Under the pieces are notes generated by a model, which was not told the origin of the DNA, did not search any database, and saw only the letters and a list, made by a program, of their open reading frames with translations. A stretch of DNA of 64,000 nt. It comes from Pseudochrobactrum asaccharolyticum (GTDB lineage: Bacteria; Pseudomonadota; Alphaproteobacteria; Rhizobiales; Rhizobiaceae). Positions 1 through 64,000 of this stretch are shown here, piece by piece (position 1 is the first letter of the stretch; each line of letters opens with the position of its first letter). The position numbers were made by a program, and so were the translations under genes. The DNA is taken from contig NZ_QNRH01000013.1 of assembly GCF_003314995.1 (NCBI RefSeq), forward strand, positions 1 through 64,000, read 5' to 3'.

Positions 1-14
1 CGCCGTCCGCACCA
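1..14 (+). tRNA. 3' end of a tRNA (probably tRNA-Leu), partial; left attachment site
   Basis: Bases 4-10 read CGTCCGC, which would pair with a 5' acceptor strand GCGGACG, and bases 11-14 are ACCA (discriminator plus CCA). GCGGACG is a common acceptor of bacterial tRNA-Leu. Only the 3' end is in the window. A tyrosine integrase begins about 115 bases downstream reading away from it, the usual arrangement when a phage integrates into a tRNA 3' end, so this is also the likely attL core. The isotype is inferred from the acceptor only. Confidence 0.6.
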
Positions 15-90
15 CCCTTTAATCTACATTTTATTGTTTTCATTCAGCTTTTTCACTACGATTTGACAAAGCCGTTTCGTTCTGCAATTT

Positions 91-124
91 TTTGTGTAAG
101 AATTTGTGCAAGTTTCTGTGTAAG
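91..124 (+). repeat. three tandem 10-mers before int (possible integrase arm sites)
   Basis: TTTGTGTAAG (91-100), TTTGTGCAAG (103-112) and TCTGTGTAAG (115-124) recur with a 12-base period between attL and the integrase start. Tandem near-identical 10-mers at this place are typical of arm-type integrase or excisionase binding sites. Function is inferred from position. Confidence 0.4.
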
Positions 125-127
125 AAG

Positions 128-1507
128 ATGTTGCGGATGAAGCCTTCTAAAACAAACTACAAGACAGGATCCCACCCTGATCGCTTCCTATCATTAAGAG
201 GGGGAACGTATCAGTATCTGCGTCATATTCCTTCAGAAGTGAAAGAGATGGACAAGCGTGGCCCTGTGATACGCCTCTCCTTGCGTACCAATGATCTCGC
301 AAAAGCTAGAGCACTGAGAGACATTCACGAGGAAGCTGACAATATCCTTTGGGCCTCACTTACCATGAATGAGGAAAACCCGTGGGAGAAACATGAAGCG
401 CGTATTCGTCTGGCGCGTGCGATGGGGTTCAGCCATAGACCGGCAGCTGAAATTTCTGCAGGTTCGATCGAATCTATCCTTGAGCGTATTGAGGCAATCC
501 CAAGAACAGCACAATCAAAACCAGTGATTGAAGCAATCCTGGGCGACGCAGATACACCGAGTGTCAGCGTGCGCGAAGCCTTCGACATCTATGTTGAAAA
601 GATTGAGGCGCATAAGTTGCGCAGCAAAAGTGCCAATCAAAAAATCAGATGGCGGCAAAGCAAGCTACAGTCGATCATCAATTTCGTGGATGTCTGTGGC
701 AACCTCGATATTCATTCCATTACAAGAGCGGAAGCTCGCAAGTTTTATGACTATTGGATGCAGAAGATTGCTCCAATGGAAGGCCAAGGAACACACTCTC
801 CAGATACGGGCAACCGACGACTTGGCGATATGAGCGAGCTGTATAAGTCCTATTTCACCTACATAGAAAATCCGGACAAGGAGAATCCCTTCGAGGCTCT
901 ACGCTTTAAAAGAACGGGCAAGCTGCGCCGTAAGCGCCTTCCCTTCTCCCATGAATGGATCACAGACAAACTGTTGAAGCCAGGTGCATTGTCCGGCTTA
1001 AATGATGAAGCCAGAGGCATCTTCCTCGTGATGGCAAACATAGGTGCGCGACCAAGTGAGATCGCCAATCTTTCGGCCGACCGGATCATACTGGATCACG
1101 AAGTCCCTCACATTAAAATTGAACCGGACGATGATCCGGATGATCCTCGCGAAATCAAAACGGAAACGTCGATCCGCATCATCCCACTCGTGGGGCTGGC
1201 GCTTGATGTAATGAAAAAATATCCGAACGGGTTCCCACGGTATCGCGATAAAGGAGACACGCTCTCAGGCGCCGTTGGGAAATATTTGCGTGAAAATAAC
1301 TTATTCGAAATGCCGCGGCAAACATTCTATTCGCTGAGGCACTCCTTTGAAGATCGAATGAAAAACGCAAAGATCGATGCGGAAGTCCGTAAAATTTTGA
1401 TGGGGCATTCCATCGATCGGCAAAGCTATGGCGAAGGTGGATCCCTGAAGCTTCGCCAAGAAGCTATGCAAGCAGTGAGCCTGCCTTACGATCCTGTGAT
1501 CGTTTAA
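128..1507 (+). CDS. int: tyrosine recombinase / phage integrase
   Basis: 459-residue site-specific recombinase that would integrate and excise the prophage at the adjacent tRNA. The N-terminal part has the SAM-like core-binding look (KLRSKSANQKIRWRQSKLQ region). The C-terminal catalytic domain shows Arg in GARPSEIANL, then SLRHSFEDR, LMGHSID and a Tyr in QSYGEG that fits the nucleophile. The first catalytic His position reads FYSLRH instead of HxLRH. An open frame extends upstream to a TTG at 92, but that would translate the 10-mer repeats; ATG 128 (after AAGAAG) or ATG 137 are better starts. Its 3' end overlaps the convergent gene at 1464-1676. Confidence 0.93.
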   Translation: MLRMKPSKTNYKTGSHPDRFLSLRGGTYQYLRHIPSEVKEMDKRGPVIRLSLRTNDLAKARALRDIHEEADNILWASLTMNEENPWEKHEARIRLARAMGFSHRPAAEISAGSIESILERIEAIPRTAQSKPVIEAILGDADTPSVSVREAFDIYVEKIEAHKLRSKSANQKIRWRQSKLQSIINFVDVCGNLDIHSITRAEARKFYDYWMQKIAPMEGQGTHSPDTGNRRLGDMSELYKSYFTYIENPDKENPFEALRFKRTGKLRRKRLPFSHEWITDKLLKPGALSGLNDEARGIFLVMANIGARPSEIANLSADRIILDHEVPHIKIEPDDDPDDPREIKTETSIRIIPLVGLALDVMKKYPNGFPRYRDKGDTLSGAVGKYLRENNLFEMPRQTFYSLRHSFEDRMKNAKIDAEVRKILMGHSIDRQSYGEGGSLKLRQEAMQAVSLPYDPVIV

Positions 1508-1676
1508 GTCTGGCGTGCACAGCTGACATCTTGTTATCAGCAGACTGCATTTGCTCTAACTCTTGCTCAAGTCTTTCATATATAGGGAGATAGATATGGC
1601 CTTTATCTCCCATGAGAACCATAATCTCGGCCAAACGATCGAGCGCATTGTCTATCCGCTCTGGTGTTACAATCAT
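1464..1676 (-). CDS. small hypothetical protein convergent with int
   Basis: 70 residues, strongly charged, helical (RLEQELEQMQSADNKMSAVH), with no recognised domain. It overlaps the 3' end of the integrase by 44 bases on the opposite strand and lies downstream of the SIR2 gene in the same direction. The ribosome site is weak (GGA 10-12 bases before ATG). The balanced composition favours a real gene; function unknown. Confidence 0.45.
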   Translation of the reverse strand: MIVTPERIDNALDRLAEIMVLMGDKGHIYLPIYERLEQELEQMQSADNKMSAVHARLKRSQDRKAGSLLA

Positions 1677-1746
1677 CTCATAGGTTCCATAATTGGAGGG
1701 GGTATTTAACCAAAGTATGCTGGTAAATATTCTAGTCAGAAAAGGT

Positions 1747-1775
1747 GGACTTTGCTTACAGATAAAACAAAGCCC
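1747..1775 (-). terminator. putative terminator of the SIR2 gene
   Basis: On the minus strand an 8-bp stem GGGCTTTG/CAAAGTCC (one G-T pair) is followed by ACCTTTTC, 16 bases beyond the stop of the 1203-residue SIR2 gene. Confidence 0.5.
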
Positions 1776-1790
1776 AAGATGCCATTTGGA

Positions 1791-4700
1791 TTATTTATAT
1801 TGTGTGGTGCGTCGTTTCAAAGACTGAAATCTTCGATCAATTTTAATATTATTATCTGCAGCATAAAGACGATCAAGTAACTCTGCCATATAATAATTAG
1901 TTTCTCCGTCTGGCCCACAGACTAACCAAAGCAGGTCAAGAACAGATGCAGGAAAATTCTCTGGCACTTTACTCTTTATAATCCAGTGAAGCCCCGCCAA
2001 CTCACCTGAACCAACATGAAAGTATGGTCTTAATCTAGCGCAAGCTTCAGGAAAAATTTGACCTGCATATGCCACTAAATAAAAAAGATGACGATTATGA
2101 GCGTTATCAATATAGCGACGCTCCTTTGGCCATATGAGGTCAAAGAATGGGAATATAGTTTTTTCCCAGACCTTGGCTGGTTCATGTTTCAAATTCTGTA
2201 TCCATCGCACAAATGCATCAAGCATACCGGAGCGGATATAATTAGGAGCTTCTTTTAACACTTGCCTTACATCAACAAAGTTAATACCCCATCCATCAGA
2301 ATTATCGCCGTGTAGTGTGTGGATGGCTGGTCGCAACACACTTAATGCAGTCTGCGTAGAGAAGTTTGAATTTACTCCTCCTTCAATAACTCCAAGCAAC
2401 ACAACATCACGCGCAAATTTAGTTATTTCAGGTGTGATATTGCTATGAGAAACTAATACTGCGCGCAACGCACGCGCTTCATCAGTATTTTGATTAAGCA
2501 ACGGTATCAGATATTTCACAGCCAACGCTTCATCAGCATGCAGTATAAAAGCAAGATCATGAATTAAAGCCGAACGGGCGATTACTCCAACTTGGCTTTT
2601 GTCCAGAGATATAGATATTAACCGTTCACACTGACGTTTCAGGTACGGTCCACTATTCTTAATTGTATGATTTAACTCGGCAAGGAGTACGTGAACGAGT
2701 CGACCTGCCGAACAATTTATCGCACGCTCATAAATGTTTCGCTTAAAGTCAATCTGCTGGTCAGTTTTTTTGATTGCAGCCCAAAGCCGATCACACCAAT
2801 TCTCTAAGTTAGAGATATCTCGTCTCGGCCCTGAGACTAAAGTTTCTACAATATTGCTCGCAAGGATTTCAAGAGAGGAATCATCCAGCTTTTCAAGGTG
2901 AGCCAGAGCTTGAACAATCAAAACGCGACTTGTATCCTCTTGTTTCGGATCATTTTGATACGCTAATAATGGAAGAAAAATATTCCACAATTCGAGATTA
3001 GAGCCTTCTAATGAAGAGCCCTTCAGTACTTGAAACGCCCCCTGCAGGTCAGAACGACAATAATTTTCCCACCCCATTTTCTGATGTATATTAGGGCTAC
3101 GAATTAAATCTGTTGCAACTTTTAGACGATCCGCAGGTTCAGCCTCAATAATTTGACTGCTATCACCTTCAACAGTGGTGATTCCACTACTGTAAGAATT
3201 GAAAAAATCGCTATCCTCAACCTTTCGATTTAGATATGAATGCCGTACTACTATTGCTTCAAGTTCCGCACGTCCTTGCTCAGAGAGTACCTCGGCCTCA
3301 TCGAGCATGTTGAGATGTAACCACACTTTAATATCTAGAGAGTGTTTTCGCCAATCAACCTCTCCTTCAGCTATTGAATAGCGAGAATAGTAGGCTTCAC
3401 CAGTACTTAAAATACGCCTTACAACAGCATCTAGAATTTCGGGATCGGCCTCAGCAGCTCTGTCACGTAGCAGCAAGGCGAACTCCCGGCGGATGGTCCA
3501 AAAATCCGTTTCGTTCAGGTCAAGTAAGAGCTGCAACGCTTCATTTGCAGAGCACGTCTGTGTATTACGAGCAGCATGAAGCATTAGTCGTTTACCCAAA
3601 CGGCCCGGTAATGAGCGCCATTGCGATATCAAGTCTTTAGTGCGGTTTTGATCCATAGCAATAGCTTTTGGTAGACCTTGCACTATCATACTAAGAAGAA
3701 AAAGCATTCCATTGTGATGCTCATTTTGTTTATGCCTCTCAATAGAAGGCACTGTATAATCAGTGAGATCGTAATCTTGTAAGATTAACTCAATCTCTAC
3801 TGCCTGGTACAATGTAGATCTTAGGGATTCAGTGCATAGTTCAAGGACGCGCAACATATGTTCTTCGCGTTCAATCAAAGTCTCAATAGTTTGGTTCGCA
3901 TCATATTCATCAGTAACTATTAATTCTAACGATACATATTTTGAAATACGTAAGTTGGAACTGTGCACATCCTCTGGTGTAACATAGGGCCGTCTTGCTT
4001 TTAGCACAGGTGTAAGAAGCGCTATAGCTTGTGTTAATTCACGATCTAGAATCAAACCACTTCCAAATGCATGCTTTAACTCTAGAGCTCCACGATCGAA
4101 TATGCGATGTCCAACGTGACTATCTGGTTTCGTTAAAAATAAAAGGCGCCACAATTTAAGCCAGAAAGGTGAGACTGAAGGTGTTTGCCTTAAAAACTGA
4201 TCGAGCTTTGCAAGAAAATCACTTTCAAGAATATTACTCCACTCAATGGCAACCATATAACGTTGCCGGTCTTCAAAATTGCGGGCAACCCAAGAAGCGA
4301 TCACCCTGGATGCATCTGTTTTGGTCCATAATTTATTCTCATCAAGTAAGTGAAACCAGCTTGGATCGGTCACGGCTGTAATAACAACCGGCCAAAGATC
4401 GTTGTGATCTGATAAAAGCCAAGAAAGTTCCCTTAACTGTTGAGGGGAGATATCAGTATTTTCCCTGGAGAGCATTTGCTTTGTGCGCTCAGCACTCAAT
4501 AGCTGTGGAGTCTCAACAAGGTCTGCTAGTTGCGCAAGATCTTGCCATAGCGGCGAATGATCTTCTCCTCCCGTCTGGGGATTGCGTTTACAATATGATA
4601 AGGGGGTAACTGCTAATGTACCCCACCTCGCTTCTGCTTCATTAGGATCATGCTCGAAGGTATCGAACGCATAAACCGGTTTCAAATCAGGAAAGCGTGC

Positions 4701-5402
4701 TCGATCAGATTCAAGAACATTGAGAAAATAACGAACCGGAGCATCGTTAGCACTATAACCAATCAGAACAATTGTTTTGCAACGTGCAAGGTCAAAGAGA
4801 AAACGGGAAGCCCAGCCTGATCGCATATAAGCATCACCGTAATCTGCACTAGTCAGAATGAGTGGCGTTGAATCCAGATCAAGCTGCGTGTCTTCTAACC
4901 TACCGTGAATGTGAATGACGCCAGAAAAACTTGCTCCTCCTGGGGCAGGCAATGACTGACCTGCATAACTGGGTGTTCGAATATTCTCTGCTAAACTCTC
5001 AGAAGCGCGTTCAAGCAAAGTGTCGAAATTGGTAGTAACAACGACAATTTTGTTATTAATATCACGTGAAAGTCTTAATACAATGTTGTGTTGATTGAGG
5101 TTTATATTATCTGGAACCGCGAGTAATTCTGAGACGGTGCTGATCATGTTCTCAGGCTCAGCTAAACGGCGGCTAAGTGATCCTAGAACCTCTTCATATC
5201 GTCCTCCTATGAAAGAGCTTTCCTCAGAAGGATTTTTGTCGATTCCTAGTTTGCTATACGTATCTGCAACCAATGTTTCAAAACCTGGCAGCTGCGGCGC
5301 ACTAATACCTGCACCACATAAAAATACTACTTCACCAGCCTTTAGCGCCTGAATAAAAGGACGAGGGAATTCGGGGCCAAGATTAGAAAAGCGCAAAGCC
5401 AT
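1791..5402 (-). CDS. SIR2-domain protein, putative anti-phage NADase (DSR-like)
   Basis: 1203 residues. An N-terminal SIR2 fold shows GAG at 30-32 (FLCGAGISAPQLPGF), TTNFD at 123-127 with Asn125, HIHG with His166 and GYSAND at 215-220: all elements for NAD binding and cleavage are present. The remaining ~900 residues are long, mostly helical and unlike any domain I can name, as in defence-associated sirtuins (DSR1/DSR2), where the C-terminal part senses phage proteins and the SIR2 part depletes NAD+. Start ATG 5402 is chosen because GAAAGG lies 7 bases upstream; a TTG at 5417 would cover that site. The gene is visibly AT-richer than its neighbours and sits between int and the early operon, a usual place for cargo. 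Defence role is inferred from family and location. Confidence 0.85.
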   Translation of the reverse strand: MALRFSNLGPEFPRPFIQALKAGEVVFLCGAGISAPQLPGFETLVADTYSKLGIDKNPSEESSFIGGRYEEVLGSLSRRLAEPENMISTVSELLAVPDNINLNQHNIVLRLSRDINNKIVVVTTNFDTLLERASESLAENIRTPSYAGQSLPAPGGASFSGVIHIHGRLEDTQLDLDSTPLILTSADYGDAYMRSGWASRFLFDLARCKTIVLIGYSANDAPVRYFLNVLESDRARFPDLKPVYAFDTFEHDPNEAEARWGTLAVTPLSYCKRNPQTGGEDHSPLWQDLAQLADLVETPQLLSAERTKQMLSRENTDISPQQLRELSWLLSDHNDLWPVVITAVTDPSWFHLLDENKLWTKTDASRVIASWVARNFEDRQRYMVAIEWSNILESDFLAKLDQFLRQTPSVSPFWLKLWRLLFLTKPDSHVGHRIFDRGALELKHAFGSGLILDRELTQAIALLTPVLKARRPYVTPEDVHSSNLRISKYVSLELIVTDEYDANQTIETLIEREEHMLRVLELCTESLRSTLYQAVEIELILQDYDLTDYTVPSIERHKQNEHHNGMLFLLSMIVQGLPKAIAMDQNRTKDLISQWRSLPGRLGKRLMLHAARNTQTCSANEALQLLLDLNETDFWTIRREFALLLRDRAAEADPEILDAVVRRILSTGEAYYSRYSIAEGEVDWRKHSLDIKVWLHLNMLDEAEVLSEQGRAELEAIVVRHSYLNRKVEDSDFFNSYSSGITTVEGDSSQIIEAEPADRLKVATDLIRSPNIHQKMGWENYCRSDLQGAFQVLKGSSLEGSNLELWNIFLPLLAYQNDPKQEDTSRVLIVQALAHLEKLDDSSLEILASNIVETLVSGPRRDISNLENWCDRLWAAIKKTDQQIDFKRNIYERAINCSAGRLVHVLLAELNHTIKNSGPYLKRQCERLISISLDKSQVGVIARSALIHDLAFILHADEALAVKYLIPLLNQNTDEARALRAVLVSHSNITPEITKFARDVVLLGVIEGGVNSNFSTQTALSVLRPAIHTLHGDNSDGWGINFVDVRQVLKEAPNYIRSGMLDAFVRWIQNLKHEPAKVWEKTIFPFFDLIWPKERRYIDNAHNRHLFYLVAYAGQIFPEACARLRPYFHVGSGELAGLHWIIKSKVPENFPASVLDLLWLVCGPDGETNYYMAELLDRLYAADNNIKIDRRFQSLKRRTTQYK

Positions 5403-5509
5403 AACGAAACCTTTCAATAATTCGATTATCTAAAGCGAATTCACACTGCGATTTATTGTTTTTACTCATAACTGATTCACAGGATTTTACTTCAATCATA
5501 AGGCCGACT

Positions 5510-6607
5510 TTAAATAACAAGTGTCAGGTGTTCGGCAGCCCGTGTAACTGCCGTGTAAAGCCACCGTGCTCGGTCCTCACGAAACACGGAGGATTCATCG
5601 AACACACAGACGTTGTCCCACTGAGACCCCTGTGACTTGTGGCAGGTGATGGCATAGCCGTAGGTGAATTGTTGCGTTCCGCGGAGCTCTGAATATGGAA
5701 GCTGCAGAGCAACCGCTTCATCTTGGAAAAACTCTTTTCGGACTTGAACCTTAAACGCTTTACGATCTGTGTCCGGATCATCAAGCAGCAGGTTAACCTT
5801 GGTTTTATGCAGCCGACTTTCCTGCACTCGCAGAATGTCGCCATTGAAAATCTTGACGAGCTTATCGTTGCGAAGACAGATCAATGGTTCACCCTTGTCG
5901 GGCGTGCTTTTCTTATGGCCAGCTAACTCTCTGAGCCGGTCATTGTACCGTTGCCGCGTATCATTACGGCCGACAATAACCATATTGGCATGAGTAACAG
6001 CATGCGGATCCAAATGTTTCCGCTCAGTGATAATCAGCCCATCGGTCTGCATTTCATCAAATTGCGTAGTCCCGGTTCTGATCTGAGTAGCAAGCCAGAT
6101 GATAGGTGACTCTGCAGCTTGGCGATGCACCTCTGTCAGCATGTGGTCAGGCTTACCTGACGTGAAATAACCGCCGCCAGTTACTGGAGGAAGCTGTGCA
6201 GGGTCACGAAGGACGAGAACGGGAATCCCAAACGCGAGCAGATCTTTACCAATCTCCTCGTTCACCATTGAGCATTCATCAATCACTATAAGACTGATGT
6301 TCGCCAAGTCAGATGATGGTCGGCGCTGAAAACGCACCTCCCCATCTTCCATTTCCTGTGGTGAATAGATTAACGAGTGGATTGTTCTTGCCCCAACACA
6401 GCCTTTCGACTGCATCACTCGTGCCGCTTTACCGGTGAAGGCAGCGAATGCCACCTTCCCTCTGGTATTTTTTGCAAGGTCGATTGCAAGTGTGGTTTTA
6501 CCAGTGCCGGCATAGCCAGCCAGATAAAAGACAGGATTGGACCGCGAGCGCATCCATGCACTACACTTCGCAAGGGCGCTCTCTTGTTGCGGAGACCAAC
6601 TTCTCAT
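5510..6607 (-). CDS. SF1B helicase, RecD2/Dda-like
   Basis: 365 residues. Walker A GYAGTGKTT (31-39), Walker B VIDECSM, motif III DPAQLPPV and C-terminal YAITCHKSQGSQWDNV plus YTAVTRA are the ordered motifs of RecD/Dda-type 5'-3' DNA helicases. It is the last gene of the leftward early operon and probably assists replication or RecE/RecT-type recombination. Start ATG 6607 has GGAGG upstream and forms an ATGA overlap with the preceding gene. Shorter than full RecD2, close to phage Dda size. Confidence 0.88.
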   Translation of the reverse strand: MRSWSPQQESALAKCSAWMRSRSNPVFYLAGYAGTGKTTLAIDLAKNTRGKVAFAAFTGKAARVMQSKGCVGARTIHSLIYSPQEMEDGEVRFQRRPSSDLANISLIVIDECSMVNEEIGKDLLAFGIPVLVLRDPAQLPPVTGGGYFTSGKPDHMLTEVHRQAAESPIIWLATQIRTGTTQFDEMQTDGLIITERKHLDPHAVTHANMVIVGRNDTRQRYNDRLRELAGHKKSTPDKGEPLICLRNDKLVKIFNGDILRVQESRLHKTKVNLLLDDPDTDRKAFKVQVRKEFFQDEAVALQLPYSELRGTQQFTYGYAITCHKSQGSQWDNVCVFDESSVFREDRARWLYTAVTRAAEHLTLVI

Positions 6608-7176
6608 GATGGATCCCTCCACCCTTTGAAGCCTTCCATCTCTTCACCCAACGCATTGAGTTTGCGGAGGGAGGTCACACGGGTATAAAAACCACCCCTG
6701 ATGTATTTGATAGCCTCTTCCATACACTCAGAAAGTTTGGCCATGTAATGGCGATTGTATTTATCTGCTTCCAGACTGTTCGCGTTGACTTGTCGCAAGT
6801 GAATGACTTCCTCTTGCAATCTACGCAGTTCGCCTTTCAGACCTCCAGACATAGCGGCTCCAGGTAGCGGGGCATAATCTTCATCAATCCCCAGCACCAC
6901 TTCCAAATAACGAGCTTTGCTGGCGGCTAATTTCTTATTGACTTCACTCTTGCGCTTTTGGCTTTCAGCCAGTGCATACTCTGCAGCTCTCAGCTTAGTC
7001 TCAGCAGTTGCAAGACGTTCCATTGTCGTGGCCACAGGAACGCGATCAGATACAAGATATGGCTTCTGACATGAATGTGACGACCATGAGCCGTAAGAAA
7101 CGTGCTCTACACCAAAGCGGTCAACGCCATACCAAGTCATTGCTTCCATAGCTGGAGTAACGTGTGGATGAGCCAT
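6604..7176 (-). CDS. hypothetical coiled-coil protein
   Basis: 190 residues; the middle (about 50-110) is rich in Ala, Glu, Lys and Arg and predicted coiled coil (ERLATAETKLRAAEYALAES). No family recognised. ATG 7176 follows GAGAGGGTGAC and the preceding stop by one base (TGACATG); a longer frame upstream lacks a ribosome site. ATGA overlap with the helicase suggests coupled translation. Confidence 0.7.
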   Translation of the reverse strand: MAHPHVTPAMEAMTWYGVDRFGVEHVSYGSWSSHSCQKPYLVSDRVPVATTMERLATAETKLRAAEYALAESQKRKSEVNKKLAASKARYLEVVLGIDEDYAPLPGAAMSGGLKGELRRLQEEVIHLRQVNANSLEADKYNRHYMAKLSECMEEAIKYIRGGFYTRVTSLRKLNALGEEMEGFKGWRDPS

Positions 7177-7177
7177 G

Positions 7178-7576
7178 TCACCCTCTCTTTCTTTTATTAG
7201 AATTTTTATTCGCCTCACCGGCGTTAATTGGCTGAATATCCAGCTCATACCCAAAGCCCCACACAGGCTTTATCCGCATGCGAGAGCCGCGAAGTGTTTG
7301 GTTCATCAAACAAAAATGAACGCTCAAAACTCTTCTGCCAGGTTCATCAAGTGGATAGTTTTTGGTGTGAGCTATGACATCCAGCAGAGCATCATGGGTC
7401 ATCGGAGATGGATGCTTATTGTATAGGGCTAAGAACAATGCCCCTTTCACAATCGGGAAGTTGTAACGGACCTTGTCCGCAATAACTGCCGCACCATTAT
7501 CAAGCACACGAATACCCTGACGGTCTGGAAGTGGCTGTAAGCAGCTCGGGCAACAGCGAACTTTATCCCTCGCCAT
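7178..7576 (-). CDS. small DNA-binding protein with OmpR-type winged helix
   Basis: 132 residues. The N-terminus has a CPSC pair next to another Cys (CCPSCLQPLP), half of a zinc knuckle. The rest (about 40-115) follows the OmpR/PhoB C-terminal winged-helix plan: GALFLALYNKHPSPMTHDALL, then LSVHFCLMNQTLRG and a WGFGYELD wing. There is no receiver domain. ATG 7576 with GGGAGAG upstream lies inside the end of the preceding gene (14-base overlap). Likely a phage transcription factor; target unknown. Confidence 0.65.
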   Translation of the reverse strand: MARDKVRCCPSCLQPLPDRQGIRVLDNGAAVIADKVRYNFPIVKGALFLALYNKHPSPMTHDALLDVIAHTKNYPLDEPGRRVLSVHFCLMNQTLRGSRMRIKPVWGFGYELDIQPINAGEANKNSNKRKRG

Positions 7577-7988
7577 CACTCTCTCCCAGCCAGACCCTTC
7601 CAACCACCGGATTTACTGCGCTTTGGAAAATGCTATCAGCAACCTCCTCCGCGATTTCCGGCGAAAATGGCCGGCCGATGAAAGGCTGCAATGCTGAGAA
7701 AATATGTTGCCATGTGTCCTCAACAGGCGCCGATGAAGCACAAGCAGGACACTCACCCGGATGGAAGTATGAGTACCGGTGTAAGGTGCATGTAGCGATC
7801 GTGAGGAATACAACATTCGGTTTCCTGGTGGGGCTTACGCTCGCGTTGGCCAGATCAGCTCGCACATATTCGTAGCAAAAAATATCAGCCGGCTGGTCCA
7901 TGCCGACGATGATATGATTGCTGGAATAGGCCGTAAAAATTCGTGCTGGCATACGCTTATTCAATGACGTGTCAGGCTCAAAGGTCAT
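7563..7988 (-). CDS. hypothetical protein
   Basis: 141 residues, no recognised domain; contains HPGECPACAS, a CxxC pair with nearby His that could bind metal. Start ATG 7988 follows GCAGGAGGTCTCAAT, a strong ribosome site, and makes an ATGA overlap with the preceding gene. Part of the leftward early operon. Confidence 0.7.
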   Translation of the reverse strand: MTFEPDTSLNKRMPARIFTAYSSNHIIVGMDQPADIFCYEYVRADLANASVSPTRKPNVVFLTIATCTLHRYSYFHPGECPACASSAPVEDTWQHIFSALQPFIGRPFSPEIAEEVADSIFQSAVNPVVGRVWLGESDGEG

Positions 7989-8302
7989 ATTGAGACCTCC
8001 TGCACTTTGACCACGCGATCATGCATGTAAATCACGCGGATCCGCTGACCTACAGTACCATCCACATTAACAGCTCGTCCTCTGTATCGTGTGATACGTC
8101 CGTCAACTACAGTGGCATCGTTAACAAGCACTCCGTGGGGATGTGCTTTTGTGATGACAATCTTATTGTGGTAACCAGACTGCCGTAATAAAGCATCTGT
8201 CAGCTCGCGTTCTGCTTGCGTAAATCGCTTGTCAGCTTCCTGCTTTTTCTGTGCGGCAAGATCATATTGACGCTTCATCTCTTTGACTGAGTGCTGTGTC
8301 AT
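7985..8302 (-). CDS. hypothetical protein
   Basis: 105 residues; N-terminal helix rich in Lys, Glu and Gln (KRQYDLAAQKKQEADKRF), then a beta-rich half (ITRYRGRAVNVDGTVG). No family recognised. It is read in the tightly packed early operon, two bases after the stop of the 46-residue gene and with an ATGA overlap to the next. Confidence 0.65.
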   Translation of the reverse strand: MTQHSVKEMKRQYDLAAQKKQEADKRFTQAERELTDALLRQSGYHNKIVITKAHPHGVLVNDATVVDGRITRYRGRAVNVDGTVGQRIRVIYMHDRVVKVQEVSI

Positions 8303-8304
8303 GG

Positions 8305-8445
8305 CTATTCACCCTTCACCACTTTGATTTTCGTGATGATCGCGTCCGGAATCATGTCCTTGGCAATTTTTTGGGCTTCATTGGGCGTCTCAGCGGTCAC
8401 ATCTAATGTGCCATCAACCGCCGTGTGAACACGGAACTTTCTCAT
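8305..8445 (-). CDS. small DpnD/PcfM-like protein
   Basis: 46 residues of the pattern MRKFRVHTAVDGTLDVTA followed by an EAQKIAKDM helix, a beta-beta-alpha plan like DpnD/PcfM-type phage proteins. The start is ATG 8445, which makes an ATGA overlap with the upstream gene and has AAGGA eight bases before it. Molecular role unknown; similar small proteins occur in the middle block (29874, 33915, 35126). Confidence 0.6.
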   Translation of the reverse strand: MRKFRVHTAVDGTLDVTAETPNEAQKIAKDMIPDAIITKIKVVKGE

Positions 8446-8879
8446 TCTTTTGCATCCTTGCTGGGGGTGGTGTTCTTCTGGCGAAATGGCCGACTTGGCC
8501 ATTTGCTTTTCTTTGGTGCAAGCTCTCCAGTTTGTTTGGTGAGCAATGTCTTGCGAAATGCCTCCTCTTTCGCGTTGACCCGGCGCATTTTAGCGATCTT
8601 TCCGATGTCTCCATCGGCGGTGGTAATCCGCTTCTCTCCACCACGACCGAATGTCTTGAGCTTATGTTCATGGATGAGAAGCATGTCGATGTATGCTGGG
8701 TCGTTGGCAGGCGGTATGGTATCGCCTGTCAACTCATTGATGGGTCTAAGGGCTAACGCAGGGTTATGATCGAACTGAACGTCTGCTGTGGTCAGTCCAA
8801 ACCGGCGTAACGCTGCAGTTAATTTGACCCGATCGGGTATCGCCTTACGAGGCGGTCTCGTTTTGCTCATGATCAGCAT
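8442..8879 (-). CDS. HNH-like hypothetical protein
   Basis: 145 residues (142 if ATG 8870 is used). The segment FDHNPALALRPINE, then HEHKLKTFGRGGEKR and DIGKIAKMRR, resembles phage HNH-like proteins, with Asp-His in the first strand and a His later; the classical Cys pairs are absent. No clear ribosome site at either start; translation may be coupled to the 66-residue gene it overlaps. The family call is tentative. Confidence 0.55.
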   Translation of the reverse strand: MLIMSKTRPPRKAIPDRVKLTAALRRFGLTTADVQFDHNPALALRPINELTGDTIPPANDPAYIDMLLIHEHKLKTFGRGGEKRITTADGDIGKIAKMRRVNAKEEAFRKTLLTKQTGELAPKKSKWPSRPFRQKNTTPSKDAKE

Positions 8880-9045
8880 TCAGCAGAGCTGCGATTTTCT
8901 GCGCTGAGTCAGGCTGAATACAGAGGCAGACGACACCACTATCGTCACCTTTGAGAATTTGGGCTGCTTTAACGCTATTCAAAGTCACATAGGTTTGGAC
9001 TTCAGAGTGCTCGTCTTCGATAGTGATAGTGATAACTTTGTACAT
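8845..9045 (-). CDS. hypothetical protein
   Basis: 66 residues, beta-rich N-terminus (MYKVITITIEDE), then an alpha helix ending in KIAALLNADHEQ. No family recognised. ATG 9045 is preceded by GGGGGCAGCT. Read in the early leftward operon 10 bases after the exonuclease stop. Confidence 0.6.
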   Translation of the reverse strand: MYKVITITIEDEHSEVQTYVTLNSVKAAQILKGDDSGVVCLCIQPDSAQKIAALLNADHEQNETAS

Positions 9046-9055
9046 AGCTGCCCCC

Positions 9056-9796
9056 TTAGGCGAATGGAGTACCCGACATGGTCAATTTATTGAGCCAGTG
9101 ACGAGCCGTATGAAGGATCATTTCCTTTTGATCCGCGCGAAAGGTGCGCTGTGGATCAAGACACCATCGGAGATATCCTATCTCCATCTCCTCCCAAGGC
9201 TTACCTTCATGGGTTCCGAAAGGTACGGCCTTCATTAAGATCGGTGTGTTCGTCAGCTGGATCAGAGCAGATGGATGCTTATCTTTGACCATCTTTGAAA
9301 GAATATGCGCAGTGACATAGGAGTCAGGGCCGGCTCTATGAGGTGGCATTGCATGTTCAGGCCACTGAAACTGCTCATCAACACCCAACCAATACCTCAG
9401 AGTTTGATTTGAATGCCCAGGCGCATCAGGCCATAGATGGCGCGCGCACTGCAGAGTGCATATCCATGGGAAAACTCCCCCGCTAAAGAAGCTTTTCTCA
9501 AACTGCGCATTGTGGGCGACAAAAATATCCCCCGGCATCATTCCTTCCAGAAGTAAAGCAAGAGCAGCATCTGGTGTAATCGCCTCGGCCACATCTTCAT
9601 CGCTGATGTGATGTATGCCGCGAGCTTCCGGCGTAATTGGAACACCGCAATTTACAAACGCTGAGTATGGCTGCGAGACAGAACCTGTTACTCCATCGAC
9701 ATCGGTGAAACCGATCTCGCACAACCCCACTGGTGTACCTTTTTGACGGCGCTCAGGTTTATCAGTTGTTTCAAAATCAACAGATCGTAACTTCAT
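9056..9796 (-). CDS. DnaQ-like 3'-5' exonuclease with DUF3820-like tail
   Basis: 246 residues. Exo I DFETT (8-12), Exo II AHNAQFE and Exo III HRAGPDSYVT give the Asp-Glu-Asp-His-Asp set of DEDD nucleases of the RNase T/DNA polymerase III epsilon family. The C-terminus VPFGTHEGKPWEEM..YLRWCL matches DUF3820, often fused to such nucleases. Probably processes DNA ends in phage replication or recombination. Starts in an ATGA overlap with the 99-residue gene upstream. Confidence 0.88.
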   Translation of the reverse strand: MKLRSVDFETTDKPERRQKGTPVGLCEIGFTDVDGVTGSVSQPYSAFVNCGVPITPEARGIHHISDEDVAEAITPDAALALLLEGMMPGDIFVAHNAQFEKSFFSGGVFPWICTLQCARHLWPDAPGHSNQTLRYWLGVDEQFQWPEHAMPPHRAGPDSYVTAHILSKMVKDKHPSALIQLTNTPILMKAVPFGTHEGKPWEEMEIGYLRWCLDPQRTFRADQKEMILHTARHWLNKLTMSGTPFA

Positions 9797-10092
9797 ACCT
9801 GCTCTCCCACGATAGCCACGGGAGAAAGAACGTGCTTCTTGAGCTCGGCCTTTGCCACCACCAGATCATTTTCAATGACTTTGATTAAAGCGCGGATCAG
9901 CGCCCCACCAATCTTTGGACTATTAGAAACAGTTGAAATTATGTTTCGGATTTCATCACTCGGGTGATCTGCCTTGACCACTAAACGATGCTCGCCACCA
10001 TGAGCTTCAAATTGCTTCAGTAGGCGCAGATCGTTCTCCTTGGCCGAAATGGATGATGAAAGCACCTCGGCTGTATTCCCAAAACTCTGCAT
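9793..10092 (-). CDS. hypothetical protein after RecT
   Basis: 99 residues, mostly helical, no recognised domain. A 22-base hairpin stands in the gap between it and recT. Start ATG 10092 lies after TAGGTAATACC. ATGA overlap with the exonuclease implies coupled translation. Confidence 0.65.
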   Translation of the reverse strand: MQSFGNTAEVLSSSISAKENDLRLLKQFEAHGGEHRLVVKADHPSDEIRNIISTVSNSPKIGGALIRALIKVIENDLVVAKAELKKHVLSPVAIVGEQV

Positions 10093-10125
10093 GGTATTAC
10101 CTATCTAAATTAATAGCATGAGCCA

Positions 10126-10147
10126 TGAGGCAGTTCAGTGACTGCCT
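10126..10147. repeat. perfect 8-bp hairpin between recT-like gene and next gene
   Basis: GAGGCAGT (10126-10133) and ACTGCCTC (10140-10147) form a perfect stem with a 6-base loop. No T run follows on either strand, so an RNA-processing or mRNA-stabilising hairpin is more likely than a terminator. Confidence 0.5.
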
Positions 10148-10167
10148 CGCGTGGTCTCAATGCTAAG

Positions 10168-11400
10168 TTACTGATACTTTCCAACTTTTAGTTTATCGAC
10201 GCCGAGCAATTCTTTGGCATCATGAACAAAAACTGCATGGTCAGCAGTCCATGGTTCGCCAGCAATCTCTTTATGAATTGACCAATCAACCATATCGATA
10301 CAGGCCTTGATGAGCGGCTTGGCATACTCTGGAATGTGAGGTTGCCAGTTTTTCGCCGCCTCTTTCAGCACGCCACGGCGCTCCTCGGCCGAGATGGTTT
10401 TATCCGTTGCAATGGCCAGCACTTTCTCAACTGCTTCGACCAGTTTTTCTTTATCTTCACTGGCGATAGAGATATCGGGAACTTTAGGCAGAACATTTGT
10501 CTTTACCGGTTCCTGTTTCTGCTTTTGCGCATGGGCTTTTTTGCTGGATTGTTCCTGCACCGGCTGACCATTTTCAATAGGCTGCATTTCCTTGGCCTGA
10601 GATGCAGTGAACGTCAGAGCTTCAGATTGCTGATGCGAAATAGAGCGTGCTGGTTCATGCTCAAGGACTTGTCCAGTAAACGGATTTACCCGTTCGGCAA
10701 CACGTGGCTGACTGTAATCAAACATCTCATCCTGACGCTCAATTAATGCACGGATCTTGTCGTTGTTAATTGAGATGTACTTTGCGCCACGACGAAGTAC
10801 CGACTTACGATACATTTCGGTTGGCCAAATGGTCCATGCCGGACTATTCGGCGCCTTTGATGCTTTTCGCACTGCCTCAAAGTCAGCCATTGTCATAACT
10901 TCCGTGTGCATTACACGGCGCAGATTGTCACGAAACACTGCGTAGCCACCAATGATAGCTCCACGTTCTTCAATTGAAGCAAAGCGATCTGGCTTATGGC
11001 TCAGCGCATCTGGATCCGCCTCGTCATAAATAAACTCGTCATTCTTATGAACGACACTACAAGCAATTGAGAATACCCCACCAAGTTCTTTCATGCGTTT
11101 GATGATGCCCATTACCATTGGTTGGTAGTTGGCCAAGAAAACGCCGCTGGAATTTTTATAGGGTAAGATAACGGCTTCTTTTGAATCTGGGACAAGACCA
11201 TCAGCTGCACATTTTGAAATCTCGCGACGAAGGCTTTCCTCAGAGCATTTCAAAATGTCAGGGTTTTGCTGAACAGCAATCAAGAAGACCGATTTAAGCC
11301 TGTCGAAGGTCTGACCATTATCAATGACAAGCGGCTCAACGACGGCGCGGATGTTGTCAAGTAAGGTTGCCGCACTATCAACGGTTATTTGGTTGCTCAT
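10168..11400 (-). CDS. recT: RecT-family single-strand annealing protein
   Basis: 410 residues. The first ~240 match RecT: LKCSEESLRREISKCAADGLVPDSKEAVILPY, the conserved YQPMVMGIIKRMK stretch and PAWTIWPTEMYRKSVLRRGAKY. The extra ~150 residues form a Gln/Pro/Lys-rich linker and a helical tail, longer than typical RecT. It would anneal strands made by the RecE-like nuclease encoded just upstream. ATG 11400 follows GAGGGATCCAGT and overlaps the nuclease gene by 23 bases. Confidence 0.93.
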   Translation of the reverse strand: MSNQITVDSAATLLDNIRAVVEPLVIDNGQTFDRLKSVFLIAVQQNPDILKCSEESLRREISKCAADGLVPDSKEAVILPYKNSSGVFLANYQPMVMGIIKRMKELGGVFSIACSVVHKNDEFIYDEADPDALSHKPDRFASIEERGAIIGGYAVFRDNLRRVMHTEVMTMADFEAVRKASKAPNSPAWTIWPTEMYRKSVLRRGAKYISINNDKIRALIERQDEMFDYSQPRVAERVNPFTGQVLEHEPARSISHQQSEALTFTASQAKEMQPIENGQPVQEQSSKKAHAQKQKQEPVKTNVLPKVPDISIASEDKEKLVEAVEKVLAIATDKTISAEERRGVLKEAAKNWQPHIPEYAKPLIKACIDMVDWSIHKEIAGEPWTADHAVFVHDAKELLGVDKLKVGKYQ

Positions 11401-12514
11401 ACTGGATCCCTCGGTTGTAAGTCGGCATGACAGAATGGTTTAGTCGCAATGGGACTTGCGGCGGTGGCGTCCACAGCTGATCTGAGCCCCATAGATTTGT
11501 GTAAAAGCGGTATGTGTCGAGCGCAGCGGCAACAATGTTCTTTGCGTGCGCAAACATTTTGTCTTCAGTGTCAATGGATAGTGTGACCGGTACCATCGCG
11601 TTATCTTTACGCATCATGACCCACACCCAATCAGCACCATCTGCGGTCAGAAACTTGTGCAGATAATTACCGGCTGGAGGCGTACCGAATACCATGCCCA
11701 GCTCCAGAAGCTTTAACGCAGCATGATAACCTTCCATGTAAGCGGCAACTTGTACGTCATAGGCCATGTCATAGACTTTGCGGATCGCAGCATCTTCATC
11801 ATTGCCACCTTTGTATGTGGCAAACGATTTAAGATCGACGATCAGGGCCTTGCTGCGTGTTGCAGTGGGCGCAAGAGAATAGTCAAAGCGGCACTTACGA
11901 CGTAGCCCTCTTTCATCAATCCAAAAGATCGACATTTCCGCGGCACCATCAATCAGCGTACCGGCTTCCATCACCGCTGTTAGAGTAGGATCGCGTTGCA
12001 TGTTGCTGACCGCATCCTCAATTTCCCTGACCATGCGATCCGAAAGCTCAACATAGTTCGGGTGATCAAAATGCCATTTGGCCAAGATCTCATCGAAAAA
12101 CTCAGGACAATCATCCAGTTCTTTTGCTCGAGACATGAGGTCCAATTTATTGCCAGTCAGCTTTTGACCATGCATGCGCAGAAAATCTTTGATCTGATCA
12201 GCAGTATTTAGCGCCTTCGGGAAGTCGTTTGGTGTCGGTAATTTTGCATAGCGCTGATCAAATGCCGCCTTACCCTCCAGCACCCGACAATGCCACGCGT
12301 GACCCCATTTAAGATGCTCTGGTTCAGATACTTCTTTGTTAGGACGAAGACGGTCGTACTGCCATTTGCATGGCTTTGTGGCTAAGTCTTTGATTGAGGT
12401 GGAACCGAGTGAGTTATCAGCATGGTAGATCGCTTCTGGAAGGTTGAAGTAAATCCCTGGCGCTAGAGAGTATGTCCCGTCTGGATTGGCTATGAAATCA
12501 AGAGCCTCACTCAT
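11378..12514 (-). CDS. RecE-like exonuclease (PD-(D/E)XK)
   Basis: 378 residues. The motif order Glu193 (AAEMSIFW), Asp211 (CRFDYSL) and Asp227-x-Lys229 (IVDLKS) is the PD-(D/E)XK nuclease signature of RecE/PDDEXK-type phage exonucleases, preceded by the LPEAIYHAD..GSTSIKDLATKP N-terminus typical of exodeoxyribonuclease VIII-like proteins. It would resect double-strand ends for RecT. ATGA overlap with the ATPase upstream. Confidence 0.88.
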   Translation of the reverse strand: MSEALDFIANPDGTYSLAPGIYFNLPEAIYHADNSLGSTSIKDLATKPCKWQYDRLRPNKEVSEPEHLKWGHAWHCRVLEGKAAFDQRYAKLPTPNDFPKALNTADQIKDFLRMHGQKLTGNKLDLMSRAKELDDCPEFFDEILAKWHFDHPNYVELSDRMVREIEDAVSNMQRDPTLTAVMEAGTLIDGAAEMSIFWIDERGLRRKCRFDYSLAPTATRSKALIVDLKSFATYKGGNDEDAAIRKVYDMAYDVQVAAYMEGYHAALKLLELGMVFGTPPAGNYLHKFLTADGADWVWVMMRKDNAMVPVTLSIDTEDKMFAHAKNIVAAALDTYRFYTNLWGSDQLWTPPPQVPLRLNHSVMPTYNRGIQYEQPNNR

Positions 12515-13791
12515 TCTGCTGCCTCCACTACAGAGGAAACGACAGCGCCCTCCTCAATAAGAACTGCAGATTCACGACCGGAAGAGACAGTTTCAATCCA
12601 GATCTGGTATCCGTTCTTCTCTGCGTATTCGCGAAGAAGATCCATGCTTTCCTCATCAAGCAGTGAGCCATCACGAACGCGGATCACACGTAAGGCTGGG
12701 TTCATTGCGCCGGCTATCGCCACAGAGGCACGCAGTTGCTCTGCATCACTGGCCTGATCAAATGGGTTACCATTGAGCAAGACTGAATCTTCGGTCAGCA
12801 TTAAACCATCAATGGGAAGATTGGCCGCAACAACAGCCGCTGCAGATGCCTTTTTGATTTCTTCAATCTGATTGCTCAAAGCTTCAGCGGCCGTTTCCTT
12901 GTTCGACATCTCAGTCTTTAAGCGTGTGCGTTCTTCAACGCGAGCCGCAATGCTGTTTACATGGTCGGCCTTTGCGAGCCCGTCACGAATTGAGGTAAGG
13001 TCTATTTTGTCCTCAACGACAATGCCATCCAGCTGATCACGGAGCTCTTCAATGGACTGTTCATTATGGATGATAGCTTTTTCAAGCGCTGCAATTTCAT
13101 CGCGCTTAGCTTGAATGCTGCCCTCAAGGTTGCTGATATCACGATTAACGATTTCGGCTTTACGAGCTTCTGCTTCAACTTTGCTGTTATGCTCCATCGC
13201 TTTTTGTAGATCGATGGTTAGGGCCTCAACACTAATGCGCGGTGGCAAGTCACCTTCAGGCAGTGTAATAGCGTCAATGCGTCCTTTGAGATCACGTACT
13301 TGGCGATTGATGTCTGTGCGGTTGTCAAAGAGTTCTTTGGCTTTTTTATCAGCCGCATTAAAATCGTAGTCAGGCACCAAGGCACGTAACGCCACGACCT
13401 GTTCGCTTGGTTTTTTGCGAGAGAAGGCGAGCGGATCAAATGTCAGATCACCAAGGAATTTATTTAGAAGTTCTTGTGGGCTGCCAAACTTAGCACCATC
13501 ACGGTTTTCGACAGTCAGAGAGATCGTTACATCACCATCTTCTTTGACTTTGAATTTCTTGGTGACAACATAATCCCCTAGATCCAGACGAACGTATCCG
13601 CTTTCAGCACCATCACGCACCGGTTTGGACTGGATAATTTTATTGCCACCCATTGCCCAGAGAATTGCATCAAGGATAGAGGTCTTTCCCTGCCCGTTCT
13701 TGCCCGTGATTTCGACAAGATTGCTATCCGGTTTAATTTCGACAGCCACCAGACGCTTAATATTCTCGGCATTAAACTGAATGATTTTCAT
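12511..13791 (-). CDS. SMC/RecF-like ABC ATPase
   Basis: 426 residues. Walker A GKNGQGKTS (30-38) right after an N-terminal beta strand, a central coiled coil (about 170-320) rich in Glu, Lys and Ala, and a C-terminal segment SDAEQLRASVAIAGAMNP with a degenerate ABC signature, followed by DGSLLDEESMDLL (Walker B/D-loop region). Such RecF/SbcC-like proteins often sit next to phage RecE/RecT. Probably acts on DNA ends or loads recombinase; exact role unknown. ATGA overlaps on both sides. Confidence 0.85.
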   Translation of the reverse strand: MKIIQFNAENIKRLVAVEIKPDSNLVEITGKNGQGKTSILDAILWAMGGNKIIQSKPVRDGAESGYVRLDLGDYVVTKKFKVKEDGDVTISLTVENRDGAKFGSPQELLNKFLGDLTFDPLAFSRKKPSEQVVALRALVPDYDFNAADKKAKELFDNRTDINRQVRDLKGRIDAITLPEGDLPPRISVEALTIDLQKAMEHNSKVEAEARKAEIVNRDISNLEGSIQAKRDEIAALEKAIIHNEQSIEELRDQLDGIVVEDKIDLTSIRDGLAKADHVNSIAARVEERTRLKTEMSNKETAAEALSNQIEEIKKASAAAVVAANLPIDGLMLTEDSVLLNGNPFDQASDAEQLRASVAIAGAMNPALRVIRVRDGSLLDEESMDLLREYAEKNGYQIWIETVSSGRESAVLIEEGAVVSSVVEAAE

Positions 13792-14009
13792 GAGTTCATC
13801 TCAATAGTTCTGATTGCAGCTCGGCCTTCCGCAATGAAGCGATCGCGGGTGACCTGTGGAAGGCGGCGCCAACGTCTGACGCAGGCCTGTTCAGGCGTTT
13901 CCTGAATTTGTTTTCCGCCCACGGTTGTGCTCATGCACGTTCCAAATCCGTGACGGATAAATGTTTGGTAAATTGCAAAGCCCACGGCTTCTTCCTGCTC
14001 GGGCGTCAT
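13788..14009 (-). CDS. hypothetical protein
   Basis: 73 residues, no recognised domain; sequence such as PEQACVRRWRRLPQVTRDRFIAEGRAAI suggests a helical basic protein. It has no good ribosome site of its own but begins in an ATGA overlap with the 56-residue first gene and ends in one with the ATPase gene, so translation is probably coupled. Confidence 0.65.
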   Translation of the reverse strand: MTPEQEEAVGFAIYQTFIRHGFGTCMSTTVGGKQIQETPEQACVRRWRRLPQVTRDRFIAEGRAAIRTIEMNS

Positions 14010-14176
14010 AGGGAAATTCCATATGCGCGGCCTAGGGTGATAACCCTCGCCTGTTCGATTAAGGATGATTGGGATTCAGTGAGTTTATCGCCACGATGCC
14101 ATGCACGAATTGCATCGGAAACAGCGGAGACTGATACACCTTCAATACCACTGTTGCATTTCTCATGAGATTTCAT
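14006..14176 (-). CDS. first gene of the leftward early operon (56 aa)
   Basis: 56 residues, starting MKSHEKCNSGIEGVSVSAVS, short enough to be missed by length filters. ATG 14176 (alternative 14179) follows TTGAGG, and the stop makes an ATGA overlap with the next gene. It lies about 37 bases downstream of the start point expected for the promoter at 14220-14247. The segment VSAVSDAIRAWHRGDKLTESQ could be a small helix-turn-helix but I cannot name a family. Confidence 0.65.
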   Translation of the reverse strand: MKSHEKCNSGIEGVSVSAVSDAIRAWHRGDKLTESQSSLIEQARVITLGRAYGISL

Positions 14177-14197
14177 CATAGCCTCAAAGCAATAATT

Positions 14198-14292
14198 AAT
14201 TCACAACGTATTGATGTATATAATACGTAGCGAATTAGATTTGTCAACTCGCGTATTAAATAATTCATAGCGTATTGACACTGAGGCGTATT
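14198..14292. promoter_or_regulatory. operator array OL (five CGTATT sites)
   Basis: Sites of the form AATTCA/AATACG-NNN-CGTATT: 14198-14212 (AATTCA-CAA-CGTATT), 14222-14236 (AATACG-TAG-CGAATT) and 14262-14276 (AATTCA-TAG-CGTATT), plus weaker single half-sites CGTATT at 14252-14257 and 14287-14292. Centres are 16-24 bases apart, about two helical turns, bracketing PL. The same element flanks PR and recurs at 40.05 and 40.24 kb, so it is the presumed operator of the repressor at 14834-15484. Confidence 0.75.
14220..14247 (-). promoter_or_regulatory. early leftward promoter PL
   Basis: On the minus strand TTGACA (14242-14247), a 16-base spacer and TATTAT (14220-14225) form a near-consensus sigma-70 promoter. 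Repressor-type operators overlap both boxes. It would drive the leftward operon from the 56-residue gene to the helicase. Confidence 0.75.
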
Positions 14293-14311
14293 TAGTTGCA
14301 GAAATAAAGAG

Positions 14312-14340
14312 GCCCCGCACCTTCTGACAAAGGCCGGGGC
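14312..14340 (-). terminator. leftward terminator upstream of PL
   Basis: Minus strand: GCCCCG G CCTT TGTCAG AAGG TG CGGGGC, a 10-bp interrupted stem, followed by CTCTTTATTT. It would stop leftward transcripts from the repressor side before they enter the PL operon. Confidence 0.6.
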
Positions 14341-14405
14341 TTGACTGGTAAGTGAACTTCTTGGCGGAAGAACCAGTAAGTGGGAAATTACAACACTTAA
14401 TGTTT

Positions 14406-14648
14406 CTATCCAACATCTATTTCATAGAGATCAGTTCGCCCTTGTGTATGACGGCAACCGGTTCGGCACAAAGGTGGATGATGAGTAAGGAACGGGATTC
14501 GATCTGACTCAAAGGGTTTCTGGCGGTGTCTTAGACACTGGTGATCTGCCCTGATCGACGATGATGCTATCGAAAAAGAGATCGATATGGTGGGGTAAGC
14601 AATGTGCCACCACCTGTGGGATAAGCGGCGGTCGGCTCGGTTGGGCAT
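14406..14648 (-). CDS. possible small basic protein between repressor and PL
   Basis: 80 residues starting MPNRADRRLSHRWWHIAY; Arg-, His- and Ser-rich with several Cys near the end, no family recognised. The start is preceded by a near-perfect ribosome site (AGGAGGAGAGATC), the main argument for it. The composition is unusual, and the region between the two leftward terminators (14341-14812) could instead make a small RNA. Apart from this frame I see only the hairpin at 14673-14694 in 14341-14812. Confidence 0.35.
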   Translation of the reverse strand: MPNRADRRLSHRWWHIAYPTISISFSIASSSIRADHQCLRHRQKPFESDRIPFLTHHPPLCRTGCRHTQGRTDLYEIDVG

Positions 14649-14672
14649 GATCTCTCCTCCTACCCAGGTGCT

Positions 14673-14694
14673 CTGCCATTTTAATTTATGGCAG
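14673..14694. repeat. 7-bp inverted repeat in the immunity region
   Basis: CTGCCAT (14673-14679) and ATGGCAG (14688-14694) around an 8-base AT loop. It differs from the CGTATT operators. It lies about 25 bases upstream of the ATG of the 80-residue frame and could be a regulator site or an RNA hairpin. Confidence 0.4.
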
Positions 14695-14812
14695 GGTTCT
14701 TGGTTTGTGGGAGTCACAGCAGTCTCTCAATTGAGCATAAGAGAATTTTCCAATCATAGAGATTATATAAACAGGCTTCTTGTGGAATTGTTTATATACG
14801 CTGATAAGAAAA

Positions 14813-14829
14813 AGGCGGGAGCCCCGCCT
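14813..14829 (-). terminator. rho-independent terminator of the repressor gene
   Basis: Minus strand AGGCGGG GCT CCCGCCT followed by TTTTTC: a perfect 7-bp GC-rich stem with a 3-base loop, just beyond the repressor stop at 14834. Confidence 0.85.
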
Positions 14830-14833
14830 ATTT

Positions 14834-15484
14834 TTAAAGCATCGAAACTTTAGCTTTAACTCTCCCAATAATTTCAACGGCTTCCATAGCTCTTTCGAAG
14901 CAGTCGTATCGTGGGTTCCGACCGGTAATCCTAAGCGTTTTAGGCTCTGAATTAGGTATTACCTCGAGCATTTTTAAGGAAACTCCAGCTCCATCAAAGA
15001 CGGCAAAAGCACCTGGAGGAGATGGTCGAGTATCAGAGGTATCGACAACTACACAGTCGCCGGGAAGCAGCGAACCGACAGCGCTCGGATCGGTTGGATC
15101 ATACATATAGTCACCAACAACTTCGATAATTCTGGAGCTATCTTCTGGTATCCGGAACCGCTGAGAAAGAAACTCATTCGGCATATCAAGCTGCAGATCC
15201 GTAGCGAGGTCATTCTGCTCTTTAGTTTTCTTATACTGAACGAGCCCCTGCTCTTCAGATCCTTCAGTGTCATCGGTTGAATTGAAGATCAGTACAACAG
15301 GATCAATGCCTAAATGTTTGGCATAATGCTTAGCGGCCTCAGCATTGATACCACGCCCACCATTCTCATGGGCTGTATAGGTTATTGGATTAACACCCAT
15401 GGCTCTTGCCGCCGCAGATGCAGATTTAAAGCCCGCATTCAGCCGAGCCTGCCTTAGTCTTTTATGCGCGTCTTGCATCTCCAT
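14834..15484 (-). CDS. CI-like repressor (HTH plus LexA-like C-terminal domain)
   Basis: 216 residues. N-terminal HTH (about 8-60; FKSASAAARAMGVNPITYTAHENG) and a C-terminal domain on the LexA/S24 plan: EVVGDYMYDP at 122-130, LLPGDCVVVDTS, then GVSLKML with Lys171. The position that is Ser in autocleaving repressors (GDSM) is Tyr126 here (GDYM), so RecA-stimulated self-cleavage looks unlikely. ATG 15484 is taken as start because AAAGGCGATTAG lies upstream; the frame continues 30 codons further but into the operator region. It faces the rightward regulator across operators and ends at a strong terminator. Confidence 0.88.
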   Translation of the reverse strand: MEMQDAHKRLRQARLNAGFKSASAAARAMGVNPITYTAHENGGRGINAEAAKHYAKHLGIDPVVLIFNSTDDTEGSEEQGLVQYKKTKEQNDLATDLQLDMPNEFLSQRFRIPEDSSRIIEVVGDYMYDPTDPSAVGSLLPGDCVVVDTSDTRPSPPGAFAVFDGAGVSLKMLEVIPNSEPKTLRITGRNPRYDCFERAMEAVEIIGRVKAKVSML

Positions 15485-15542
15485 GACACTAATCGCCTTT
15501 CCTCGGGAGCTGAATAAATTTTTGCACTCAACGTATAAAATT

Positions 15543-15582
15543 AATACGTATCGTATTGACTGAATATAATTCACACCGTATT
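15543..15582. promoter_or_regulatory. operator array OR (two CGTATT sites)
   Basis: AATACG-TAT-CGTATT at 15543-15557 is a perfect inverted repeat; AATTCA-CAC-CGTATT is at 15568-15582. A third weak half-site, CGTATA, is at 15532-15537. They overlap the boxes of PR and lie upstream of the leftward repressor gene, so the repressor would shut PR and probably control its own synthesis. Confidence 0.78.
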
Positions 15583-15584
15583 GT
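15556..15584 (+). promoter_or_regulatory. early rightward promoter PR
   Basis: TTGACT (15556-15561), 17 bases, TATTGT (15579-15584). The -35 box shares its first two bases with one operator and the -10 box overlaps the other. Transcription would start near 15590, 15 bases before the first gene. Confidence 0.65.
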
Positions 15585-15604
15585 TTACATCAAAACGGAG
15601 TAAA

Positions 15605-15883
15605 ATGACAATGGAAATTAATTCAGATCGAACCGACACGGCATTGCCCAAACTTACAGGTAATCAAGTGCGCTTCATCAGAACGATTTTAGGGGAAAGC
15701 CAAGCGAAGTTTGCCAAGCGCTTTGCCATATCTGCAGCATCCGTATTTCGTATTGAAGCGAAGGGGGATGATGAGATGACAAGTCCAGAGATCATCCTCA
15801 TTCACCAGCTTGCTGTTCGCTACAATATCGCAATTCCTGAGCGTCTACCTCGCTCCGGCGAAAGCGCTACACCTGCACCATAA
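15605..15883 (+). CDS. Cro-like HTH regulator
   Basis: 92 residues with an XRE-type helix-turn-helix (GNQVRFIRTILGESQAKFAKRF, then SAASVFRIEAKG). First gene from PR, opposite the repressor, the classical place of Cro. ATG 15605 follows CGGAG; an upstream TTG in frame lies in the -10 box and is rejected. Probably binds the same operators to favour lytic growth, or activates the early operon. Confidence 0.78.
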   Translation: MTMEINSDRTDTALPKLTGNQVRFIRTILGESQAKFAKRFAISAASVFRIEAKGDDEMTSPEIILIHQLAVRYNIAIPERLPRSGESATPAP

Positions 15884-15900
15884 CGACACGGAGGTTGATT

Positions 15901-16230
15901 ATGGCAAGGGGAAGAGAATTAATTTGGACTGATGAACTAGACCGACGCGTCAAACTAAAGCTGCAAGCTGGAATAGCGAAGACACGAATAGCAAAAGAAC
16001 TCGGCATTCATCGCTGCCAACTCCTCCGACGCATTAAAGTCTTAGGTATTACGGACGACAATTTATTTGAAACGCCGAACTGTATGCCAGCCTCTCACTT
16101 AGAAGGCTTTAAGCGCGCAAGACGCGGCTTTCATGTTCCTGCTCCATTAGAGCCAACTTATTATGACCTCTTAAAACAAGGGGTTCCTATCGAAGAAGCC
16201 AGAAAAATTTTGAAAATCAAAAAGGATTAA
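15901..16230 (+). CDS. HTH DNA-binding protein, GcrA/resolvase-type
   Basis: 109 residues. ELIWTDELDRRVKLKLQAG then TRIAKELGIHRCQLLRRIKVLG resembles the N-terminal helix-turn-helix of GcrA-like and resolvase-type proteins. ATG 15901 has GGAGG six bases upstream. Second gene of the rightward operon; likely a transcription factor of unknown target. Confidence 0.65.
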   Translation: MARGRELIWTDELDRRVKLKLQAGIAKTRIAKELGIHRCQLLRRIKVLGITDDNLFETPNCMPASHLEGFKRARRGFHVPAPLEPTYYDLLKQGVPIEEARKILKIKKD

Positions 16231-16240
16231 AGGTAAGCAA

Positions 16241-16726
16241 ATGGCAACGCTAGGTCACAACACTAAGACTGATCAGGAACTATACGAAGAGCAGAAGTTT
16301 CTCGAAGGCTTCAAAAACATCAAATCCCTTGAGTCCGATATGGCCGGTAAAAAGGGTGATATTGGTGCGGAGTATAAACGTCTCAAGGATTTGGGTTGGT
16401 CAAAGAAAGATATTGAATTTGCGAAGTCTCTTGAGGACAAGGATTCAGGGCAAATCATTGCTGACTTTGAGCGCAAAATTCGTATTGCCAAAATGTTTGG
16501 CCACCGAGCTGGGCGCCAGCTTGAAATGCTGGACGAAGATCGTACCCCACAGGTTGACCGTGCATACGATGAAGGCTTCGCAGTAGGCCGTCGCCGTGGT
16601 GACGCTAGCAATCCATACCATGCCGGCTCACAAGAAGCACAAAGCTGGCAGAAGGGCTTTAACGACGGCAATGAGCTGTCCAATAAAGATCTTGCCGCAG
16701 CTGTAAACGATCAGCAGCCGGACTAA
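16241..16726 (+). CDS. protein with C-terminal ribosome modulation factor-like domain
   Basis: 161 residues. Residues about 108-145 (AYDEGFAVGRRRGDASNPYH, then SWQKGFNDG) match the Rmf/CrpP pattern: Ala-Tyr-x-x-Gly-x-x-x-Gly, a Pro-Tyr and a Trp-Gly pair. RMF dimerises ribosomes in enterobacteria; here it is fused to a charged ~100-residue N-terminal part with helices. AAAGG lies upstream of the ATG. Whether it binds ribosomes is inference. Confidence 0.7.
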   Translation: MATLGHNTKTDQELYEEQKFLEGFKNIKSLESDMAGKKGDIGAEYKRLKDLGWSKKDIEFAKSLEDKDSGQIIADFERKIRIAKMFGHRAGRQLEMLDEDRTPQVDRAYDEGFAVGRRRGDASNPYHAGSQEAQSWQKGFNDGNELSNKDLAAAVNDQQPD

Positions 16727-16770
16727 TTACCACCCTATCCCCGGCAATTATGCCACCAGAGAGAATACTT

Positions 16771-16798
16771 CGGCGCCAATGCGCCGGAGCTTTTATTG
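16771..16798 (+). terminator. terminator or attenuator in the rightward operon
   Basis: CGGCGC-CAAT-GCGCCG (16771-16786), a perfect 6-bp stem, followed by GAGCTTTTATT. It stands in the only long gap of the rightward operon and may reduce or condition read-through to the replication genes. Confidence 0.5.
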
Positions 16799-16899
16799 GC
16801 AGCACAGCTGCAGAACTCCCCACAATCTAAAAGGATCGAGCATGGATATGCGTCCACGCAATGCACGAATTCGATCTCTGACATTGAGACGGTGATCTC

Positions 16900-17283
16900 A
16901 TGTCATGGGGCCGCTTATCGAATTACCAGCAGCGTAAATTAAACAAAGCCTTTGAACGTGCTGACAAAGAAGCAGCACTGAGAGAACAGAACGGTCGGTG
17001 CAAATACTGCCTTGACCCTCTCTCTGTTAAAGCAGCCACCCGCGATCATGTAATCCCGCGGGTGTCAGGTGGTCTAAACCACAAAGAAAACATCGTCGCC
17101 GCATGTGCGCCCTGCAATCAAGCCAAGGGGCATACGCCTTACGGAAAGTTCATGCGGATGATCAGCGACCCGAAGCCAGGCGAGCCAATTAAATACCGCC
17201 TGATCTGGTTCAGCCGACAACTAAACAAGCGAATTGACTTGATGGACATGCGTGTTGCTCGCGCCATTGGGAGACGTATATGA
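16900..17283 (+). CDS. HNH endonuclease
   Basis: 127 residues with the complete HNH fold: Cys34-x-x-Cys37, RDHVIPRVSGG with Asp49-His50, Asn near 64 and Cys69-x-x-Cys72-Asn73. Nicks or cuts DNA; with the RuvC-like and methyltransferase genes it belongs to the DNA-processing set. A 17-codon frame (ATG 16842 after AAAGGATCGAGC, ending at 16895) precedes it and may be a leader peptide. ATGA overlap with the methyltransferase. Confidence 0.88.
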   Translation: MSWGRLSNYQQRKLNKAFERADKEAALREQNGRCKYCLDPLSVKAATRDHVIPRVSGGLNHKENIVAACAPCNQAKGHTPYGKFMRMISDPKPGEPIKYRLIWFSRQLNKRIDLMDMRVARAIGRRI

Positions 17284-17849
17284 CCGTTACATACTCCAAC
17301 TACGAGCTTAAAAAGAATGAGCTCTATGAGACCGAAGCTTGGGCGACCAAGACTCTTCTCAAGCACTTCCCTGTGTCTGGCGTGAAGGTGTGGGAATGCG
17401 CAGCCGGAAACCACAAAATGGCAGACGTTCTGCGAGCTGCTGGTGCGGATGTTTTCACCTCAGATATCGCCACTTACAAGCGTGAGCACGATGGTATCTT
17501 TGATTTCTTATCTGATCGGTATGACTACGAAATATTTGATGCAGTCATCACAAATCCCCCATACGGCAAGCAGAACAAAACCGCTGTCAAATTTGCTGAA
17601 TTGGCATTGGCGCGCTGTAGCGGCCATGTAGCAATGCTCCTCACTGCAAAGTTTGATAGCGGTAAGACACGCAGGCATTTGCTTCGGGACAACCCGAGGT
17701 TCTTAGCAAAAATCACATTACTTGACCGGATCAGCTGGGAAGATAACGGCAAGACAGGCACAGAAGATCACGCGTGGTATCTGTGGGGACCAAGGCCATT
17801 GTTTCGATCACCATCTCTTCAATTTTATGAGGGGAAAGCCGATGTCTGA
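17280..17849 (+). CDS. DNA methyltransferase (probably N6-adenine)
   Basis: 189 residues. WECAAGNHKMADVLR is a degenerate AdoMet-binding motif I, DVFTSDI the acidic motif II, and TNPPYGKQ (NPPY at 92-95) the catalytic motif of amino-methyltransferases. No target recognition domain is visible, so specificity is unknown. Stands in the replication operon with ATGA and 8-base overlaps to its neighbours. Confidence 0.8.
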   Translation: MTVTYSNYELKKNELYETEAWATKTLLKHFPVSGVKVWECAAGNHKMADVLRAAGADVFTSDIATYKREHDGIFDFLSDRYDYEIFDAVITNPPYGKQNKTAVKFAELALARCSGHVAMLLTAKFDSGKTRRHLLRDNPRFLAKITLLDRISWEDNGKTGTEDHAWYLWGPRPLFRSPSLQFYEGKADV

Positions 17850-18426
17850 TACTCCTGGCAGCTTTATTGTTTTGGATCCCGGCCGGAATATGGGCTTTGC
17901 TTATTGCTTAACCGGTGGTGGTAACATGCGCCACGGCACATGGCGCTTCACCCAAAAATCTGCAGGCGAAGCGTATGCAACATTTGTTGTATACCTCAAG
18001 CGCACCCTAGAAAGCCTTCCGGATCCACTGATCGGCATCGAACTCATGACCATCGTTGAACATGAAGGTCAAAACGGCAAGTCTCATATTGATGCTCAGC
18101 AGGTAATGTTTTCGTCGGGATGGCCGACCCATGCCCAGACGCTTTGCCACAGCATGGGACTACGTGAACCGCAGTTCATCGCTATTTCAACGTGGCGCAG
18201 CAAAACTCATGGCAAAACGCGTGCCCCGAAAACAATCACCAAGCAAGCTGACCGTTCAAAATGGTTTAAGCGACAGGCACGGGATTATTGTGAGCGCCAA
18301 GGCTGGTCCTACAGCACAGACGATGAGGCTGAAGCTTTATGTATGCTTGATGCTCTACGTATTCTCAATGAGCCAGATCATGCCTTTGATCGCGGCCGTG
18401 CTTTCCAACAAGATGGTTTGTTCTAA
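17842..18426 (+). CDS. RuvC-like Holliday junction resolvase
   Basis: 194 residues of the RNase H fold. VLDPGRNMGFAY carries the first catalytic Asp, IGIELMTIVEHEG the Glu, and DDEAEALCMLDALR the C-terminal acidic pair, as in RuvC-like phage resolvases. Likely resolves branched DNA before packaging. ATG 17842 with GAGGGGAAAG upstream is the start; the frame upstream lies inside the methyltransferase. Stop and next start overlap (TAATG). Confidence 0.8.
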   Translation: MSDTPGSFIVLDPGRNMGFAYCLTGGGNMRHGTWRFTQKSAGEAYATFVVYLKRTLESLPDPLIGIELMTIVEHEGQNGKSHIDAQQVMFSSGWPTHAQTLCHSMGLREPQFIAISTWRSKTHGKTRAPKTITKQADRSKWFKRQARDYCERQGWSYSTDDEAEALCMLDALRILNEPDHAFDRGRAFQQDGLF

Positions 18427-19538
18427 TGAGGTTCTCGGAGAGTTTTCTCTCCGATCTTCTTGATCGTGTACCGATATCTGAGGTGATCGCGACACGAGTA
18501 TCATGGGATCGGAAAAAGACCCGCGTTAATCGCGGTGACTATTGGGGCTGCTGCCCCTTCCATGGAGAGAGCAGACCTTCTTTTCACTGTGAAGACCGTA
18601 AGGGGCGCTATCACTGCTTTGGTTGCGGTGTATCGGGCAATCACTTCAGGTTCTTCATGGAGTTGGATGGGGTCTCCTTCCCTCGTGCAGTTGAGATGGT
18701 GGCATCCATTGCCGGCATCAACCTGCCCGACAGCGGCAGAGATGAGAGCCAAGCCGAGAGGGTTGAGCGCGAAAAGAGAGAACAGCAGCGTAAGGCCAGA
18801 GATGCCAGACGAGCCAGACAGGAAGAGAAAGCAGCCGAGCGCAAGGCGGAGACCGTACGGTCAATCTGGACAGAGGCCAAACCGATCAAAGGAACCCCAG
18901 CTGAAGCATATCTAAACTCGCGCATGATCGAACTTTCGGACTTTCCTGATGGGTCAGAATGGGTGCCAAGTCTGCGCCATCATTCAAACCTGCTGTTTGA
19001 AGGCAAGAGATGCCATGCCTTGATTGGCGGGGTGCAGTCAAAGAACAGGAAGATCGTCGCTATATGGCGCATCTTTCTTGATGATGCTGGCAGACCTCTG
19101 CTTGGTGAAGATGGAAAGAAGGTCAAGCTCGGCCTCGGGTCGGCCAGCGGTGGCGCAGTCAGGCTCGGTCCGGTCACTCCAGTTTTAAAACTGGCAGAGG
19201 GGATCGAAACAGCTCTTGGTGTGATGCTTCTAACCAAAGGAAAGTCGTCCGTTTGGGCAACACTCTCCACTTCCGGAATGATGGGTGTAGAAATTCCAGA
19301 GGGCGTAAGACGGGTTGAGATCTACGCTGACGGAGATCGGCATCGCCGCCACAACAATACAGGCGCCGTGATCGAACCGCCCGGAATCGTCGCTGCAAAA
19401 AAACTTCAAGAGCGCCTTCTAAGTGAAGGTATTGAAACAGCTATTTATCCATCGCCAGAACCAGATGACTGGCTTGATGTGTGGGTTGAAAGAAAAAAAG
19501 ATGAGCAACGACAACGCGCAGTCCATTATGTTCAATAA
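18426..19538 (+). CDS. DNA primase (CHC2 zinc finger plus Toprim)
   Basis: 370 residues. CHC2 zinc-binding module: CPFH (43-46) and CFGC (64-67). An Arg/Glu-rich helical linker (about 105-145) leads to a Toprim-like part with LAEGIETALG and IYADGD. Provides primers for phage replication together with the helicase that follows and overlaps by 38 bases. Confidence 0.9.
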   Translation: MRFSESFLSDLLDRVPISEVIATRVSWDRKKTRVNRGDYWGCCPFHGESRPSFHCEDRKGRYHCFGCGVSGNHFRFFMELDGVSFPRAVEMVASIAGINLPDSGRDESQAERVEREKREQQRKARDARRARQEEKAAERKAETVRSIWTEAKPIKGTPAEAYLNSRMIELSDFPDGSEWVPSLRHHSNLLFEGKRCHALIGGVQSKNRKIVAIWRIFLDDAGRPLLGEDGKKVKLGLGSASGGAVRLGPVTPVLKLAEGIETALGVMLLTKGKSSVWATLSTSGMMGVEIPEGVRRVEIYADGDRHRRHNNTGAVIEPPGIVAAKKLQERLLSEGIETAIYPSPEPDDWLDVWVERKKDEQRQRAVHYVQ

Positions 19539-20898
19539 CAACATTCTTGAGCAGCTCATACTCGGAGCAATCTTACAGAATGAAGCGAACTATTGGGAAA
19601 TCAGTGACATCATAAGCATGGATCTGTTCGGAAACGACGATCACAAAAAGATCTATGCAATTATTTACGAGCTGGCCAATGATAATCGTGCAATCCGCGT
19701 TCCGATCGTAGCCGGCCGCCTCGGGACATTAAGCAACGAACAAGACGGCGAAACATATCTTTCAATGCTTTTGCATGTGGCGAGCCGTGAGGATTCTATA
19801 CCTCTTGTGGACTTCGCCTATGAGCTGAGGAAGTCAGCCACTCGGCGCAAAGTAAAGGCGCTATGCGAGAGCGTTATTAAATCCATAGGCGATAGCAACC
19901 TTGATCCGGATCAGATTGTTGACCGAGCATCAGAACGTCTTGCTGATATCTCTCGCAATGCTCAGATAGAACACGAGTCAACAATCTCCAGTACCATCAA
20001 TCAGATTTTCAATTCGGCCACACAGCGCGCTGCTGGCATGGCTTTGCGTCCCTGTTTAAAAGGGCTGGAGGATATGATCGGTTGCTTTTCACAGGGGTCG
20101 CTTGTCCTTTGGGGTGGAGCTCCCGGCTCTGGTAAAACCGCCTTTGCCATGCAGCAACTCTTATACTCCAGCGCTATACACCCCGCCTCTCTGTTCGAGT
20201 TGGAGATGGATAATATGTCTCTGGTCGCCCGATCTATTTCCGGCGACACCGGTGTTTCAATGCGAGATATTTTGAATGGACTGAGCGAGGATCAATTATC
20301 CTCTTTACTTAAAGCCAAATCTCATTTCGACAACCGAAAGTTAACGATCGTATCGCCTGCAAAAATGTCGATCCAACAGGTACGAAGTCGCGCTTTTGCA
20401 CACAAAAAGAAATTCGGTCTCGATATTATGTGTGTTGATCACCTCAAGCTTCTGGAGCGCCCAAGTAAGACTCGCATTGATCCTGTGGAGCGTGCCTATG
20501 AAAATGCCCGTGACCTAAAGGCACTTGCCAAGGACTTAGGTTGCGTTGTGATTGGCCTTTGCCAATTTACCAAAGCCGCTCGGCAAAAGGAAAATCCGGA
20601 GCCAGAGATGGAGGATTTCTACGGCGGATCGTTAGAAGAACATGCTGATCTCATGCTCGCTAATTTCAATCGTCATGCTTGGCTTGAAAAGAACCCACCA
20701 GCCACGAAGAATGGCAAGATGTTTGAAGATTGGATGGGGAAGAAACAGCAGACCAAAGGCGAAATTGAAGTCTACAAGCTGAAAGATCGCTTTGGTTCTC
20801 CACGGGATCGTCACATCTTCGATTGGGATGGCAGGATTACTCAGTTCAAAGACAAGGCTACGCAAGAGCAATTTTTTGCTGATGCTGAATTGCTGTGA
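19501..20898 (+). CDS. dnaB: replicative DNA helicase, DnaB family
   Basis: 465 residues. N-terminal DnaB domain (ILEQLILGAILQNEANYW) and a RecA-like motor with GGAPGSGKTA (Walker A, about 205-214), then FELEMDNMSLVARSIS and IMCVDHLKLL (Walker B). Loads with the primase at the origin. ATG 19501 (AAAG-rich ribosome site) lies inside the end of the primase gene. Confidence 0.92.
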   Translation: MSNDNAQSIMFNNNILEQLILGAILQNEANYWEISDIISMDLFGNDDHKKIYAIIYELANDNRAIRVPIVAGRLGTLSNEQDGETYLSMLLHVASREDSIPLVDFAYELRKSATRRKVKALCESVIKSIGDSNLDPDQIVDRASERLADISRNAQIEHESTISSTINQIFNSATQRAAGMALRPCLKGLEDMIGCFSQGSLVLWGGAPGSGKTAFAMQQLLYSSAIHPASLFELEMDNMSLVARSISGDTGVSMRDILNGLSEDQLSSLLKAKSHFDNRKLTIVSPAKMSIQQVRSRAFAHKKKFGLDIMCVDHLKLLERPSKTRIDPVERAYENARDLKALAKDLGCVVIGLCQFTKAARQKENPEPEMEDFYGGSLEEHADLMLANFNRHAWLEKNPPATKNGKMFEDWMGKKQQTKGEIEVYKLKDRFGSPRDRHIFDWDGRITQFKDKATQEQFFADAELL

Positions 20899-20907
20899 GG
20901 ATAGGCC

Positions 20908-21231
20908 ATGAACCAGTTTGAAACTTACACGCAGCGCGTCATCGGTGGTTATCGTGCTTTCCTTAGAACACCAGCTGATGCTTTTGCAAAACCTATCATG
21001 AGCAAAGGTGGGCGCCCGGAATTGTTTCCAAATAAGTTGGCAGCAGTTGAAGCTGTGATGTTGCACCTCGTACGGTATGTGAACGGCCATCTTTACCGGC
21101 ACGGTGAGGTTGCCGGCGAGACAACCGCGACAGCAGATGCTGCGTTCAATCAGGTACTGAAACAAAAAGGTAAGACGCGGGTCATTACCGTTGCATACAG
21201 GGGGAAAAGCTCCAGATGTCAACGCAAGTAA
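20908..21231 (+). CDS. hypothetical protein downstream of DnaB
   Basis: 107 residues, no recognised domain, basic C-terminus. GAGGATAGGCC precedes the ATG. Ends with a 16-base overlap into the next gene of the rightward operon. Confidence 0.65.
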   Translation: MNQFETYTQRVIGGYRAFLRTPADAFAKPIMSKGGRPELFPNKLAAVEAVMLHLVRYVNGHLYRHGEVAGETTATADAAFNQVLKQKGKTRVITVAYRGKSSRCQRK

Positions 21232-21527
21232 ATGGCAAAGGCAAACACTCAGAACGCGATCTCTATGTAGCTTGGGTGCTGTGGCTCATAGGAATGTCGG
21301 AGCCCAAAATTGCAACGGTTCTTATGAAGCGACCAAAGCAGATTTCTGGGATCATCAATAGATCACCCTACGCCAACCGCTCTGCGATGAGTGATGATGA
21401 ACGTCAAGACAAGCTCAATGAGCTGCTGCTGATCAGAATAGATAGTAGCGGTCAGCCGGTCGATGGTGGCCTCCTGGACCGAATACCAATGCAGGTTATT
21501 CAACTCCGAGGCAGGCAAAAGAAATAA
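21216..21527 (+). CDS. putative HTH protein
   Basis: 103 residues. SERDLYVAWVLWLIGMSEPKIATVLMKRPKQISGIINRSPY looks like a helix-turn-helix (a helix pair followed by KRPKQISGII recognition-like helix). No family assigned. Starts inside the preceding gene. Confidence 0.6.
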   Translation: MSTQVNGKGKHSERDLYVAWVLWLIGMSEPKIATVLMKRPKQISGIINRSPYANRSAMSDDERQDKLNELLLIRIDSSGQPVDGGLLDRIPMQVIQLRGRQKK

Positions 21528-21536
21528 GGGATTGAT

Positions 21537-22325
21537 ATGACTGTAAACAAAAGACTTATCGACCGGCTGAGATTAGTAAGGGAGCAGGCGGCAGCTGAAC
21601 CAAAAGCTGGCGTTCTGCCCTTGGTCGCGTTCTACGGCCGTGATCCGGCATCGGAAGAAACGCGTACCAAAATGTACGATATGGTGTCGCGAGCTATGGC
21701 TGCAGACGTGATCATTGCTCCTCCTTTGGCACAGCAAAACAATTACCTGTACCTTGATATGCAAGATGCCATCACCATCCTCAACGCCAAGGCCAGCCCG
21801 ATTGAATTTTTAGTATCCAATGGAGAGATGGAACTTGGCGAGGATGAGGATGGTATGGGCGGTGTCAGATTTCACACAGCAATCCGGTTCCGCGATCTTG
21901 TTAATGGAGCGCAGATCAAGGGATTGAAGTCAGCAAATCTGGATGGTGTTGGTGGTGGCGGTTCTGCTCCGATCGATATCATGGCGTACCAAGTAGACTG
22001 CAGAAAGATACTGCGAAGGCTACGCGAAATCGTCAGAGAAGAATGGGTTTACCGAATGCTCGAAGCTGTTGTCGTCATGGATGAATGGCTGGACTTATGG
22101 CCAGAAGGACGCAGTTCGGACAAGCGTGGGGTGAAACGTAAGCAGAGATTGAAAACAATTATTGCTTTGCACTACGGATTAGATATCGCAGCTAAGGCGT
22201 TGGGGTATATGAATGAAGAAGCATTCATTCAGAGGTGGCATCAGGGGCCGCCGGTGATACCGCAGTCAGTACGTCATCATATGCGGGATCCCAGGGTTGC
22301 AAACCAGCTCGCACTGCTGACATAG
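21537..22325 (+). CDS. last gene of the rightward early operon, hypothetical
   Basis: 262 residues. No domain recognised; the C-terminal third (MDEWLDLWPEG, then ALHYGLDIAAKALGYMNEEAF) is helical and could include a DNA-binding helix pair. The terminal position in an early operon is where many phages keep an antiterminator or late activator, but I see no specific evidence. Its last 101 bases overlap the convergent gene at 22225-22485. Confidence 0.65.
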   Translation: MTVNKRLIDRLRLVREQAAAEPKAGVLPLVAFYGRDPASEETRTKMYDMVSRAMAADVIIAPPLAQQNNYLYLDMQDAITILNAKASPIEFLVSNGEMELGEDEDGMGGVRFHTAIRFRDLVNGAQIKGLKSANLDGVGGGGSAPIDIMAYQVDCRKILRRLREIVREEWVYRMLEAVVVMDEWLDLWPEGRSSDKRGVKRKQRLKTIIALHYGLDIAAKALGYMNEEAFIQRWHQGPPVIPQSVRHHMRDPRVANQLALLT

Positions 22326-22485
22326 CGAGACGCTCGGTAAGTGTAAGCTCTCGCTTTCCTCTATATGTAAGGCTGGCCGTGGTGGTATTTTTGATACCAA
22401 TCTTCTGGCCAGCCACCAGAACCTGCTTGTTGTGAAAGCCCATGCGTGTAGCCCAAGCTCGAAATAGCGGTTCAATATAAGCCAT
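22225..22485 (-). CDS. hypothetical protein at the end of the middle block
   Basis: 86 residues; last gene of the leftward middle block, overlapping the convergent rightward gene by 101 bases. TAATG overlap with the HTH gene upstream supports translation. Sequence includes RAWATRMGFHNKQVLVAGQKIGI; no family recognised. Confidence 0.55.
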   Translation of the reverse strand: MAYIEPLFRAWATRMGFHNKQVLVAGQKIGIKNTTTASLTYRGKRELTLTERLAMSAVRAGLQPWDPAYDDVLTAVSPAAPDATSE

Positions 22486-22934
22486 TATGTTTCCTCATAA
22501 TCTTCTGTGATCGCTTCAGCGATTTTAAAATTCTCGTCGTTACGAGCAATCAATTTAGCCAGAACGTGAACGGAATGCGGAATGTCCTGTTCACCATCCA
22601 GCCACTTCATAACCCGATGCTGCGGCACGCCGGCAATTTCAGCAAAGTATGTCGGGGTGATGTTGATATCGTTCAGAACATTGGCAAGTTCAGCACCGGT
22701 CAGTCTGCGGTATCCGCCTGCCTTGCGGGTATCAATTGTCCTGCTGTTGTAGAGACGAATAACCGCCTCCATTGCGGCAATCTCTGCAGCACGCTCATCA
22801 TTGAATAGCTCAATGCCCCCGTCCCTTGTCCGCACCAATGCTGGTACGAGGCCTGGCAGAGAAAACTGACCCGCAAATTTATCATTACGAGGCAATGCCT
22901 TAGCGATTAGTTTTGAAGATGGTTTCTCTGCCAT
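22485..22934 (-). CDS. HTH-containing phage regulator
   Basis: 149 residues. A helix-turn-helix near residues 95-135: LNDINITPTYFAEIAGVPQH then RVMKWLDGEQDIPHSVHVLAKL, XRE-like. ATG 22934 follows AGGATACATATT; the frame upstream enters the methyltransferase gene. As the DNA-binding protein of the middle block it is one candidate to read the repeated palindromes found there, by location only. Confidence 0.65.
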   Translation of the reverse strand: MAEKPSSKLIAKALPRNDKFAGQFSLPGLVPALVRTRDGGIELFNDERAAEIAAMEAVIRLYNSRTIDTRKAGGYRRLTGAELANVLNDINITPTYFAEIAGVPQHRVMKWLDGEQDIPHSVHVLAKLIARNDENFKIAEAITEDYEET

Positions 22935-22959
22935 AATATGTATCCTATGAGCTATACGT

Positions 22960-24567
22960 TTAGCCGACGGCCGGCCAGGTTGGGCGACCGTAACGACTGC
23001 CCTTTGTTCCATTCTTACTGACAACGATGAAGCCGGTATTAACATTCGTTCCAACAGACGAGAATGAGTTCGGCGGCAAGTCGTTCCAATTAGCCCCCAT
23101 GTCCTCCATTATCTGACGGAAAGCAATCGACTTTTTGGTTTGTCGAAACTCAGTACTGGCGGACATAATCGCTACAAGATGGCCATCAGGCTTGAGAAAA
23201 TTAAGAGCATGCACAACGTGATCAATGTCTCGCTCACGATCAAATGGCGGGTTCATTACGATTAAATCATATTGCCCTGTCGTTACAGGATCTATCTGGA
23301 GAAAGTCGGCATTGATTACCTTGCCAAGACCGAGGCGCATCAAGTCCGGTATGAGGTGTGGTTGTATTTCAATGCAGTCAACGATGTGATCAGCTCTGTA
23401 CCGTTCAGTATCCCAAGGTTTTTCATAAACAGGAATACAAGCACGGGCAAGATTACCGGTACCAGCCGATGGCTCCAGAATTTTCAGCCTTGGGCTGTCA
23501 ACTCCGCGGTGCCAGATACCGGCATTACGCAGGATCTTATGCGCCGCGCTCTTAGGAGTAGGATAGAAACCGTAATACCTCGCTGGTGTTGTTTTCACAT
23601 TGCCAAGCGGGTCTTCTTCTTTGACTTCTGAATCTCCAATGACCTCACCATAGTACTCAGCAAGAAGCTTGTTCACCTTTGTGACTAAGTCTTTTCGTGC
23701 GAACCATAGATGCGCGTTGCCATTTTTAAAAATACGAACCTTGAAATAATCCGTATCAATTTCTGACTGCCTTGCTCCTCGTCCAGATTCACGAGCCGCA
23801 TCTATGGCACCAATTGTTCGTGTGAAATAATTCGCTGGCCGTCTTTCTTTACGAGCTGTGTCTATTTCGGCATCTTGCTTGCGGACTTCATCAAGCTTGC
23901 CATCGAGTATGGTAAAAGCTCGTTCAATATCGATAAGAGTAGAGCGCTCATCGCTATTGTAATTCCACCATCCATACTCATCAAAGCATCTGACTAAAAT
24001 CACACGTGAACCAACTTTAAAGCCATCATGTGAACGGAAGCGCCGGTCCAGTTTGGCGAATGCATTGGCCATACCACGACGGAATATTGTTTCAGCGTCC
24101 AGCATGAAGCCTTCTAAAGTTGCGTAAATATTTTCCACCGTAACTGGTGGCATTCCCTTGGCAACTTCCTCCTCAGTGATCATCTGACCCGGTTCAGACG
24201 GCTCATCGATGATATGACTCATTTGTTTTTTGAGCTGTTCCTTGGCCTCTTTATCCATGAGGTGTTCCAGCTCTGTACGCTCGATCACCCATGCCCACAC
24301 ATTCAGATCAATGATCCGTTGTCGTTCCTTAATGTAATCATCGAAAGGAACCTTGCTGATTGGAGTCATTGCGATACGTGTCGATACTGTGTGTGCAGCG
24401 TTGTAAGCATTAGTGTTTGGAAATGCTCGGCGCGCCATGGCGATGGCTTCCACTTCCATTTCATAGGCCTGTTCAATGCCGGAATGTGCAGTCTTAAACA
24501 TTTCAATTGCGTGATTTCGAGCAGCAACAATCTGCTCAATGGTATCGCGTGGAATAATAGCGTTCAT
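22960..24567 (-). CDS. DUF4942 methyltransferase
   Basis: 535 residues. N-terminal DUF4942-like part (about 1-240; VAARNHAIEMFKTAHSGIEQ) and a C-terminal class I methyltransferase: ILEPSAGTGNLA (AdoMet motif I) and IVMNPPFDRERD (catalytic NPPF). Methylates DNA, probably adenine; site unknown. GGAGAAAAT precedes the ATG, and a start-associated palindrome lies 14 bases upstream. Confidence 0.85.
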   Translation of the reverse strand: MNAIIPRDTIEQIVAARNHAIEMFKTAHSGIEQAYEMEVEAIAMARRAFPNTNAYNAAHTVSTRIAMTPISKVPFDDYIKERQRIIDLNVWAWVIERTELEHLMDKEAKEQLKKQMSHIIDEPSEPGQMITEEEVAKGMPPVTVENIYATLEGFMLDAETIFRRGMANAFAKLDRRFRSHDGFKVGSRVILVRCFDEYGWWNYNSDERSTLIDIERAFTILDGKLDEVRKQDAEIDTARKERRPANYFTRTIGAIDAARESGRGARQSEIDTDYFKVRIFKNGNAHLWFARKDLVTKVNKLLAEYYGEVIGDSEVKEEDPLGNVKTTPARYYGFYPTPKSAAHKILRNAGIWHRGVDSPRLKILEPSAGTGNLARACIPVYEKPWDTERYRADHIVDCIEIQPHLIPDLMRLGLGKVINADFLQIDPVTTGQYDLIVMNPPFDRERDIDHVVHALNFLKPDGHLVAIMSASTEFRQTKKSIAFRQIMEDMGANWNDLPPNSFSSVGTNVNTGFIVVSKNGTKGSRYGRPTWPAVG

Positions 24568-24581
24568 ATTTTCTCCATTAT

Positions 24582-24595
24582 GCCATAGATGGCGG
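24582..24595 (-). promoter_or_regulatory. start-associated palindrome, copy 1
   Basis: GCCAT-AG-ATGGC, perfect, plus GG; 14 bases before the DUF4942-methyltransferase ATG. This copy lies between divergent genes, so it accompanies the first gene of a transcript. Its internal ATG runs into a stop at once. Confidence 0.7.
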
Positions 24596-24655
24596 ATTGC
24601 TTTTGTTTAACTTAATGATTACTCGGGTTAAGGAATATTTTATTAAGAGATGATC

Positions 24656-25669
24656 ATGCGATTCAGTATACAAACTGCAGCTAAAATAATTGCCGGTATT
24701 GTCGGACTTATTTTTCAAGCTTTTCTTATGTATCTTACATGGACCGCAATTAAAAACTACGGATTCCAAAATATAGGCATTGTAGTAGATGATTACAAAA
24801 TCGATATTCCACTATACATTTGGATTGTTTTTGCCATTTCAATAATAGCTATTAACTATCTTTTATTTAATTATATAACAAAAAAAATTAAAGATGAGGA
24901 CGAAGTATCGCGTTGGGATACTTCAGAATTAGACCTTGTAGAACAAAGAATTAATAGGCGTATTGATTACCTTATTAATAATACACCATCTGAAAATTTA
25001 TTAAGTCCAGATTTTTTTAGAAAAATCATTGAAGAGAAATTTGACGATGAAATTATAACTTCCGTTGATGAAGCGCTAACACGACGAGTTAATAAGGAAA
25101 GTAAAACTATTAGAACTCTTGATCAGCTCAATGGAGTGACGCAAGAACTTAAAATTAGATTGGAAGGACCAGCAGGCCGTGCCGAGAGGCATGCACATAC
25201 TGCCCGACGCATGGCGTATATTATGGCTATTCTTGGTATTGGGATTGCAGGATATCGCATTTATTTGCTGACCGATTTAACAACTACACTAAAAGAAATA
25301 TATGAGCTAACTGACGGATCTTCAATCTGGCCTTTTATCATTGCCCACTCAGCGCCATGGCTAGGCCTTGTTCTCTTAATTGAGTTCACGGCTTTACTAT
25401 TTGTGCGCTTCAGTACACAAGCCAGCACTCAGCAGAGATACTTTACCGAAGCCTATACAGAACTAAAAGATCGCCATGCAGCACTCAGCATCATCATTGA
25501 GTACGGAACGCCTGAACAGATCATTACTTCTGCTCGCTCCATGATAATTTATGGCCAACGCCGATTAGCGGAAACGAGTGATGCAGAGACAATAAATGCT
25601 TCATCTAATTTGATTCAGTCCTTAACTGGATTAGTCAATGAAGCTGCGGCGAAGGTCGGTGTAAAATAA
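24656..25669 (+). CDS. multi-pass membrane protein (candidate moron)
   Basis: 337 residues (339 from ATG 24650; ATG 24656 has AGAG at better spacing). Hydrophobic segments near 8-28 (KIIAGIVGLIFQAFLMYL), 48-70 (IPLYIWIVFAISIIAINYLL), about 185-205 and 230-255 suggest four membrane spans; the charged parts between spans 2 and 3 and after span 4 are soluble and helical. It is read against the surrounding leftward genes and is AT-richer, as expected for an independently acquired lysogenic gene. Superinfection exclusion is possible but not shown by any motif. Confidence 0.8.
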   Translation: MRFSIQTAAKIIAGIVGLIFQAFLMYLTWTAIKNYGFQNIGIVVDDYKIDIPLYIWIVFAISIIAINYLLFNYITKKIKDEDEVSRWDTSELDLVEQRINRRIDYLINNTPSENLLSPDFFRKIIEEKFDDEIITSVDEALTRRVNKESKTIRTLDQLNGVTQELKIRLEGPAGRAERHAHTARRMAYIMAILGIGIAGYRIYLLTDLTTTLKEIYELTDGSSIWPFIIAHSAPWLGLVLLIEFTALLFVRFSTQASTQQRYFTEAYTELKDRHAALSIIIEYGTPEQIITSARSMIIYGQRRLAETSDAETINASSNLIQSLTGLVNEAAAKVGVK

Positions 25670-25670
25670 A

Positions 25671-25707
25671 GCTATGTGCGGCTACAGTTTAAATAACCAC
25701 ACATAGC
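25671..25707 (-). terminator. hairpin between the membrane protein and clamp genes
   Basis: GCTATGTG (25671-25678) pairs with CACATAGC (25700-25707). On the minus strand TTTATTTTAC follows, so it can terminate the clamp transcript. Confidence 0.5.
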
Positions 25708-25716
25708 ATAAAGAGG

Positions 25717-26877
25717 TTAAACCCGCACAGGCATCAGGACATACGTTACTGCATCGTCCTTCGTGTCCTTAAATAACGCAGGTGTACCGGCATCACCGAA
25801 GAGCATTTTTACGTCGCCGTCGATTAATGAGAGTATGGCCAACAGGTATTCGCAGTTAAACCCGATGAGCAACTCAGTCTTATTGAATGCAACAATCTCT
25901 GTGGTTGCCGATCCGAAATCCGTATCGGTGCAGGTGAATGATAAAGCTTCGGATTTGAAGTGAAGATTAACCTGCTTGCTTTCTGAAAGAATTGCCGATG
26001 CCTGTTTAATTCCGGCGATCATATCCGAAACCATAGCGGCGACAGGATGATCATTTCCAGTTGGTATGACACGGATGTAATCAGGGAATTTCCCATCAAT
26101 CACTTTGGATTCCAGAGCCTCATCCTCACCAATAAGGAATGAAACTCCGATATCTGCAACAGTGATGAGCGTGCTGTCTGGGCAGGACTTGCGACTTAAT
26201 AGCCGCAATAACTCAATGATCGTTTTACGTGGAATGATCACGCCAGCATCGCGCATTGCCTCACTGCCATCCGGCGCAGGAAATTCATATCGCGCTAAAC
26301 GGTGGCCGTCGGTCGCAGCGAATGTCAGCTCATTGCTGTGGTCTGGGATGTGCATATAGACCCCGTTCAAATAATAGCGTGTCTCCTCTGTGGAGATAGA
26401 AGGTGCCACCTTTGATAAAGCCCTATGCAACTGCGTTGAGGAAATTTTGAAAGAGCAATTTGATCTCTCAATTGCATACCGGAATGACCCTTCCTGATCA
26501 GCGACGGGAAAATCGCTGGTATCATGTTCATGCTTGAGGTCGAGGTTCAATCCGCCAATTACAGCGACTACCCTGCTCTCCTCTTTGACAAGCATTACAT
26601 GAGATGATGCTTTTACTTTCTTGATTGTATTGAGAAACTTATTTGCATCGATGATACATTCGAAATCACGGGTGACATCACCAGAGACAAACTTTGCAGT
26701 ATAAATATCAAGGTCAGTCCCGGTCACACGCACGCCATTTCTCATGGCTTTAATGTGAACCGTTTTTAGTATGTCCACAGATGTGCGCTTCTCAATAATT
26801 TTACAGGCGTTGGTAAGGGCTTCAATAAACGGTGCGTACTCAAGGCGGGCGGAAGTAATGTTCGTCTGCATATTCAT
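25717..26877 (-). CDS. dnaN: DNA polymerase III beta subunit (sliding clamp)
   Basis: 386 residues, three-domain beta clamp: LEYAPFIEALTNACKIIEKR at the start, LTFAATDGHRLARYEF in the second domain, GKFPDYIRVIP linking to the third and a C-terminal YVLMPVRV. Such a phage clamp could recruit host polymerase to phage DNA. ATG 26877 has GGAG six bases before it; an in-frame ATG 21 bases upstream is part of the repeated palindrome. Confidence 0.92.
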   Translation of the reverse strand: MNMQTNITSARLEYAPFIEALTNACKIIEKRTSVDILKTVHIKAMRNGVRVTGTDLDIYTAKFVSGDVTRDFECIIDANKFLNTIKKVKASSHVMLVKEESRVVAVIGGLNLDLKHEHDTSDFPVADQEGSFRYAIERSNCSFKISSTQLHRALSKVAPSISTEETRYYLNGVYMHIPDHSNELTFAATDGHRLARYEFPAPDGSEAMRDAGVIIPRKTIIELLRLLSRKSCPDSTLITVADIGVSFLIGEDEALESKVIDGKFPDYIRVIPTGNDHPVAAMVSDMIAGIKQASAILSESKQVNLHFKSEALSFTCTDTDFGSATTEIVAFNKTELLIGFNCEYLLAILSLIDGDVKMLFGDAGTPALFKDTKDDAVTYVLMPVRV

Positions 26878-26893
26878 ATGTGTCTCCACGAGT

Positions 26894-26908
26894 GCCATAG
26901 TTGGCGGG
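26894..26908 (-). promoter_or_regulatory. start-associated palindrome, copy 2
   Basis: GCCA-TAGT-TGGC followed by GGG; 16 bases before the clamp start and between divergent genes. Its ATG is in frame, exactly 21 bases upstream of the chosen start. Confidence 0.75.
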
Positions 26909-26963
26909 TTCAGTTCATCTTAAGAAAGTCGTGCTTTTATCCCTTAAAGAATAGGGAGTTAGT

Positions 26964-27296
26964 ATGCTGAAATTTGAAATTTCCAGCTCGGATGGAACGG
27001 GCACTTACACAGTCACCATTCAAGGACAGCCAGGCAGTGTAAAAATGTTCTGCACTTGTGCGGCGGGAGAAAAAGGAACCTCCTGTAAACATCGTCTTAA
27101 CTTGCTTGATGGTGATTACAGCGCAATACAATCAAACAATGCAGATGAGCTGCAGGTGCTATCATCTTGGTTGCCTGGAAGCAGCTTAGAGCGCTCGATC
27201 ACAGTTTTACAATCCGCAGATAAAGAGCTTGAAAAAGCAAAGAGGCAAGTTACAGCCGCTAAAAAACAACTTGGTCTAGCGATGCGGAATGGTTAG
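26964..27296 (+). CDS. SWIM-type zinc finger protein
   Basis: 110 residues. FCTCAAGEKGTSCKHR fits the SWIM finger CxC...CxH, followed by a helical tail rich in Lys and Ala. SWIM fingers bind DNA or proteins. It is a single rightward gene inside the leftward block, with its own ribosome site (GGGAG) and its own terminator, so it probably has a separate promoter within 26909-26950. Confidence 0.75.
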   Translation: MLKFEISSSDGTGTYTVTIQGQPGSVKMFCTCAAGEKGTSCKHRLNLLDGDYSAIQSNNADELQVLSSWLPGSSLERSITVLQSADKELEKAKRQVTAAKKQLGLAMRNG

Positions 27297-27318
27297 GCCA
27301 GTCACTTTGAATTAAAAC

Positions 27319-27347
27319 AAAAGGCCGGACAATTAGCCCGGCCTTTT
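27319..27347. terminator. bidirectional terminator
   Basis: AAAAGGCCGG and CCGGCCTTTT form a perfect 10-bp stem with a 9-base loop; A and T runs on the two sides serve both the rightward SWIM gene and the convergent secreted-protein gene. Confidence 0.88.
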
Positions 27348-27351
27348 GTGA

Positions 27352-27690
27352 TTAAAGAACATTCATTTTTTGTAGCTCGTCTTTATTTTGTTCCCGCCAT
27401 TCTTTGGCGGTCTTGCAAAAACCGGCTACGTCTTTTTCGTACTGTTTGAGACTGCCGTCGTACTCAATCTGAGTTTCAGCCTCGATCTTGTCCTTATCCC
27501 AGCCCATTGTCATCCCGAGCCGGTAGATATGACCGGATAATGAGGCGTCATTGTATCTTTGCCCTACGCACTTTTCATTCGCCACAAAAAGCATTGAGAG
27601 CTTTTGGAATTGTTCCTGAGCCTCATTGGCAAAGGAAACATGAGGTGAAAGCATGGTTGCCATAGCAACGACTGAAACGATGATGCGCAT
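27352..27690 (-). CDS. small exported protein
   Basis: 112 residues. N-terminal signal peptide IIVSVVAMATMLSPHVSFA with likely cleavage after SFA, then a 90-residue helical charged domain with two Cys (EKCVGQ, GFCKTA) that could form a disulphide. Probably periplasmic; function unknown. AGGAG precedes the ATG. Ends at a strong bidirectional terminator. Confidence 0.75.
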   Translation of the reverse strand: MRIIVSVVAMATMLSPHVSFANEAQEQFQKLSMLFVANEKCVGQRYNDASLSGHIYRLGMTMGWDKDKIEAETQIEYDGSLKQYEKDVAGFCKTAKEWREQNKDELQKMNVL

Positions 27691-27805
27691 AATGATCTCC
27701 TGATGCGGAGGTCAGTCTGGCATATTACTTAGGCATAACTCATGCCGGTGCGCTGCCGCCTCCATGATGATCATATGAAGCAAATCATACATGGGTTTGG
27801 CAAGA

Positions 27806-28330
27806 TCAATATTGAGGCGTCAGTCCGTAATGGTGACCAAGGTCTTTGACAAACTCAACCGGATCAGCGCCCTGTTCAAAGGCAGCAAGCGTTTTATCAG
27901 CATGTTCGTTGATTAAGTCTTCATGCCCCCAACAAGTGCCGCCTGCCTTATATGCGATCGCATACCAGTTATCTTTCAATATTCCCGCCTTTACAGAACC
28001 CGCTGTGTTTCCAACATTCGGAAGGTCTTTCTCGTAAATGACTGGATAGCCATCTGCATCAACAGCGAATTTAAGAATGTGAGGGACAACCTCCCAATCA
28101 AAAGACATCTGATCAAAAATGTCAGGATCATCTTTGATACACAAGGAATGAACTTTCAGCAGCCACTGGGCAAGTTCGATAGACTGGTGACGCAATTCAA
28201 GAGTCCCTACGCCATCTCTGAGCTCAACCCATTTGTCGATTTTCTCATCCGGATCTAGCGTCCACTCGTTGATGCATTCCCATACACACAAGGCTGCATT
28301 TATTTCATCGTAGCTATATAGTTTGAGCAT
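27806..28330 (-). CDS. hypothetical protein
   Basis: 174 residues, acidic, with Trp-rich N-terminus (CVWECINEWTLDPDEKIDKW). No family recognised. A strong AGGAG site precedes ATG 28330. The 115-base gap to the next gene holds no further recognisable gene. Confidence 0.7.
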   Translation of the reverse strand: MLKLYSYDEINAALCVWECINEWTLDPDEKIDKWVELRDGVGTLELRHQSIELAQWLLKVHSLCIKDDPDIFDQMSFDWEVVPHILKFAVDADGYPVIYEKDLPNVGNTAGSVKAGILKDNWYAIAYKAGGTCWGHEDLINEHADKTLAAFEQGADPVEFVKDLGHHYGLTPQY

Positions 28331-28354
28331 TACGTCTCCTAAACAGCAGCCTTG

Positions 28355-29218
28355 TTAAAGATCACGGCGGATACCGAGGAACACAGGGAAGCGCGGCGCA
28401 CCATGAGTACCAACACCCTGATACTTGAAGGTCACTTTTTGACCGATCAGAGATTCCCGTTCAGACCAGAGCTGATCACGCTGGCTTTGTGTAAAGCCAG
28501 TACCAAGCTCGAATGCGATATCGTTCCAAACACACTGGATAGCACCGAGTGTATCTTTGCCTTTCATACCTGCCTTGGCAGATGACCGTTCCATCCGGCC
28601 AAACACATTGGTCTTGGCTTCATTGGTATTCTCCATCTGTTCAACGGTGCCGGTGATAGTGGCTTCGTCATCAGTGAAGCGCTTTACCTTCAAGAGAATG
28701 CCTTCCCGTGCAGTGGAACGGCCAAATTTATAGATGCCGTTCGGATTTCGAAGCATCGCACCTTCCCAGCCGAGTTTGTCGATACATAAACTCTCATAAT
28801 GATCGAGATCGGCAATATTGTTTATACAGACAGGCATCAGCGGTTCAATGAGGTCGCAAGCAATGGCTTCCATTTTGCGAATACGTGAGGCATATGCGTC
28901 TTTCGGTTCAGAGAAGTTGTCGAAAGCTATTAGTTTAAACTCTGGTGTGCCATCACGGGACATGACTTTAGACTGCACAGTATTGAAATCATCACGGACA
29001 CCGTCGGTATAGGTGAGGATTTCTCCGTCAAGATGAGCAAAAATCGGAGAGGCCAGTGCATCACGGATATGCACGTTTGGAATGGGCTTTAGAGTGCGAG
29101 AAACGACACCAACGTCCGGCATGATAAGGCAACGAATGCCATCGATCTTTGGGGTGGCGAGGTATGGGAATTTCAAAAGGGCAACGTCAGCCGTTGCCGC
29201 GAGAAGCGGTTTAAACAT
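28355..29218 (-). CDS. ATP-dependent DNA ligase
   Basis: 287 residues. Motif I TPKIDGIR with the adenylated Lys24; LDGEIL (motif III), WEGAMLRNPNG (motif IV) and GILLKVKR (motif V) follow in order, as in small T7/Chlorella-type ligases. Seals nicks during phage replication. ATG 29218 has GGAG six bases upstream; the TTG at 29230 would overlap the ribosome site. Confidence 0.92.
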   Translation of the reverse strand: MFKPLLAATADVALLKFPYLATPKIDGIRCLIMPDVGVVSRTLKPIPNVHIRDALASPIFAHLDGEILTYTDGVRDDFNTVQSKVMSRDGTPEFKLIAFDNFSEPKDAYASRIRKMEAIACDLIEPLMPVCINNIADLDHYESLCIDKLGWEGAMLRNPNGIYKFGRSTAREGILLKVKRFTDDEATITGTVEQMENTNEAKTNVFGRMERSSAKAGMKGKDTLGAIQCVWNDIAFELGTGFTQSQRDQLWSERESLIGQKVTFKYQGVGTHGAPRFPVFLGIRRDL

Positions 29219-29233
29219 TGTATTCTCCAATGT

Positions 29234-29246
29234 GCATGATTGCAGG
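29234..29246 (-). promoter_or_regulatory. start-associated palindrome, copy 3
   Basis: GCA-TGAT-TGC followed by AGG; 15 bases before the ligase start. Internal ATG is out of frame with the ligase. Confidence 0.65.
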
Positions 29247-29250
29247 ATAG

Positions 29251-29589
29251 TCAGCAGATGTAAGGATCATTGCCGGTCGAGGCGTGCCAAGTCTCGCCGT
29301 TGCAGTTAACTGTAATGCTTACGAGAGCATCAGGGCCGATCTCATCAACGATAGCGGCCGAATAATCGATATGGGCTTCAGTAGCATAGTGGCCAATGCC
29401 TGACTGAACAGCTCTCATGGCCAACATTTGGCCGGTCTCTGCCTCTAAGTGCTGAGCCACCCAATGCATAATATTGCAGATGAGATCACCGGCAATCGTT
29501 TCTGGATCTTCTCCATCCAGCCCTTGGTCAGAGATAAATGCAGTGAGAAACTCACTAACCGATGCAGCCCTCTTTTGGTTGTTCATCAT
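29251..29589 (-). CDS. hypothetical protein
   Basis: 112 residues, starting MMNNQKRAASVSEFLTAF; no recognised family, beta-rich C-terminus with two Cys. ATG 29589 has AAGGA upstream. It begins inside the end of the preceding gene (35-base overlap) and carries an embedded palindrome copy upstream. Confidence 0.65.
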   Translation of the reverse strand: MMNNQKRAASVSEFLTAFISDQGLDGEDPETIAGDLICNIMHWVAQHLEAETGQMLAMRAVQSGIGHYATEAHIDYSAAIVDEIGPDALVSITVNCNGETWHASTGNDPYIC

Positions 29590-29890
29590 TTTGATTTCCT
29601 TGGTTGCCATGATTGGCGGGATCAAAGGGCGGTAAGGGCTCAAGATGCGCATACTCACCACTCTCACAGTTATTTTCTATGGTTACATGCCGAAGCGGCA
29701 AACCAGTGGTTAGGATGAGATGGGTTCGATAAATATCAATCCGCTCTTGAACGGATATGAAGCGCTCGCCAGTATCAGGGTATGGCTTATGCTGATTGGA
29801 CTCCCATATGAGGTATTCTGCGTATTCAATCAGATCAGCGTGCATATCTCTGTCGGCTTTGAGGCGAACAGCCTCACCGATGCTGACCAT
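29555..29890 (-). CDS. hypothetical protein
   Basis: 111 residues; N-terminal helical part (MHADLIEYAEYLIWESNQ) and a Pro/Asn/Gln-rich end. No family recognised. GAGG lies six bases before ATG 29890, which is inside the end of the 63-residue gene upstream. Confidence 0.6.
   Translation of the reverse strand: MVSIGEAVRLKADRDMHADLIEYAEYLIWESNQHKPYPDTGERFISVQERIDIYRTHLILTTGLPLRHVTIENNCESGEYAHLEPLPPFDPANHGNQGNQNDEQPKEGCIG
29606..29620 (-). promoter_or_regulatory. start-associated palindrome, copy 4 (inside a coding region)
   Basis: GCCA-TGAT-TGGC followed by GGG; 16 bases before ATG 29589 and inside the 3' end of the upstream gene, so the element is kept even where the gene overlap leaves no spacer. 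In-frame ATG at 21 bases. Confidence 0.72.
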
Positions 29891-30065
29891 TCAGCACCTC
29901 ATTAAGATCGACGATTTGGCAATCTCCGCCGCTGTCATGCTCAATGACTTGGTAGACTGTGGCCATAGTGTCCGGTCGGCGCACTAAATCATGCGCCTGC
30001 TGGGCTGCTTCATGCGCTGTTGCAGCGTGGATATGGATTTCCCATGAGACAAGGAATGTCTTCAT
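29874..30065 (-). CDS. small DpnD/PcfM-like protein
   Basis: 63 residues: MKTFLVSWEIHIHAATAHEA then AAQQAHDLVRR, the strand-strand-helix plan also seen at 8305, 33915 and 35126, followed by a short acidic tail. ATGA overlap with the zinc-ribbon gene upstream supports translation. Confidence 0.6.
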   Translation of the reverse strand: MKTFLVSWEIHIHAATAHEAAQQAHDLVRRPDTMATVYQVIEHDSGGDCQIVDLNEVLNGQHR

Positions 30066-30211
30066 AGTGCGACCGCGCCCAGATCCTCAGATTGATGTGG
30101 CTCAATCTCTGCATTGCAGGCAGGGCATCGGTCATTACACGCACATGACCATTCATCCTGCCAAGCCACGTCGCACGCTTCACAATGATAGTGGTTGAGA
30201 TAGGTCGCCAT
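30062..30211 (-). CDS. small zinc-ribbon protein
   Basis: 49 residues with six Cys and a His in CEACDVAW..CACNDRCPACNAE: three CxxC-like pairs, a probable zinc ribbon. ATG 30211 has AAGGAAGG upstream; the longer frame overlaps the VWA gene and is rejected. Nucleic-acid or protein binding is a guess. Confidence 0.62.
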   Translation of the reverse strand: MATYLNHYHCEACDVAWQDEWSCACNDRCPACNAEIEPHQSEDLGAVAL

Positions 30212-30227
30212 ATCACCTTCCTTATTT

Positions 30228-30242
30228 GCCATACTTGGCGGG
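30228..30242 (-). promoter_or_regulatory. start-associated palindrome, copy 5
   Basis: GCCA-TACT-TGGC followed by GGG; 16 bases before ATG 30211, touching the stop of the VWA gene. In-frame ATG at 21 bases. Confidence 0.72.
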
Positions 30243-31394
30243 TCAGATTGAAATATTGATCGTCTCACCGAATGGTGGATTGATCTGGTTGAAATCTTGA
30301 GTGCGACCATAGACACCCCAAAGAACAGGATGTGGCGGCTCATCACCGAAATCACTGACATACATATCTGTGAGATAGATTGTTGCCCGTGCATCCGGAT
30401 ACTTCTCATTGATCTTACGGAATGTATCTGAGAATGCGGTACCGCCGCCGCCTGTAGGGTCTAAGGTAAGCTCGTCGCCAATCTCAAACTCTTGCACATT
30501 ATGCACCTTGGCATCGGCATAGATGACGGTTAGTCGATCAACTGCACCTTCACCAAAAGCGCCGTTTATCTCAGCAGCAAAGTCCCGAAGAATATCGCCA
30601 TCAATAGAACCAGATGTATCTACAGCGATGACGATGTGGCTGACTCCATCCGACACGGTACCGGGTGTGATGTATCCCAGCGGCAGGAGACGACGGTTAG
30701 GCCTTATCCATGAGAAGTCCCGCGTTATGGATTTATCAATGAACCGACGAAGAACAGCGCGCCAATTCACTTTCGGCGTTAGTAGCTCGTCAATGATGCG
30801 CTGAATACCCGCCGGCAGATTACCTTGCTGGGCGGACTTGGCAGTCATTGCCGCTTGCCTGATCTGTGTTTGCATTTCTGCACGAAGCTCTGCTTTGGCT
30901 GCTTCGTCATGCGGCGCGCATCCATCCTTTGTGCCACCGCAACCGCCTACATCGCCCTGCCCTTCATCAGAGTCATCGCTGTTGTTTTCATCGTCGAGTA
31001 TTCGGTAGATTTCTTCCGCAGATAGTCCGGTGAAACGCTCCTCAAGTAAACCGCGTTGTGGCATCCGACCAACTTTGCACTCAACCAGCTCGCCATTGAT
31101 GGCGTAGTCACACGCTTTATTCCAGCGACCAGGTTTGCGGTGCTGGCGTCGAATGTGATGCTCGAATGCGTTGTGCATGACCTCATGAGCGAGGACAAAC
31201 ATCAGCTCATCTTTCTTGAGACCGAGCACAAATGGTGCGTGATAGAACAAGTGACGCCCATCGACTGCCATTGTGTCGATCTCAGGGTCATCTGTGGCGT
31301 CAACCTTCTTCATTTGCAGCATGAGAACACCAAAGAATGGGTGATCCCAAAGCAGTGAGGACTGTGCCCTGAGGATGTGGTCTTCGACGTTCAT
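30243..31394 (-). CDS. VWA-like / DUF2201 putative metallopeptidase-fold protein
   Basis: 383 residues. Residues about 60-130 hold FVLAHEVMHNAFEHH, a HExxH-like site (70-74) with RWNKACDYAING as in DUF2201; after an acidic linker, the C-terminal part IVIAVDTSGSIDG (MIDAS Asp-x-Ser-x-Ser) with TDMYVSDFG is a VWA-like domain. Proteins of this kind pair with MoxR/CobS-like AAA ATPases; one is encoded at 32504. Probably part of a remodelling complex. Confidence 0.85.
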   Translation of the reverse strand: MNVEDHILRAQSSLLWDHPFFGVLMLQMKKVDATDDPEIDTMAVDGRHLFYHAPFVLGLKKDELMFVLAHEVMHNAFEHHIRRQHRKPGRWNKACDYAINGELVECKVGRMPQRGLLEERFTGLSAEEIYRILDDENNSDDSDEGQGDVGGCGGTKDGCAPHDEAAKAELRAEMQTQIRQAAMTAKSAQQGNLPAGIQRIIDELLTPKVNWRAVLRRFIDKSITRDFSWIRPNRRLLPLGYITPGTVSDGVSHIVIAVDTSGSIDGDILRDFAAEINGAFGEGAVDRLTVIYADAKVHNVQEFEIGDELTLDPTGGGGTAFSDTFRKINEKYPDARATIYLTDMYVSDFGDEPPHPVLWGVYGRTQDFNQINPPFGETINISI

Positions 31395-31398
31395 GTCA

Positions 31399-31806
31399 CT
31401 ATCCTTTGAGTGATGGGAGTTTCATATTGTGGATTGGCCAGCTCTGGCCATGCACATGAAGTTGATATCCAGACATTGTCTGGGTGCGTGGCGGTGGGGG
31501 ATTTATGATCGATGCGGCCATGATACGGGCAATTGTTTTGCCACTCAGCTTGGAGCGTAGGTGCTCCGTCATACTGGCGGAGACTTTCACCTTCTGTGGC
31601 CGAATGCGTTTACTGATGTAACGATGGCAAGTTGCGCTGAATTTCCGAGTATGAGGGTCGTACCTCAAAGTGAAGGAGCGTGCACATCTACTGTCTATCC
31701 CGAACTTTTTCTTTCGCTTTGACATGAAGCGCCATTCGAGTGTGGATGGCCTTCCGAATTCTCGGATCGGCCCCACGATACGGGATAGGATAAGATTGCG
31801 ATCCAT
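31399..31806 (-). CDS. member of a local paralogous family
   Basis: 135 residues, basic. STLEWRFMSKRKK, TLRYDPHTRKFSAT and LRSKLSGKTIARIMAASII align with the proteins at 31808, 32179 and 36808 (W-x-F, (Y/F)-x(4,6)-R-(K/E)-FS, then L-x(4)-L(S/T)P-(E/D)-x-IA). AAGGA precedes the ATG. No known family. Confidence 0.65.
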   Translation of the reverse strand: MDRNLILSRIVGPIREFGRPSTLEWRFMSKRKKKFGIDSRCARSFTLRYDPHTRKFSATCHRYISKRIRPQKVKVSASMTEHLRSKLSGKTIARIMAASIINPPPPRTQTMSGYQLHVHGQSWPIHNMKLPSLKG

Positions 31807-31807
31807 T

Positions 31808-32179
31808 TTATTTCCTTATGATTGCAAGAGCAGACGCCTTGGCGATTGCTTCAGGTGAAAGTCTGGCCTTGAGTAGATCGACCACACGCCCCTCCAAGAC
31901 GGGATCGTTATCACGAAGGAACATCTTGTCGTGGACGCACTTGACTCCGTAATCTGATAGCGATTGTTCAATGGATCGCATTGTCCGCCCACCCAAACCT
32001 TGGCCGACGACATTGCCTGACGCACTAAACTCTCTGGTCTCAGGATTGAATATCAGAACCCAATGGGCAGTCGTGTAATCACCCCTGATGCCGTTGAAGT
32101 ACCATCGCGCCGTATGGGTGGTGCCTTTCTTCACAACTTCATAGTTGAACGGCCCGTATATCTTTCTGACGATTGCCAT
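31808..32179 (-). CDS. member of a local paralogous family
   Basis: 123 residues: RWYFNGIRGD, HWVLIFNPETREFSASG and LLKARLSPEAIAKASALAI carry the family pattern most clearly. Two ATGs follow each other at the end of the previous gene; the second (32179) is better spaced from GAGGG. Function unknown. Confidence 0.68.
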   Translation of the reverse strand: MAIVRKIYGPFNYEVVKKGTTHTARWYFNGIRGDYTTAHWVLIFNPETREFSASGNVVGQGLGGRTMRSIEQSLSDYGVKCVHDKMFLRDNDPVLEGRVVDLLKARLSPEAIAKASALAIIRK

Positions 32180-32511
32180 CATTGCCCTCGATATTGGAGT
32201 GAGAGTGCGACCGCTTTAGCGATTTGCTCCGGTTTTAGTTGCGACCGCAAAATGTTGGTAACAGAACCTTTGTAACTAACTGGCTCGTCTGGAGCCGAAG
32301 CGAATAGCGATTTCTGCCCCATTGCTGCAGCATATTTAATCGCTTGTTCGCGTTTGATGTTGCGGACTGAAAACTTCCGCGTGATGAAACAATAGGAGAG
32401 TGACCACGCAGCAAATGCACCGTCAGTCCGGACACTGGAGAAGAGCCAACGCATACAGCTGGCCTCTTCAATGGTTTGGTAGGCGCCATAGACAGCCTTG
32501 ATCTTAGCCAA
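32179..32511 (-). CDS. member of a local paralogous family
   Basis: 110 residues: RWLFSSVRTDG, WSLSYCFITRKFSVRN and LRSQLKPEQIAKAVALSL match the neighbour at 31808 closely. The probable start is a TTG at 32511 (AGGA eight bases upstream), inside the end of the AAA gene; no ATG fits. Function unknown. Confidence 0.62.
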   Translation of the reverse strand: MAKIKAVYGAYQTIEEASCMRWLFSSVRTDGAFAAWSLSYCFITRKFSVRNIKREQAIKYAAAMGQKSLFASAPDEPVSYKGSVTNILRSQLKPEQIAKAVALSLQYRGQ

Positions 32512-33505
32512 GGGTCACATCCTGATTACGAACTGCCCAATCTGTGAATGCACTGGTGTGAGATAAGGCCGGATCGCGGCGCACAGCATCGACTGCGAAC
32601 ATGATTTCAAACTCACGAGGCAGGCGCTGCATGTATGCCATGCCATTGTCGAAGGACTTGGCATCGACTTTACGAGCTAGCCCCGTTGCAATTGCGAAAC
32701 GTGCAGCCGGTTCTTCAGGGATTTTTGCGCTGTTCGGGTTAGCAAGCACCAGATCCAGTGAAGGCAGGCTCATGTATGTACGAATGAACCCTTCCAATTC
32801 AGCCGCAGCACCGTCACCAACAATAGCCGAAATACCCTGCATACGTACGGACGATGGCAGGTCGATCATCTTGGCAGCTTGCTCCCATGAACGTGGAGTA
32901 GGAAATGAACGCTCATCGTTCTTCGGCATGACATGCATCAGTGCTGGCCGGAAGCGCAGGAAAGCGATCAAGCGCGGGTCAACGCCCTTGTTGGAGAAAT
33001 GCTCAATATGCACATTTGTATGATCGGCGCTGTAGTCGGCATCAACATCAATATGAGCGAACCGGTTAGCGAGTGCGGAAGGCATTCGTTGTGCAGCGGC
33101 ACGGTCAGACTGTCGGTTACCAGCAGCAATCACGCGCCAGCCTTTTGGCATAACATAATCGCCAACTTTCCGATCGAGAACTAAACCAAACATTGCAGCC
33201 ATCATTGATGGGGCAGCGGCATTCAACTCATCCAGAAACAAGATGCCTTCAGCACCATCACGTTCAACTTGAGGAAACTCGTCAGGAACCTTCCACGCTG
33301 TGGTGTCACCGGAAACGTCAGGCAAGCCCATAAGGGCGACGGGGTCACGCGTTGAAGCGCGGAAGTCGATAGTCTTCCATCCACGCTCAGCAGAAATCTG
33401 ACCAATTATAGCCGACTTGCCGATGCCTGGGGCGCCCCACAGGAAGGTTGGGATATCGGTGTCGATAAATGTGTTCAGAAGGCTAGCTGCAGCTTTGAGG
33501 TGCAT
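32504..33505 (-). CDS. MoxR/CobS-like AAA+ ATPase
   Basis: 333 residues. Walker A GAPGIGKS (24-31), Walker B ILFLDELNAA, sensor 1 IAAGN and an Arg-rich SALANRFAHI segment define an AAA_5/MoxR-type ATPase. With the VWA gene (30243) and the DUF3150 gene (35529) it forms a chaperone-like set known from cobaltochelatase-like and RavA-ViaA-like pairs; the phage substrate is unknown. ATG 33505 has GGAG six bases upstream. Confidence 0.88.
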   Translation of the reverse strand: MHLKAAASLLNTFIDTDIPTFLWGAPGIGKSAIIGQISAERGWKTIDFRASTRDPVALMGLPDVSGDTTAWKVPDEFPQVERDGAEGILFLDELNAAAPSMMAAMFGLVLDRKVGDYVMPKGWRVIAAGNRQSDRAAAQRMPSALANRFAHIDVDADYSADHTNVHIEHFSNKGVDPRLIAFLRFRPALMHVMPKNDERSFPTPRSWEQAAKMIDLPSSVRMQGISAIVGDGAAAELEGFIRTYMSLPSLDLVLANPNSAKIPEEPAARFAIATGLARKVDAKSFDNGMAYMQRLPREFEIMFAVDAVRRDPALSHTSAFTDWAVRNQDVTLG

Positions 33506-33521
33506 TGATATCTCCATATTT

Positions 33522-33535
33522 GCCATGAGTGGCGG
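33522..33535 (-). promoter_or_regulatory. start-associated palindrome, copy 6
   Basis: GCCA-TGAG-TGGC followed by GG; 16 bases before the AAA ATPase start. In-frame ATG at 21 bases. Confidence 0.72.
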
Positions 33536-33546
33536 TTTTGTTCGGG

Positions 33547-33918
33547 TTATTTCCAGACCTGATAATCTGGGAAGAGGATGGCTGGCCCAGATACGGCCGG
33601 CAAGGATTCAGGATCACGCCATGGTTCATTCGACAGGACGTTGTTGCGGTAGATCTCAGTCGCCCTGATGTTGCGGATATGCCTGCCGTTTATGGCTGAT
33701 GTTTCACCTACAAACATATCGCGATACTCGCCCTCATAGAGGACATTCACGCGCTCGAAAGGCTCGTCGAACATTCTGCCGATCATAAGCATCAGGACGG
33801 CTCTTATGTTCTCCCCTTTCCCAATTGCCCCCTTATGCTCGGTCTTGGCTCCAAGCACAGGGATAAGCAGGAAGCGGATTGTCGGCGCAGATGGCGGCGG
33901 CAAGTTGCCGTGGCTCAT
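33547..33918 (-). CDS. hypothetical protein
   Basis: 123 residues, starting MSHGNLPPPSAPTIRFLLIP; no recognised domain. ATGA overlap with the 80-residue gene upstream. Within the leftward middle block. Confidence 0.62.
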   Translation of the reverse strand: MSHGNLPPPSAPTIRFLLIPVLGAKTEHKGAIGKGENIRAVLMLMIGRMFDEPFERVNVLYEGEYRDMFVGETSAINGRHIRNIRATEIYRNNVLSNEPWRDPESLPAVSGPAILFPDYQVWK

Positions 33919-34157
33919 GTGGATTCCTCCACAAATTCTAAACCATCCACGTCACCAATGGTGATAGCGGGGCTGATGCTTAGGTCTGGCAAGCAAGGAT
34001 TATCAAAGGCTAAACCACAGAACAAATCTCTGTTGTCACCCATGATCTCGACGCATCCGTTTGTCATTATAGATGCTCTGGCATGCGCAGCCTCCGCAGT
34101 TTCAGCCTTCACATAAGCCGTGCCATAAAGTGTGATTGGTACGCTGAAGATTTTCAT
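33915..34157 (-). CDS. small DpnD/PcfM-like protein
   Basis: 80 residues: MKIFSVPITLYGTAYVKAET then AEAAHARASI repeats the strand-strand-helix plan of the other small proteins, with a longer acidic tail. ATG 34157 forms an ATGA overlap and has GGAG eight bases upstream. Confidence 0.62.
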   Translation of the reverse strand: MKIFSVPITLYGTAYVKAETAEAAHARASIMTNGCVEIMGDNRDLFCGLAFDNPCLPDLSISPAITIGDVDGLEFVEEST

Positions 34158-34693
34158 GCCGCCTTCTCCGCAAATATTTTCAGCCATACCTGCACAGCAG
34201 GAGATGCAGTGAGTGGCGGGAAGTCACCCCCTGCTTGCAATTCAGCTGTATCGATTAGACGTTGAATGCTCGTGATTGGAGTATCGGTGGCGAGCGCCTC
34301 TTTAAGCTCACGGACTGAAATCAGCGCTCCACTAAATGCATAGTGGTCAACCGATGTGTACTTGAGCTCTCCATGAACGGTATGAGTGCGTTCAATAGTA
34401 TTCGCGCCGCTTTCATTCTCCATGTGCGCCATCTTTTGCAGCGATGGATATTTTTCGATCAAGGGGTCAATATCGTCGAAATTTCCGCCATGTTCATGAG
34501 TTGCATCTATAAGATCCAATGTCATGTTGCCCTCAATCGCCCTACGCATAGCCGATTGTGCCAACTCAATGCTGCTGATGAATCCACCTTCTTCATCGTC
34601 CAAAACCTCAGAAACAATAGCTTCAACCAGAGCAACTGCTTGCTCCACAGTTTCGATATGACCACCAAGAGAAAGAGTTAGTTTGCAACTCAT
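34154..34693 (-). CDS. hypothetical protein
   Basis: 179 residues, acidic and helical (VEQAVALVEAIVSEVLDDEE), no recognised family. A strong GGAGG site lies eight bases before ATG 34693, which overlaps the preceding stop (ATGA). Confidence 0.65.
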   Translation of the reverse strand: MSCKLTLSLGGHIETVEQAVALVEAIVSEVLDDEEGGFISSIELAQSAMRRAIEGNMTLDLIDATHEHGGNFDDIDPLIEKYPSLQKMAHMENESGANTIERTHTVHGELKYTSVDHYAFSGALISVRELKEALATDTPITSIQRLIDTAELQAGGDFPPLTASPAVQVWLKIFAEKAA

Positions 34694-35082
34694 GGAGTAA
34701 CCTCCTTAAATGAGATGTAACACTGGTCTTCTGGCGTCTCGCTCCATTCAGTGTCATGCATTGGGTTGCCTTCAAGCGTCCCTGCAGCTGCCCAAGCGGT
34801 CAACAGTTTGAGGTGAAGGCTCATAGCTTCCTCTTCTGATCGGGCAAACACCTCTTCGGTGAATATGGCAGTCACCTTGTACGAGCGGCCATCTGGATAG
34901 TCGTGAGTGGTGTTTTCCTTTTCCGCGCAGCCTTCAATTACAGTGAGCAACTGCGGGTGGATGTCGTCCACAAAGGTGCCGATGTCAGCATCGGGATAGC
35001 GTTCACGAAGGCTGACAATAGCCGCTGATGCTGAGCGTAGCGACAGGATGGCTTCGTTGAGTTTCTCTTTTACAGAGGTCAT
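34690..35082 (-). CDS. hypothetical protein with DpnD/PcfM-like C-terminal segment
   Basis: 130 residues. N-terminal helices (VKEKLNEAILSLRSASAAIV), then YKVTAIFTEEVFARSEEEAM, which resembles the strand-strand-helix small proteins nearby. ATG 35082 has AAAGGAG upstream; the longer upstream frame lacks one. Preceded by a palindrome copy. Confidence 0.65.
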   Translation of the reverse strand: MTSVKEKLNEAILSLRSASAAIVSLRERYPDADIGTFVDDIHPQLLTVIEGCAEKENTTHDYPDGRSYKVTAIFTEEVFARSEEEAMSLHLKLLTAWAAAGTLEGNPMHDTEWSETPEDQCYISFKEVTP

Positions 35083-35096
35083 AAGACGCTCCTTTC

Positions 35097-35111
35097 GCAT
35101 GATTGCGTGGG
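35097..35111 (-). promoter_or_regulatory. start-associated palindrome, copy 7
   Basis: GCA-TGAT-TGC followed by GTGGG; 14 bases before ATG 35082. In-frame ATG at 18 bases. Confidence 0.65.
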
Positions 35112-35125
35112 TAGTTGTTGGGAGG

Positions 35126-35314
35126 TTATGTGGCTGTATTAAAACAAATCCCTTTAACTTCAGCGCCGCTGCTATTCCCTGAAAACTCTCCAAATGGGTC
35201 TTCACTTTGCGCCCATGCATCAAGAGCTTCAGCTTGTGCTATCCCTGCATCATCAGCTTCGATTTCCATGGTGTAAGTAATCGTTTCTTTCAGCTGGATT
35301 TGATATTTGGGCAT
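35126..35314 (-). CDS. small DpnD/PcfM-like protein
   Basis: 62 residues: MPKYQIQLKETITYTMEIEA then DDAGIAQAEALDAWA, the clearest match here to the DpnD/PcfM plan. AGAGGGAACGT precedes the ATG, which lies in the end of the preceding gene (25-base overlap). Confidence 0.62.
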   Translation of the reverse strand: MPKYQIQLKETITYTMEIEADDAGIAQAEALDAWAQSEDPFGEFSGNSSGAEVKGICFNTAT

Positions 35315-35532
35315 ACGTTCCCTCTAATGGTAGGATTATGGGGTGCACGCAGGTCGAAGTTTTCTGATGAGCCAACTCGCTCGTCACATCTGAGATTGAC
35401 CAGAAAACCCTGCTCTAGCTCATGCTGTGCAAGGCTAAGTGCCTCATCTATAGGAACCACAAAGCGAGCCACATGATCCATCGAATGATGGCCACCCCAT
35501 ATATCAACAATTGTTTTGCGCTTGGCTGTCAT
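35290..35532 (-). CDS. hypothetical protein
   Basis: 80 residues, no recognised domain (KRKTIVDIWGGHHSMDHVAR; helix ALSLAQHELEQGFLVNL). ATGA overlap with the DUF3150 gene upstream supports translation. Confidence 0.58.
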   Translation of the reverse strand: MTAKRKTIVDIWGGHHSMDHVARFVVPIDEALSLAQHELEQGFLVNLRCDERVGSSENFDLRAPHNPTIRGNVCPNIKSS

Positions 35533-36434
35533 GCGAAATACTCAGAAACGCTCTGGAATATTTTCGCGGCTTCATCCGCAACGTCGCGGCGGATCGCGGG
35601 GTTATCGCGCAAGGTTGAAGCGTTATGTTCAGCCAAAGGTTTCAGCCTATCAGCCATGGCGGTCAATTCTGGATCACCGGTGATATTCAATGCCGGCAGC
35701 ACGCTGATTAGGTCGCGGATATTTTCGACCAGAGAGTCACGGAAAACGCCCTCTGATTTCTCCCCTTTGTGAACAGCTGGCTTATAAGCGTTCAGGCGCT
35801 CCACCATCCGGCCGGTAACATCGGCAACACGCTTATAAACATCTTGCACGGCGCTTGCGGTTGCATCGGCAACATTGCGCTCAATATCCTGTCTGATGAG
35901 TTCGGCTTGAGCATCGCTCATATCCACGCGGAAGTCGGTGGCGGTTGGTACCGGAAATACACGGCAATCAACACGAAACTTTGCGCGGAGTTCATCCGCT
36001 GATGGATAGTCATCCTGCTTAAACAAAGAACCCAAACGCTGTTGGGCATCATTAACGTAATCGGGATAGGAAGAGATGAACTCATCAACGGCACGTTCAA
36101 ATTTTGTGGTTTGCGCCCGGATCCAGCTCATATGAGAAAGATAACCATCACTGGCCATAATCCGCCCACCTTTGTCCATCCATGGAAGTGTGCGCTCATG
36201 AAATTCAGTGCGCGTGGCGCTCACGATTGACTGAATTGTTGCGAGCGCTTCTTTTGGCAACAGCAGCTTGTTGTAGCGGCCTGCATCGGCGGCCGCATTG
36301 TGTTGCTGGTTCACTTCATTGGTCACCTTACGATCAATTCTTCGCCCTTCCCATTGTGAGATATTGAGCGAGACAATCATTGCGCGGGTTGCAAGTACCG
36401 ATGAGACGGAATGGACAGGTGAGATCATATTCAC
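35529..36434 (-). CDS. DUF3150 domain protein
   Basis: 301 residues, largely helical. QWEGRRIDRKVTNEVNQQHN, LPKEALATIQSIVSATRTEF and the later SSYPDYVNDAQQRLGSLF segment fit DUF3150, a family found beside CobS-like AAA and VWA proteins in phages and plasmids. Start is probably GTG 36434, 7 bases after AGGAG; ATG 36428 is the alternative. The frame continues upstream through a palindrome copy but without initiation signals. Confidence 0.75.
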   Translation of the reverse strand: MNMISPVHSVSSVLATRAMIVSLNISQWEGRRIDRKVTNEVNQQHNAAADAGRYNKLLLPKEALATIQSIVSATRTEFHERTLPWMDKGGRIMASDGYLSHMSWIRAQTTKFERAVDEFISSYPDYVNDAQQRLGSLFKQDDYPSADELRAKFRVDCRVFPVPTATDFRVDMSDAQAELIRQDIERNVADATASAVQDVYKRVADVTGRMVERLNAYKPAVHKGEKSEGVFRDSLVENIRDLISVLPALNITGDPELTAMADRLKPLAEHNASTLRDNPAIRRDVADEAAKIFQSVSEYFA

Positions 36435-36452
36435 GGAATTTCTCCTATATTT

Positions 36453-36467
36453 GCCATGAGTGGCGGG
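36453..36467 (-). promoter_or_regulatory. start-associated palindrome, copy 8
   Basis: GCCA-TGAG-TGGC followed by GGG; 18 bases before the GTG start of the DUF3150 gene. Internal ATG reads eight codons and stops, so it cannot be the gene start. Confidence 0.7.
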
Positions 36468-36468
36468 G

Positions 36469-36771
36469 TTAAGCAGCAAGCGCCATGCGGCGTGCATTGC
36501 AAAGATCATTAACTTCAGCAGAGTAAGATGGCCAACGACCAACGGTATCGAGGGAAGCATAATTGTACCAGAAACGGCCATTGTGCGGCGTTGCTTTACA
36601 CAGCACGCCATGGCCATTGATTACACCGTCCAGATCACCATTCGGCTTAAAGATTTGGATTTCTCTGCCCTTTACTTTGTAGAAGCCAGATGCGGTGCCA
36701 TCAGGCTGAAAAAGAGTAGCTGTTAAAGCGTTTGCGCCGCACACGAAGCGGCGGCCATTGAGAATAATCAT
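36469..36771 (-). CDS. hypothetical protein
   Basis: 100 residues, beta-rich (MIILNGRRFVCGANALTATL, then GFYKVKGREIQIFKPNGDL), no family recognised. ATG 36771 has GGAG seven bases before it; an in-frame ATG 21 bases upstream belongs to the palindrome. Confidence 0.65.
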   Translation of the reverse strand: MIILNGRRFVCGANALTATLFQPDGTASGFYKVKGREIQIFKPNGDLDGVINGHGVLCKATPHNGRFWYNYASLDTVGRWPSYSAEVNDLCNARRMALAA

Positions 36772-36788
36772 TGGCTTTCTCCATAGGC

Positions 36789-36801
36789 GCATATTTGCAA
36801 G
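36789..36801 (-). promoter_or_regulatory. start-associated palindrome, copy 9
   Basis: GCA-TATT-TGC followed by AAG; 17 bases before ATG 36771. In-frame ATG at 21 bases. Confidence 0.6.
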
Positions 36802-36807
36802 TATGGT

Positions 36808-37110
36808 TTAAGAGGCGATGCGGAATTGTGTGCGAAGGCACATCGCCACCTGATCGGGCGTTAGCATGGAGACAAATAAGTCCACCAATTTGCGCGGCAG
36901 TGATATTTCCGACAGATAGTCGGACTCATCGACCTCACTTCTTTGCAGCGTTGCATGAAATGACCGATGTCGGACATCGTAGGTCAGTGTAATTAATCGA
37001 CGTCGGTTATTGCGTCCATCTTCCCAGACGTACCAGTCGAAATAATCGTCATCGTTCATTTGAGTTGGTTCTGTACTCACGAACAAATGTCTGTATCGTT
37101 GCGCATCCAT
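36808..37110 (-). CDS. distant member of the local paralogous family
   Basis: 100 residues. FDWYVWEDGRNN, LTYDVRHRSFHATL and LFVSMLTPDQVAMCL follow the pattern of the genes at 31399-32511 more loosely. AAAGGAG precedes ATG 37110. Function unknown. Confidence 0.65.
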   Translation of the reverse strand: MDAQRYRHLFVSTEPTQMNDDDYFDWYVWEDGRNNRRRLITLTYDVRHRSFHATLQRSEVDESDYLSEISLPRKLVDLFVSMLTPDQVAMCLRTQFRIAS

Positions 37111-37125
37111 GTTTTCTCCTTTGGT

Positions 37126-37138
37126 GCATGAGTGCGAG
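37126..37138 (-). promoter_or_regulatory. start-associated palindrome, copy 10
   Basis: GCA-TGAG-TGC followed by GAG; 15 bases before ATG 37110. Internal ATG is out of frame. Confidence 0.62.
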
Positions 37139-37143
37139 TAAAA

Positions 37144-37230
37144 TTATCGGCGCCGTAAAAGCATCCGGTAAGCGAAAAGTGTCGCGCAGATATAGAGCGC
37201 AATTATTGTGAGTACGGACGCAACAATCAT
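37144..37230 (-). CDS. tiny membrane protein (28 aa)
   Basis: 28 residues: MIVASVLTIIALYICATLFA spans the membrane once, then YRMLLRRR forms a positive cytoplasmic end. The start shares an ATGA with the stop of the 60-residue gene upstream, strong evidence for coupled translation. Too short for usual gene finders. Function unknown. Confidence 0.6.
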   Translation of the reverse strand: MIVASVLTIIALYICATLFAYRMLLRRR

Positions 37231-37409
37231 TCGGCCAAAACCTGATTAACGCTTTCAATCACAGTCAAAAGCATACGGTTGTTGTCGAGCGTCCAGTCCT
37301 GAACAGGTGTTGTGCCGATCTTGCGCAGACGCAGCATTTCGGTCTGTGCATTGTGCAAATGAAGCTTGAGCTCATTTAAAATTTTCCGCTCAATTGGTGT
37401 GGTAATCAT
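37227..37409 (-). CDS. hypothetical protein
   Basis: 60 residues, one long charged helix (IERKILNELKLHLHNAQTEM) and a short tail. ATG 37409 is preceded by a weak GCGAAAGACC. No clear palindrome copy lies upstream; the 217-base gap before it holds only a hairpin (37495-37514). Confidence 0.58.
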   Translation of the reverse strand: MITTPIERKILNELKLHLHNAQTEMLRLRKIGTTPVQDWTLDNNRMLLTVIESVNQVLAE

Positions 37410-37626
37410 AACGGTCTTTCGCTTTTCAAAATGATGCGCGTGCTGGTTTCGTGGGCTGGCAGTCACGCGACTTTATCCAGCCAAAAGCAATTCAGCCGGC
37501 TTTAAAAGTCCGGCGCATAGAGCACCTCCATGTTTGAGGGATCGGTGTGTGTCGCCATCATCGTGGCGTGTGTTGGTCGTTCTGCTGAGTGTTAAATGAT
37601 AGACAAACGACCAAGGATGCTTCAGC

Positions 37627-37731
37627 TCACATGAGCAGGGTCAGAAAGGCTGTAATGAACGCAATCATTGCGCAGCCAGACAAAAAGTCCTGAAGCCATG
37701 GCAAGCAAATTTGGATGATATCGCGCATCAT
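37627..37731 (-). CDS. tiny membrane protein (34 aa)
   Basis: 34 residues, MMRDIIQICLPWLQDFLSGC followed by AMIAFITAFLTLLM: an amphipathic start and one membrane span. It begins with an ATGA overlap on the 63-residue gene and has no ribosome site of its own. Could be holin-like or membrane-associated; no evidence for either. Confidence 0.55.
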   Translation of the reverse strand: MMRDIIQICLPWLQDFLSGCAMIAFITAFLTLLM

Positions 37732-37919
37732 GGCCGGACAACCACATGTTTTGATGAACCGGCAAGCAAGCGAGCAGCAGCAACAGCTTTTGTGCGGTCG
37801 CTGTATGTGGTCAAACATTCAACCACGCCGTTTGGCAGGTGAATTGAAAGCGCCCAGCGACTGCGTGTGCGGCGGCGTTGACTGGCGACAACATAGGTGT
37901 ACGGGATCACCGGTTTCAT
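37728..37919 (-). CDS. small basic protein
   Basis: 63 residues, Arg-rich (VVASQRRRTRSRWALSIHLP) with a C-terminal helix. ATG 37919 has GGAG upstream; an in-frame ATG 21 bases earlier lies in a palindrome copy. No family recognised. Confidence 0.6.
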   Translation of the reverse strand: MKPVIPYTYVVASQRRRTRSRWALSIHLPNGVVECLTTYSDRTKAVAAARLLAGSSKHVVVRP

Positions 37920-37936
37920 GTGCGTATCTCCATTTT

Positions 37937-37950
37937 GCATATTTGCAGGG
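37937..37950 (-). promoter_or_regulatory. start-associated palindrome, copy 11
   Basis: GCA-TATT-TGC followed by AGGG; 17 bases before ATG 37919. In-frame ATG at 21 bases. Confidence 0.65.
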
Positions 37951-37966
37951 TGCGCTGTGCGCGGGG

Positions 37967-38293
37967 TTATTCTCCGACAGGAATGCCGGTGCAGGCCTCA
38001 ACATTTTGATCTGTGGGAAATTCGGCGGCCAGACGGCACGCTTCAGAATCTTCAGGCAATGAAAGCACATAGGCTTCCGCGGCACCGGTTACAGGTACGC
38101 AAGAAGTCCATTCGCCCTCACCTGATGAAACAGCCAGATCAAAGCAAGTTTCAAAATCATCAAGATCCTTAAAGGTCTCGATTACAGAGGACTCGGTCAT
38201 GTTCCGGTCAAAGGCGACGATGACATAATGCGTTTCCGCACTGGCAAAGGTTGTCGCTGACAACAGGGCTATAGCTGTGAGGATGGTTTTCAT
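37967..38293 (-). CDS. small exported protein
   Basis: 108 residues. Signal peptide MKTILTAIALLSATTFASA with cleavage likely before ETHYV, then an acidic beta/alpha domain with four Cys that could form two disulphides. Probably periplasmic. GGAG eight bases before ATG 38293; ATGA overlap with the gene upstream. Function unknown. Confidence 0.75.
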   Translation of the reverse strand: MKTILTAIALLSATTFASAETHYVIVAFDRNMTESSVIETFKDLDDFETCFDLAVSSGEGEWTSCVPVTGAAEAYVLSLPEDSEACRLAAEFPTDQNVEACTGIPVGE

Positions 38294-38475
38294 TGGATAG
38301 TCTCCAAAATACGGCGCGACTGGAGACGCATGCGCATATCGTCTGACAACCTGACAGCAGTTTCCACTTCGCGCACGAAAGCCATGCGCTGACGTTCACG
38401 AAAGGTCTGAAAATGCGGATGCTTGAAAGGCGGCACATCGACATGCCGCAGGACAGAGTCCGAGCGTTGAACCAT
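38290..38475 (-). CDS. hypothetical protein
   Basis: 61 residues, Arg-rich and helical (FQTFRERQRMAFVREVETAV). ATG 38475 has GGAG six bases upstream. A terminator and a palindrome copy precede it, so it may head a transcription unit with the exported protein. Confidence 0.6.
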   Translation of the reverse strand: MVQRSDSVLRHVDVPPFKHPHFQTFRERQRMAFVREVETAVRLSDDMRMRLQSRRILETIQ

Positions 38476-38492
38476 GACAATCTCCAATTTTC

Positions 38493-38505
38493 GCATAATT
38501 GCGGG
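38493..38505 (-). promoter_or_regulatory. start-associated palindrome, copy 12
   Basis: GCA-TAAT-TGC followed by GGG; 17 bases before ATG 38475 and four bases after the tail of a terminator. In-frame ATG at 21 bases. Confidence 0.68.
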
Positions 38506-38508
38506 TAC

Positions 38509-38540
38509 AAAAAAGCCGTGGGCATTGCTGCCGCACGGCT
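38509..38540 (-). terminator. rho-independent terminator inside the middle block
   Basis: Minus strand AGCCGTG and CACGGCT form a 7-bp stem with a 13-base loop, followed by six T. It would end the transcript of the DUF1640-like gene. Confidence 0.78.
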
Positions 38541-38566
38541 CATTATTTGTGAGGGTGTGTTTCGCG

Positions 38567-38812
38567 TTATGCGAGCTTTAACAGCGTTGCAAGCGCGCCA
38601 ATACCAATGACCATAACGCCGCCAAGGCGCACCGTGATCATTAAAGCCTGACGTTCTATCAGGTGTTTCAATTCCGCAATATCTGTCTTTGTTGCGACTT
38701 CTGACATGACATAATCCCGTGCAACTTCTGCATGTGCCTCTGCCTGCGCCTGATTAACTCCGGCATTGGTGAGGTGTTTAACAAAAGCAAGTGTATCAAT
38801 ATGCGCTGTCAT
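38567..38812 (-). CDS. DUF1640-like coiled-coil membrane protein
   Basis: 81 residues. DTLAFVKHLTNAGVNQAQAE, ATKTDIAELKHLIERQ and a C-terminal membrane span (LGGVMVIGIGALATLLKLA) match the short DUF1640/CCDC90-like proteins common in proteobacteria and their phages. ATG 38812 has AGGA nine bases upstream. Confidence 0.75.
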   Translation of the reverse strand: MTAHIDTLAFVKHLTNAGVNQAQAEAHAEVARDYVMSEVATKTDIAELKHLIERQALMITVRLGGVMVIGIGALATLLKLA

Positions 38813-38829
38813 CAGTCTAATCCTTTTTT

Positions 38830-38843
38830 GCATAATTGCAGGG
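38830..38843 (-). promoter_or_regulatory. start-associated palindrome, copy 13
   Basis: GCA-TAAT-TGC followed by AGGG; 17 bases before ATG 38812. In-frame ATG at 21 bases. Confidence 0.66.
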
Positions 38844-38898
38844 TTGGCATGAAGCCGCGAAAAGGCACGCACATGCCCTTGCGTAGCTGCATGGAAGG

Positions 38899-38932
38899 TG
38901 CGCCCCAGCCAAGGGGGAATGACTAGGGCGCA
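38899..38932 (-). terminator. hairpin after the 166-residue gene
   Basis: TGCGCCC and GGGCGCA, perfect 7-bp stem with a 20-base loop, 13 bases beyond the stop at 38945. Only a weak CCTT follows on the minus strand, so termination may be partial. Confidence 0.4.
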
Positions 38933-38944
38933 TGAAAGCCAAGA

Positions 38945-39445
38945 TTAAGCGGCGGCTTTCATATCAGAGGAAACAACAGACAGGTGGGCAGACTTCGCCA
39001 CACGCAATACGCCTTCCATAGCTTTAACAACTTGCGGTGAAGCGCCGTTATCTGTCAGCTTTTTCAGTGATGCTTCAATGTGTTTGATTTCATCAAAAGC
39101 CGTGTCTGCTTTGGCTTTTGTTGTTTTCTGGTAATTGGCCGGTGCAATTTCCATTGCCTGAACCATGTCAGACGCTTTTGACTTCGCATACACAAATTCG
39201 CCGCTTTCACCGTCAAAAGACACTTTGCCGAACGCCATTGCCCAGGCACGCAATCCCCCGCGATAGTTGGCCGGAGTGACAGAATAAAGAGCGTTCAAAT
39301 ATTTAGGATCATTGTGCAATTCCACATGGTTTAAAGCGGAATAAGCAATCTGGTGTTCCCGCTCTGTAAATGTCGCGATAGCCTTGGCGCGGCCAGCGAT
39401 AGCGGATGTAAGAGCTTTGCCTGTCAGAACCTGAAATTTAGCCAT
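38945..39445 (-). CDS. first gene of the middle block, hypothetical
   Basis: 166 residues, Ala/Lys-rich. N-terminal LTGKALTSAIAGRAKAIATF and a C-terminal helical part (AFDEIKHIEASLKKL). No family assigned. ATG 39445 has GGAG nine bases upstream. As the promoter-proximal gene of the leftward middle block it may be made in large amounts; role unknown. Confidence 0.72.
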   Translation of the reverse strand: MAKFQVLTGKALTSAIAGRAKAIATFTEREHQIAYSALNHVELHNDPKYLNALYSVTPANYRGGLRAWAMAFGKVSFDGESGEFVYAKSKASDMVQAMEIAPANYQKTTKAKADTAFDEIKHIEASLKKLTDNGASPQVVKAMEGVLRVAKSAHLSVVSSDMKAAA

Positions 39446-39465
39446 GATATTAATCTCCATAAAGT

Positions 39466-39480
39466 GCCATAATTGGCGGG
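39466..39480 (-). promoter_or_regulatory. start-associated palindrome, copy 14
   Basis: GCCA-TAAT-TGGC followed by GGG; 20 bases before ATG 39445. Internal ATG reaches a stop after six codons. Confidence 0.72.
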
Positions 39481-39533
39481 GTGGTACGATTGCACCAAAA
39501 AACAGCCCTTTGAGCGGTTCATTGCTACAATCG

Positions 39534-39568
39534 AAAAGGCCGGAAAGCCTATTGAGCAGTTCCGGCCT
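39534..39568 (-). terminator. leftward terminator before the middle block
   Basis: AGGCCGGAA (39537-39545) and TTCCGGCCT (39560-39568): perfect 9-bp stem; on the minus strand the stem runs into TTTTCG. It would stop leftward transcripts from the 40-kb region 90 bases before the first middle gene unless antiterminated. Confidence 0.75.
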
Positions 39569-39911
39569 ATCTTTGAATCTTTTGTAAATGTCATATGGTT
39601 TTCGGTTTTTGTGATTAGTTTAACGTCTAGCTTCAGCTCATCCGAAAAGAGTTTGATTCACTAGACTGCCCTTGCCTGTTTCGGTTGTGGATTGCAGTTT
39701 GAAGGGTTCTAGCCTTTACCAGTTATCTTTCCGCCACTTTTAACAAGCCGGAACCTTTACTGATGCAAGTGATTTAACGTCCGCACCTTGCCGCGCGTCC
39801 TTCCCCTAATCCCGCTTTTGTTATGGCGGATAAAGCCTTGTGCTTTGGGTTGCCCGATTCGAAACTGCTTTAATGTTATTCCCGCGTTCCTGTTCAATCC
39901 CGTAAAACCAC

Positions 39912-39925
39912 ACTGATTAATCAGT
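39912..39925. repeat. 14-bp perfect palindrome
   Basis: ACTGATTAATCAGT, fully self-complementary, in the non-coding region. Could be a dimeric regulator site or the tip of an RNA hairpin. Confidence 0.45.
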
Positions 39926-40053
39926 CACGTTTCCCGTTCACCTAATAAGAAACAAGGGCAAGAAAGCCGCTTACTTATTTTCAAAGAACCTGCCGACCGG
40001 TTGCCCTATCGGCGTATCGTTTCGGTTTGTTTCCGTTTCGATATGCTTAGAAT

Positions 40054-40068
40054 AATTCATATCGTATT
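40054..40068. promoter_or_regulatory. distal repressor-type operator with overlapping promoters
   Basis: AATTCA-TAT-CGTATT, same form as the operators at 14.2 and 15.5 kb. On the minus strand it fills the spacer of TTGCGT (40071-40076) and TATTCT (40049-40054), 16 bases apart. On the plus strand the bases after CGTATT give TTGAAC (40067-40072) and GATTAT 17 bases on, the same overlap as at PR. Either or both promoters may be repressed. Confidence 0.6.
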
Positions 40069-40234
40069 GAACGCAAGCGCAATTTTAAAGATTATTGCAT
40101 TTATTTTATAAGTTATTGTTTTTATTGATATTATTTCAATGCGAATTGAATTGATTAAAAGCACTCCAAAACCAAAATATATATTTAAATCAATGATTTA
40201 AGAAAATACGGCACATCGCTACAAAAGGCGAATC

Positions 40235-40249
40235 AATACAAAACGTATT
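40235..40249. promoter_or_regulatory. second distal repressor-type operator
   Basis: AATACA-AAA-CGTATT, a 5 of 6 inverted repeat with the operator spacing, 181 bases from the other distal site. No clear promoter overlaps it; looping between the two sites is possible. Confidence 0.55.
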
Positions 40250-40807
40250 AGAATCACCATGCATCACATGACCTAAGCTAATTACGCTCAAATCAGCCTG
40301 TGCTGTCTTATTAAGGGGGTGGGGTTACAATAATCGGGCATTGCACTGACTCAATAGAGCGAGTCATACAAATGCTCATAGGCCATTACTGCGACCACAT
40401 GGCGCCGCACCGGCTACCATCACTAATCACAACACATCACCATAAGCAGACAGAGAGAGTGCAAGCGGGAGCGGAGCGGGAGCAAAGCCTTGTTACCCTA
40501 CTGCATTGCTATCGTACGCCCTGCCCGTCTGCATACGCTCATGTGTGCTCATGCCTGCATCTGCATTGCCTCTGCCCCTGCATCCGGCACATGCAACCAG
40601 CGCCCGCCCTGCCTTCCCTGTCATTATTCAATGGGATCAATGGGTTAAACCCCCGCCACGGTTAGGTTCTTCCGAGAGCCCCCCCCACCCACCGCGGGTC
40701 CGACGCAGCGCAGCATTTGAGCGCTTTTGATGTTTTCGATTCCTTGGTTCCGATTCCTGATTTCCGGGGGTCGGAGTTGCTCGGTCTGATGCCAGACTTT
40801 TGAGCAA

Positions 40808-40886
40808 AATTTTCTACGGAGCTGCGGGTCGGAAAGAATTTTTATTCTCCGAAATGGCTCAGCGCCGAGTGGCTCCGTAGAAAATT
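40808..40886. repeat. 15-bp perfect inverted repeat upstream of the late operon
   Basis: AATTTTCTACGGAGC (40808-40822) is the reverse complement of 40872-40886, with a 49-base spacer that holds smaller inverted repeats (AGAAT/ATTCT). It ends 56 bases before the first late gene and near the terminase genes, so it is a candidate terminase (cos) binding region or a large RNA stem in the late leader. Confidence 0.6.
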
Positions 40887-40942
40887 CTTATCGTTTGTTG
40901 TGGTTTTGGCGCTGTGTCGCTTCAGAGGGAAAGGCAGCGGCT

Positions 40943-41635
40943 ATGAAACTTGTTATCGGGAAGTCGAACCTCAGCGCTCTGGCCGATTTGGAAAAGCTGG
41001 CAAAGAGACTGGAAGGTCCGAACCTTCACAATGAACTTCATCGTGGTGTTGTCGATGCTGGCCGTAAGACCAAGACGGTGGTTCAGCGTGCTGTTGCAAA
41101 GCAGATGGGTCTCAAGGCTGGCCGGTATCAGAGCTATGTAGCTGCCAACACCAGAGGCATCCCGCGCAAGAATATTCTCGCTTACGACATCTTTGGTGTG
41201 AAGGGCGGGTTGAGCGTCGATAACTACAAAGGGACGCGAGCAGCCAGTACAGGGAACAAGCTGAATGCAGGCAGAGCCACTCTGGAAAGAGGAACGGTTC
41301 GGTCGAGTGTTTGGAATAACCCTCGCATCTTCAAGAGATCCTTCTCCGATGAAAAGACCGGTGGTTTCTTCGCGATACTCCCGGCAAGCGAAGGTTCATC
41401 GAGCGTAGCTCCGAAATCACTTTGGACATGGGGTAACAAGCCAAACCAGAAGCGAGGAGCTGATGGGAAGTTTGCCAAGTCCGGGAAGAAGTACGGGAAG
41501 GTGCGACAGCTGTTCGGACCATCTCTGCTGAAAGAGATCCCGGAAGATCAATCGCTGGCGACATTCATGACGACGGGACCGCAGCATCTTGAGCGGGAGG
41601 TCATGAAGCGCATCACAAAACTTATGAGGTTCTGA
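40943..41635 (+). CDS. minor tail protein Z-like protein
   Basis: 230 residues. Basic; KTVVQRAVAKQMGLKAGRYQ and, near the end, KYGKVRQLFGPSLLKEIPED followed by EREVMKRITKLMRF resemble the lambda GpZ-type minor tail/head completion proteins. First gene of the late operon, before the terminase genes. ATG 40943 has AAAGG nine bases upstream; stop and next start overlap (TGATGG). Confidence 0.6.
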   Translation: MKLVIGKSNLSALADLEKLAKRLEGPNLHNELHRGVVDAGRKTKTVVQRAVAKQMGLKAGRYQSYVAANTRGIPRKNILAYDIFGVKGGLSVDNYKGTRAASTGNKLNAGRATLERGTVRSSVWNNPRIFKRSFSDEKTGGFFAILPASEGSSSVAPKSLWTWGNKPNQKRGADGKFAKSGKKYGKVRQLFGPSLLKEIPEDQSLATFMTTGPQHLEREVMKRITKLMRF

Positions 41636-42201
41636 TGGCTACGAAGAGGCCAGCGGCTAAGGCTGCGTCAACCAAGAGGGCAAAGGCGCCAACCAAGGCT
41701 GCGGCTTCGACTAAGCCGGCAGACATGATCGTCAACCAGACTGCGATGGCCGAGATCCTTGGGATTACGCCACGCAGACTGCGGCAGCTTGAAAAGGAAG
41801 AAGAGGTCATCGTCAGTGACGGCGTGGGAAAGTTTCACGTTGGTCGGGTGGTTCAGGCGTATGTGGCCTATCGGTCAGAAGGCGCCGTTCGTAAGTCTGG
41901 CAGCGAGAGCATGGATCGTCTCCGTGAGGAGAAGATGCTCGACATACGCCTGAACCGCATGAGGAAAGACCGAGAGCTCATCTCACTCGATGAAGCTCTA
42001 TCCTTCTCCGATGAATTGGTTGGGCTTTTCGTTTCGTACTTAACCGGATTGCCAGCCGAGATTACAGGGGTGCCGCGTGAGCGGCAGAGGCTGCATGACA
42101 TTATCGACAAAGGCCGTCTCAAGCTCGCAGATCGTCTCTCCAAAAAAATCGGTACTTTACGCACGGGCAGTGAAGATCCTGACGCCGAGGATGAGGATTG
42201 A
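41635..42201 (+). CDS. terminase small subunit, Nu1-like
   Basis: 188 residues. After a Lys/Ala-rich N-terminus, VNQTAMAEILGITPRRLRQL is the winged-helix DNA-binding part of Nu1-type small terminases, followed by EKMLDIRLNRMRKDRELISL and a helical oligomerisation part. Recognises the packaging site, as in lambda cos phages. Confidence 0.85.
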   Translation: MATKRPAAKAASTKRAKAPTKAAASTKPADMIVNQTAMAEILGITPRRLRQLEKEEEVIVSDGVGKFHVGRVVQAYVAYRSEGAVRKSGSESMDRLREEKMLDIRLNRMRKDRELISLDEALSFSDELVGLFVSYLTGLPAEITGVPRERQRLHDIIDKGRLKLADRLSKKIGTLRTGSEDPDAEDED

Positions 42202-44167
42202 TCCGGTAGAGTGGGCGATCAATAACAGAGAATACCCTGAGTCAGCAGGGCATCCCGGACCGAGAAACCCTCACAAGACCCCATACATGGTGCCATTCGC
42301 AATGGCTGTGCATGGGCGAACGCACAAGCGTGTCGTGATGGTTGTATCGGCGCAGTCCGGGAAGACTGAGACATTTATGGATTTGATGGGTACTCGTCTC
42401 GATACCCAGCCTGTTCCGATCATTTACGTCGGACCATCGAAGCAGTTTATCACCACGCAGTTCGAACCGCGTCTTGATGACCTGATGAAGAACACGGATC
42501 TGAAAGAGCTGTGTGCTCCGAAATCGAAACAGCTGAAAACCAAGAAAATCATCAACGGCGTTACGCTGCGACTGGCTCATGGCGGGTCATCCACAGCGAT
42601 GAAGTCAGACCCGTTCGGTGTCGCATACACGGATGAGGTCGATGAGCTGAAGGCCAACTTGAAGGGTCAAGGTGATCCGGTCGGCCTGATCGACGCTCGT
42701 GGTGACACGTACCCTGATTTTGTTCACGCCATCACATCAACCCCGAGCAGAGGGGTGGTCGAAGTGGAGACAGATCCTGAAAGCGGATTAGAGTTCTGGT
42801 CAGAGTCAGACCCTGAAGAGATCGAGTCAACTGTTTGGCGCCTGTGGCAGTCAGGCACGCGGTATCATTGGGCTTGGCCTTGTCCACATTGCCGGGAGTA
42901 TTTCATCCCACGCTTTGCGTGCATGGCATGGGAAAAGCCAAAGACACCAGATGGTCGAGAGCTGCCATCAAAAGCAAACCTCGCGCTGAAGACAGCTCAT
43001 CTCGTGTGTCCGGTAAATGGCTGCCTGATCTACGACGAAGAGCCATCCCCCGGTGAGGCATTTGAAACCACGAAAGAGTGGATGAATGCCCGCGGTGTTT
43101 ATGTAGCTCCGGGTCAATCGATAGATCAGGACGGGAACGTCATTGGCGAATCCCCTGACAACTGGACACTGAGCTATTGGGTTTCAGGCTTATGCTCTCC
43201 CTTCAAATCATGGGGGGATCGCGCTGCAGCATACGTCGAGGCCGTCCGTGGCGGCGGTGATGTTCAGGCTGCCAAGAACCAAGGCTTTGGGGAGCTGTAC
43301 TCTCCGGGCGGTGGGTCTGCTCCTGAGTGGGCTGAAGTGGCCGCGTGCGCATCCGATGATTACGTCATGGGCGAAGTCGTTGGTGATGTGAAGCGCGTTA
43401 CCCTCACGGCCGACGTCCAGAAGGATCGAATAATCTACACGGTTCGTGGATGGGGTGCTCACGGTACGTCATGGCTGATTGAAGCTTCTGAAATTTATGG
43501 TCAGACCGAAGAGCAAGAGGTCTGGGATATGTTTGCGAACGTCGTCACAGATCTCTATGACGGCCTGCCGCTCAGTCTGGTCTTGGTGGACTCCGGTTAT
43601 CGTCCGGGCAAGAAGTTCGTCGTTCCAGAGCATCGCGTTTATGCGTTCGCTCGACGGTTCCCGAACTTGGTTCGTGCGACCAAAGGCTCGTCATCAGCGA
43701 TGACTAAGCCAGTCGTCACCAGCAAGATCGACGTCATGGTCAACGGGAAAGAGATCAAGGGCGGCCTTGAGCTTCTGCGCCTCGATACGGATTACTTCAA
43801 GTCGTGGGTACAGCAGAAAGTTCGATGGGAGAAAGGATCTCCCGGTGCTTGGTATCTGCCGCAAGACATCAGCGAAGCGTACTGCAAGCAGATCGTCTCC
43901 GAAGCTCGCATTAAAGCTCCGGGCGGCAAGGTGAAGTGGGTACAGCGTAACAAGGAGAACCATTTCCTTGACTGCGAATCCATGCAGGGCGCAGCCCAGC
44001 TGATCCTCAATCTTACAAAACTGCGAGATGGTCCTCCGCCAGTACGGAGGGCTGTCCGTGAAGAACAACCTGTAGCCCCTCCAGTAGAGGCACCGGCACG
44101 GCCGCAGGCGAATACTGCGCCTCGTCCGTCAAGCGTGTGGAACGGTGGGAGAAAGAGCATCTGGTGA
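42191..44167 (+). CDS. terminase large subunit, GpA family
   Basis: 658 residues. PVEWAINNREYPESAGHPGP, KTPYMVPFAMAVHG and VMVVSAQSGKTE (Walker-type ATP site) are hallmark stretches of lambda GpA; the C-terminal half holds the nuclease (LTADVQKDRI, VLVDSGYR). Pumps and cuts DNA at cos. ATG 42191 lies in the end of the small subunit gene; GAGG directly precedes it. Confidence 0.93.
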   Translation: MRIDPVEWAINNREYPESAGHPGPRNPHKTPYMVPFAMAVHGRTHKRVVMVVSAQSGKTETFMDLMGTRLDTQPVPIIYVGPSKQFITTQFEPRLDDLMKNTDLKELCAPKSKQLKTKKIINGVTLRLAHGGSSTAMKSDPFGVAYTDEVDELKANLKGQGDPVGLIDARGDTYPDFVHAITSTPSRGVVEVETDPESGLEFWSESDPEEIESTVWRLWQSGTRYHWAWPCPHCREYFIPRFACMAWEKPKTPDGRELPSKANLALKTAHLVCPVNGCLIYDEEPSPGEAFETTKEWMNARGVYVAPGQSIDQDGNVIGESPDNWTLSYWVSGLCSPFKSWGDRAAAYVEAVRGGGDVQAAKNQGFGELYSPGGGSAPEWAEVAACASDDYVMGEVVGDVKRVTLTADVQKDRIIYTVRGWGAHGTSWLIEASEIYGQTEEQEVWDMFANVVTDLYDGLPLSLVLVDSGYRPGKKFVVPEHRVYAFARRFPNLVRATKGSSSAMTKPVVTSKIDVMVNGKEIKGGLELLRLDTDYFKSWVQQKVRWEKGSPGAWYLPQDISEAYCKQIVSEARIKAPGGKVKWVQRNKENHFLDCESMQGAAQLILNLTKLRDGPPPVRRAVREEQPVAPPVEAPARPQANTAPRPSSVWNGGRKSIW

Positions 44168-44418
44168 TGAGCTCCGACAATGAAAGCGAAGGCTCTGGCA
44201 CTCAGGGCTTTCTGCACACACCGGGAGAACGGGCTGCGTTCCTAAAGGATCTTAAAGAGGCCTATTACACCGGCGCTGTGCGCGTGCGGTTCCGTGACAG
44301 AGATGTCACCTACCGCAGCCGCGAAGAAATGAAAGCGATCATCGACGAACTTGAGGGCGAAGTATCTCCACGCATCCGTCGAAACGTGATCTTGACGACT
44401 TTCGCAAGGGGATACTGA
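44167..44418 (+). CDS. head-tail joining protein gpW-like
   Basis: 83 residues: FLKDLKEAYYTGAVRVRFRD then VTYRSREEMKAIIDELEGE is the lambda gpW pattern (helix, beta hairpin, helix). The start overlaps the terminase stop (TGATG). Closes the portal after packaging. Confidence 0.85.
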   Translation: MSSDNESEGSGTQGFLHTPGERAAFLKDLKEAYYTGAVRVRFRDRDVTYRSREEMKAIIDELEGEVSPRIRRNVILTTFARGY

Positions 44419-45992
44419 TGGCGAACCTTCTTGATAAAGCCATCGGGTATGTAAGCCCGAAGGCTGGGGCTCAGCGTGCTGCAAGTCGCAGGCGTATGGA
44501 GCTGCTCCGGCAGATGCGATCCTACGAAGGCGCTTCTGGTGGTCGGCACGCTGCGAACTGGTATGCCCCTTCATCCACAGCAGATGATGAGATCGGGAAG
44601 GCAGGTAAGACCCTGCGCAACCGGTCTCGTGAGATGATCCGGAATGAGCCTCTCGCTCAAAAGATCGTCACATCTCATGCAAACAATTTTGTCGGGTATG
44701 GGATCACTCCTCGTCCAAAGACGGGGAATCCAGATCGAGACAAGAAGGTCATGGATCTGTTTGATGAGTGGTCGAAGGTTTGCTTTACCGGTACCAATAT
44801 GGGGTTCCACGGCGGCATCTATCTGATGGCTCGCATGATGGTAGGCGCTGGTGAAGGATACGTTCGCAAGCGCACCCGTAAGAAGTCAGACGGCCTACCT
44901 GTGCCTTTGCAATTGCAGATCCTCGATGCTGAATTTTGTGATTGGTCTAAGGCCGAAGTGCCATCGACCAAGCCTTTGAACTATGTCGTTCAGGGGATCG
45001 AGTTTGATGCGATTGGCAACCGGTCTGGCTACTGGATGCACCAAAGTAACCCGTCGTCGGTATGGGGTTGGTTGCGAGGAAGTCTTGGGCTGAACAGTAA
45101 GTTTATCCCAGCTGATGAGATTGTCCACTTCTATGAGGCTCAGGACAATCAAGTTCACGGCGTTCCGTGGCTGACTCCAGTCATGACGGAGATCAGAGAC
45201 CTGAAGGATTATGAGCTTTCGGAGAACATCCGGAAGAAGATCGAAGCCTGTATGGTCGGGATGGTCATCCCCGGTGAAAACGAGACTGACCCAGCTGACC
45301 CGAACATCGGCCTCCATGAGACGGCTGATCCGAATAAGCGACAAGATCCGGCGTCCGTAACAGACATGAATGGCTTCCCATTCGAAAGAATGGAGCCGGG
45401 CATGTTTGGTGTCCTGAGGAACGGCAAGGATATCAAGTTCAATAGTCCAGCCGTTTCAGCCGGCGTTGAGCAGTATATCCGCACTCGTCATCGCAGCATC
45501 GCCGCTGGTGTGAGAATGCCATATGAAATCATGACAGGTGATTTCAGTCAGGCAAACTTTGCGTCCGGCAAGTTGGGCATCCTCGAATATCACCGATTTG
45601 TCGAGACCGTTCAGTGGCACATCTTCATCCCGTGCCTGAACACGATTTGGAATTGGTTCATTCAGGCAGCAAAGCTTGGCGGTAAGATCCCGAACAACTG
45701 GGATGTTCCTGTTGAATGGGCTCCGCCTGAGCGTGAAAGCATCACTCGTCTTGATGATGCCCGTGCTGATCTTATCGAAGTCCGTCTAGGCAAGCGCTCA
45801 ATGCAAGACGTCATCTCGTCAACCGGTCGAGATCCCAAAACCGTTCTCAAGGAGATCGATGATTGGAACATGATGACCGATGAGACGAAGAGCAAAGTCA
45901 TCCTCGACAGTGACCCTCGTAAAATCGCTCTGAACGGCCAGCTGCAGCAGGCACTCATGGGAGACAATAGTAAAGGAGGCAGTGATGCCTGA
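44418..45992 (+). CDS. portal protein, lambda gpB family
   Basis: 524 residues. RNRSREMIRNEPLAQKIVTS, NNFVGYGITPRP, IPADEIVHFYE and SQANFASGKLGILEYHRFVE are typical of lambda-family portal proteins. Forms the dodecameric DNA channel at one head vertex. TGATGG coupling to gpW. Confidence 0.93.
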   Translation: MANLLDKAIGYVSPKAGAQRAASRRRMELLRQMRSYEGASGGRHAANWYAPSSTADDEIGKAGKTLRNRSREMIRNEPLAQKIVTSHANNFVGYGITPRPKTGNPDRDKKVMDLFDEWSKVCFTGTNMGFHGGIYLMARMMVGAGEGYVRKRTRKKSDGLPVPLQLQILDAEFCDWSKAEVPSTKPLNYVVQGIEFDAIGNRSGYWMHQSNPSSVWGWLRGSLGLNSKFIPADEIVHFYEAQDNQVHGVPWLTPVMTEIRDLKDYELSENIRKKIEACMVGMVIPGENETDPADPNIGLHETADPNKRQDPASVTDMNGFPFERMEPGMFGVLRNGKDIKFNSPAVSAGVEQYIRTRHRSIAAGVRMPYEIMTGDFSQANFASGKLGILEYHRFVETVQWHIFIPCLNTIWNWFIQAAKLGGKIPNNWDVPVEWAPPERESITRLDDARADLIEVRLGKRSMQDVISSTGRDPKTVLKEIDDWNMMTDETKSKVILDSDPRKIALNGQLQQALMGDNSKGGSDA

Positions 45993-48162
45993 TGCAAACA
46001 CAGAGATCCGTATCGAGCGTCACCGGTCTTACGTTGAGGTTCGGTCGGATTCATTCAACGAGGCTGACCGCACAGTTGACGTCTGCTGGACAACCGGCGC
46101 GGCAGTAAAGCGGTACTCGTGGGATGAAGGGTACTACATGGAAGAGCTGGTCGTGGATGCGAAGTCCATCCGTATGGATCGCTTCAGCTCCATGTCTCTC
46201 CTCGATACCCACAAACAGTATTCTATGGAGAGCCGTCTTGGAACGGTTGTTCCCGGAAGCGTCAAGATTGAGAACGGTCGCGGTTACGCCAAGATTAAAT
46301 TCTCTCGCAATGAGAACGCGGAATCCATCCTCCGCGACCTACAGGACGGACACCCACTGAATATTTCAGTCGGCTACAAAATCCATCAGTACGAAATGAC
46401 GGAAGGTAACGAGAAATCATTGCCAATCCTTCGGGCTACGGATTGGGAGCCGATGGAGTTGTCCGTCGTACCTGTACCGGCAGATGCGGAGGCGACCTCC
46501 CGCTCAGAGCCAACCAATGAAAACGTCGAGATCGTCAAAGTCCGGCGCTCAGTCAGCGATGCGGATAAGACCGCACACATCACGGAGACTACCCCAATGA
46601 ATAAGCGTGAAGCAGCCAAGACCTACAAGGGCTCCCAGCTCGAAGCTCTTGCCATCGGCGCTGGCATCACCCGCAGCAACGACGAAACCGACGAGCAGCT
46701 GAGCGTTCGCCTTTTGGCAGCGTATGACGCTGAAGACGAGGCAAAGCGCAAGGCTGATGAAGATGCAGCTAAGCGCAACTCTGAATCCACCAATGGCACA
46801 CGTAGCGCGGAGCTGACTGCTCCGGTGACGACAGTCGTCAATGGCATCAGCACTGCAGAAGCTGCTGAGCTGTCACGCAAGGCAGTCGCTAACGAACGCA
46901 AACGCACCAACGAGATTGAAGCTCTTGGTCGCACTGCTGGATTCGATCCGGACAATGAACTTGTTCGCAATGCTGTGGACAGCGGCACATCCGTCGAAGA
47001 TTTCCGCAGCTCTCTGCTTGACGCCATGGTTGCACGTCAGGGCAGCGCACCAACCCGTACTCAGGTGGAGACACGCGGAATGCAGGATCAGACCGAAACA
47101 ACCCGCAAGCTGATTTCGAACGCCATCCTGCATCGTCACGGTATCGTAGACAAACTGGAAGATGGCGCAAACGAATGGCGCAATCTGTCAGCTCTGGACA
47201 CGGCAAAAGAGCTGCTGATGATGCGCGGTGAAAAAGTGCGCGGCATGTCCGTCCATGAAGTCGTTGAGCGTGCTCTGCACACCACGTCTGACTTCCCGAT
47301 CATCCTTGGCGATATTACCCGTCAAACACTGGTGTCTGGTTACTCCGGCTATGCAAACACTTTCCAGCTGATTGCCAAGCGCAACGTCCTGACAGACTTC
47401 CGTGAAGTTAAGATGGTCGAAGTCGGCAATGGTCCGGATCTGGAAAAAGTCAACGAGCATGGCGAATTCAAGCGCGGTACATTCCGTGAAAGCGAAGAAG
47501 GCCTGCGTATCGCAACTTACGGTAAGGTGATCGGCCTTTCCCGTCAGATGATCATCAATGACCAGCTCGGTGCATTCACCCAGCTGATCGGTGATTGGGG
47601 TCGCAAGGCTGCCAAGCTTGAAGGCGATATCGTTTGGGATGTGGTCATCAAGAATGCCAAGCTGAAGGACGGTACACCACTGTTCCATGCTGATCATAAG
47701 AACCTTGCCGGCACAGGCACTACTCTCGATCAGGCATCTCTGGAAGCTGCACATCAGGCATTCCGCCAGCAGAAAGATATTGATGGTGACGCTATCAACA
47801 TCTCTCCTAAATTCCTGTTTGTCGATTCATCGAACGAAATTACAGCCCAGAAACTCATCAATGGCGTTTATGTTCCGACAACGACTGGCGAGATTGTCCC
47901 GCAGGTCATCCGTTCCTTACAGCCGGTCTATGAGCATCGCCTCGATAAGATCGCAACAAAGGCTTGGTTCCTGTTCGCATCGATTAATGACACCATGGGT
48001 CGGGGTCTTCAGTACGCTCACCTCGCCGGCAATGAGACCCCGTTCTTTGATCAGCGCGTGGGCTTCGATGTTGACGGTATCGAATACAAAATCCGTCACG
48101 ACTTCGGTGCCGGCGTAACCGATTACCGTCAGGGTTATAAAAATCCGGGTGTTGCTCGCTAA
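45985..48162 (+). CDS. prohead protease fused to major capsid protein
   Basis: 725 residues. The first ~175 form a prohead protease (SMSLLDTHKQY, LNISVGYKIH, ELSVVPVPADAEA). Residues about 180-360 are a charged Ala/Glu-rich scaffold-like delta domain, and the last ~360 (from about TRKLISNAILHRHGI to DFGAGVTDYRQG) a HK97/Mu-type major capsid protein with FQLIAKRNVLTDFREVKM. Cleavage would release the capsid subunit. ATG 45985 has AAAGGAGG upstream, inside the end of the portal gene. Confidence 0.9.
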   Translation: MPDANTEIRIERHRSYVEVRSDSFNEADRTVDVCWTTGAAVKRYSWDEGYYMEELVVDAKSIRMDRFSSMSLLDTHKQYSMESRLGTVVPGSVKIENGRGYAKIKFSRNENAESILRDLQDGHPLNISVGYKIHQYEMTEGNEKSLPILRATDWEPMELSVVPVPADAEATSRSEPTNENVEIVKVRRSVSDADKTAHITETTPMNKREAAKTYKGSQLEALAIGAGITRSNDETDEQLSVRLLAAYDAEDEAKRKADEDAAKRNSESTNGTRSAELTAPVTTVVNGISTAEAAELSRKAVANERKRTNEIEALGRTAGFDPDNELVRNAVDSGTSVEDFRSSLLDAMVARQGSAPTRTQVETRGMQDQTETTRKLISNAILHRHGIVDKLEDGANEWRNLSALDTAKELLMMRGEKVRGMSVHEVVERALHTTSDFPIILGDITRQTLVSGYSGYANTFQLIAKRNVLTDFREVKMVEVGNGPDLEKVNEHGEFKRGTFRESEEGLRIATYGKVIGLSRQMIINDQLGAFTQLIGDWGRKAAKLEGDIVWDVVIKNAKLKDGTPLFHADHKNLAGTGTTLDQASLEAAHQAFRQQKDIDGDAINISPKFLFVDSSNEITAQKLINGVYVPTTTGEIVPQVIRSLQPVYEHRLDKIATKAWFLFASINDTMGRGLQYAHLAGNETPFFDQRVGFDVDGIEYKIRHDFGAGVTDYRQGYKNPGVAR

Positions 48163-48178
48163 TCCATACGCTTTTAAC

Positions 48179-48205
48179 GGCGCTGGCTCGGGTCAGCGCC
48201 TTTTT
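48179..48205 (+). terminator. terminator after the capsid gene
   Basis: GGCGCTG and CAGCGCC (7-bp perfect stem, 8-base loop) followed by TTTTT, 17 bases after the capsid stop. Probably lowers transcription of the downstream tail genes relative to capsid. Confidence 0.85.
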
Positions 48206-48229
48206 CAATTTTGAAAACAGGAGCGCCCT

Positions 48230-48556
48230 ATGCGCAATTTCATTCAGCCTGGCAAAGTTCTCAATATTGTCGCAACAGCTGCTGTGGTTAGCGGTAGCTT
48301 GCAGGTCATTGGAAAAATTTTTGGCATTGCCGCAACGTCGGCAGCAGCCGGTGAAGAGTATGAGCTCAGCACTGGTGGTGTTTATGAATTACCGAAAAAC
48401 GCGCCAGAAGCGTGGACTGTAGGTAAAGAGGTTTTTGCAACGCCTGGCGGTATTGCGACCACAGAAACAACAGGAAACACCAAGATTGGGGTCGCAGTTA
48501 TGGCTGCTGATGCCGGAACTGGCGTTGGCCTTGTTCGTTTGAACAGCAACTTCTAA
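48230..48556 (+). CDS. DUF2190 head protein
   Basis: 108 residues, Ala/Gly/Thr-rich: NFIQPGKVLNIVATAAVVSG and GVYELPKNAPEAWTVGKEVF match DUF2190, a capsid-decoration family. AGGAG lies upstream of the ATG. Confidence 0.82.
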   Translation: MRNFIQPGKVLNIVATAAVVSGSLQVIGKIFGIAATSAAAGEEYELSTGGVYELPKNAPEAWTVGKEVFATPGGIATTETTGNTKIGVAVMAADAGTGVGLVRLNSNF

Positions 48557-48607
48557 CCAGTGGATGCGGCGTCCTTTATGGCGCCGCGCTCCATTTGGAG
48601 GAAAGCC

Positions 48608-48829
48608 GTGAAGAATAAATACAAAGTCCTAATGGACACCGTGATCCAAGGTCGCCCCATGCTGAAGGATGAGTTCACCCATCTGACGGATGAAGAGGCT
48701 GTACCTTACAAGGATGCAGGTCTGGTCAGCGGCGGCAGCGCTACGTCGGAGACGGTAGCGCCGAAGAACGATGCTCCTCAGACAGGGGAAGCTGAAACTG
48801 GAGCAGTCAAGAAGAAGGCTGCCAAATAA
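48608..48829 (+). CDS. hypothetical head protein
   Basis: 73 residues (starts VKNKYKVLMDTVIQGRP read from GTG 48608, 6 bases after GGAGGA). LTDEEAVPYKDAGLV resembles short phage head proteins with a binding loop, but no family is assigned. Lys/Ala-rich tail. Confidence 0.6.
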   Translation: MKNKYKVLMDTVIQGRPMLKDEFTHLTDEEAVPYKDAGLVSGGSATSETVAPKNDAPQTGEAETGAVKKKAAK

Positions 48830-48839
48830 GGATTCAGAG

Positions 48840-49262
48840 ATGGCGATCTTCGATCGATTGGACAAACACACAAGTCGAACGGTCGATGCGATTAATGCCA
48901 TCCCGTTCATTTTGACACCATACCTATCTTCCCCGAATGGCCGCGGCATTGTCGATCCTAACCGCAAGGTCATTCAGGGAAAGGGAATCTTCGACTATTA
49001 CGAGGTCGAGTATGGCCTCCAGCTCGGTGTGCGTCGATCGTATCGTGAGGCGAACGATATGCGTTCGCTTCAATCTGGGCGTGAACCTTATCTCTCTGTT
49101 GATCGCAAGTTTTTCAAGAGCCTAGATGACGAGGCAATACAGGGCGATCTGATAAAGCTCCCTACGAGGCCAGAGCTTCCTACATTCCAAATCGTCGCAG
49201 CTCATCGTGATGGTCTGGCAAGAGTTATTCTCACAATGGTTCAGGAAGGTGCTCAAGCATGA
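48840..49262 (+). CDS. hypothetical head-tail connector
   Basis: 140 residues, no firm family. The position between the DUF2190 gene and the tail genes is that of head completion or neck proteins. ATG 48840 follows a weak site (AAGGATTCAGAG). The next gene overlaps by 4 bases (ATGA). Confidence 0.6.
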   Translation: MAIFDRLDKHTSRTVDAINAIPFILTPYLSSPNGRGIVDPNRKVIQGKGIFDYYEVEYGLQLGVRRSYREANDMRSLQSGREPYLSVDRKFFKSLDDEAIQGDLIKLPTRPELPTFQIVAAHRDGLARVILTMVQEGAQA

Positions 49263-50017
49263 GTGTTTACCGAACAATCTTACGTCTTGCTGCGGTGTCA
49301 GCCATGAATAATTATTTGGAAGCGCCCTACCCTACTTTGGCTGGTCATCTGATTTTCGACTCCAAGATTGAACCGGTTGAGGATTGGACAAAAGAACATG
49401 CGTTTCCATGTGTCGTGGTCTACACAGACTATGACAAGGACCAGTGGACAAAATCCGGAAGAACCTATGCGGATCGAACGATTACTCTGACGCTAGAACT
49501 TCTTGTTGTTCAGAGAGGTAGCGGGAATGGTGTGGCTGGAGATCCGTATAAATTGGAATGCCCGGCCACGGATAGCGAAGTTGAAACGACGCTCGACATT
49601 CTGGAGGCACAGGTGTTCCGGTCACTGTCGGCGAGCAATGAAGCGGCAGACGCGTTCAACTACCTTGGCGTTTCATATGTCAACACTGTAAGCCGTCGCG
49701 GCGCCTCAATTGAGGGTGGCCTGCGCCTTGCAGCCCGGCAAATCACACTTGAAATGAAAACGGTACGTGAGACATACACCACGATTCCGAAAGAAATTGA
49801 GGCGTTCCTCGCCAAATTGGAAACCGCTAACGATTACAAAGATCGGGTTAAGGACTTTCGAAAGGTTCTTCTGTCCGGTGCGAATGAAACGCCGGTTGAA
49901 ACAGTCACGCACCTCCTTGGATATTCACTGGCAACAGCAGCTCGTCTCGGAGCGCCTGAGAAGGGTTTTATACTCCCTCCTGACATCAAGTACATTTTGA
50001 GTGGAGGAGAGCCATGA
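49259..50017 (+). CDS. hypothetical tail/neck protein
   Basis: 252 residues. Beta-rich first half (FPCVVVYTDYDKDQW, RTITLTLELLVVQRG) like tail-terminator proteins; helical end. No family named with certainty. Coupled by ATGA to its neighbours. Confidence 0.6.
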   Translation: MSVYRTILRLAAVSAMNNYLEAPYPTLAGHLIFDSKIEPVEDWTKEHAFPCVVVYTDYDKDQWTKSGRTYADRTITLTLELLVVQRGSGNGVAGDPYKLECPATDSEVETTLDILEAQVFRSLSASNEAADAFNYLGVSYVNTVSRRGASIEGGLRLAARQITLEMKTVRETYTTIPKEIEAFLAKLETANDYKDRVKDFRKVLLSGANETPVETVTHLLGYSLATAARLGAPEKGFILPPDIKYILSGGEP

Positions 50018-50604
50018 GCCTTGAAACCGTCTTCGAGCGCTTAGTCATCCGCATAGAAGAGATGGAAGCTAGCATCCGCAGGATGAGCATTGCACGGAAC
50101 AACTTGTTCCGAGAAGGCGAAGTTGTCGAAGTCGATTACGACAATGGAACAGTCGTTGTTGAGGCTATGGGCATTCGCAGTAGCTCTGTTCCGTGGGTGG
50201 AGCAGTCCGGAGCTATCAATGAATGGACGCCTCCCTCGGTGGGGCAGCGTATGGTTCTTGTCTCCCCGGATGGGGATATGGGGATGGGCTTCGCACTGAA
50301 GGGTGGGTTTACCGATAATACCCCAGCGCCACACAATAAGGGCAGCGAGAAGCGCGTGACCATTGGCGGGGCTGTGGTGACGCAAACTGCAGATGGCATG
50401 TTCATTCAAGTTGGAGGGGCAAAGCTATCCTTCACCGAAGATGGCATGAACATCGATGTTGGCGGATCAACATTCTCCTTCACTGGAGTTGGGTTCGAAC
50501 AGTCCGGTGGGGTGCAGAAGCATAACGACAAGAATGTCGGTAGTGACCACATTCATGGTGGTGTCGAGCGCGGTGGCTCTAACACGTCTGGCCCAGCAAA
50601 TTAA
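50014..50604 (+). CDS. baseplate spike protein gpV-like
   Basis: 196 residues. N-terminal helix, an OB-fold (REGEVVEVDYDNGTVVVEA, then SVGQRMVLVSPDGDMGMGFA), repetitive beta strands (GGAVVTQTADGMFIQVGGAK) forming the trimeric needle, and DHIHGG near 176-181, whose HxH binds iron at the spike tip in P2 gpV. Punctures the outer membrane. Confidence 0.9.
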   Translation: MSLETVFERLVIRIEEMEASIRRMSIARNNLFREGEVVEVDYDNGTVVVEAMGIRSSSVPWVEQSGAINEWTPPSVGQRMVLVSPDGDMGMGFALKGGFTDNTPAPHNKGSEKRVTIGGAVVTQTADGMFIQVGGAKLSFTEDGMNIDVGGSTFSFTGVGFEQSGGVQKHNDKNVGSDHIHGGVERGGSNTSGPAN

Positions 50605-50621
50605 CCTGAAAGGTGACCTCT

Positions 50622-50846
50622 ATGAAGAAAGAATATTTTGCCAACACCACTGGCATGATCGAAGGCGCATACCGCAACAAAGGTGATTCATGCGGAATGA
50701 TGACAGAGCGTGCAGCGAAGTATCCGCTGATGGCGGGACTGATCACAGATAAGAAGCCAGTGGCAGCAAGTGCTCCTGTCGCAGAAGAGCGCAATGTGCC
50801 TGAGAAGGAAATAGACCCTACCCTTCTGGGCAAGAAGACACGCTGA
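50622..50846 (+). CDS. hypothetical baseplate-region protein
   Basis: 74 residues, no domain recognised (YFANTTGMIEGAYRNKGDSC). ATG 50622 is preceded by AAAGGTGACCTCT. Stop and next start share a base (TGATGG). Lies between V and W in the baseplate gene order. Confidence 0.6.
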   Translation: MKKEYFANTTGMIEGAYRNKGDSCGMMTERAAKYPLMAGLITDKKPVAASAPVAEERNVPEKEIDPTLLGKKTR

Positions 50847-51268
50847 TGGCTCGGGTAGGTATTGACGCCACTACGGGTCGATGCCTCGTTGGGTGGGATC
50901 ACTGTCTCCAAAGCATCATCAAGATTTTAACAACAGAGCTGCGCGAACGAGTTCAATTGCGCGGCTTCGGATCTATGTTAGCCCGTCTCCTTGACCGGCC
51001 GCAGAACCCAGAGACCGTCATTGATTTCTATATGGCAACTGCCGAGGCGCTTGAGCCACGCATGATAGAGGGGAGACAGCTTGGTGAGCCGGGCTTTGTT
51101 CTTCTACAGTCAAGCGTGAATCTCAGCGTGCCGGGTACAGTCAGGCTCGAAGTTGGTGGCGTCTTCTTTGAGAACGGGCATCTTGGAGATTATTCAAATC
51201 CCGTCGAAAGAACTGCCATCCTATCCATTGTGGTCGCGGAAGGTCAGGTGTCAGTCGGCGCTCTGTGA
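50846..51268 (+). CDS. baseplate protein gpW / gp25-like
   Basis: 140 residues. RCLVGWDHCLQSIIKILTTE, RGFGSMLARLLDRPQNP and the later EPRMIEGRQL fit P2 gpW/T4 gp25, a baseplate wedge protein. Follows the spike gene as in P2. Confidence 0.85.
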   Translation: MARVGIDATTGRCLVGWDHCLQSIIKILTTELRERVQLRGFGSMLARLLDRPQNPETVIDFYMATAEALEPRMIEGRQLGEPGFVLLQSSVNLSVPGTVRLEVGGVFFENGHLGDYSNPVERTAILSIVVAEGQVSVGAL

Positions 51269-51281
51269 AAGGAACGGGCGC

Positions 51282-52154
51282 ATGTCCCTTGACCTATCGA
51301 ATTTCCCTCAGCCAGAGGTCATTGAGACGCTCGATTACAACAAGATTTATGCCGAGGAAGTTGAGGATTTCAAAGCGCGGTGGGAAATAGTTCGGGAGAA
51401 ATATCCGGAGCTGCCTCCATACAACGTGGAAATGCTGGAAACAGATCCGGCAAGCATTCTTCTCGGGGTTGATGCCTATCGCGATCTTATGCTCCGTGGG
51501 CGCATCAACAGCGCGGCCAAAGCAAACCTTGTTGCGTTCGCCACCGGATCGGATCTAGATCACCTCGCAGCGTTCTATGGCGTTGTGCGCATGACAGGAG
51601 AAACGGACGATAGTTTCCGTGATCGACTGCTGATTGAAATCAAGGGACGCTCAACAGGTGGCTCCTCTTACTGGTATGCGGCAGCAGCAAGACGCGCTGA
51701 TGTTCGGATTAAGTCAGTCGTGGTTTACCGCGAAAGAGTTCTTCCGGTTATTCATATAGCTGTCCTCTCAAGTGAGAATGGTGGCATCCCAGACCAAGCC
51801 ATGCTTGACGCAGTGAAGGCAATCGTCACGAGCGATCAGGTAAGGTTGGTTAACGACACCATTATCGTTGAGGCAGCTGTTAGCTCACCAACAGATATTG
51901 AGGCAGATATCTGGCTTCTGCCGAACACAACAAGCGCAGTCATCGAGGCATTGCCCGGCAATCTGCGTGAGGCATGGGCCAATGAATCAGGTGTCGGCTT
52001 TGACCTTGAACCATCATGGGTTGAGGCAAGGCTGCATGTGCCTGGAGTTAAGCGAGTTCGCGTCATCACTCCGGCTGATACTGTTGTGGCTGACTCAGGT
52101 GTGGCAATTGCTCTTGGTGAGATCAAGCTTAATTTCAAAGGGTATGATTACTGA
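51282..52154 (+). CDS. baseplate assembly protein gpJ-like
   Basis: 290 residues. LSNFPQPEVIETLDYNKIYA, NLVAFATGSDLDHLAAFYGV and EAWANESGVGFDLEPSWVEA match P2 gpJ (baseplate J). ATG 51282 follows AAAGGAACGGGCGC; a longer upstream frame lies in the gpW gene. Confidence 0.9.
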   Translation: MSLDLSNFPQPEVIETLDYNKIYAEEVEDFKARWEIVREKYPELPPYNVEMLETDPASILLGVDAYRDLMLRGRINSAAKANLVAFATGSDLDHLAAFYGVVRMTGETDDSFRDRLLIEIKGRSTGGSSYWYAAAARRADVRIKSVVVYRERVLPVIHIAVLSSENGGIPDQAMLDAVKAIVTSDQVRLVNDTIIVEAAVSSPTDIEADIWLLPNTTSAVIEALPGNLREAWANESGVGFDLEPSWVEARLHVPGVKRVRVITPADTVVADSGVAIALGEIKLNFKGYDY

Positions 52155-53272
52155 TGTCAAACCGGCAAGCGTTACTTCCAAGTAATGCAACGGCGCTGGA
52201 AATTACCTTATCTCAGGTCATGGACAGAATGCCGGAGATTAATGCCGGTATTGTTGCATTGAAGGGGTTCAAGTTCGACCCAAATAACTCTGTCATCCCA
52301 TATCTCATTCAGGAATATGGGCTGGAGGAAATCGAAGAGTTCTTTCCGATCCGTAGAGAGGTCATCACTGAAGGCGTGAAATGGCGTCGTCTTATCGGCA
52401 CGCCGGAAGCTGTTCATATGGCACTGCGATGGATCGGGTATCGTGCTGCAATCGAAGAAGAGTGGGTAGGTCGCAAGAAGTGGAATACCTTCCAGCTCCG
52501 GTTCAGAGACTTGCCAGCGGCCGATCATCCTGACCTTGAGCGCATCGAGCGTATCGCTGAAATCTCCACTCCATTGCGATCACGGTTCCGTAGAGGGGTT
52601 CATCTTTATGATGTCGGACCTCTGATTGGTGACTGCACACGGCTCAACTGCACCATGTTGGAGCGGGAGAGCGGCGTATCTTTGAAGGCTGACGGCCCGA
52701 TTTGGTCTTTTGGTAGAGTTCAAGAAATTGAACATACTTTGACTGAGGCCGAAGGATTGTCTCTAGGCAACTGGATTGCTCCGATTGAGGACGGGTCTCT
52801 TACCTTTCTCGACATGACATATCCATGGCTTGCGGCAACATTCCTGTGGGTTTCCTTGCCAACAGTTCAAAGGCAAGTGCTGATGGCCAGCTGGTTCGCC
52901 GGTAAAAGCATGCATGTCCGGCTCACAAGCAGAGACGGACAGACGATTGGCTACCGCATGTGCAGGGCATCACATGCCGTCAGGCAGAGGGCGTCCGCTC
53001 CTTACACTGTGTCAGGTAATCATTACGAGCCGTTCCTCGGTGGCACCATGCTTTACGTCGAAGCGATGACCGACTTTGAGGATCAGAGCGGGGTCAATGC
53101 GGCTCACGTTTCCATCATTGTCGGAGCTGAGAGGGCCGCAGGTGTTAAGCCCGGGAAGCTGTGGCTTGAGCCTGATGAGCTTATCGGAGGCACGGAGATC
53201 GTCAGCACTCCAGTATCAATCCCCTTGCGCACAACGGTTCGTGAGCAGGTCAAGTTTCTTGTGAGGTTCTAA
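52154..53272 (+). CDS. tail protein I-like baseplate protein
   Basis: 372 residues; the N-terminal third (LPSNATALEITLSQVMDRMP, YLIQEYGLEEIEEFFPIRRE) matches P2 gpI, but the protein is about twice P2 gpI length, with a beta-rich C-terminal extension. Start overlaps the gpJ stop by one base. Confidence 0.8.
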   Translation: MSNRQALLPSNATALEITLSQVMDRMPEINAGIVALKGFKFDPNNSVIPYLIQEYGLEEIEEFFPIRREVITEGVKWRRLIGTPEAVHMALRWIGYRAAIEEEWVGRKKWNTFQLRFRDLPAADHPDLERIERIAEISTPLRSRFRRGVHLYDVGPLIGDCTRLNCTMLERESGVSLKADGPIWSFGRVQEIEHTLTEAEGLSLGNWIAPIEDGSLTFLDMTYPWLAATFLWVSLPTVQRQVLMASWFAGKSMHVRLTSRDGQTIGYRMCRASHAVRQRASAPYTVSGNHYEPFLGGTMLYVEAMTDFEDQSGVNAAHVSIIVGAERAAGVKPGKLWLEPDELIGGTEIVSTPVSIPLRTTVREQVKFLVRF

Positions 53273-56200
53273 TGGCTTTTGAGCACGAAAGCGGCTTGCC
53301 GCATGCACATGACCGCGCTGCCGGCAAATCCGAGTGGAAGGGACTTGTGTTCTATGGCGACCGTCCTTTCATTCAGGCCGCCGAACTTAATGAAATGCAG
53401 ACTATCCAGCGCGGTGTTCATGACCGTGTGTCTCGCCTTGTTGCGAAGGATGGTGATCGTATCGCGCATGCCGAAGCGTTCATCGATCTTGATGCTCGCA
53501 CAATCACGCTGACTGCTGGCAGCATTTATGTTGCCGGTGATGTCTTCCCTGTCAGTGAGGCTGTGATCCATAACATCCCGCTGACCGGCCGTCTGGAAGT
53601 TGGTGTGAAGCTGAAGACAAGCCAGCTCACCTCGGAAGACGACCCGACATTGCTTGGCCTCGTTCCGGGTACTGCGGCTGAAGGAGAGCCGGGCGCTGCG
53701 CGAACGATTCAAGCAATCGCATGGGCGCTCCCCTATGATGAGACGGAAGGTGCCTTCAGTGCGGTGTACGTCATTCAGGACGGCACCATCCTTGATCAGA
53801 CCGGACCATCAATGCTGGAACCGGTTATGCAGCAGCTTGCTATCTATGACCGGCCTCATGGTCACTATGTCGTGGAAGGCTGCCGTGTGACGGGTCTTGG
53901 CGCGAATGCTGGTGGGCAAGAGTTTTCGATTGAACAGGGAGAGGCAAACATCTCCGGCTTCAAGCGCACTCGTCATGCTGCCATTCGTTTGTCAGAGCAA
54001 GAGATCTGGGATGAAGGGGCAGTGCCGGGAGAGACGCACACCTATCCGGGCGGTGCTTCCTACACTTTCAAGGTTAACCAGCCGCCGATCAGCATGATTA
54101 ACTCCATCCTGATCACCAAAGAGAGAACCGTAATGGTTACTCGCGGTTCCATTGCCAATGGCGTGGATGGGCTTCCTGACTCATCGGTCACTCAGATCAT
54201 GAACATTCCCGGATATACTCAGGGTGTTGATTATCAGCGAATGGGCGATGCTGTTGATTGGGGCTTGCCCGGCAATGAGCCTACGCCCGGAACGTCATAT
54301 GAATGTACCTACCGGTATCGGACGATCATTCAGGCGGATAGCTATACTCATGATGAGATCACTGTTTCAGGTGGAGCGACAGGTGGTGACGTAATCGTTG
54401 CCTACACAACTCGCCTGCCTCGCATTGATCGCATCGGGTTGCGAGAGGATGGATCTGCGGTTTACATCAAGGGCGTCTCTGCCCGTGCGAACCCTGTTCC
54501 ACCTATTGTTCCTTCGGATGTTTTGCAGTTGGCAACGGTTTCGAATAACTGGATTGAACGTCCTGTTGTCGAGAATGACGCCATCCGTTCGGTTCCTTAT
54601 GGAGAGATCTGGCGCTACTTCAATCGTATCATTGATATGGATCGCCTGGTGCAGCAGGAGCGTCTCAAGAATGACATCGATTCCCGTGAGCCTGTGGCGA
54701 AGAAGGGAATGTTCGTTGATGCGTTTGAAAACGATACCATGCGTGATGCTGGCATCGAACAGTCGGCAGCAGTGGGGAACGGAATTTTCCAGCTGGCGAT
54801 TGTGCCGACTGTGCATCGTGTTCAGCTGTTTGATCCGGTCACACTGGATTTCACAGAAGAAGTTATCGCGGTGCAGGATCTTAAAACGGCCTGCACTAAG
54901 ATCAACCCATATGCCAACTTCACGCAACTGCCGGGAACAATGGACATTGATCCTGCTGTGGACTTCTGGACTGTGCAGCAAACTGAATGGCTCTCCCCTG
55001 AGACGATCAATCTCAATATGGGGCAGACATCGAACAGGCGAACTCCTCTGCGGGTAACAACCGAAGAGAATAAGCTTATCGATCAGCGCAGCGAGCAGGC
55101 GGAGTTCCTTCGTGAAATCCCCGTCGAGTTCAATATCTCTGGGTTCGGCGCAGGAGAGGTTCTTGACCTCCTGACTTTCGATGCGATCTCGGTTCTGCCG
55201 GCAGGCGGTTTAACCGCTGATGTCGATGGACGCATCCAAGGGACATTCACGATTCCGGCTAACGTAACAGCTGGGACGAAAACAATCTCTGCAGAGGGAC
55301 GTGGTGGCTCACAGGCCAATGCCTTCTTCACCGGCATGGGAACAATCAACATTGATGTCATGCGTCGTGTGACGACAATCCGGACATGGACATTTGTTGA
55401 TGCTGACCCGCAGGCGCAAATGTTTGCTGTGCCGGAGCCGCGGCAGATGATTGGTGTAGACTTCCATCTTTGTCAGATCGGAGACCAAAACAAAGGCCTT
55501 CTGATTGAGCAGGTAACGATTGATAATGGCTACCCAACAACGGAAGTCATGGCTCAATCTACAGTCAGCATGGTCGATGCGGTTGAGGGATGGAAACATG
55601 CCAGATACCGTCTGCCAGTGACCACGCAGTCTGACCGGAAGTTCGCTTTCGTGATTAAGACCGATGACAATGAGCATTCGGTTTCACTCGCAAAGCTCGG
55701 TGAGTTCGATCAGGATCAGCAGAAGTTTGTGTCATCTCACCCATATGTTATTGGCCCACGCTTCTCCAGTGTGAACGCTGAAACATGGTCTGCTCATCAG
55801 GATGAAGCTCTTACGTTCCGCCTCATCGCTGCGAAGTACACATCCACGACAAAGACTGTTGATCTCGGCATTATCGATCTCGATCAGTGTTCTGATCTCC
55901 AGATCAGAGCTGTGGTTGAGCTGCCTTCACCGGCATGTTCGGTTGTGTTTGAGGTCGAGCGTACAAACGGAACGATCTATAAGCTGCTGCCATACCAGCT
56001 TCTTGAGCTGACAGAGTATATCACGGAGACTGTAAAGCTTCGGGCTATCCTCACTGGAACAAGCAAGCTGTCTCCTATCCTGTTCGCGCCAATTGAGTTG
56101 ATCTCAGGTACAATCAAAACGGAGGCAACATATGTTTCACGCGCTATGGCGTTGGGAACAAATGTTCGGGTGTCGGCATATCTTAAGACGTTCATTCCGG

Positions 56201-56415
56201 GCGGGGCAACATTCAAGATGGAATACTCCATCGAAGGTGGGGCATTCGTCTCGTTACCAGTGGCGGAAGTCGAACAGTTGGCGTTCCCTATGTGGTCAGA
56301 GCAGAAGTTCCAAGCCTCTAACCTATCGGGTCATAACATCCGATTGAAAATCATCGCAACCGGTGGGCCATCTTCGCGGATTGCAGCCGGTGACTTTGGA
56401 GCAGGGATCTTCTAA
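53272..56415 (+). CDS. DUF4815 tail/fibre-attachment protein
   Basis: 1047 residues. N-terminal FYGDRPFIQAAELNEMQTIQ and the extensive beta-rich body fit DUF4815 proteins of phage baseplates, probably linking fibres to the baseplate. No enzymatic motif seen. Overlaps the gpI stop by one base. Confidence 0.75.
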   Translation: MAFEHESGLPHAHDRAAGKSEWKGLVFYGDRPFIQAAELNEMQTIQRGVHDRVSRLVAKDGDRIAHAEAFIDLDARTITLTAGSIYVAGDVFPVSEAVIHNIPLTGRLEVGVKLKTSQLTSEDDPTLLGLVPGTAAEGEPGAARTIQAIAWALPYDETEGAFSAVYVIQDGTILDQTGPSMLEPVMQQLAIYDRPHGHYVVEGCRVTGLGANAGGQEFSIEQGEANISGFKRTRHAAIRLSEQEIWDEGAVPGETHTYPGGASYTFKVNQPPISMINSILITKERTVMVTRGSIANGVDGLPDSSVTQIMNIPGYTQGVDYQRMGDAVDWGLPGNEPTPGTSYECTYRYRTIIQADSYTHDEITVSGGATGGDVIVAYTTRLPRIDRIGLREDGSAVYIKGVSARANPVPPIVPSDVLQLATVSNNWIERPVVENDAIRSVPYGEIWRYFNRIIDMDRLVQQERLKNDIDSREPVAKKGMFVDAFENDTMRDAGIEQSAAVGNGIFQLAIVPTVHRVQLFDPVTLDFTEEVIAVQDLKTACTKINPYANFTQLPGTMDIDPAVDFWTVQQTEWLSPETINLNMGQTSNRRTPLRVTTEENKLIDQRSEQAEFLREIPVEFNISGFGAGEVLDLLTFDAISVLPAGGLTADVDGRIQGTFTIPANVTAGTKTISAEGRGGSQANAFFTGMGTINIDVMRRVTTIRTWTFVDADPQAQMFAVPEPRQMIGVDFHLCQIGDQNKGLLIEQVTIDNGYPTTEVMAQSTVSMVDAVEGWKHARYRLPVTTQSDRKFAFVIKTDDNEHSVSLAKLGEFDQDQQKFVSSHPYVIGPRFSSVNAETWSAHQDEALTFRLIAAKYTSTTKTVDLGIIDLDQCSDLQIRAVVELPSPACSVVFEVERTNGTIYKLLPYQLLELTEYITETVKLRAILTGTSKLSPILFAPIELISGTIKTEATYVSRAMALGTNVRVSAYLKTFIPGGATFKMEYSIEGGAFVSLPVAEVEQLAFPMWSEQKFQASNLSGHNIRLKIIATGGPSSRIAAGDFGAGIF

Positions 56416-56930
56416 TGGCGGACACAACAACACACTATGACATCCCGCAGGTTGATCCTGAAAAGAACGTCTCTGATGAAGTGTTCGTGCTTATTCAGGC
56501 GTTCGAAGTGGTTGATGATGTTCTCTTCCGTCTCGCTCAAGAGATCGTTAAGAAACTCAACAGCGATGATGAGATTGCAATCAGCAAGATCACCAATCTT
56601 CAGCAGACGCTCGATGACAAGATGCTGAAAAGCCGGACGTTTAAGCTCACTGAGTTGACGGACGTTATCGGCGCTCAGGAAGCGATGATCAACTACATCA
56701 TGACAAAAGGAGCGGATGGCTATGTCTTCCGCTCTGCCCTGTCGGTTCTTGGAGCACACCTTCACGACATCGCAGATGTCAGAGGGCTGCAGCCTGTTTT
56801 GAATACATTCATCGCCGGAGCTGCATCGTCAGTCGATGGCGAGGTTCCGGTATTCCAAAGCACGACAGGGAAGCAGCTTAAAAACTCAGGTGTCACCATA
56901 GCCTCTCTGCGGGACGGTGGGACTTACTAA
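56415..56930 (+). CDS. fibre-associated hypothetical protein
   Basis: 171 residues. DIPQVDPEKNVSDEVFVLIQ then helices with KITNLQQTLDDKM, followed by a Ser/Thr/Gly-rich end as in N-terminal fibre adaptors. Overlaps the preceding stop by one base. Role inferred from place. Confidence 0.6.
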   Translation: MADTTTHYDIPQVDPEKNVSDEVFVLIQAFEVVDDVLFRLAQEIVKKLNSDDEIAISKITNLQQTLDDKMLKSRTFKLTELTDVIGAQEAMINYIMTKGADGYVFRSALSVLGAHLHDIADVRGLQPVLNTFIAGAASSVDGEVPVFQSTTGKQLKNSGVTIASLRDGGTY

Positions 56931-56991
56931 CAGTGTTAGGGTGGCATGAGATTTGCCACCCGCAATCATTTAATTTCGGAGGCGGTCACTG

Positions 56992-57987
56992 ATGGCGTAC
57001 CAGCAAAAGCGAAGCTCTGTAGTTGGGAAGGTGCCAACAGTCGCAGACTTCGGGAGCGATACCGGACAGCTCATTATCAACACAGCAGATGGTAAAATCT
57101 ACATGCTGGTTGGCGGTGTTGTCAGGGCATTTTCAAATGATGATGACCTGCCAGCAACGGCGCCAATCGGCTCTGTCATTATGATGGCTTCTGATGACAA
57201 GATTGTTCCTCCGGGCTGCCTGCTCATGAATGGCGCACCCGTGACTGCAACATACCCAGAGCTGCGTGCTCACGGTATTGCTGCTGGCTGGGAGCGTAAT
57301 GCCGCTGGCGATCCTCTAACTCCCGATATGGGCGGTTACTTTCCTCGTGGCTGGCGCCCAGGTCAATTAGTGGATGCTGGTCGTGTGTTTGGTAGTGCCC
57401 AAGAAGACGCTTTGCAGAACATTACAGGCGAATTTGAAACGGCTGATAGCACAGGCTTATTAACGGAAGGCTCTACACCAAAAGGGGCTTTTAAGAAGGG
57501 CGCTAAGAAAAATAGCGGTAATCCCGGTAGTGGTACTTCACAATATGCTGTGGCATTTGATGCGTCCCTTGTCGCCCGGACAGCCAATGAAACCCGTCCG
57601 ATCAACCGCACATTTACGTACTGGGTGAAAGCATATCCTGCCAAGGTTGATACAGGCTCAATTGATCTTGCTAACCTGACACGGGATATTCAGGGCGTGG
57701 CCACCTCTGTAAGTGATCTCGATGCTAGAACGCAGGTAAAATTGAATGAAAAAATAGGGTTTTATACGGGGAGCGATGCTAATGAAATTAATTTCCCCAT
57801 AGGCCACTATGTCGTTGTTCCTTCGTCAGGGAAACCGGCTAGAAACTCTACAGCGACTATAAGACTTGCCTCGGACAACGCCGTTTATAGCACTGGTGGT
57901 TCTGGGGCTGTATTGGCGGGTGTGTGGAGGCAGCGCGGTTATTTTGAATACTACAATAACTTCAATCTTTACCAAAGGGTTAGCTAA
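56992..57987 (+). CDS. tail fibre protein with collar domain
   Basis: 331 residues. PIGSVIMMASDDKIVPPGCL, YPELRAHG and PDMGGYFPRGW are the tail-collar (phage fibre) pattern. The last ~120 residues (HYVVVPSSGKPARNST, YYNNFNLYQRVS) look like a receptor-binding tip. Hosts the host-range determinant. GGAGG precedes the start. Confidence 0.82.
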   Translation: MAYQQKRSSVVGKVPTVADFGSDTGQLIINTADGKIYMLVGGVVRAFSNDDDLPATAPIGSVIMMASDDKIVPPGCLLMNGAPVTATYPELRAHGIAAGWERNAAGDPLTPDMGGYFPRGWRPGQLVDAGRVFGSAQEDALQNITGEFETADSTGLLTEGSTPKGAFKKGAKKNSGNPGSGTSQYAVAFDASLVARTANETRPINRTFTYWVKAYPAKVDTGSIDLANLTRDIQGVATSVSDLDARTQVKLNEKIGFYTGSDANEINFPIGHYVVVPSSGKPARNSTATIRLASDNAVYSTGGSGAVLAGVWRQRGYFEYYNNFNLYQRVS

Positions 57988-58422
57988 ATGAAAATCCATG
58001 AAGTTTTTTCAGTGAGCGCAGATGTAGACGAAGCGTTGTTGATCGACATGGATTATTCGGGGCTGGAAGGGCGGACACGCGCAATTGTTGCATACCGCGA
58101 ATCCGACCCATATAGCCCATTAACGCCGTTAATCACGCAATGGTTAGCGGACAATAATCCTGAAATCTTGCCATATATCCCACCAGAACCGGAACCGGAG
58201 CAGCCTATCTCTATTCCAGCAGTCACCTTCTGGGAACGCACGACAGAAGCCGAAGGTACAGCTATTGAGACTATGCTTAATCAGCAGCCATTTCGTGTTC
58301 GACAGATTTTCATGACTGCACAATCATACCGGTCGGATCATGAGCTTTGGCCGCTGTTACAATCCGCAGCTATTGGATTGTTTGGTGAAGAGCGTGCCGC
58401 AGAGCTGCTCGCTCAGCCATAA
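57988..58422 (+). CDS. tail fibre assembly protein
   Basis: 144 residues, right after the fibre gene: a middle part TQWLADNNPEILPYIPPEPE and a helical C-terminus. Such small proteins act as fibre chaperones. Family assigned mainly by position and general resemblance. Confidence 0.6.
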   Translation: MKIHEVFSVSADVDEALLIDMDYSGLEGRTRAIVAYRESDPYSPLTPLITQWLADNNPEILPYIPPEPEPEQPISIPAVTFWERTTEAEGTAIETMLNQQPFRVRQIFMTAQSYRSDHELWPLLQSAAIGLFGEERAAELLAQP

Positions 58423-58449
58423 TTCCTAAGTTCTAAACTAACCGTCCGC

Positions 58450-58473
58450 ACCGCCCTTGAGGCGGTTTTTTTT
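58450..58473 (+). terminator. terminator between fibre and sheath genes
   Basis: ACCGCC-CTTGA-GGCGGT followed by seven T. Sequence just before and within it (58442-58458) matches 16 of 17 bases of the tRNA/attL end at bases 3-19. Confidence 0.85.
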
Positions 58474-58566
58474 ATAGCCAAACTCGCAAAAACTAAACGG
58501 GTAACCAGCTCATCTTATTGATCTCCTTCCATTGAAGGAGAAATGACAAATCTCATGGAGAAAACT

Positions 58567-60036
58567 ATGGCTGACATTTATCTTCACGGTATCGAGACCG
58601 TCGAAAGCAATAATGGGCCGCGTCCTGTTCAGACTATCGACACAGGCGTCATCGGCCTGATCGGAACCGCGAAGGACGCAGATCCGACCCTGTGGCCTCT
58701 TAACAAGGTTGTCCCGATCTACGGCTCGAACGGCCAAGTTAAGGGGCTCGGTGCGAACGGTACGCTCAAGGATGCTATTGAAGGCATCTTCGATAACGGT
58801 GGTCGCGTTTCCCAGACCATATTGGTGGTTCGTGTCGAAGATGGTGCAGACATCAAAGAAACAATGTCGAACGTCATTGGCAGCTCTACTGCCTTCACAG
58901 GTATGCACGCACTGCGTACTGCAGTTGGTGATCACGGCTTGAAGCCGAAGATTCTGATTGCTCCGGGGTTCACGTCTGTTCGTCCTGCTGACGGCATCTC
59001 TAAGCTCGAAGTAACCAGCAAGGGTGCCGGTTATACCGCAGCGCCAACTGTTACCATTACGGGTGACGGGTCAGGTGCAGAAGCCGTGGCGACGATCAAC
59101 AGTGAAACTGGAGAGCTGGATGAGGTCGTTCTGACCAAGCCTGGCTTCGGGTACACAGCAGATCCGACCATTAGCTTGACCGGTGGTGGAGCGACGACAC
59201 AGGCTGTTGTAAAGGCTACAGTTGGTTCAGTGGCAAACCCTGTTACTGTAGAGTTCCTGACATTGGCAAACCGATTCCGTGCTGGCGTGGTCAAGGACTC
59301 CACGGCGACCAATGCTTCCGATGCAATTCAGGATCGCAAAGATTACGACACTGACCGCCTGCTTATCGTTGAGCCTATGGTCAAGGTTTTCAAAGATGCG
59401 GAAGTTGTCTCTGAGGCATCATCGGCTCGTGTGGCTGGTCTTCAGGCTCGTGTCGATTATGAAGAAGGCTTCTGGGTATCCCCGTCCAACCATGTGGTTG
59501 AGGGCGTTGTGGGTATATCCCGTCCGATTGAACATTCGATCACAGACCCATCGGCAGAGTCACAGCTTCTGAATAAGAACGCAGTGGCTGTTATCGTCCG
59601 GTCTCCGAGTGGCGGGTTCAAGCTCTGGGGCAACCGTGTTCCATCTTCTGACAGCCTGCGCACATTCTGGGCGGTACGTCGCTCTCACGATACGATCATC
59701 GATTCTGTAGAGATGGCATCCGAGGTTTTCCTCGACAAGCCATTTAGCCTGCAGAACCTTGTTGACATTGCTGAGACGGTGAACAGCGCTCTGCGTCGTT
59801 GGACTGCGATGGGCGCAACTCTTGGCAGCCGTGTATGGCTTGATCCATCTCTCAACACCAAAGAGACATGGGCGAACGGCCAGTTGTTCATCAGCTATGA
59901 TGCTGAAGCTCCGGCACCAATTGAGCACATCACGTTCGTATTCAACCGGAACTCCGGTTACTACACCACGCTCTCTGAGAACGCTCAGCGTGAAATCTCT
60001 CGCATGGCCGGTACTGTCGTCCCGCCTGCCAACTAA
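58567..60036 (+). CDS. contractile tail sheath protein (gpFI-like)
   Basis: 489 residues. N-terminal HGIETVESNNGPRPVQTIDT, RVSQTILVVRVEDG and the C-terminal half (VGISRPIEHSITDPSAESQ, NRNSGYYTTLSENAQREISR) match P2 FI sheath. Residues about 143-222 are an extra beta-rich insertion with two similar repeats (GAGYTAAPTVTITGDGSG and GFGYTADPTISLTGGG). ATG 58567 has GGAG six bases upstream. Shows the phage is a myovirus. Confidence 0.92.
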   Translation: MADIYLHGIETVESNNGPRPVQTIDTGVIGLIGTAKDADPTLWPLNKVVPIYGSNGQVKGLGANGTLKDAIEGIFDNGGRVSQTILVVRVEDGADIKETMSNVIGSSTAFTGMHALRTAVGDHGLKPKILIAPGFTSVRPADGISKLEVTSKGAGYTAAPTVTITGDGSGAEAVATINSETGELDEVVLTKPGFGYTADPTISLTGGGATTQAVVKATVGSVANPVTVEFLTLANRFRAGVVKDSTATNASDAIQDRKDYDTDRLLIVEPMVKVFKDAEVVSEASSARVAGLQARVDYEEGFWVSPSNHVVEGVVGISRPIEHSITDPSAESQLLNKNAVAVIVRSPSGGFKLWGNRVPSSDSLRTFWAVRRSHDTIIDSVEMASEVFLDKPFSLQNLVDIAETVNSALRRWTAMGATLGSRVWLDPSLNTKETWANGQLFISYDAEAPAPIEHITFVFNRNSGYYTTLSENAQREISRMAGTVVPPAN

Positions 60037-60060
60037 AACCTCACATAAGGAATACGTCCC

Positions 60061-60576
60061 ATGAGGCATATTTTGCAGGGCTTCACAATGTATATTGATG
60101 GGCTCGACTTCGGTATCGACACCGAAGAGGTTGATCTGCCGCTGCCAAATCCGGTGACGCAGGAATACCGCGGCGGTGCAATGGATCTGGCTGTTAACCA
60201 AGCCATGTCTGCGATTGAAGCCTTGGAATGCACGGTGAAGATGGCTGGTCACAACCCAGATATTTTCAAGCGCATGGCTCTTCGTCCGGGCCAAACAACC
60301 CGCATCACATTCCGTGGCGCCATGCTGCGTGAACTGGATGGTGGCATTGCAACTCACGTCTGCATTGTTGAAGGCGCACTCAATGGCGGTACTCGCGACC
60401 GCTGGCAGCGCGGTGAAAAAGGCGGCATCGAGTTCTCGGTAAACAGCATCAAATACATGCGCTACGAGATCGATAACGACGTGGTGCATGAGCTGCAGGC
60501 GTGGCCGCCAAAGCGTGTCATTGACGGTGTTAACCAGCTCAATGGCGTAAACGCGGCTCTCGGTTATAGCGGCTAA
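60061..60576 (+). CDS. tail tube protein (gpFII-like)
   Basis: 171 residues. FTMYIDGLDFGIDTEEVDLP, the YRGGAMDLAVNQAM core and FRGAMLRELDGGI are P2 FII features. Forms the inner tube in the sheath. Follows the sheath gene as in P2. Confidence 0.9.
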   Translation: MRHILQGFTMYIDGLDFGIDTEEVDLPLPNPVTQEYRGGAMDLAVNQAMSAIEALECTVKMAGHNPDIFKRMALRPGQTTRITFRGAMLRELDGGIATHVCIVEGALNGGTRDRWQRGEKGGIEFSVNSIKYMRYEIDNDVVHELQAWPPKRVIDGVNQLNGVNAALGYSG

Positions 60577-60614
60577 TCAGCCAAGTTATCTCTAACAAAT
60601 AAGTGGTGGAAGAA

Positions 60615-61046
60615 ATGAACCAAGTGTCAAAGTCCTTGACGGTTGAGCAGGTCGCAGCAATCGAAGCTCGCAATAAAGCCAAGGCAGATGTTGTTCTGCC
60701 GGAGTTTATCGCTCCGGTAGAGCAGCGCACATATACTGTAAAGCTGGAGTTCCCGGTGACGTACAACGGTGAGACAATCTCCGAGGTGACAATTCGCCGA
60801 CCGCTGATGCGTGAGTGGCGCAACTATCTCCGTGATTGCAAGGATGCAGTCGATGCGGAAGGTCCGGGTGCTGATGATTATGTCGATCAGCCATGGGTCT
60901 CCATCCCAGCTGTTGTCTTGGAAAACCTCGACTTCAACGACGCAAGCAATGTGGAGGCAGCGCAAGAGGGTTTTTTCGCAAGATCCTCGTTGCCACCAGC
61001 AGCGGGACAAGAATCCCAGCAGACATCCAAAACTGGAAACCAATAG
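60615..61046 (+). CDS. tail assembly chaperone gpE
   Basis: 143 residues. AIEARNKAKADVVLPEFIA and TIRRPLMREWRNYLRDCKDA match P2 gpE-type chaperones. Its frame is left at a slippery heptamer to make the longer gpE+E' (see 60971). ATG 60615 follows GGTGGAAGAA. Confidence 0.8.
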   Translation: MNQVSKSLTVEQVAAIEARNKAKADVVLPEFIAPVEQRTYTVKLEFPVTYNGETISEVTIRRPLMREWRNYLRDCKDAVDAEGPGADDYVDQPWVSIPAVVLENLDFNDASNVEAAQEGFFARSSLPPAAGQESQQTSKTGNQ

Positions 61047-61153
61047 CCTTCAAAGTGATGAGGGAGTCCAGCGGCGGGGTCTCATTTGAAAGTATCATGG
61101 ATATGACCTTTCCGGATCTCGTTGAGCTCTGGGGCGAGGCTATCCGAGCTTAA
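60615..61153 (+). CDS. tail assembly chaperone gpE+E' by -1 frameshift
   Basis: The reading frame shifts back one base at T TTT TTC (60971-60977), giving about 179 residues: the first 121 of gpE and a new 58-residue tail RKILVATSSGTRIPADIQNW, ending ...DLVELWGEAIRA. The -1 frame continues without stop to TAA 61153, just before the tape measure gene. Conserved tail-chaperone frameshifting in this position is known in P2 and relatives. Confidence 0.75.
60971..60977 (+). other. programmed -1 frameshift site
   Basis: T TTT TTC in the gpE frame, the X XXY YYZ type, where both tRNAs can re-pair after slipping one base. The extended product is described at 60615-61153. Confidence 0.75.
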
Positions 61154-61164
61154 TAGGTGTTACT

Positions 61165-63963
61165 ATGGCTTCACGGGTTGCTACTCTCCGCCTTCAGTTG
61201 ATCGACTCAATCACCGGCCCTGCGAAGTCTTCATCCAAGGCGCTCAAGGGGCTGGAGACAGCCATATCAAAACTCGGAAGCAAAGGCGTACCGGGAGCAA
61301 AGAACCTTGGAAATCAGCTCGACTATCTCAAAAGAAAGTCTGCTGACGTCGGTGAGTTCAGGGAGCTCCGTCGCGGCCTAGCTCAAGCTGGCGTGGCATT
61401 TCGCGATGCACGCTCTCGTGCTCGCGATCTTGAGCAAGCTCTGAACTCAGCGACTAAGCCAACGGCAAAGATGAGGGCTGACCTTCGCTCTGCCCAGACA
61501 GCGTTGAAGAGCACGGCTCAGGCATTTAATGAACAGCGCAGTGCTGTACGGAATGCAGAGAATGCTCTACGCGCTTACAGCCTTAATAGTCGTAGCGACA
61601 TTGCCAAATCTCAGGCTCAGGTTCGATCACAGATCGCGCAAACGATCACCAAGATGCGTGAGATGGATCGTGAGTCCAGACGCGCACGTTCGCAATCATC
61701 AACCTCCCCTACTAGGTCTGCTCCCGCTCGCATATCTTCAGGAAGTGTGGCTGCTGGTGCAGCGGGAGCTTACGCAACAAGCCGTGGGGCAAATGTTGCC
61801 AAAGTCGCGTTTTCCGATGCAGTTAACTACGACCAAGCCAAAGCGTTTCGTGATGCAATCGGTTTCGATGTTTTCAGTGATGGCGACAAAAAGAACCTGA
61901 ATGCACAGGCTGAGAGGATCGGCTATGAAACCCGGTTCACAAATGCTGATGTTGTTCAGGGTCAACTTAACCTTCTTCAAGCTGGCATCCGCGACACACA
62001 GCAGATCATCAATGCGATGGGGCCTATCACCGATTACGCTCTCTCTATGGGGGTAACACTTGATGAGGCAGCTACGACAATTCGAAGCACAGCACTCATT
62101 AAAGGCGTCGATCTGACGGACAAAGCAAAGATCATTCAACTTGTTGATAGCATGGTATGGATGGCTAAAAACGGTGGTATGGATGACAGCGATGTCAGGC
62201 AATTCACGCGATACGCTGGAGCTGGTCTGAAGAGTATCGGCATATCAGATCCTGTTTCCTCTGCCATGGCTGCCGTTCTGAAGAGAAATGGAATCCAAGG
62301 TGATGAGGCCGGTGTGTTTGCGCGAACAGCAAGCTCTAAACTTGGTGCTCCTACACTGAAGGGCCGCATGGCTCTGCAGTCAATGGGTATCGACTATGAC
62401 GATTACGTGTCTTGGCCTGATGCTTTTAAGGTGGATGGCCTTGGCAAGATGATCAGAGAAAACTTCGGTAAATCTCTGACGCCTCAGATGAAGGAAGCGA
62501 TCACAGAGTTCCTTGATACGGCAACTGTCTTTGACAGCGATGCTGGGGAGGAAATTTCTGTTAAGGCTGATCGCGGTGCATTTGTTGATGGTATCATCGA
62601 AACAATAGCTCCTTTGTTTGGCGACAAGTTGTCTGCAAAAGATCGTCAGGCTCTCAGTGGCAAGATCGGTGCATTCCATAAGGTTAGCGCGGAAAGTGTG
62701 GATGCCGAGGGGCTTATGATGAAGATCCTGAGTTCCAATGCAAGCCTTGCTCAGCTCAATTCTTTCTTCACAGACAGACAGGGCAACAGAGCGATGATGC
62801 TGGCTCGAAACTATCAGGGTTTCTTGCAGATGCTTGAGCTTATGAAGAACACTCCTGAAGGCATCACCAATAAGATCGGGACGAAAGCAAACGAGGGTCT
62901 GTATGGTGACTATACCCGTGCAACAGGTGCGATTGAGACAGCTCGTATCAAGGTCATTGAGGATTGGGAAGCTCCAATCCGAGGTATCCTACAAGCTACG
63001 GATTGGGTGGCATCTGAATTCGTAAAGCTCAGTGAATCCACCAGACGGCTTATCGAGGTTGTTGGCGCTGCTGCCCTTGCATTCGGTGCGTATAAGGCCG
63101 TCACTCTTGGAAGGGGGGTGCTTGGCAGGATTCTTGGTGCTGGTCGGACCGCTGCAGGAGGGGCCGCTGCAGGAGCAGTTGCAAAGAAAGGCCTTATGGG
63201 GCGAGCTCTGGGGGCGGCCGGACGGTTCGCGACCAGCCCGTTCGGCGCAGTAGCTGGATTGGTAACGCTTTCAGGGTCGACTGCCAATAATACATACACC
63301 AATGCGTCAGCAGAAGATCGCCAGAGGATGCGAGATGAAGCTAGAAAACGCACTGATGAGTACAATGCCAAAAGAGCAACTCAGCAGGCGGCGCAGCAGC
63401 ATCGTGATGGGATAATAGTGGGCCTTGGGCAAGAGACGGTTACATGGGGTGTAGCCGCCCAAGAGGGTATGCGTGCTTACGTTGCGGCTCTAACCCAAGG
63501 CGGAGCTACCGCAGAGGCAAAGGCATCCGAGATTGAGGCAGAGCTGGTTAGGATCATGTCATTTGAGGCAAACCCTCAAGTGGCAACGGCCAGCCTTGAA
63601 CGTGCTCTTGGTATTGCTCGTGAGCTTTCTGCAGTTCTCCGCACTGAACTTGGTGCAGGCGGTGACGGTGGCAGCGAAAGTGGAAACACCTCTATTGGTG
63701 GCGCACGCGCTGGTGGAGGTCCTGTGCAGGCTGGGAAGACGTATGCAGTTGGTGGTCGAGGTGTTGAACTCTTCACTCCGGCATCTAACGGCAACATCAC
63801 TCCGAACAGCGCTCTCGGTAGCTCTGTCACTGTCCAGCAGACAAACCACTTTCATGGCGGCAGTCAAGGTGCTGATGGTGAGAAACTGGCGGTGATCCTT
63901 GATCGTCAGTTGCGCCGTTCTGCTCAGACTGCCTTCGGAAACATCTCGTATGGAGAAGCATAA
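61165..63963 (+). CDS. tail tape measure protein
   Basis: 932 residues, with helical coiled-coil N-terminal third (KTSKLGSKGVPGAK region through ARDLEQALNSATK), phage TMP core (AQAERIGYETRFTNADVVQG) and Gly/Ala-rich, probably membrane-interacting stretches near 630-700 (GAAALAFGAYKAVTLGRG). Sets tail length. AGGTG precedes the ATG. Its stop overlaps the next start. Confidence 0.93.
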   Translation: MASRVATLRLQLIDSITGPAKSSSKALKGLETAISKLGSKGVPGAKNLGNQLDYLKRKSADVGEFRELRRGLAQAGVAFRDARSRARDLEQALNSATKPTAKMRADLRSAQTALKSTAQAFNEQRSAVRNAENALRAYSLNSRSDIAKSQAQVRSQIAQTITKMREMDRESRRARSQSSTSPTRSAPARISSGSVAAGAAGAYATSRGANVAKVAFSDAVNYDQAKAFRDAIGFDVFSDGDKKNLNAQAERIGYETRFTNADVVQGQLNLLQAGIRDTQQIINAMGPITDYALSMGVTLDEAATTIRSTALIKGVDLTDKAKIIQLVDSMVWMAKNGGMDDSDVRQFTRYAGAGLKSIGISDPVSSAMAAVLKRNGIQGDEAGVFARTASSKLGAPTLKGRMALQSMGIDYDDYVSWPDAFKVDGLGKMIRENFGKSLTPQMKEAITEFLDTATVFDSDAGEEISVKADRGAFVDGIIETIAPLFGDKLSAKDRQALSGKIGAFHKVSAESVDAEGLMMKILSSNASLAQLNSFFTDRQGNRAMMLARNYQGFLQMLELMKNTPEGITNKIGTKANEGLYGDYTRATGAIETARIKVIEDWEAPIRGILQATDWVASEFVKLSESTRRLIEVVGAAALAFGAYKAVTLGRGVLGRILGAGRTAAGGAAAGAVAKKGLMGRALGAAGRFATSPFGAVAGLVTLSGSTANNTYTNASAEDRQRMRDEARKRTDEYNAKRATQQAAQQHRDGIIVGLGQETVTWGVAAQEGMRAYVAALTQGGATAEAKASEIEAELVRIMSFEANPQVATASLERALGIARELSAVLRTELGAGGDGGSESGNTSIGGARAGGGPVQAGKTYAVGGRGVELFTPASNGNITPNSALGSSVTVQQTNHFHGGSQGADGEKLAVILDRQLRRSAQTAFGNISYGEA

Positions 63964-64000
63964 TGCTGATGGCATGGGGGCCGTTCCGGTTCACAGTACC
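63963..64000 (+). CDS. tail protein gpU-like (partial)
   Basis: Only 12 codons: MLMAWGPFRFTV. ATG 63963 overlaps the tape measure stop (TAATG). In P2 the gene after T is U, whose product starts in a similar way, so this is probably its counterpart; cut by the window end. Confidence 0.65.
   Translation, partial: MLMAWGPFRFTV

What the first reader, a model, noticed from the sequence alone, without database searches (positions are those of the whole stretch)
24582..39480. Fourteen start-associated palindromes mark genes of the leftward middle block
A palindrome GCCA-NNNN-TGGC or GCA-NNNN-TGC, mostly extended by GG/GGG on the upstream side, lies 14-20 bases before the starts at 24567, 26877, 29218, 29589, 30211, 33505, 35082, 36434, 36771, 37110, 37919, 38475, 38812 and 39445. 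It always sits just before the ribosome binding site, in the same orientation. It occurs at first genes after divergent spacers, after terminators, and once inside the coding end of an upstream gene. I see no copy in the early or late operons. It lacks a -35 partner. Mycobacteriophage cluster K has unrelated start-associated sequences of similar placement; I know of no such element described for alphaproteobacterial phages.
Basis: partly seen in the sequence, partly recalled or inferred. Interest (0 to 1): 0.88.

Follow-up and report, generated by a model that had tools for sequence, protein, structure and literature searches.

The report
Phage start-site RNA hairpins
A group of viruses living in rhizobia and related bacteria places the same tiny RNA hairpin just before the start of most independently translated genes of one gene block, probably so that one viral protein can control the translation of all of them together.

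Summary
The 14 copies are real, all on the minus strand, 13-20 nt before starts. On the sense strand each is a C-rich flank, a 4-bp stem and a tetraloop (mostly ANYA), with the Shine-Dalgarno (SD) 3-8 nt on. It behaves as an RNA hairpin, not a DNA palindrome: in 115 distinct copies the third pair is always Watson-Crick, in three types, and the base opposite the closing U is A 108, G 23, C 2, T 0. Five gene families carry it at 49 of 49 starts in ten prophages. In the block 102 of 149 uncoupled starts carry it, against 11 of 278 outside. Two more window copies lie outside the block. Same-order genomes and four distant phages show no clusters. A helix-turn-helix (HTH) protein (window 22485-22934) is in all 17 records with four or more matches. 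Searching genomes with that protein alone gave six near-full-length homologs: four have repeated start hairpins nearby (three with changed loops; one has only two copies), two show none. Best reading: HTH-bound hairpins form a phage-wide translational regulon. RNA structure is well supported; HTH binding and the sign of regulation are inferred.

The parts
24582..24593 (-). hairpin GCCA-TCTA-TGGC before methyltransferase-like gene (start 24567)
   Evidence: 10 of 10 phages at this gene
26894..26905 (-). hairpin GCCA-ACTA-TGGC before sliding-clamp gene (26877)
   Evidence: phrog_947; 9 of 9 homologs
29233..29244 (-). hairpin TGCA-ATCA-TGCA before DNA ligase gene (29218)
   Evidence: phrog_114
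29606..29617 (-). hairpin GCCA-ATCA-TGGC before 112-aa ORF (29589)
30228..30239 (-). hairpin GCCA-AGTA-TGGC before 49-aa ORF (30211)
33522..33533 (-). hairpin GCCA-CTCA-TGGC before MoxR-type ATPase (33505)
   Evidence: phrog_1297; 10 of 10 phages
35096..35107 (-). hairpin CGCA-ATCA-TGCG before 130-aa ORF (35082)
36453..36464 (-). hairpin GCCA-CTCA-TGGC before DUF3150-like gene (36434, GTG start)
   Evidence: 10 of 10 phages
36788..36799 (-). hairpin TGCA-AATA-TGCG (outer U.G) before 100-aa ORF (36771)
37125..37136 (-). weakest copy, CGCA-CTCA-TGCA (outer C.A) before 100-aa ORF (37110); in a longer fold its pairing probability is only 0.02
37936..37947 (-). hairpin TGCA-AATA-TGCA before 63-aa ORF (37919)
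38492..38503 (-). hairpin CGCA-ATTA-TGCG before 61-aa ORF (38475)
   Evidence: 6 of 6 members of its family in ten phages
38829..38840 (-). hairpin TGCA-ATTA-TGCA before 81-aa ORF (38812)
39466..39477 (-). hairpin GCCA-ATTA-TGGC before first gene of the block (39445, phrog_1448)
   Evidence: 10 of 10 phages
1686..1697 (-). additional copy TCCA-ATTA-TGGA, 9 nt before ATG 1676 of a 70-aa ORF (1464-1676) beside the integrase; the same stem occurs in G003 and G007 before small ORFs
16743..16754 (+). additional, apparently orphan copy GGCA-ATTA-TGCC after the RMF-domain gene; in several relatives the copy here precedes a small gene that the window lacks
22485..22934 (-). 149-aa protein, N-terminal beta-hairpin plus helix domain and XRE-type HTH; proposed hairpin-binding regulator

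Best explanation
The element is a structured RNA translational operator. In the mRNA, a C-rich flank is followed by a 4-bp hairpin with an ANYA-type tetraloop, 3-8 nt upstream of the SD, at most independently translated starts of the phage's replication/modification block; genes with overlapping or abutting starts follow by translational coupling. The hairpin is weak alone and its stem does not include the SD, so it is probably read by a protein. The best candidate is the phage's own HTH protein (window 22485-22934), encoded at the end of the block right after the element-bearing methyltransferase gene. Most likely it binds the hairpin, competes with the 30S subunit and turns the block down as it accumulates (feedback, like T4 RegA or Aca2). 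Shown by sequence: hairpin covariation with G.U, orientation, SD spacing, conservation, preference for uncoupled starts, co-occurrence with the HTH protein. Inferred: action at translation, HTH binding, repression rather than activation.
For: RNA pairing: third pair 115 of 115 distinct rows Watson-Crick in three types, covariation score 0.390 against 0.081 in shuffles and at most 0.026 in slid controls; closing base opposite U A 108, G 23, C 2, T 0; asymmetric loop, A1 99, Y3 126, A4 130 of 148 with the loop unconstrained. With no letters prescribed, 71 of 104 four-base-loop hairpins 12-22 nt before 965 gene starts are of the CA..TG type; it is not among the eight commonest types of 73 at control distance. 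SD spacing 3-8 nt. Uncoupled block starts 102 of 149 against 11 of 278 outside. HTH in 17 of 17 records with four or more matches. HTH profile searches that ignored the element (E<=1e-8) gave six near-full-length homologs; four have repeated start hairpins on the HTH strand: L162, standard, 10 model matches; L164, loop ANYG with AACGAAAGGA, 4 pattern matches against 0.01 expected; L166, CCC-GCCC-N4/5-GGGC at six starts; L167, two copies. The HTH gene's own start has a hairpin in L162, L164 and L166. A scan for the L164-type loop hit one record twice, and an HTH-only homolog (E 7.9e-9, cut by the locus end) lies in it.
Against: No experiment. The HTH helices look like a DNA-binding XRE domain; the structural matches are mostly DNA-binding or antitoxin proteins and none is below E 1e-3. 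Two of six near-full-length homologs (L163/L173, L165/L174) show no hairpin family, nor do three HTH-only homologs (L168-L170; L168 is only 2.5 kb). In the new loci the unspecific hairpin count is only modestly above its control (with C flank: L162 7 against 4, L164 6 against 4, L166 6 against 3, L167 5 against 0); the case rests on one sequence type being repeated. For L166, GCCCN5GGGC without the CC flank gives 5 against 1.22 expected, reached by 1 of 200 shuffles. Within the main group the ATPase is also in all 17 records, so co-distribution there singles out nothing; L164 and L167 also share the clamp and methyltransferase, and the region beside L166 (L172) holds a distant RMF-protein homolog. 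In the ten main phages the HTH gene has no such hairpin of its own. 47 of 149 uncoupled block starts lack a detected element. The outer pair is unpaired in 32 of 115 rows. In longer folds the hairpin probability is 0.02-0.76 and the SD is unpaired with probability 0.08-0.75. Nothing separates repression from activation.
Confidence: 0.57

Rival explanations
1. DNA operator: the palindrome is bound as duplex DNA by the HTH protein or another repressor/activator, controlling transcription of each gene.
For: XRE HTH proteins bind palindromic DNA; structural matches of the candidate are mostly DNA-binding; four-base-spaced dyads are typical operators (recall).
Against: Half-sites are not interchangeable: third position matched in 115 of 115 rows. 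G.U is allowed where G.T breaks a DNA dyad. Loop A...A breaks dyad symmetry. One orientation and a short SD spacing; preference for uncoupled starts; sigma-70-like promoters in the block no more than in shuffles (19 against 25.9).
Confidence: 0.15
2. Protein-free cis RNA: the hairpin is a translational enhancer, standby feature or mRNA 5' stabiliser needing no phage factor.
For: It sits at a short distance from the SD, which is not part of the stem.
Against: A 4-bp stem is weak; loop and closing-pair identity are conserved beyond stability needs; lineage-specific loops accompany HTH homologs; no clusters in 396 other same-order genomes.
Confidence: 0.15
3. Another phage or host factor reads the hairpin, for example the early RMF-domain protein (window 16241-16726) acting at the ribosome.
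For: Pfam RMF match above cut-off; found in 14 of 17 records with four or more matches; a distant homolog (25.9% identity, E 2e-7) lies beside L166 (L172).
Against: No match in G010, G011 and G017, which have 11, 9 and 13 elements (G010 is a fragment), and present in G414, where no element was found.
Confidence: 0.12
4. Processing site or promoter of a phage-specific enzyme (RegB-like nuclease, or hairpin promoter as in N4).
For: Repeated placement next to GGAG and hairpin form (recall of T4 RegB and N4).
Against: No RNA polymerase seen among the window proteins scanned (not every ORF was scanned); a start just 3' of the hairpin would leave almost no leader.
Confidence: 0.05

Closest known systems
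Start-Associated Sequences (SAS/ESAS) of cluster K mycobacteriophages (PMC3203893; section 15 read)
   Same: 11-19 copies per genome, mostly one orientation, just before starts of non-structural genes, mainly genes more than 50 bp from their upstream neighbour; kept across phages; not a host sequence; function unknown.
   Different: SAS is a 13-bp asymmetric sequence containing the SD itself. The authors find little support for an mRNA hairpin in the 17-bp ESAS repeats and favour DNA-binding proteins; here stem covariation and G.U support RNA, and the hairpin lies upstream of the SD.
Aca2 of phage ZF40 (Birkholz et al. 2024, Nature 631:670; paper not held, only its citation seen; mechanism recalled)
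   Same: A phage HTH protein described in the title as RNA- and DNA-binding; autoregulation (recall); Aca1, Aca2 and Aca10 are among the weak Foldseek matches of the candidate.
   Different: Controls one acr-aca operon (recall); here a dozen or so genes of a replication block carry the hairpin. No sequence-level homology shown (Aca2_YdiL E 0.18 in 1 of 12 members).
T4 RegA translational repressor (PMC3014915; passages read)
   Same: One small phage protein acts at about 30 initiation regions, competing with the ribosome.
   Different: RegA sites are A+U-rich and lack apparent structure and clear conservation; here the site is a conserved, covarying hairpin.
MS2/R17 coat-protein operator hairpin (recalled)
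   Same: ANYA tetraloop on a short stem next to a ribosome binding site.
   Different: No bulged A, four-pair stem, dsDNA phages; coat-protein homology not tested.

Membership tests
Cluster K SAS/ESAS | 13-bp GGGATAGGAGCCC containing the SD | tested here: not met
   Consensus is C-rich flank, stem, ANYA loop, stem, 3-8 nt 5' of the SD
Cluster K SAS/ESAS | Located at uncoupled starts of non-structural genes, one orientation | tested here: met
   102 of 149 uncoupled block starts against 11 of 278 elsewhere; 0 in the late-region families listed
Aca2-like HTH RNA/DNA-binding autoregulators | Sequence homology to Aca2 | tested here: inconclusive
   Aca2_YdiL E 0.18 in 1 of 12; HTH fold similarity only, no Foldseek match below E 1e-3
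Aca2-like HTH RNA/DNA-binding autoregulators | HTH protein binds RNA stem-loop at the RBS and blocks translation | not testable with these tools
   Needs binding and reporter assays
Aca2-like HTH RNA/DNA-binding autoregulators | Hairpin at the regulator's own start | tested here: inconclusive
   Seen in L162, L164 and L166; not in the ten main phages nor in L163, L165, L167
T4 RegA regulon | RegA homolog in the genome | tested here: inconclusive
   None of the window proteins scanned returned a RegA family, but not every ORF was scanned
Rfam RNA families | Match to a curated model | tested here: not met
   No match at gathering score in the window or in seven related loci; none of six permissive matches (E up to 5) in 24500-39600 lies at an element
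Sigma-70 promoter element | -35/-10 pair in fixed spacing | tested here: not met
   19 promoter-like sites against 25.9 in shuffles; none has its second hexamer in an element on the same strand

The most novel reading that the evidence does not exclude
A family of phage HTH proteins has become a set of RNA-hairpin readers: phage lineages in this bacterial order have their own hairpin forms (ANYA, ANYG, or C-G-closed larger loops) placed before the SD of most independently initiated genes of a block, and their own HTH protein reads that form, giving a genome-scale, co-evolving translational regulon.
Probability: 0.47. Interest if true: 0.92.

Novelty: new variant of a known kind. Interest (0 to 1): 0.84.

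Why it matters
Phage control is usually described through promoters and repressors on DNA. Here one conserved RNA hairpin is repeated before a dozen or so genes, with covariation strong enough to establish it from sequence, plus a candidate reader that is present wherever the element is dense and also in more distant regions with altered hairpins. If confirmed it gives a natural RNA-binding HTH family with matched hairpin variants (a set for RNA recognition and synthetic regulation), a structured counterpart to T4 RegA, and a concrete model for the unexplained start-associated sequences of mycobacteriophages.

Tried and rejected
RMF-domain protein as the needed reader: not favoured, because it is missing from three records with 9-13 elements and present in one where none was found; but a distant homolog lies beside L166, so it is kept as a rival. 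Promoter reading: no excess of promoter-like sites. Known RNA family: no Rfam match. Host element: 397 same-order genomes, 7 with any match at E<=1e-4, six of them (besides the window's own) with one match each; stricter filters applied there. The two matches in the window's genome outside this contig have no SD after them and look like chance. Distant phages sharing terminase, clamp or DUF3150 homologs (Mae-JY30, Pra-JY27, 16-3, RR1-A; parts of the records): no match better than E 0.29. Scan for the L166-type hairpin: 28 stretches, one pattern match each, no HTH in the fetched pieces, so probably chance. Scan for the L164-type: 50 stretches in 49 records; the one record hit twice has an HTH-only homolog; the others are single without HTH in the fetched pieces, which are parts of records. 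HTH family in named phages: none at E<=0.1; in 385 same-class genomes: only the window's own at E<=1e-10. A loose element rule gave 234 hits against 31 in reversed sequence; 131 lay at starts, 86 inside genes and 17 intergenic, so it over-calls and the counts, which use it, are approximate. The AlphaFold model of the RMF protein is poor (pLDDT 68) and was not interpreted.

Rows dropped: of 119 collected copies three were left out of alignment A1 as probable chance; before that the third pair was Watson-Crick in 118 of 119. A1 was chosen without using the two outer pairs but required CANNNATG, a C-rich flank, SD and start. The chance run is a Markov-1 simulation, not an exact shuffle. Of the 49 orthologous starts, 45 came from a rule and four were read (start miscalled, piece boundary, or weak flank); one split fragment (G002_033) was left out.

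Full report
What is there. The window is 64,000 bases of a 67,940-base contig that looks like a temperate phage: integrase at the left end, a leftward block with RecT, exonuclease and helicase genes, repressor, a rightward block with primase and DnaB, a leftward middle block (22.5-39.4 kb: HTH protein, methyltransferase-like, clamp, ligase, DUF2201 and MoxR-type ATPase genes, many small genes) and rightward late genes from 40.9 kb. All 14 palindromes exist as listed, on the minus strand. Read in the sense direction they are a C-rich flank, NNCA-NNYA-TGNN, a mostly A-rich spacer and the SD. Two further copies lie outside the middle block: 1697(-), before a 70-aa ORF near the integrase, and 16743(+), after the RMF-domain gene; both are among the 11 matches of the covariance model in this contig.

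Chance. A matrix from the sites gives 17 minus-strand and 1 plus-strand matches above 14 bits; simulated sequences average 0.82 for both strands. In the 4.65-Mb genome 11 of 13 model matches at E<=1e-3 are in this contig; the other two have no SD behind them. Among 397 same-order genomes, six besides the window's own have a single match each at E<=1e-4, with stricter filters.

Relatives. Searching with the ATPase protein found related prophages, including ones in Brucella pecoris, B. tritici, Ensifer, Rhizobium and Peteryoungia. Two exact scans of viral contigs with the element alone hit 22 contigs; 17 are this phage group including the window's own record, and the other five have single matches. 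In ten ATPase-anchored loci (L010, L055-L059, L062-L065) every match listed lies on the sense strand. In ten phages whose genes I called, the methyltransferase, clamp, ATPase, DUF3150 and phrog_1448 genes have the element at 49 of 49 starts (45 by rule; four read). The late-region families listed (present in five or more of the ten) have none.

It is RNA. In 115 distinct copies, selected without reference to the two outer pairs, the third pair is G-C 75, C-G 36, U-A 4 and never unpaired; the outer pair is C-G 39, G-C 37, U-A 7, other 32 (mostly C.A). Three of 119 rows had been dropped first as probable chance, one of which broke the third pair. With the other three pairs Watson-Crick, the base opposite the closing U is A in 108, G in 23, C in 2, T in 0. 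G.U pairs in RNA but breaks a DNA dyad. The loop is asymmetric (A1 99, Y3 126, A4 130 of 148, second pair held at C-G). In an enumeration of all four-pair hairpins 12-22 nt before 965 gene starts, 71 of 104 with four-base loops are this type; at control distance the type is not among the eight commonest of 73. Counting all loop sizes together, hairpins are not enriched (357 against 400), so the signal is this one type. Hairpin to SD is 3-8 nt.

Which starts. Using a loose element rule, 102 of 149 block genes that start at least 26 nt after the previous gene (or after a strand switch) carry the element, against 12 of 146 coupled block genes, 11 of 278 uncoupled and 5 of 404 coupled genes elsewhere. 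The element needs room, so part of the coupled/uncoupled contrast is built in; the contrast with other operons is not. Some of the outside cases are real: a small gene after the RMF-domain gene carries it in several relatives, while the window lacks that gene and keeps an apparently orphan copy.

Who reads it. In ten phages the only family present in all that is neither late-region nor element-bearing is the 149-aa protein of window 22485-22934. It models confidently residue by residue (pLDDT 88.8, but pTM 0.50, so the domain arrangement is uncertain) as an N-terminal beta-hairpin plus helix domain and an XRE-type HTH; weak matches include MqsA, HigA2, Aca1 and Aca2, none below E 1e-3, and, for the N-terminal half, the Dicer_dimer domain below cut-off in 4 of 12 members. 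It occurs in 17 of 17 records with four or more model matches, but so does the ATPase, so this alone proves little. The more telling test was to search 397 same-order and 201 related genomes with the HTH profile, ignoring the element. Besides the window's own, six near-full-length and three HTH-only homologs appeared. L162 (same backbone) has 10 model matches. L164, sharing the methyltransferase, clamp and HTH, has hairpins with loop ANYG, again with stem covariation and G.U closing, mostly followed by AACGAAAGGA (4 pattern matches with up to 3 mismatches against 0.01 expected). L166, where of the block proteins tested only the HTH (by profile) and a 62-aa protein have a homolog, has CCC-GCCC-N4/5-GGGC before six of 16 minus-strand starts including its HTH gene; with the CC flank the N5 form gives 5 matches, 4 of them at starts, against 0.22 expected, without it 5 against 1.22, reached by 1 of 200 shuffles. 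The 20 kb beside L166 (L172) hold a distant RMF-protein homolog. L167, sharing clamp, part of the methyltransferase and HTH, has GCCC-GATCTT-GGGC twice. L163/L173 and L165/L174 show nothing, and the three HTH-only loci (L168-L170) none. Unspecific hairpin counts in these loci exceed their controls only modestly. A last scan for the L164-type loop returned 50 stretches; the only record hit twice has four such hairpins before starts and an HTH-only homolog cut by the locus end. The HTH gene's own start carries a hairpin in L162, L164 and L166, while in the main group it follows the element-bearing methyltransferase by -11 to 37 nt.

How it probably works. Each hairpin alone is worth -1.5 to -5.0 kcal/mol; in folds with 30-nt flanks its pairing probability is 0.02-0.76 and the SD is unpaired with probability 0.08-0.75. 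So the hairpin by itself is a weak switch and a bound protein is likely. A protein held 3-8 nt upstream of the SD would overlap the 30S footprint (recall), hence repression is favoured; hairpins at the regulator's own start fit negative feedback. Activation by ribosome recruitment is not excluded.

Compared with what is known. Cluster K SAS share placement, copy number and the preference for genes far from their upstream neighbour, but their authors argue against an mRNA hairpin (PMC3203893, section 15 read). T4 RegA acts at about 30 sites without clear structure (PMC3014915, passages). Aca2 is the nearest mechanistic precedent (Nature 2024, not held; citation seen, mechanism recalled). Passages of one survey of candidate structured RNAs (PMC2864571) showed no such motif. 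Rfam has no match. The titles and abstract starts listed describe no such element in alphaproteobacterial phages; only open-access papers were searched.

Verdict. A real, conserved RNA element of a phage group, with a proposed reader supported by co-occurrence in more distant regions. RNA structure about 0.95; translational role about 0.85; HTH protein as reader about 0.50; repression rather than activation about 0.6.

Noticed in passing
window 16241-16726 (+): 161-aa protein with a C-terminal ribosome modulation factor (RMF) domain (Pfam E 1.1e-6) after an N-terminal helical region; in 14 of 17 records of the element-bearing group, in G414, and distantly in L172.
   Followed up: partly
window 16727-16899 (+): In several relatives a small element-bearing gene lies here; the window has only the element, with no convincing remnant of the gene.
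   Followed up: yes
window 1791-5402 (-): 1203-aa protein with an SIR2-like domain (Pfam SIR2_2 E 5e-17), possibly a defence gene carried by the prophage.
   Followed up: no
window 30243-36434 (-): MoxR-type ATPase, DUF2201 VWA-like/metallopeptidase protein and DUF3150-like protein encoded close together and conserved in the group; function in the phage unclear.
   Followed up: no
window 31808-32182 and 32179-32454; 31399-31806 and 36808-37110 (-): Two sets of apparently paralogous small proteins of unknown function, with more than one member in several of these phages.
   Followed up: no
window 8440-8467 (-): A weak model match (E 1e-3) whose loop is itself the SD-like AGGA before a 46-aa ORF; a somewhat similar small gene in G004 has a strong element, so this may be a degenerate copy.
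   Followed up: partly
G000:C5:8789-8816 (-) and G000:C6:175681-175708 (-) (L060, L061): The only two model matches listed in the genome outside this contig; no SD follows either, so they look like chance.
   Followed up: yes
L166 613-5456 (-): A cluster of small genes with its own start-hairpin family and HTH homolog; only 3 of 8 proteins scanned have a PHROG match, all of unknown function.
   Followed up: partly
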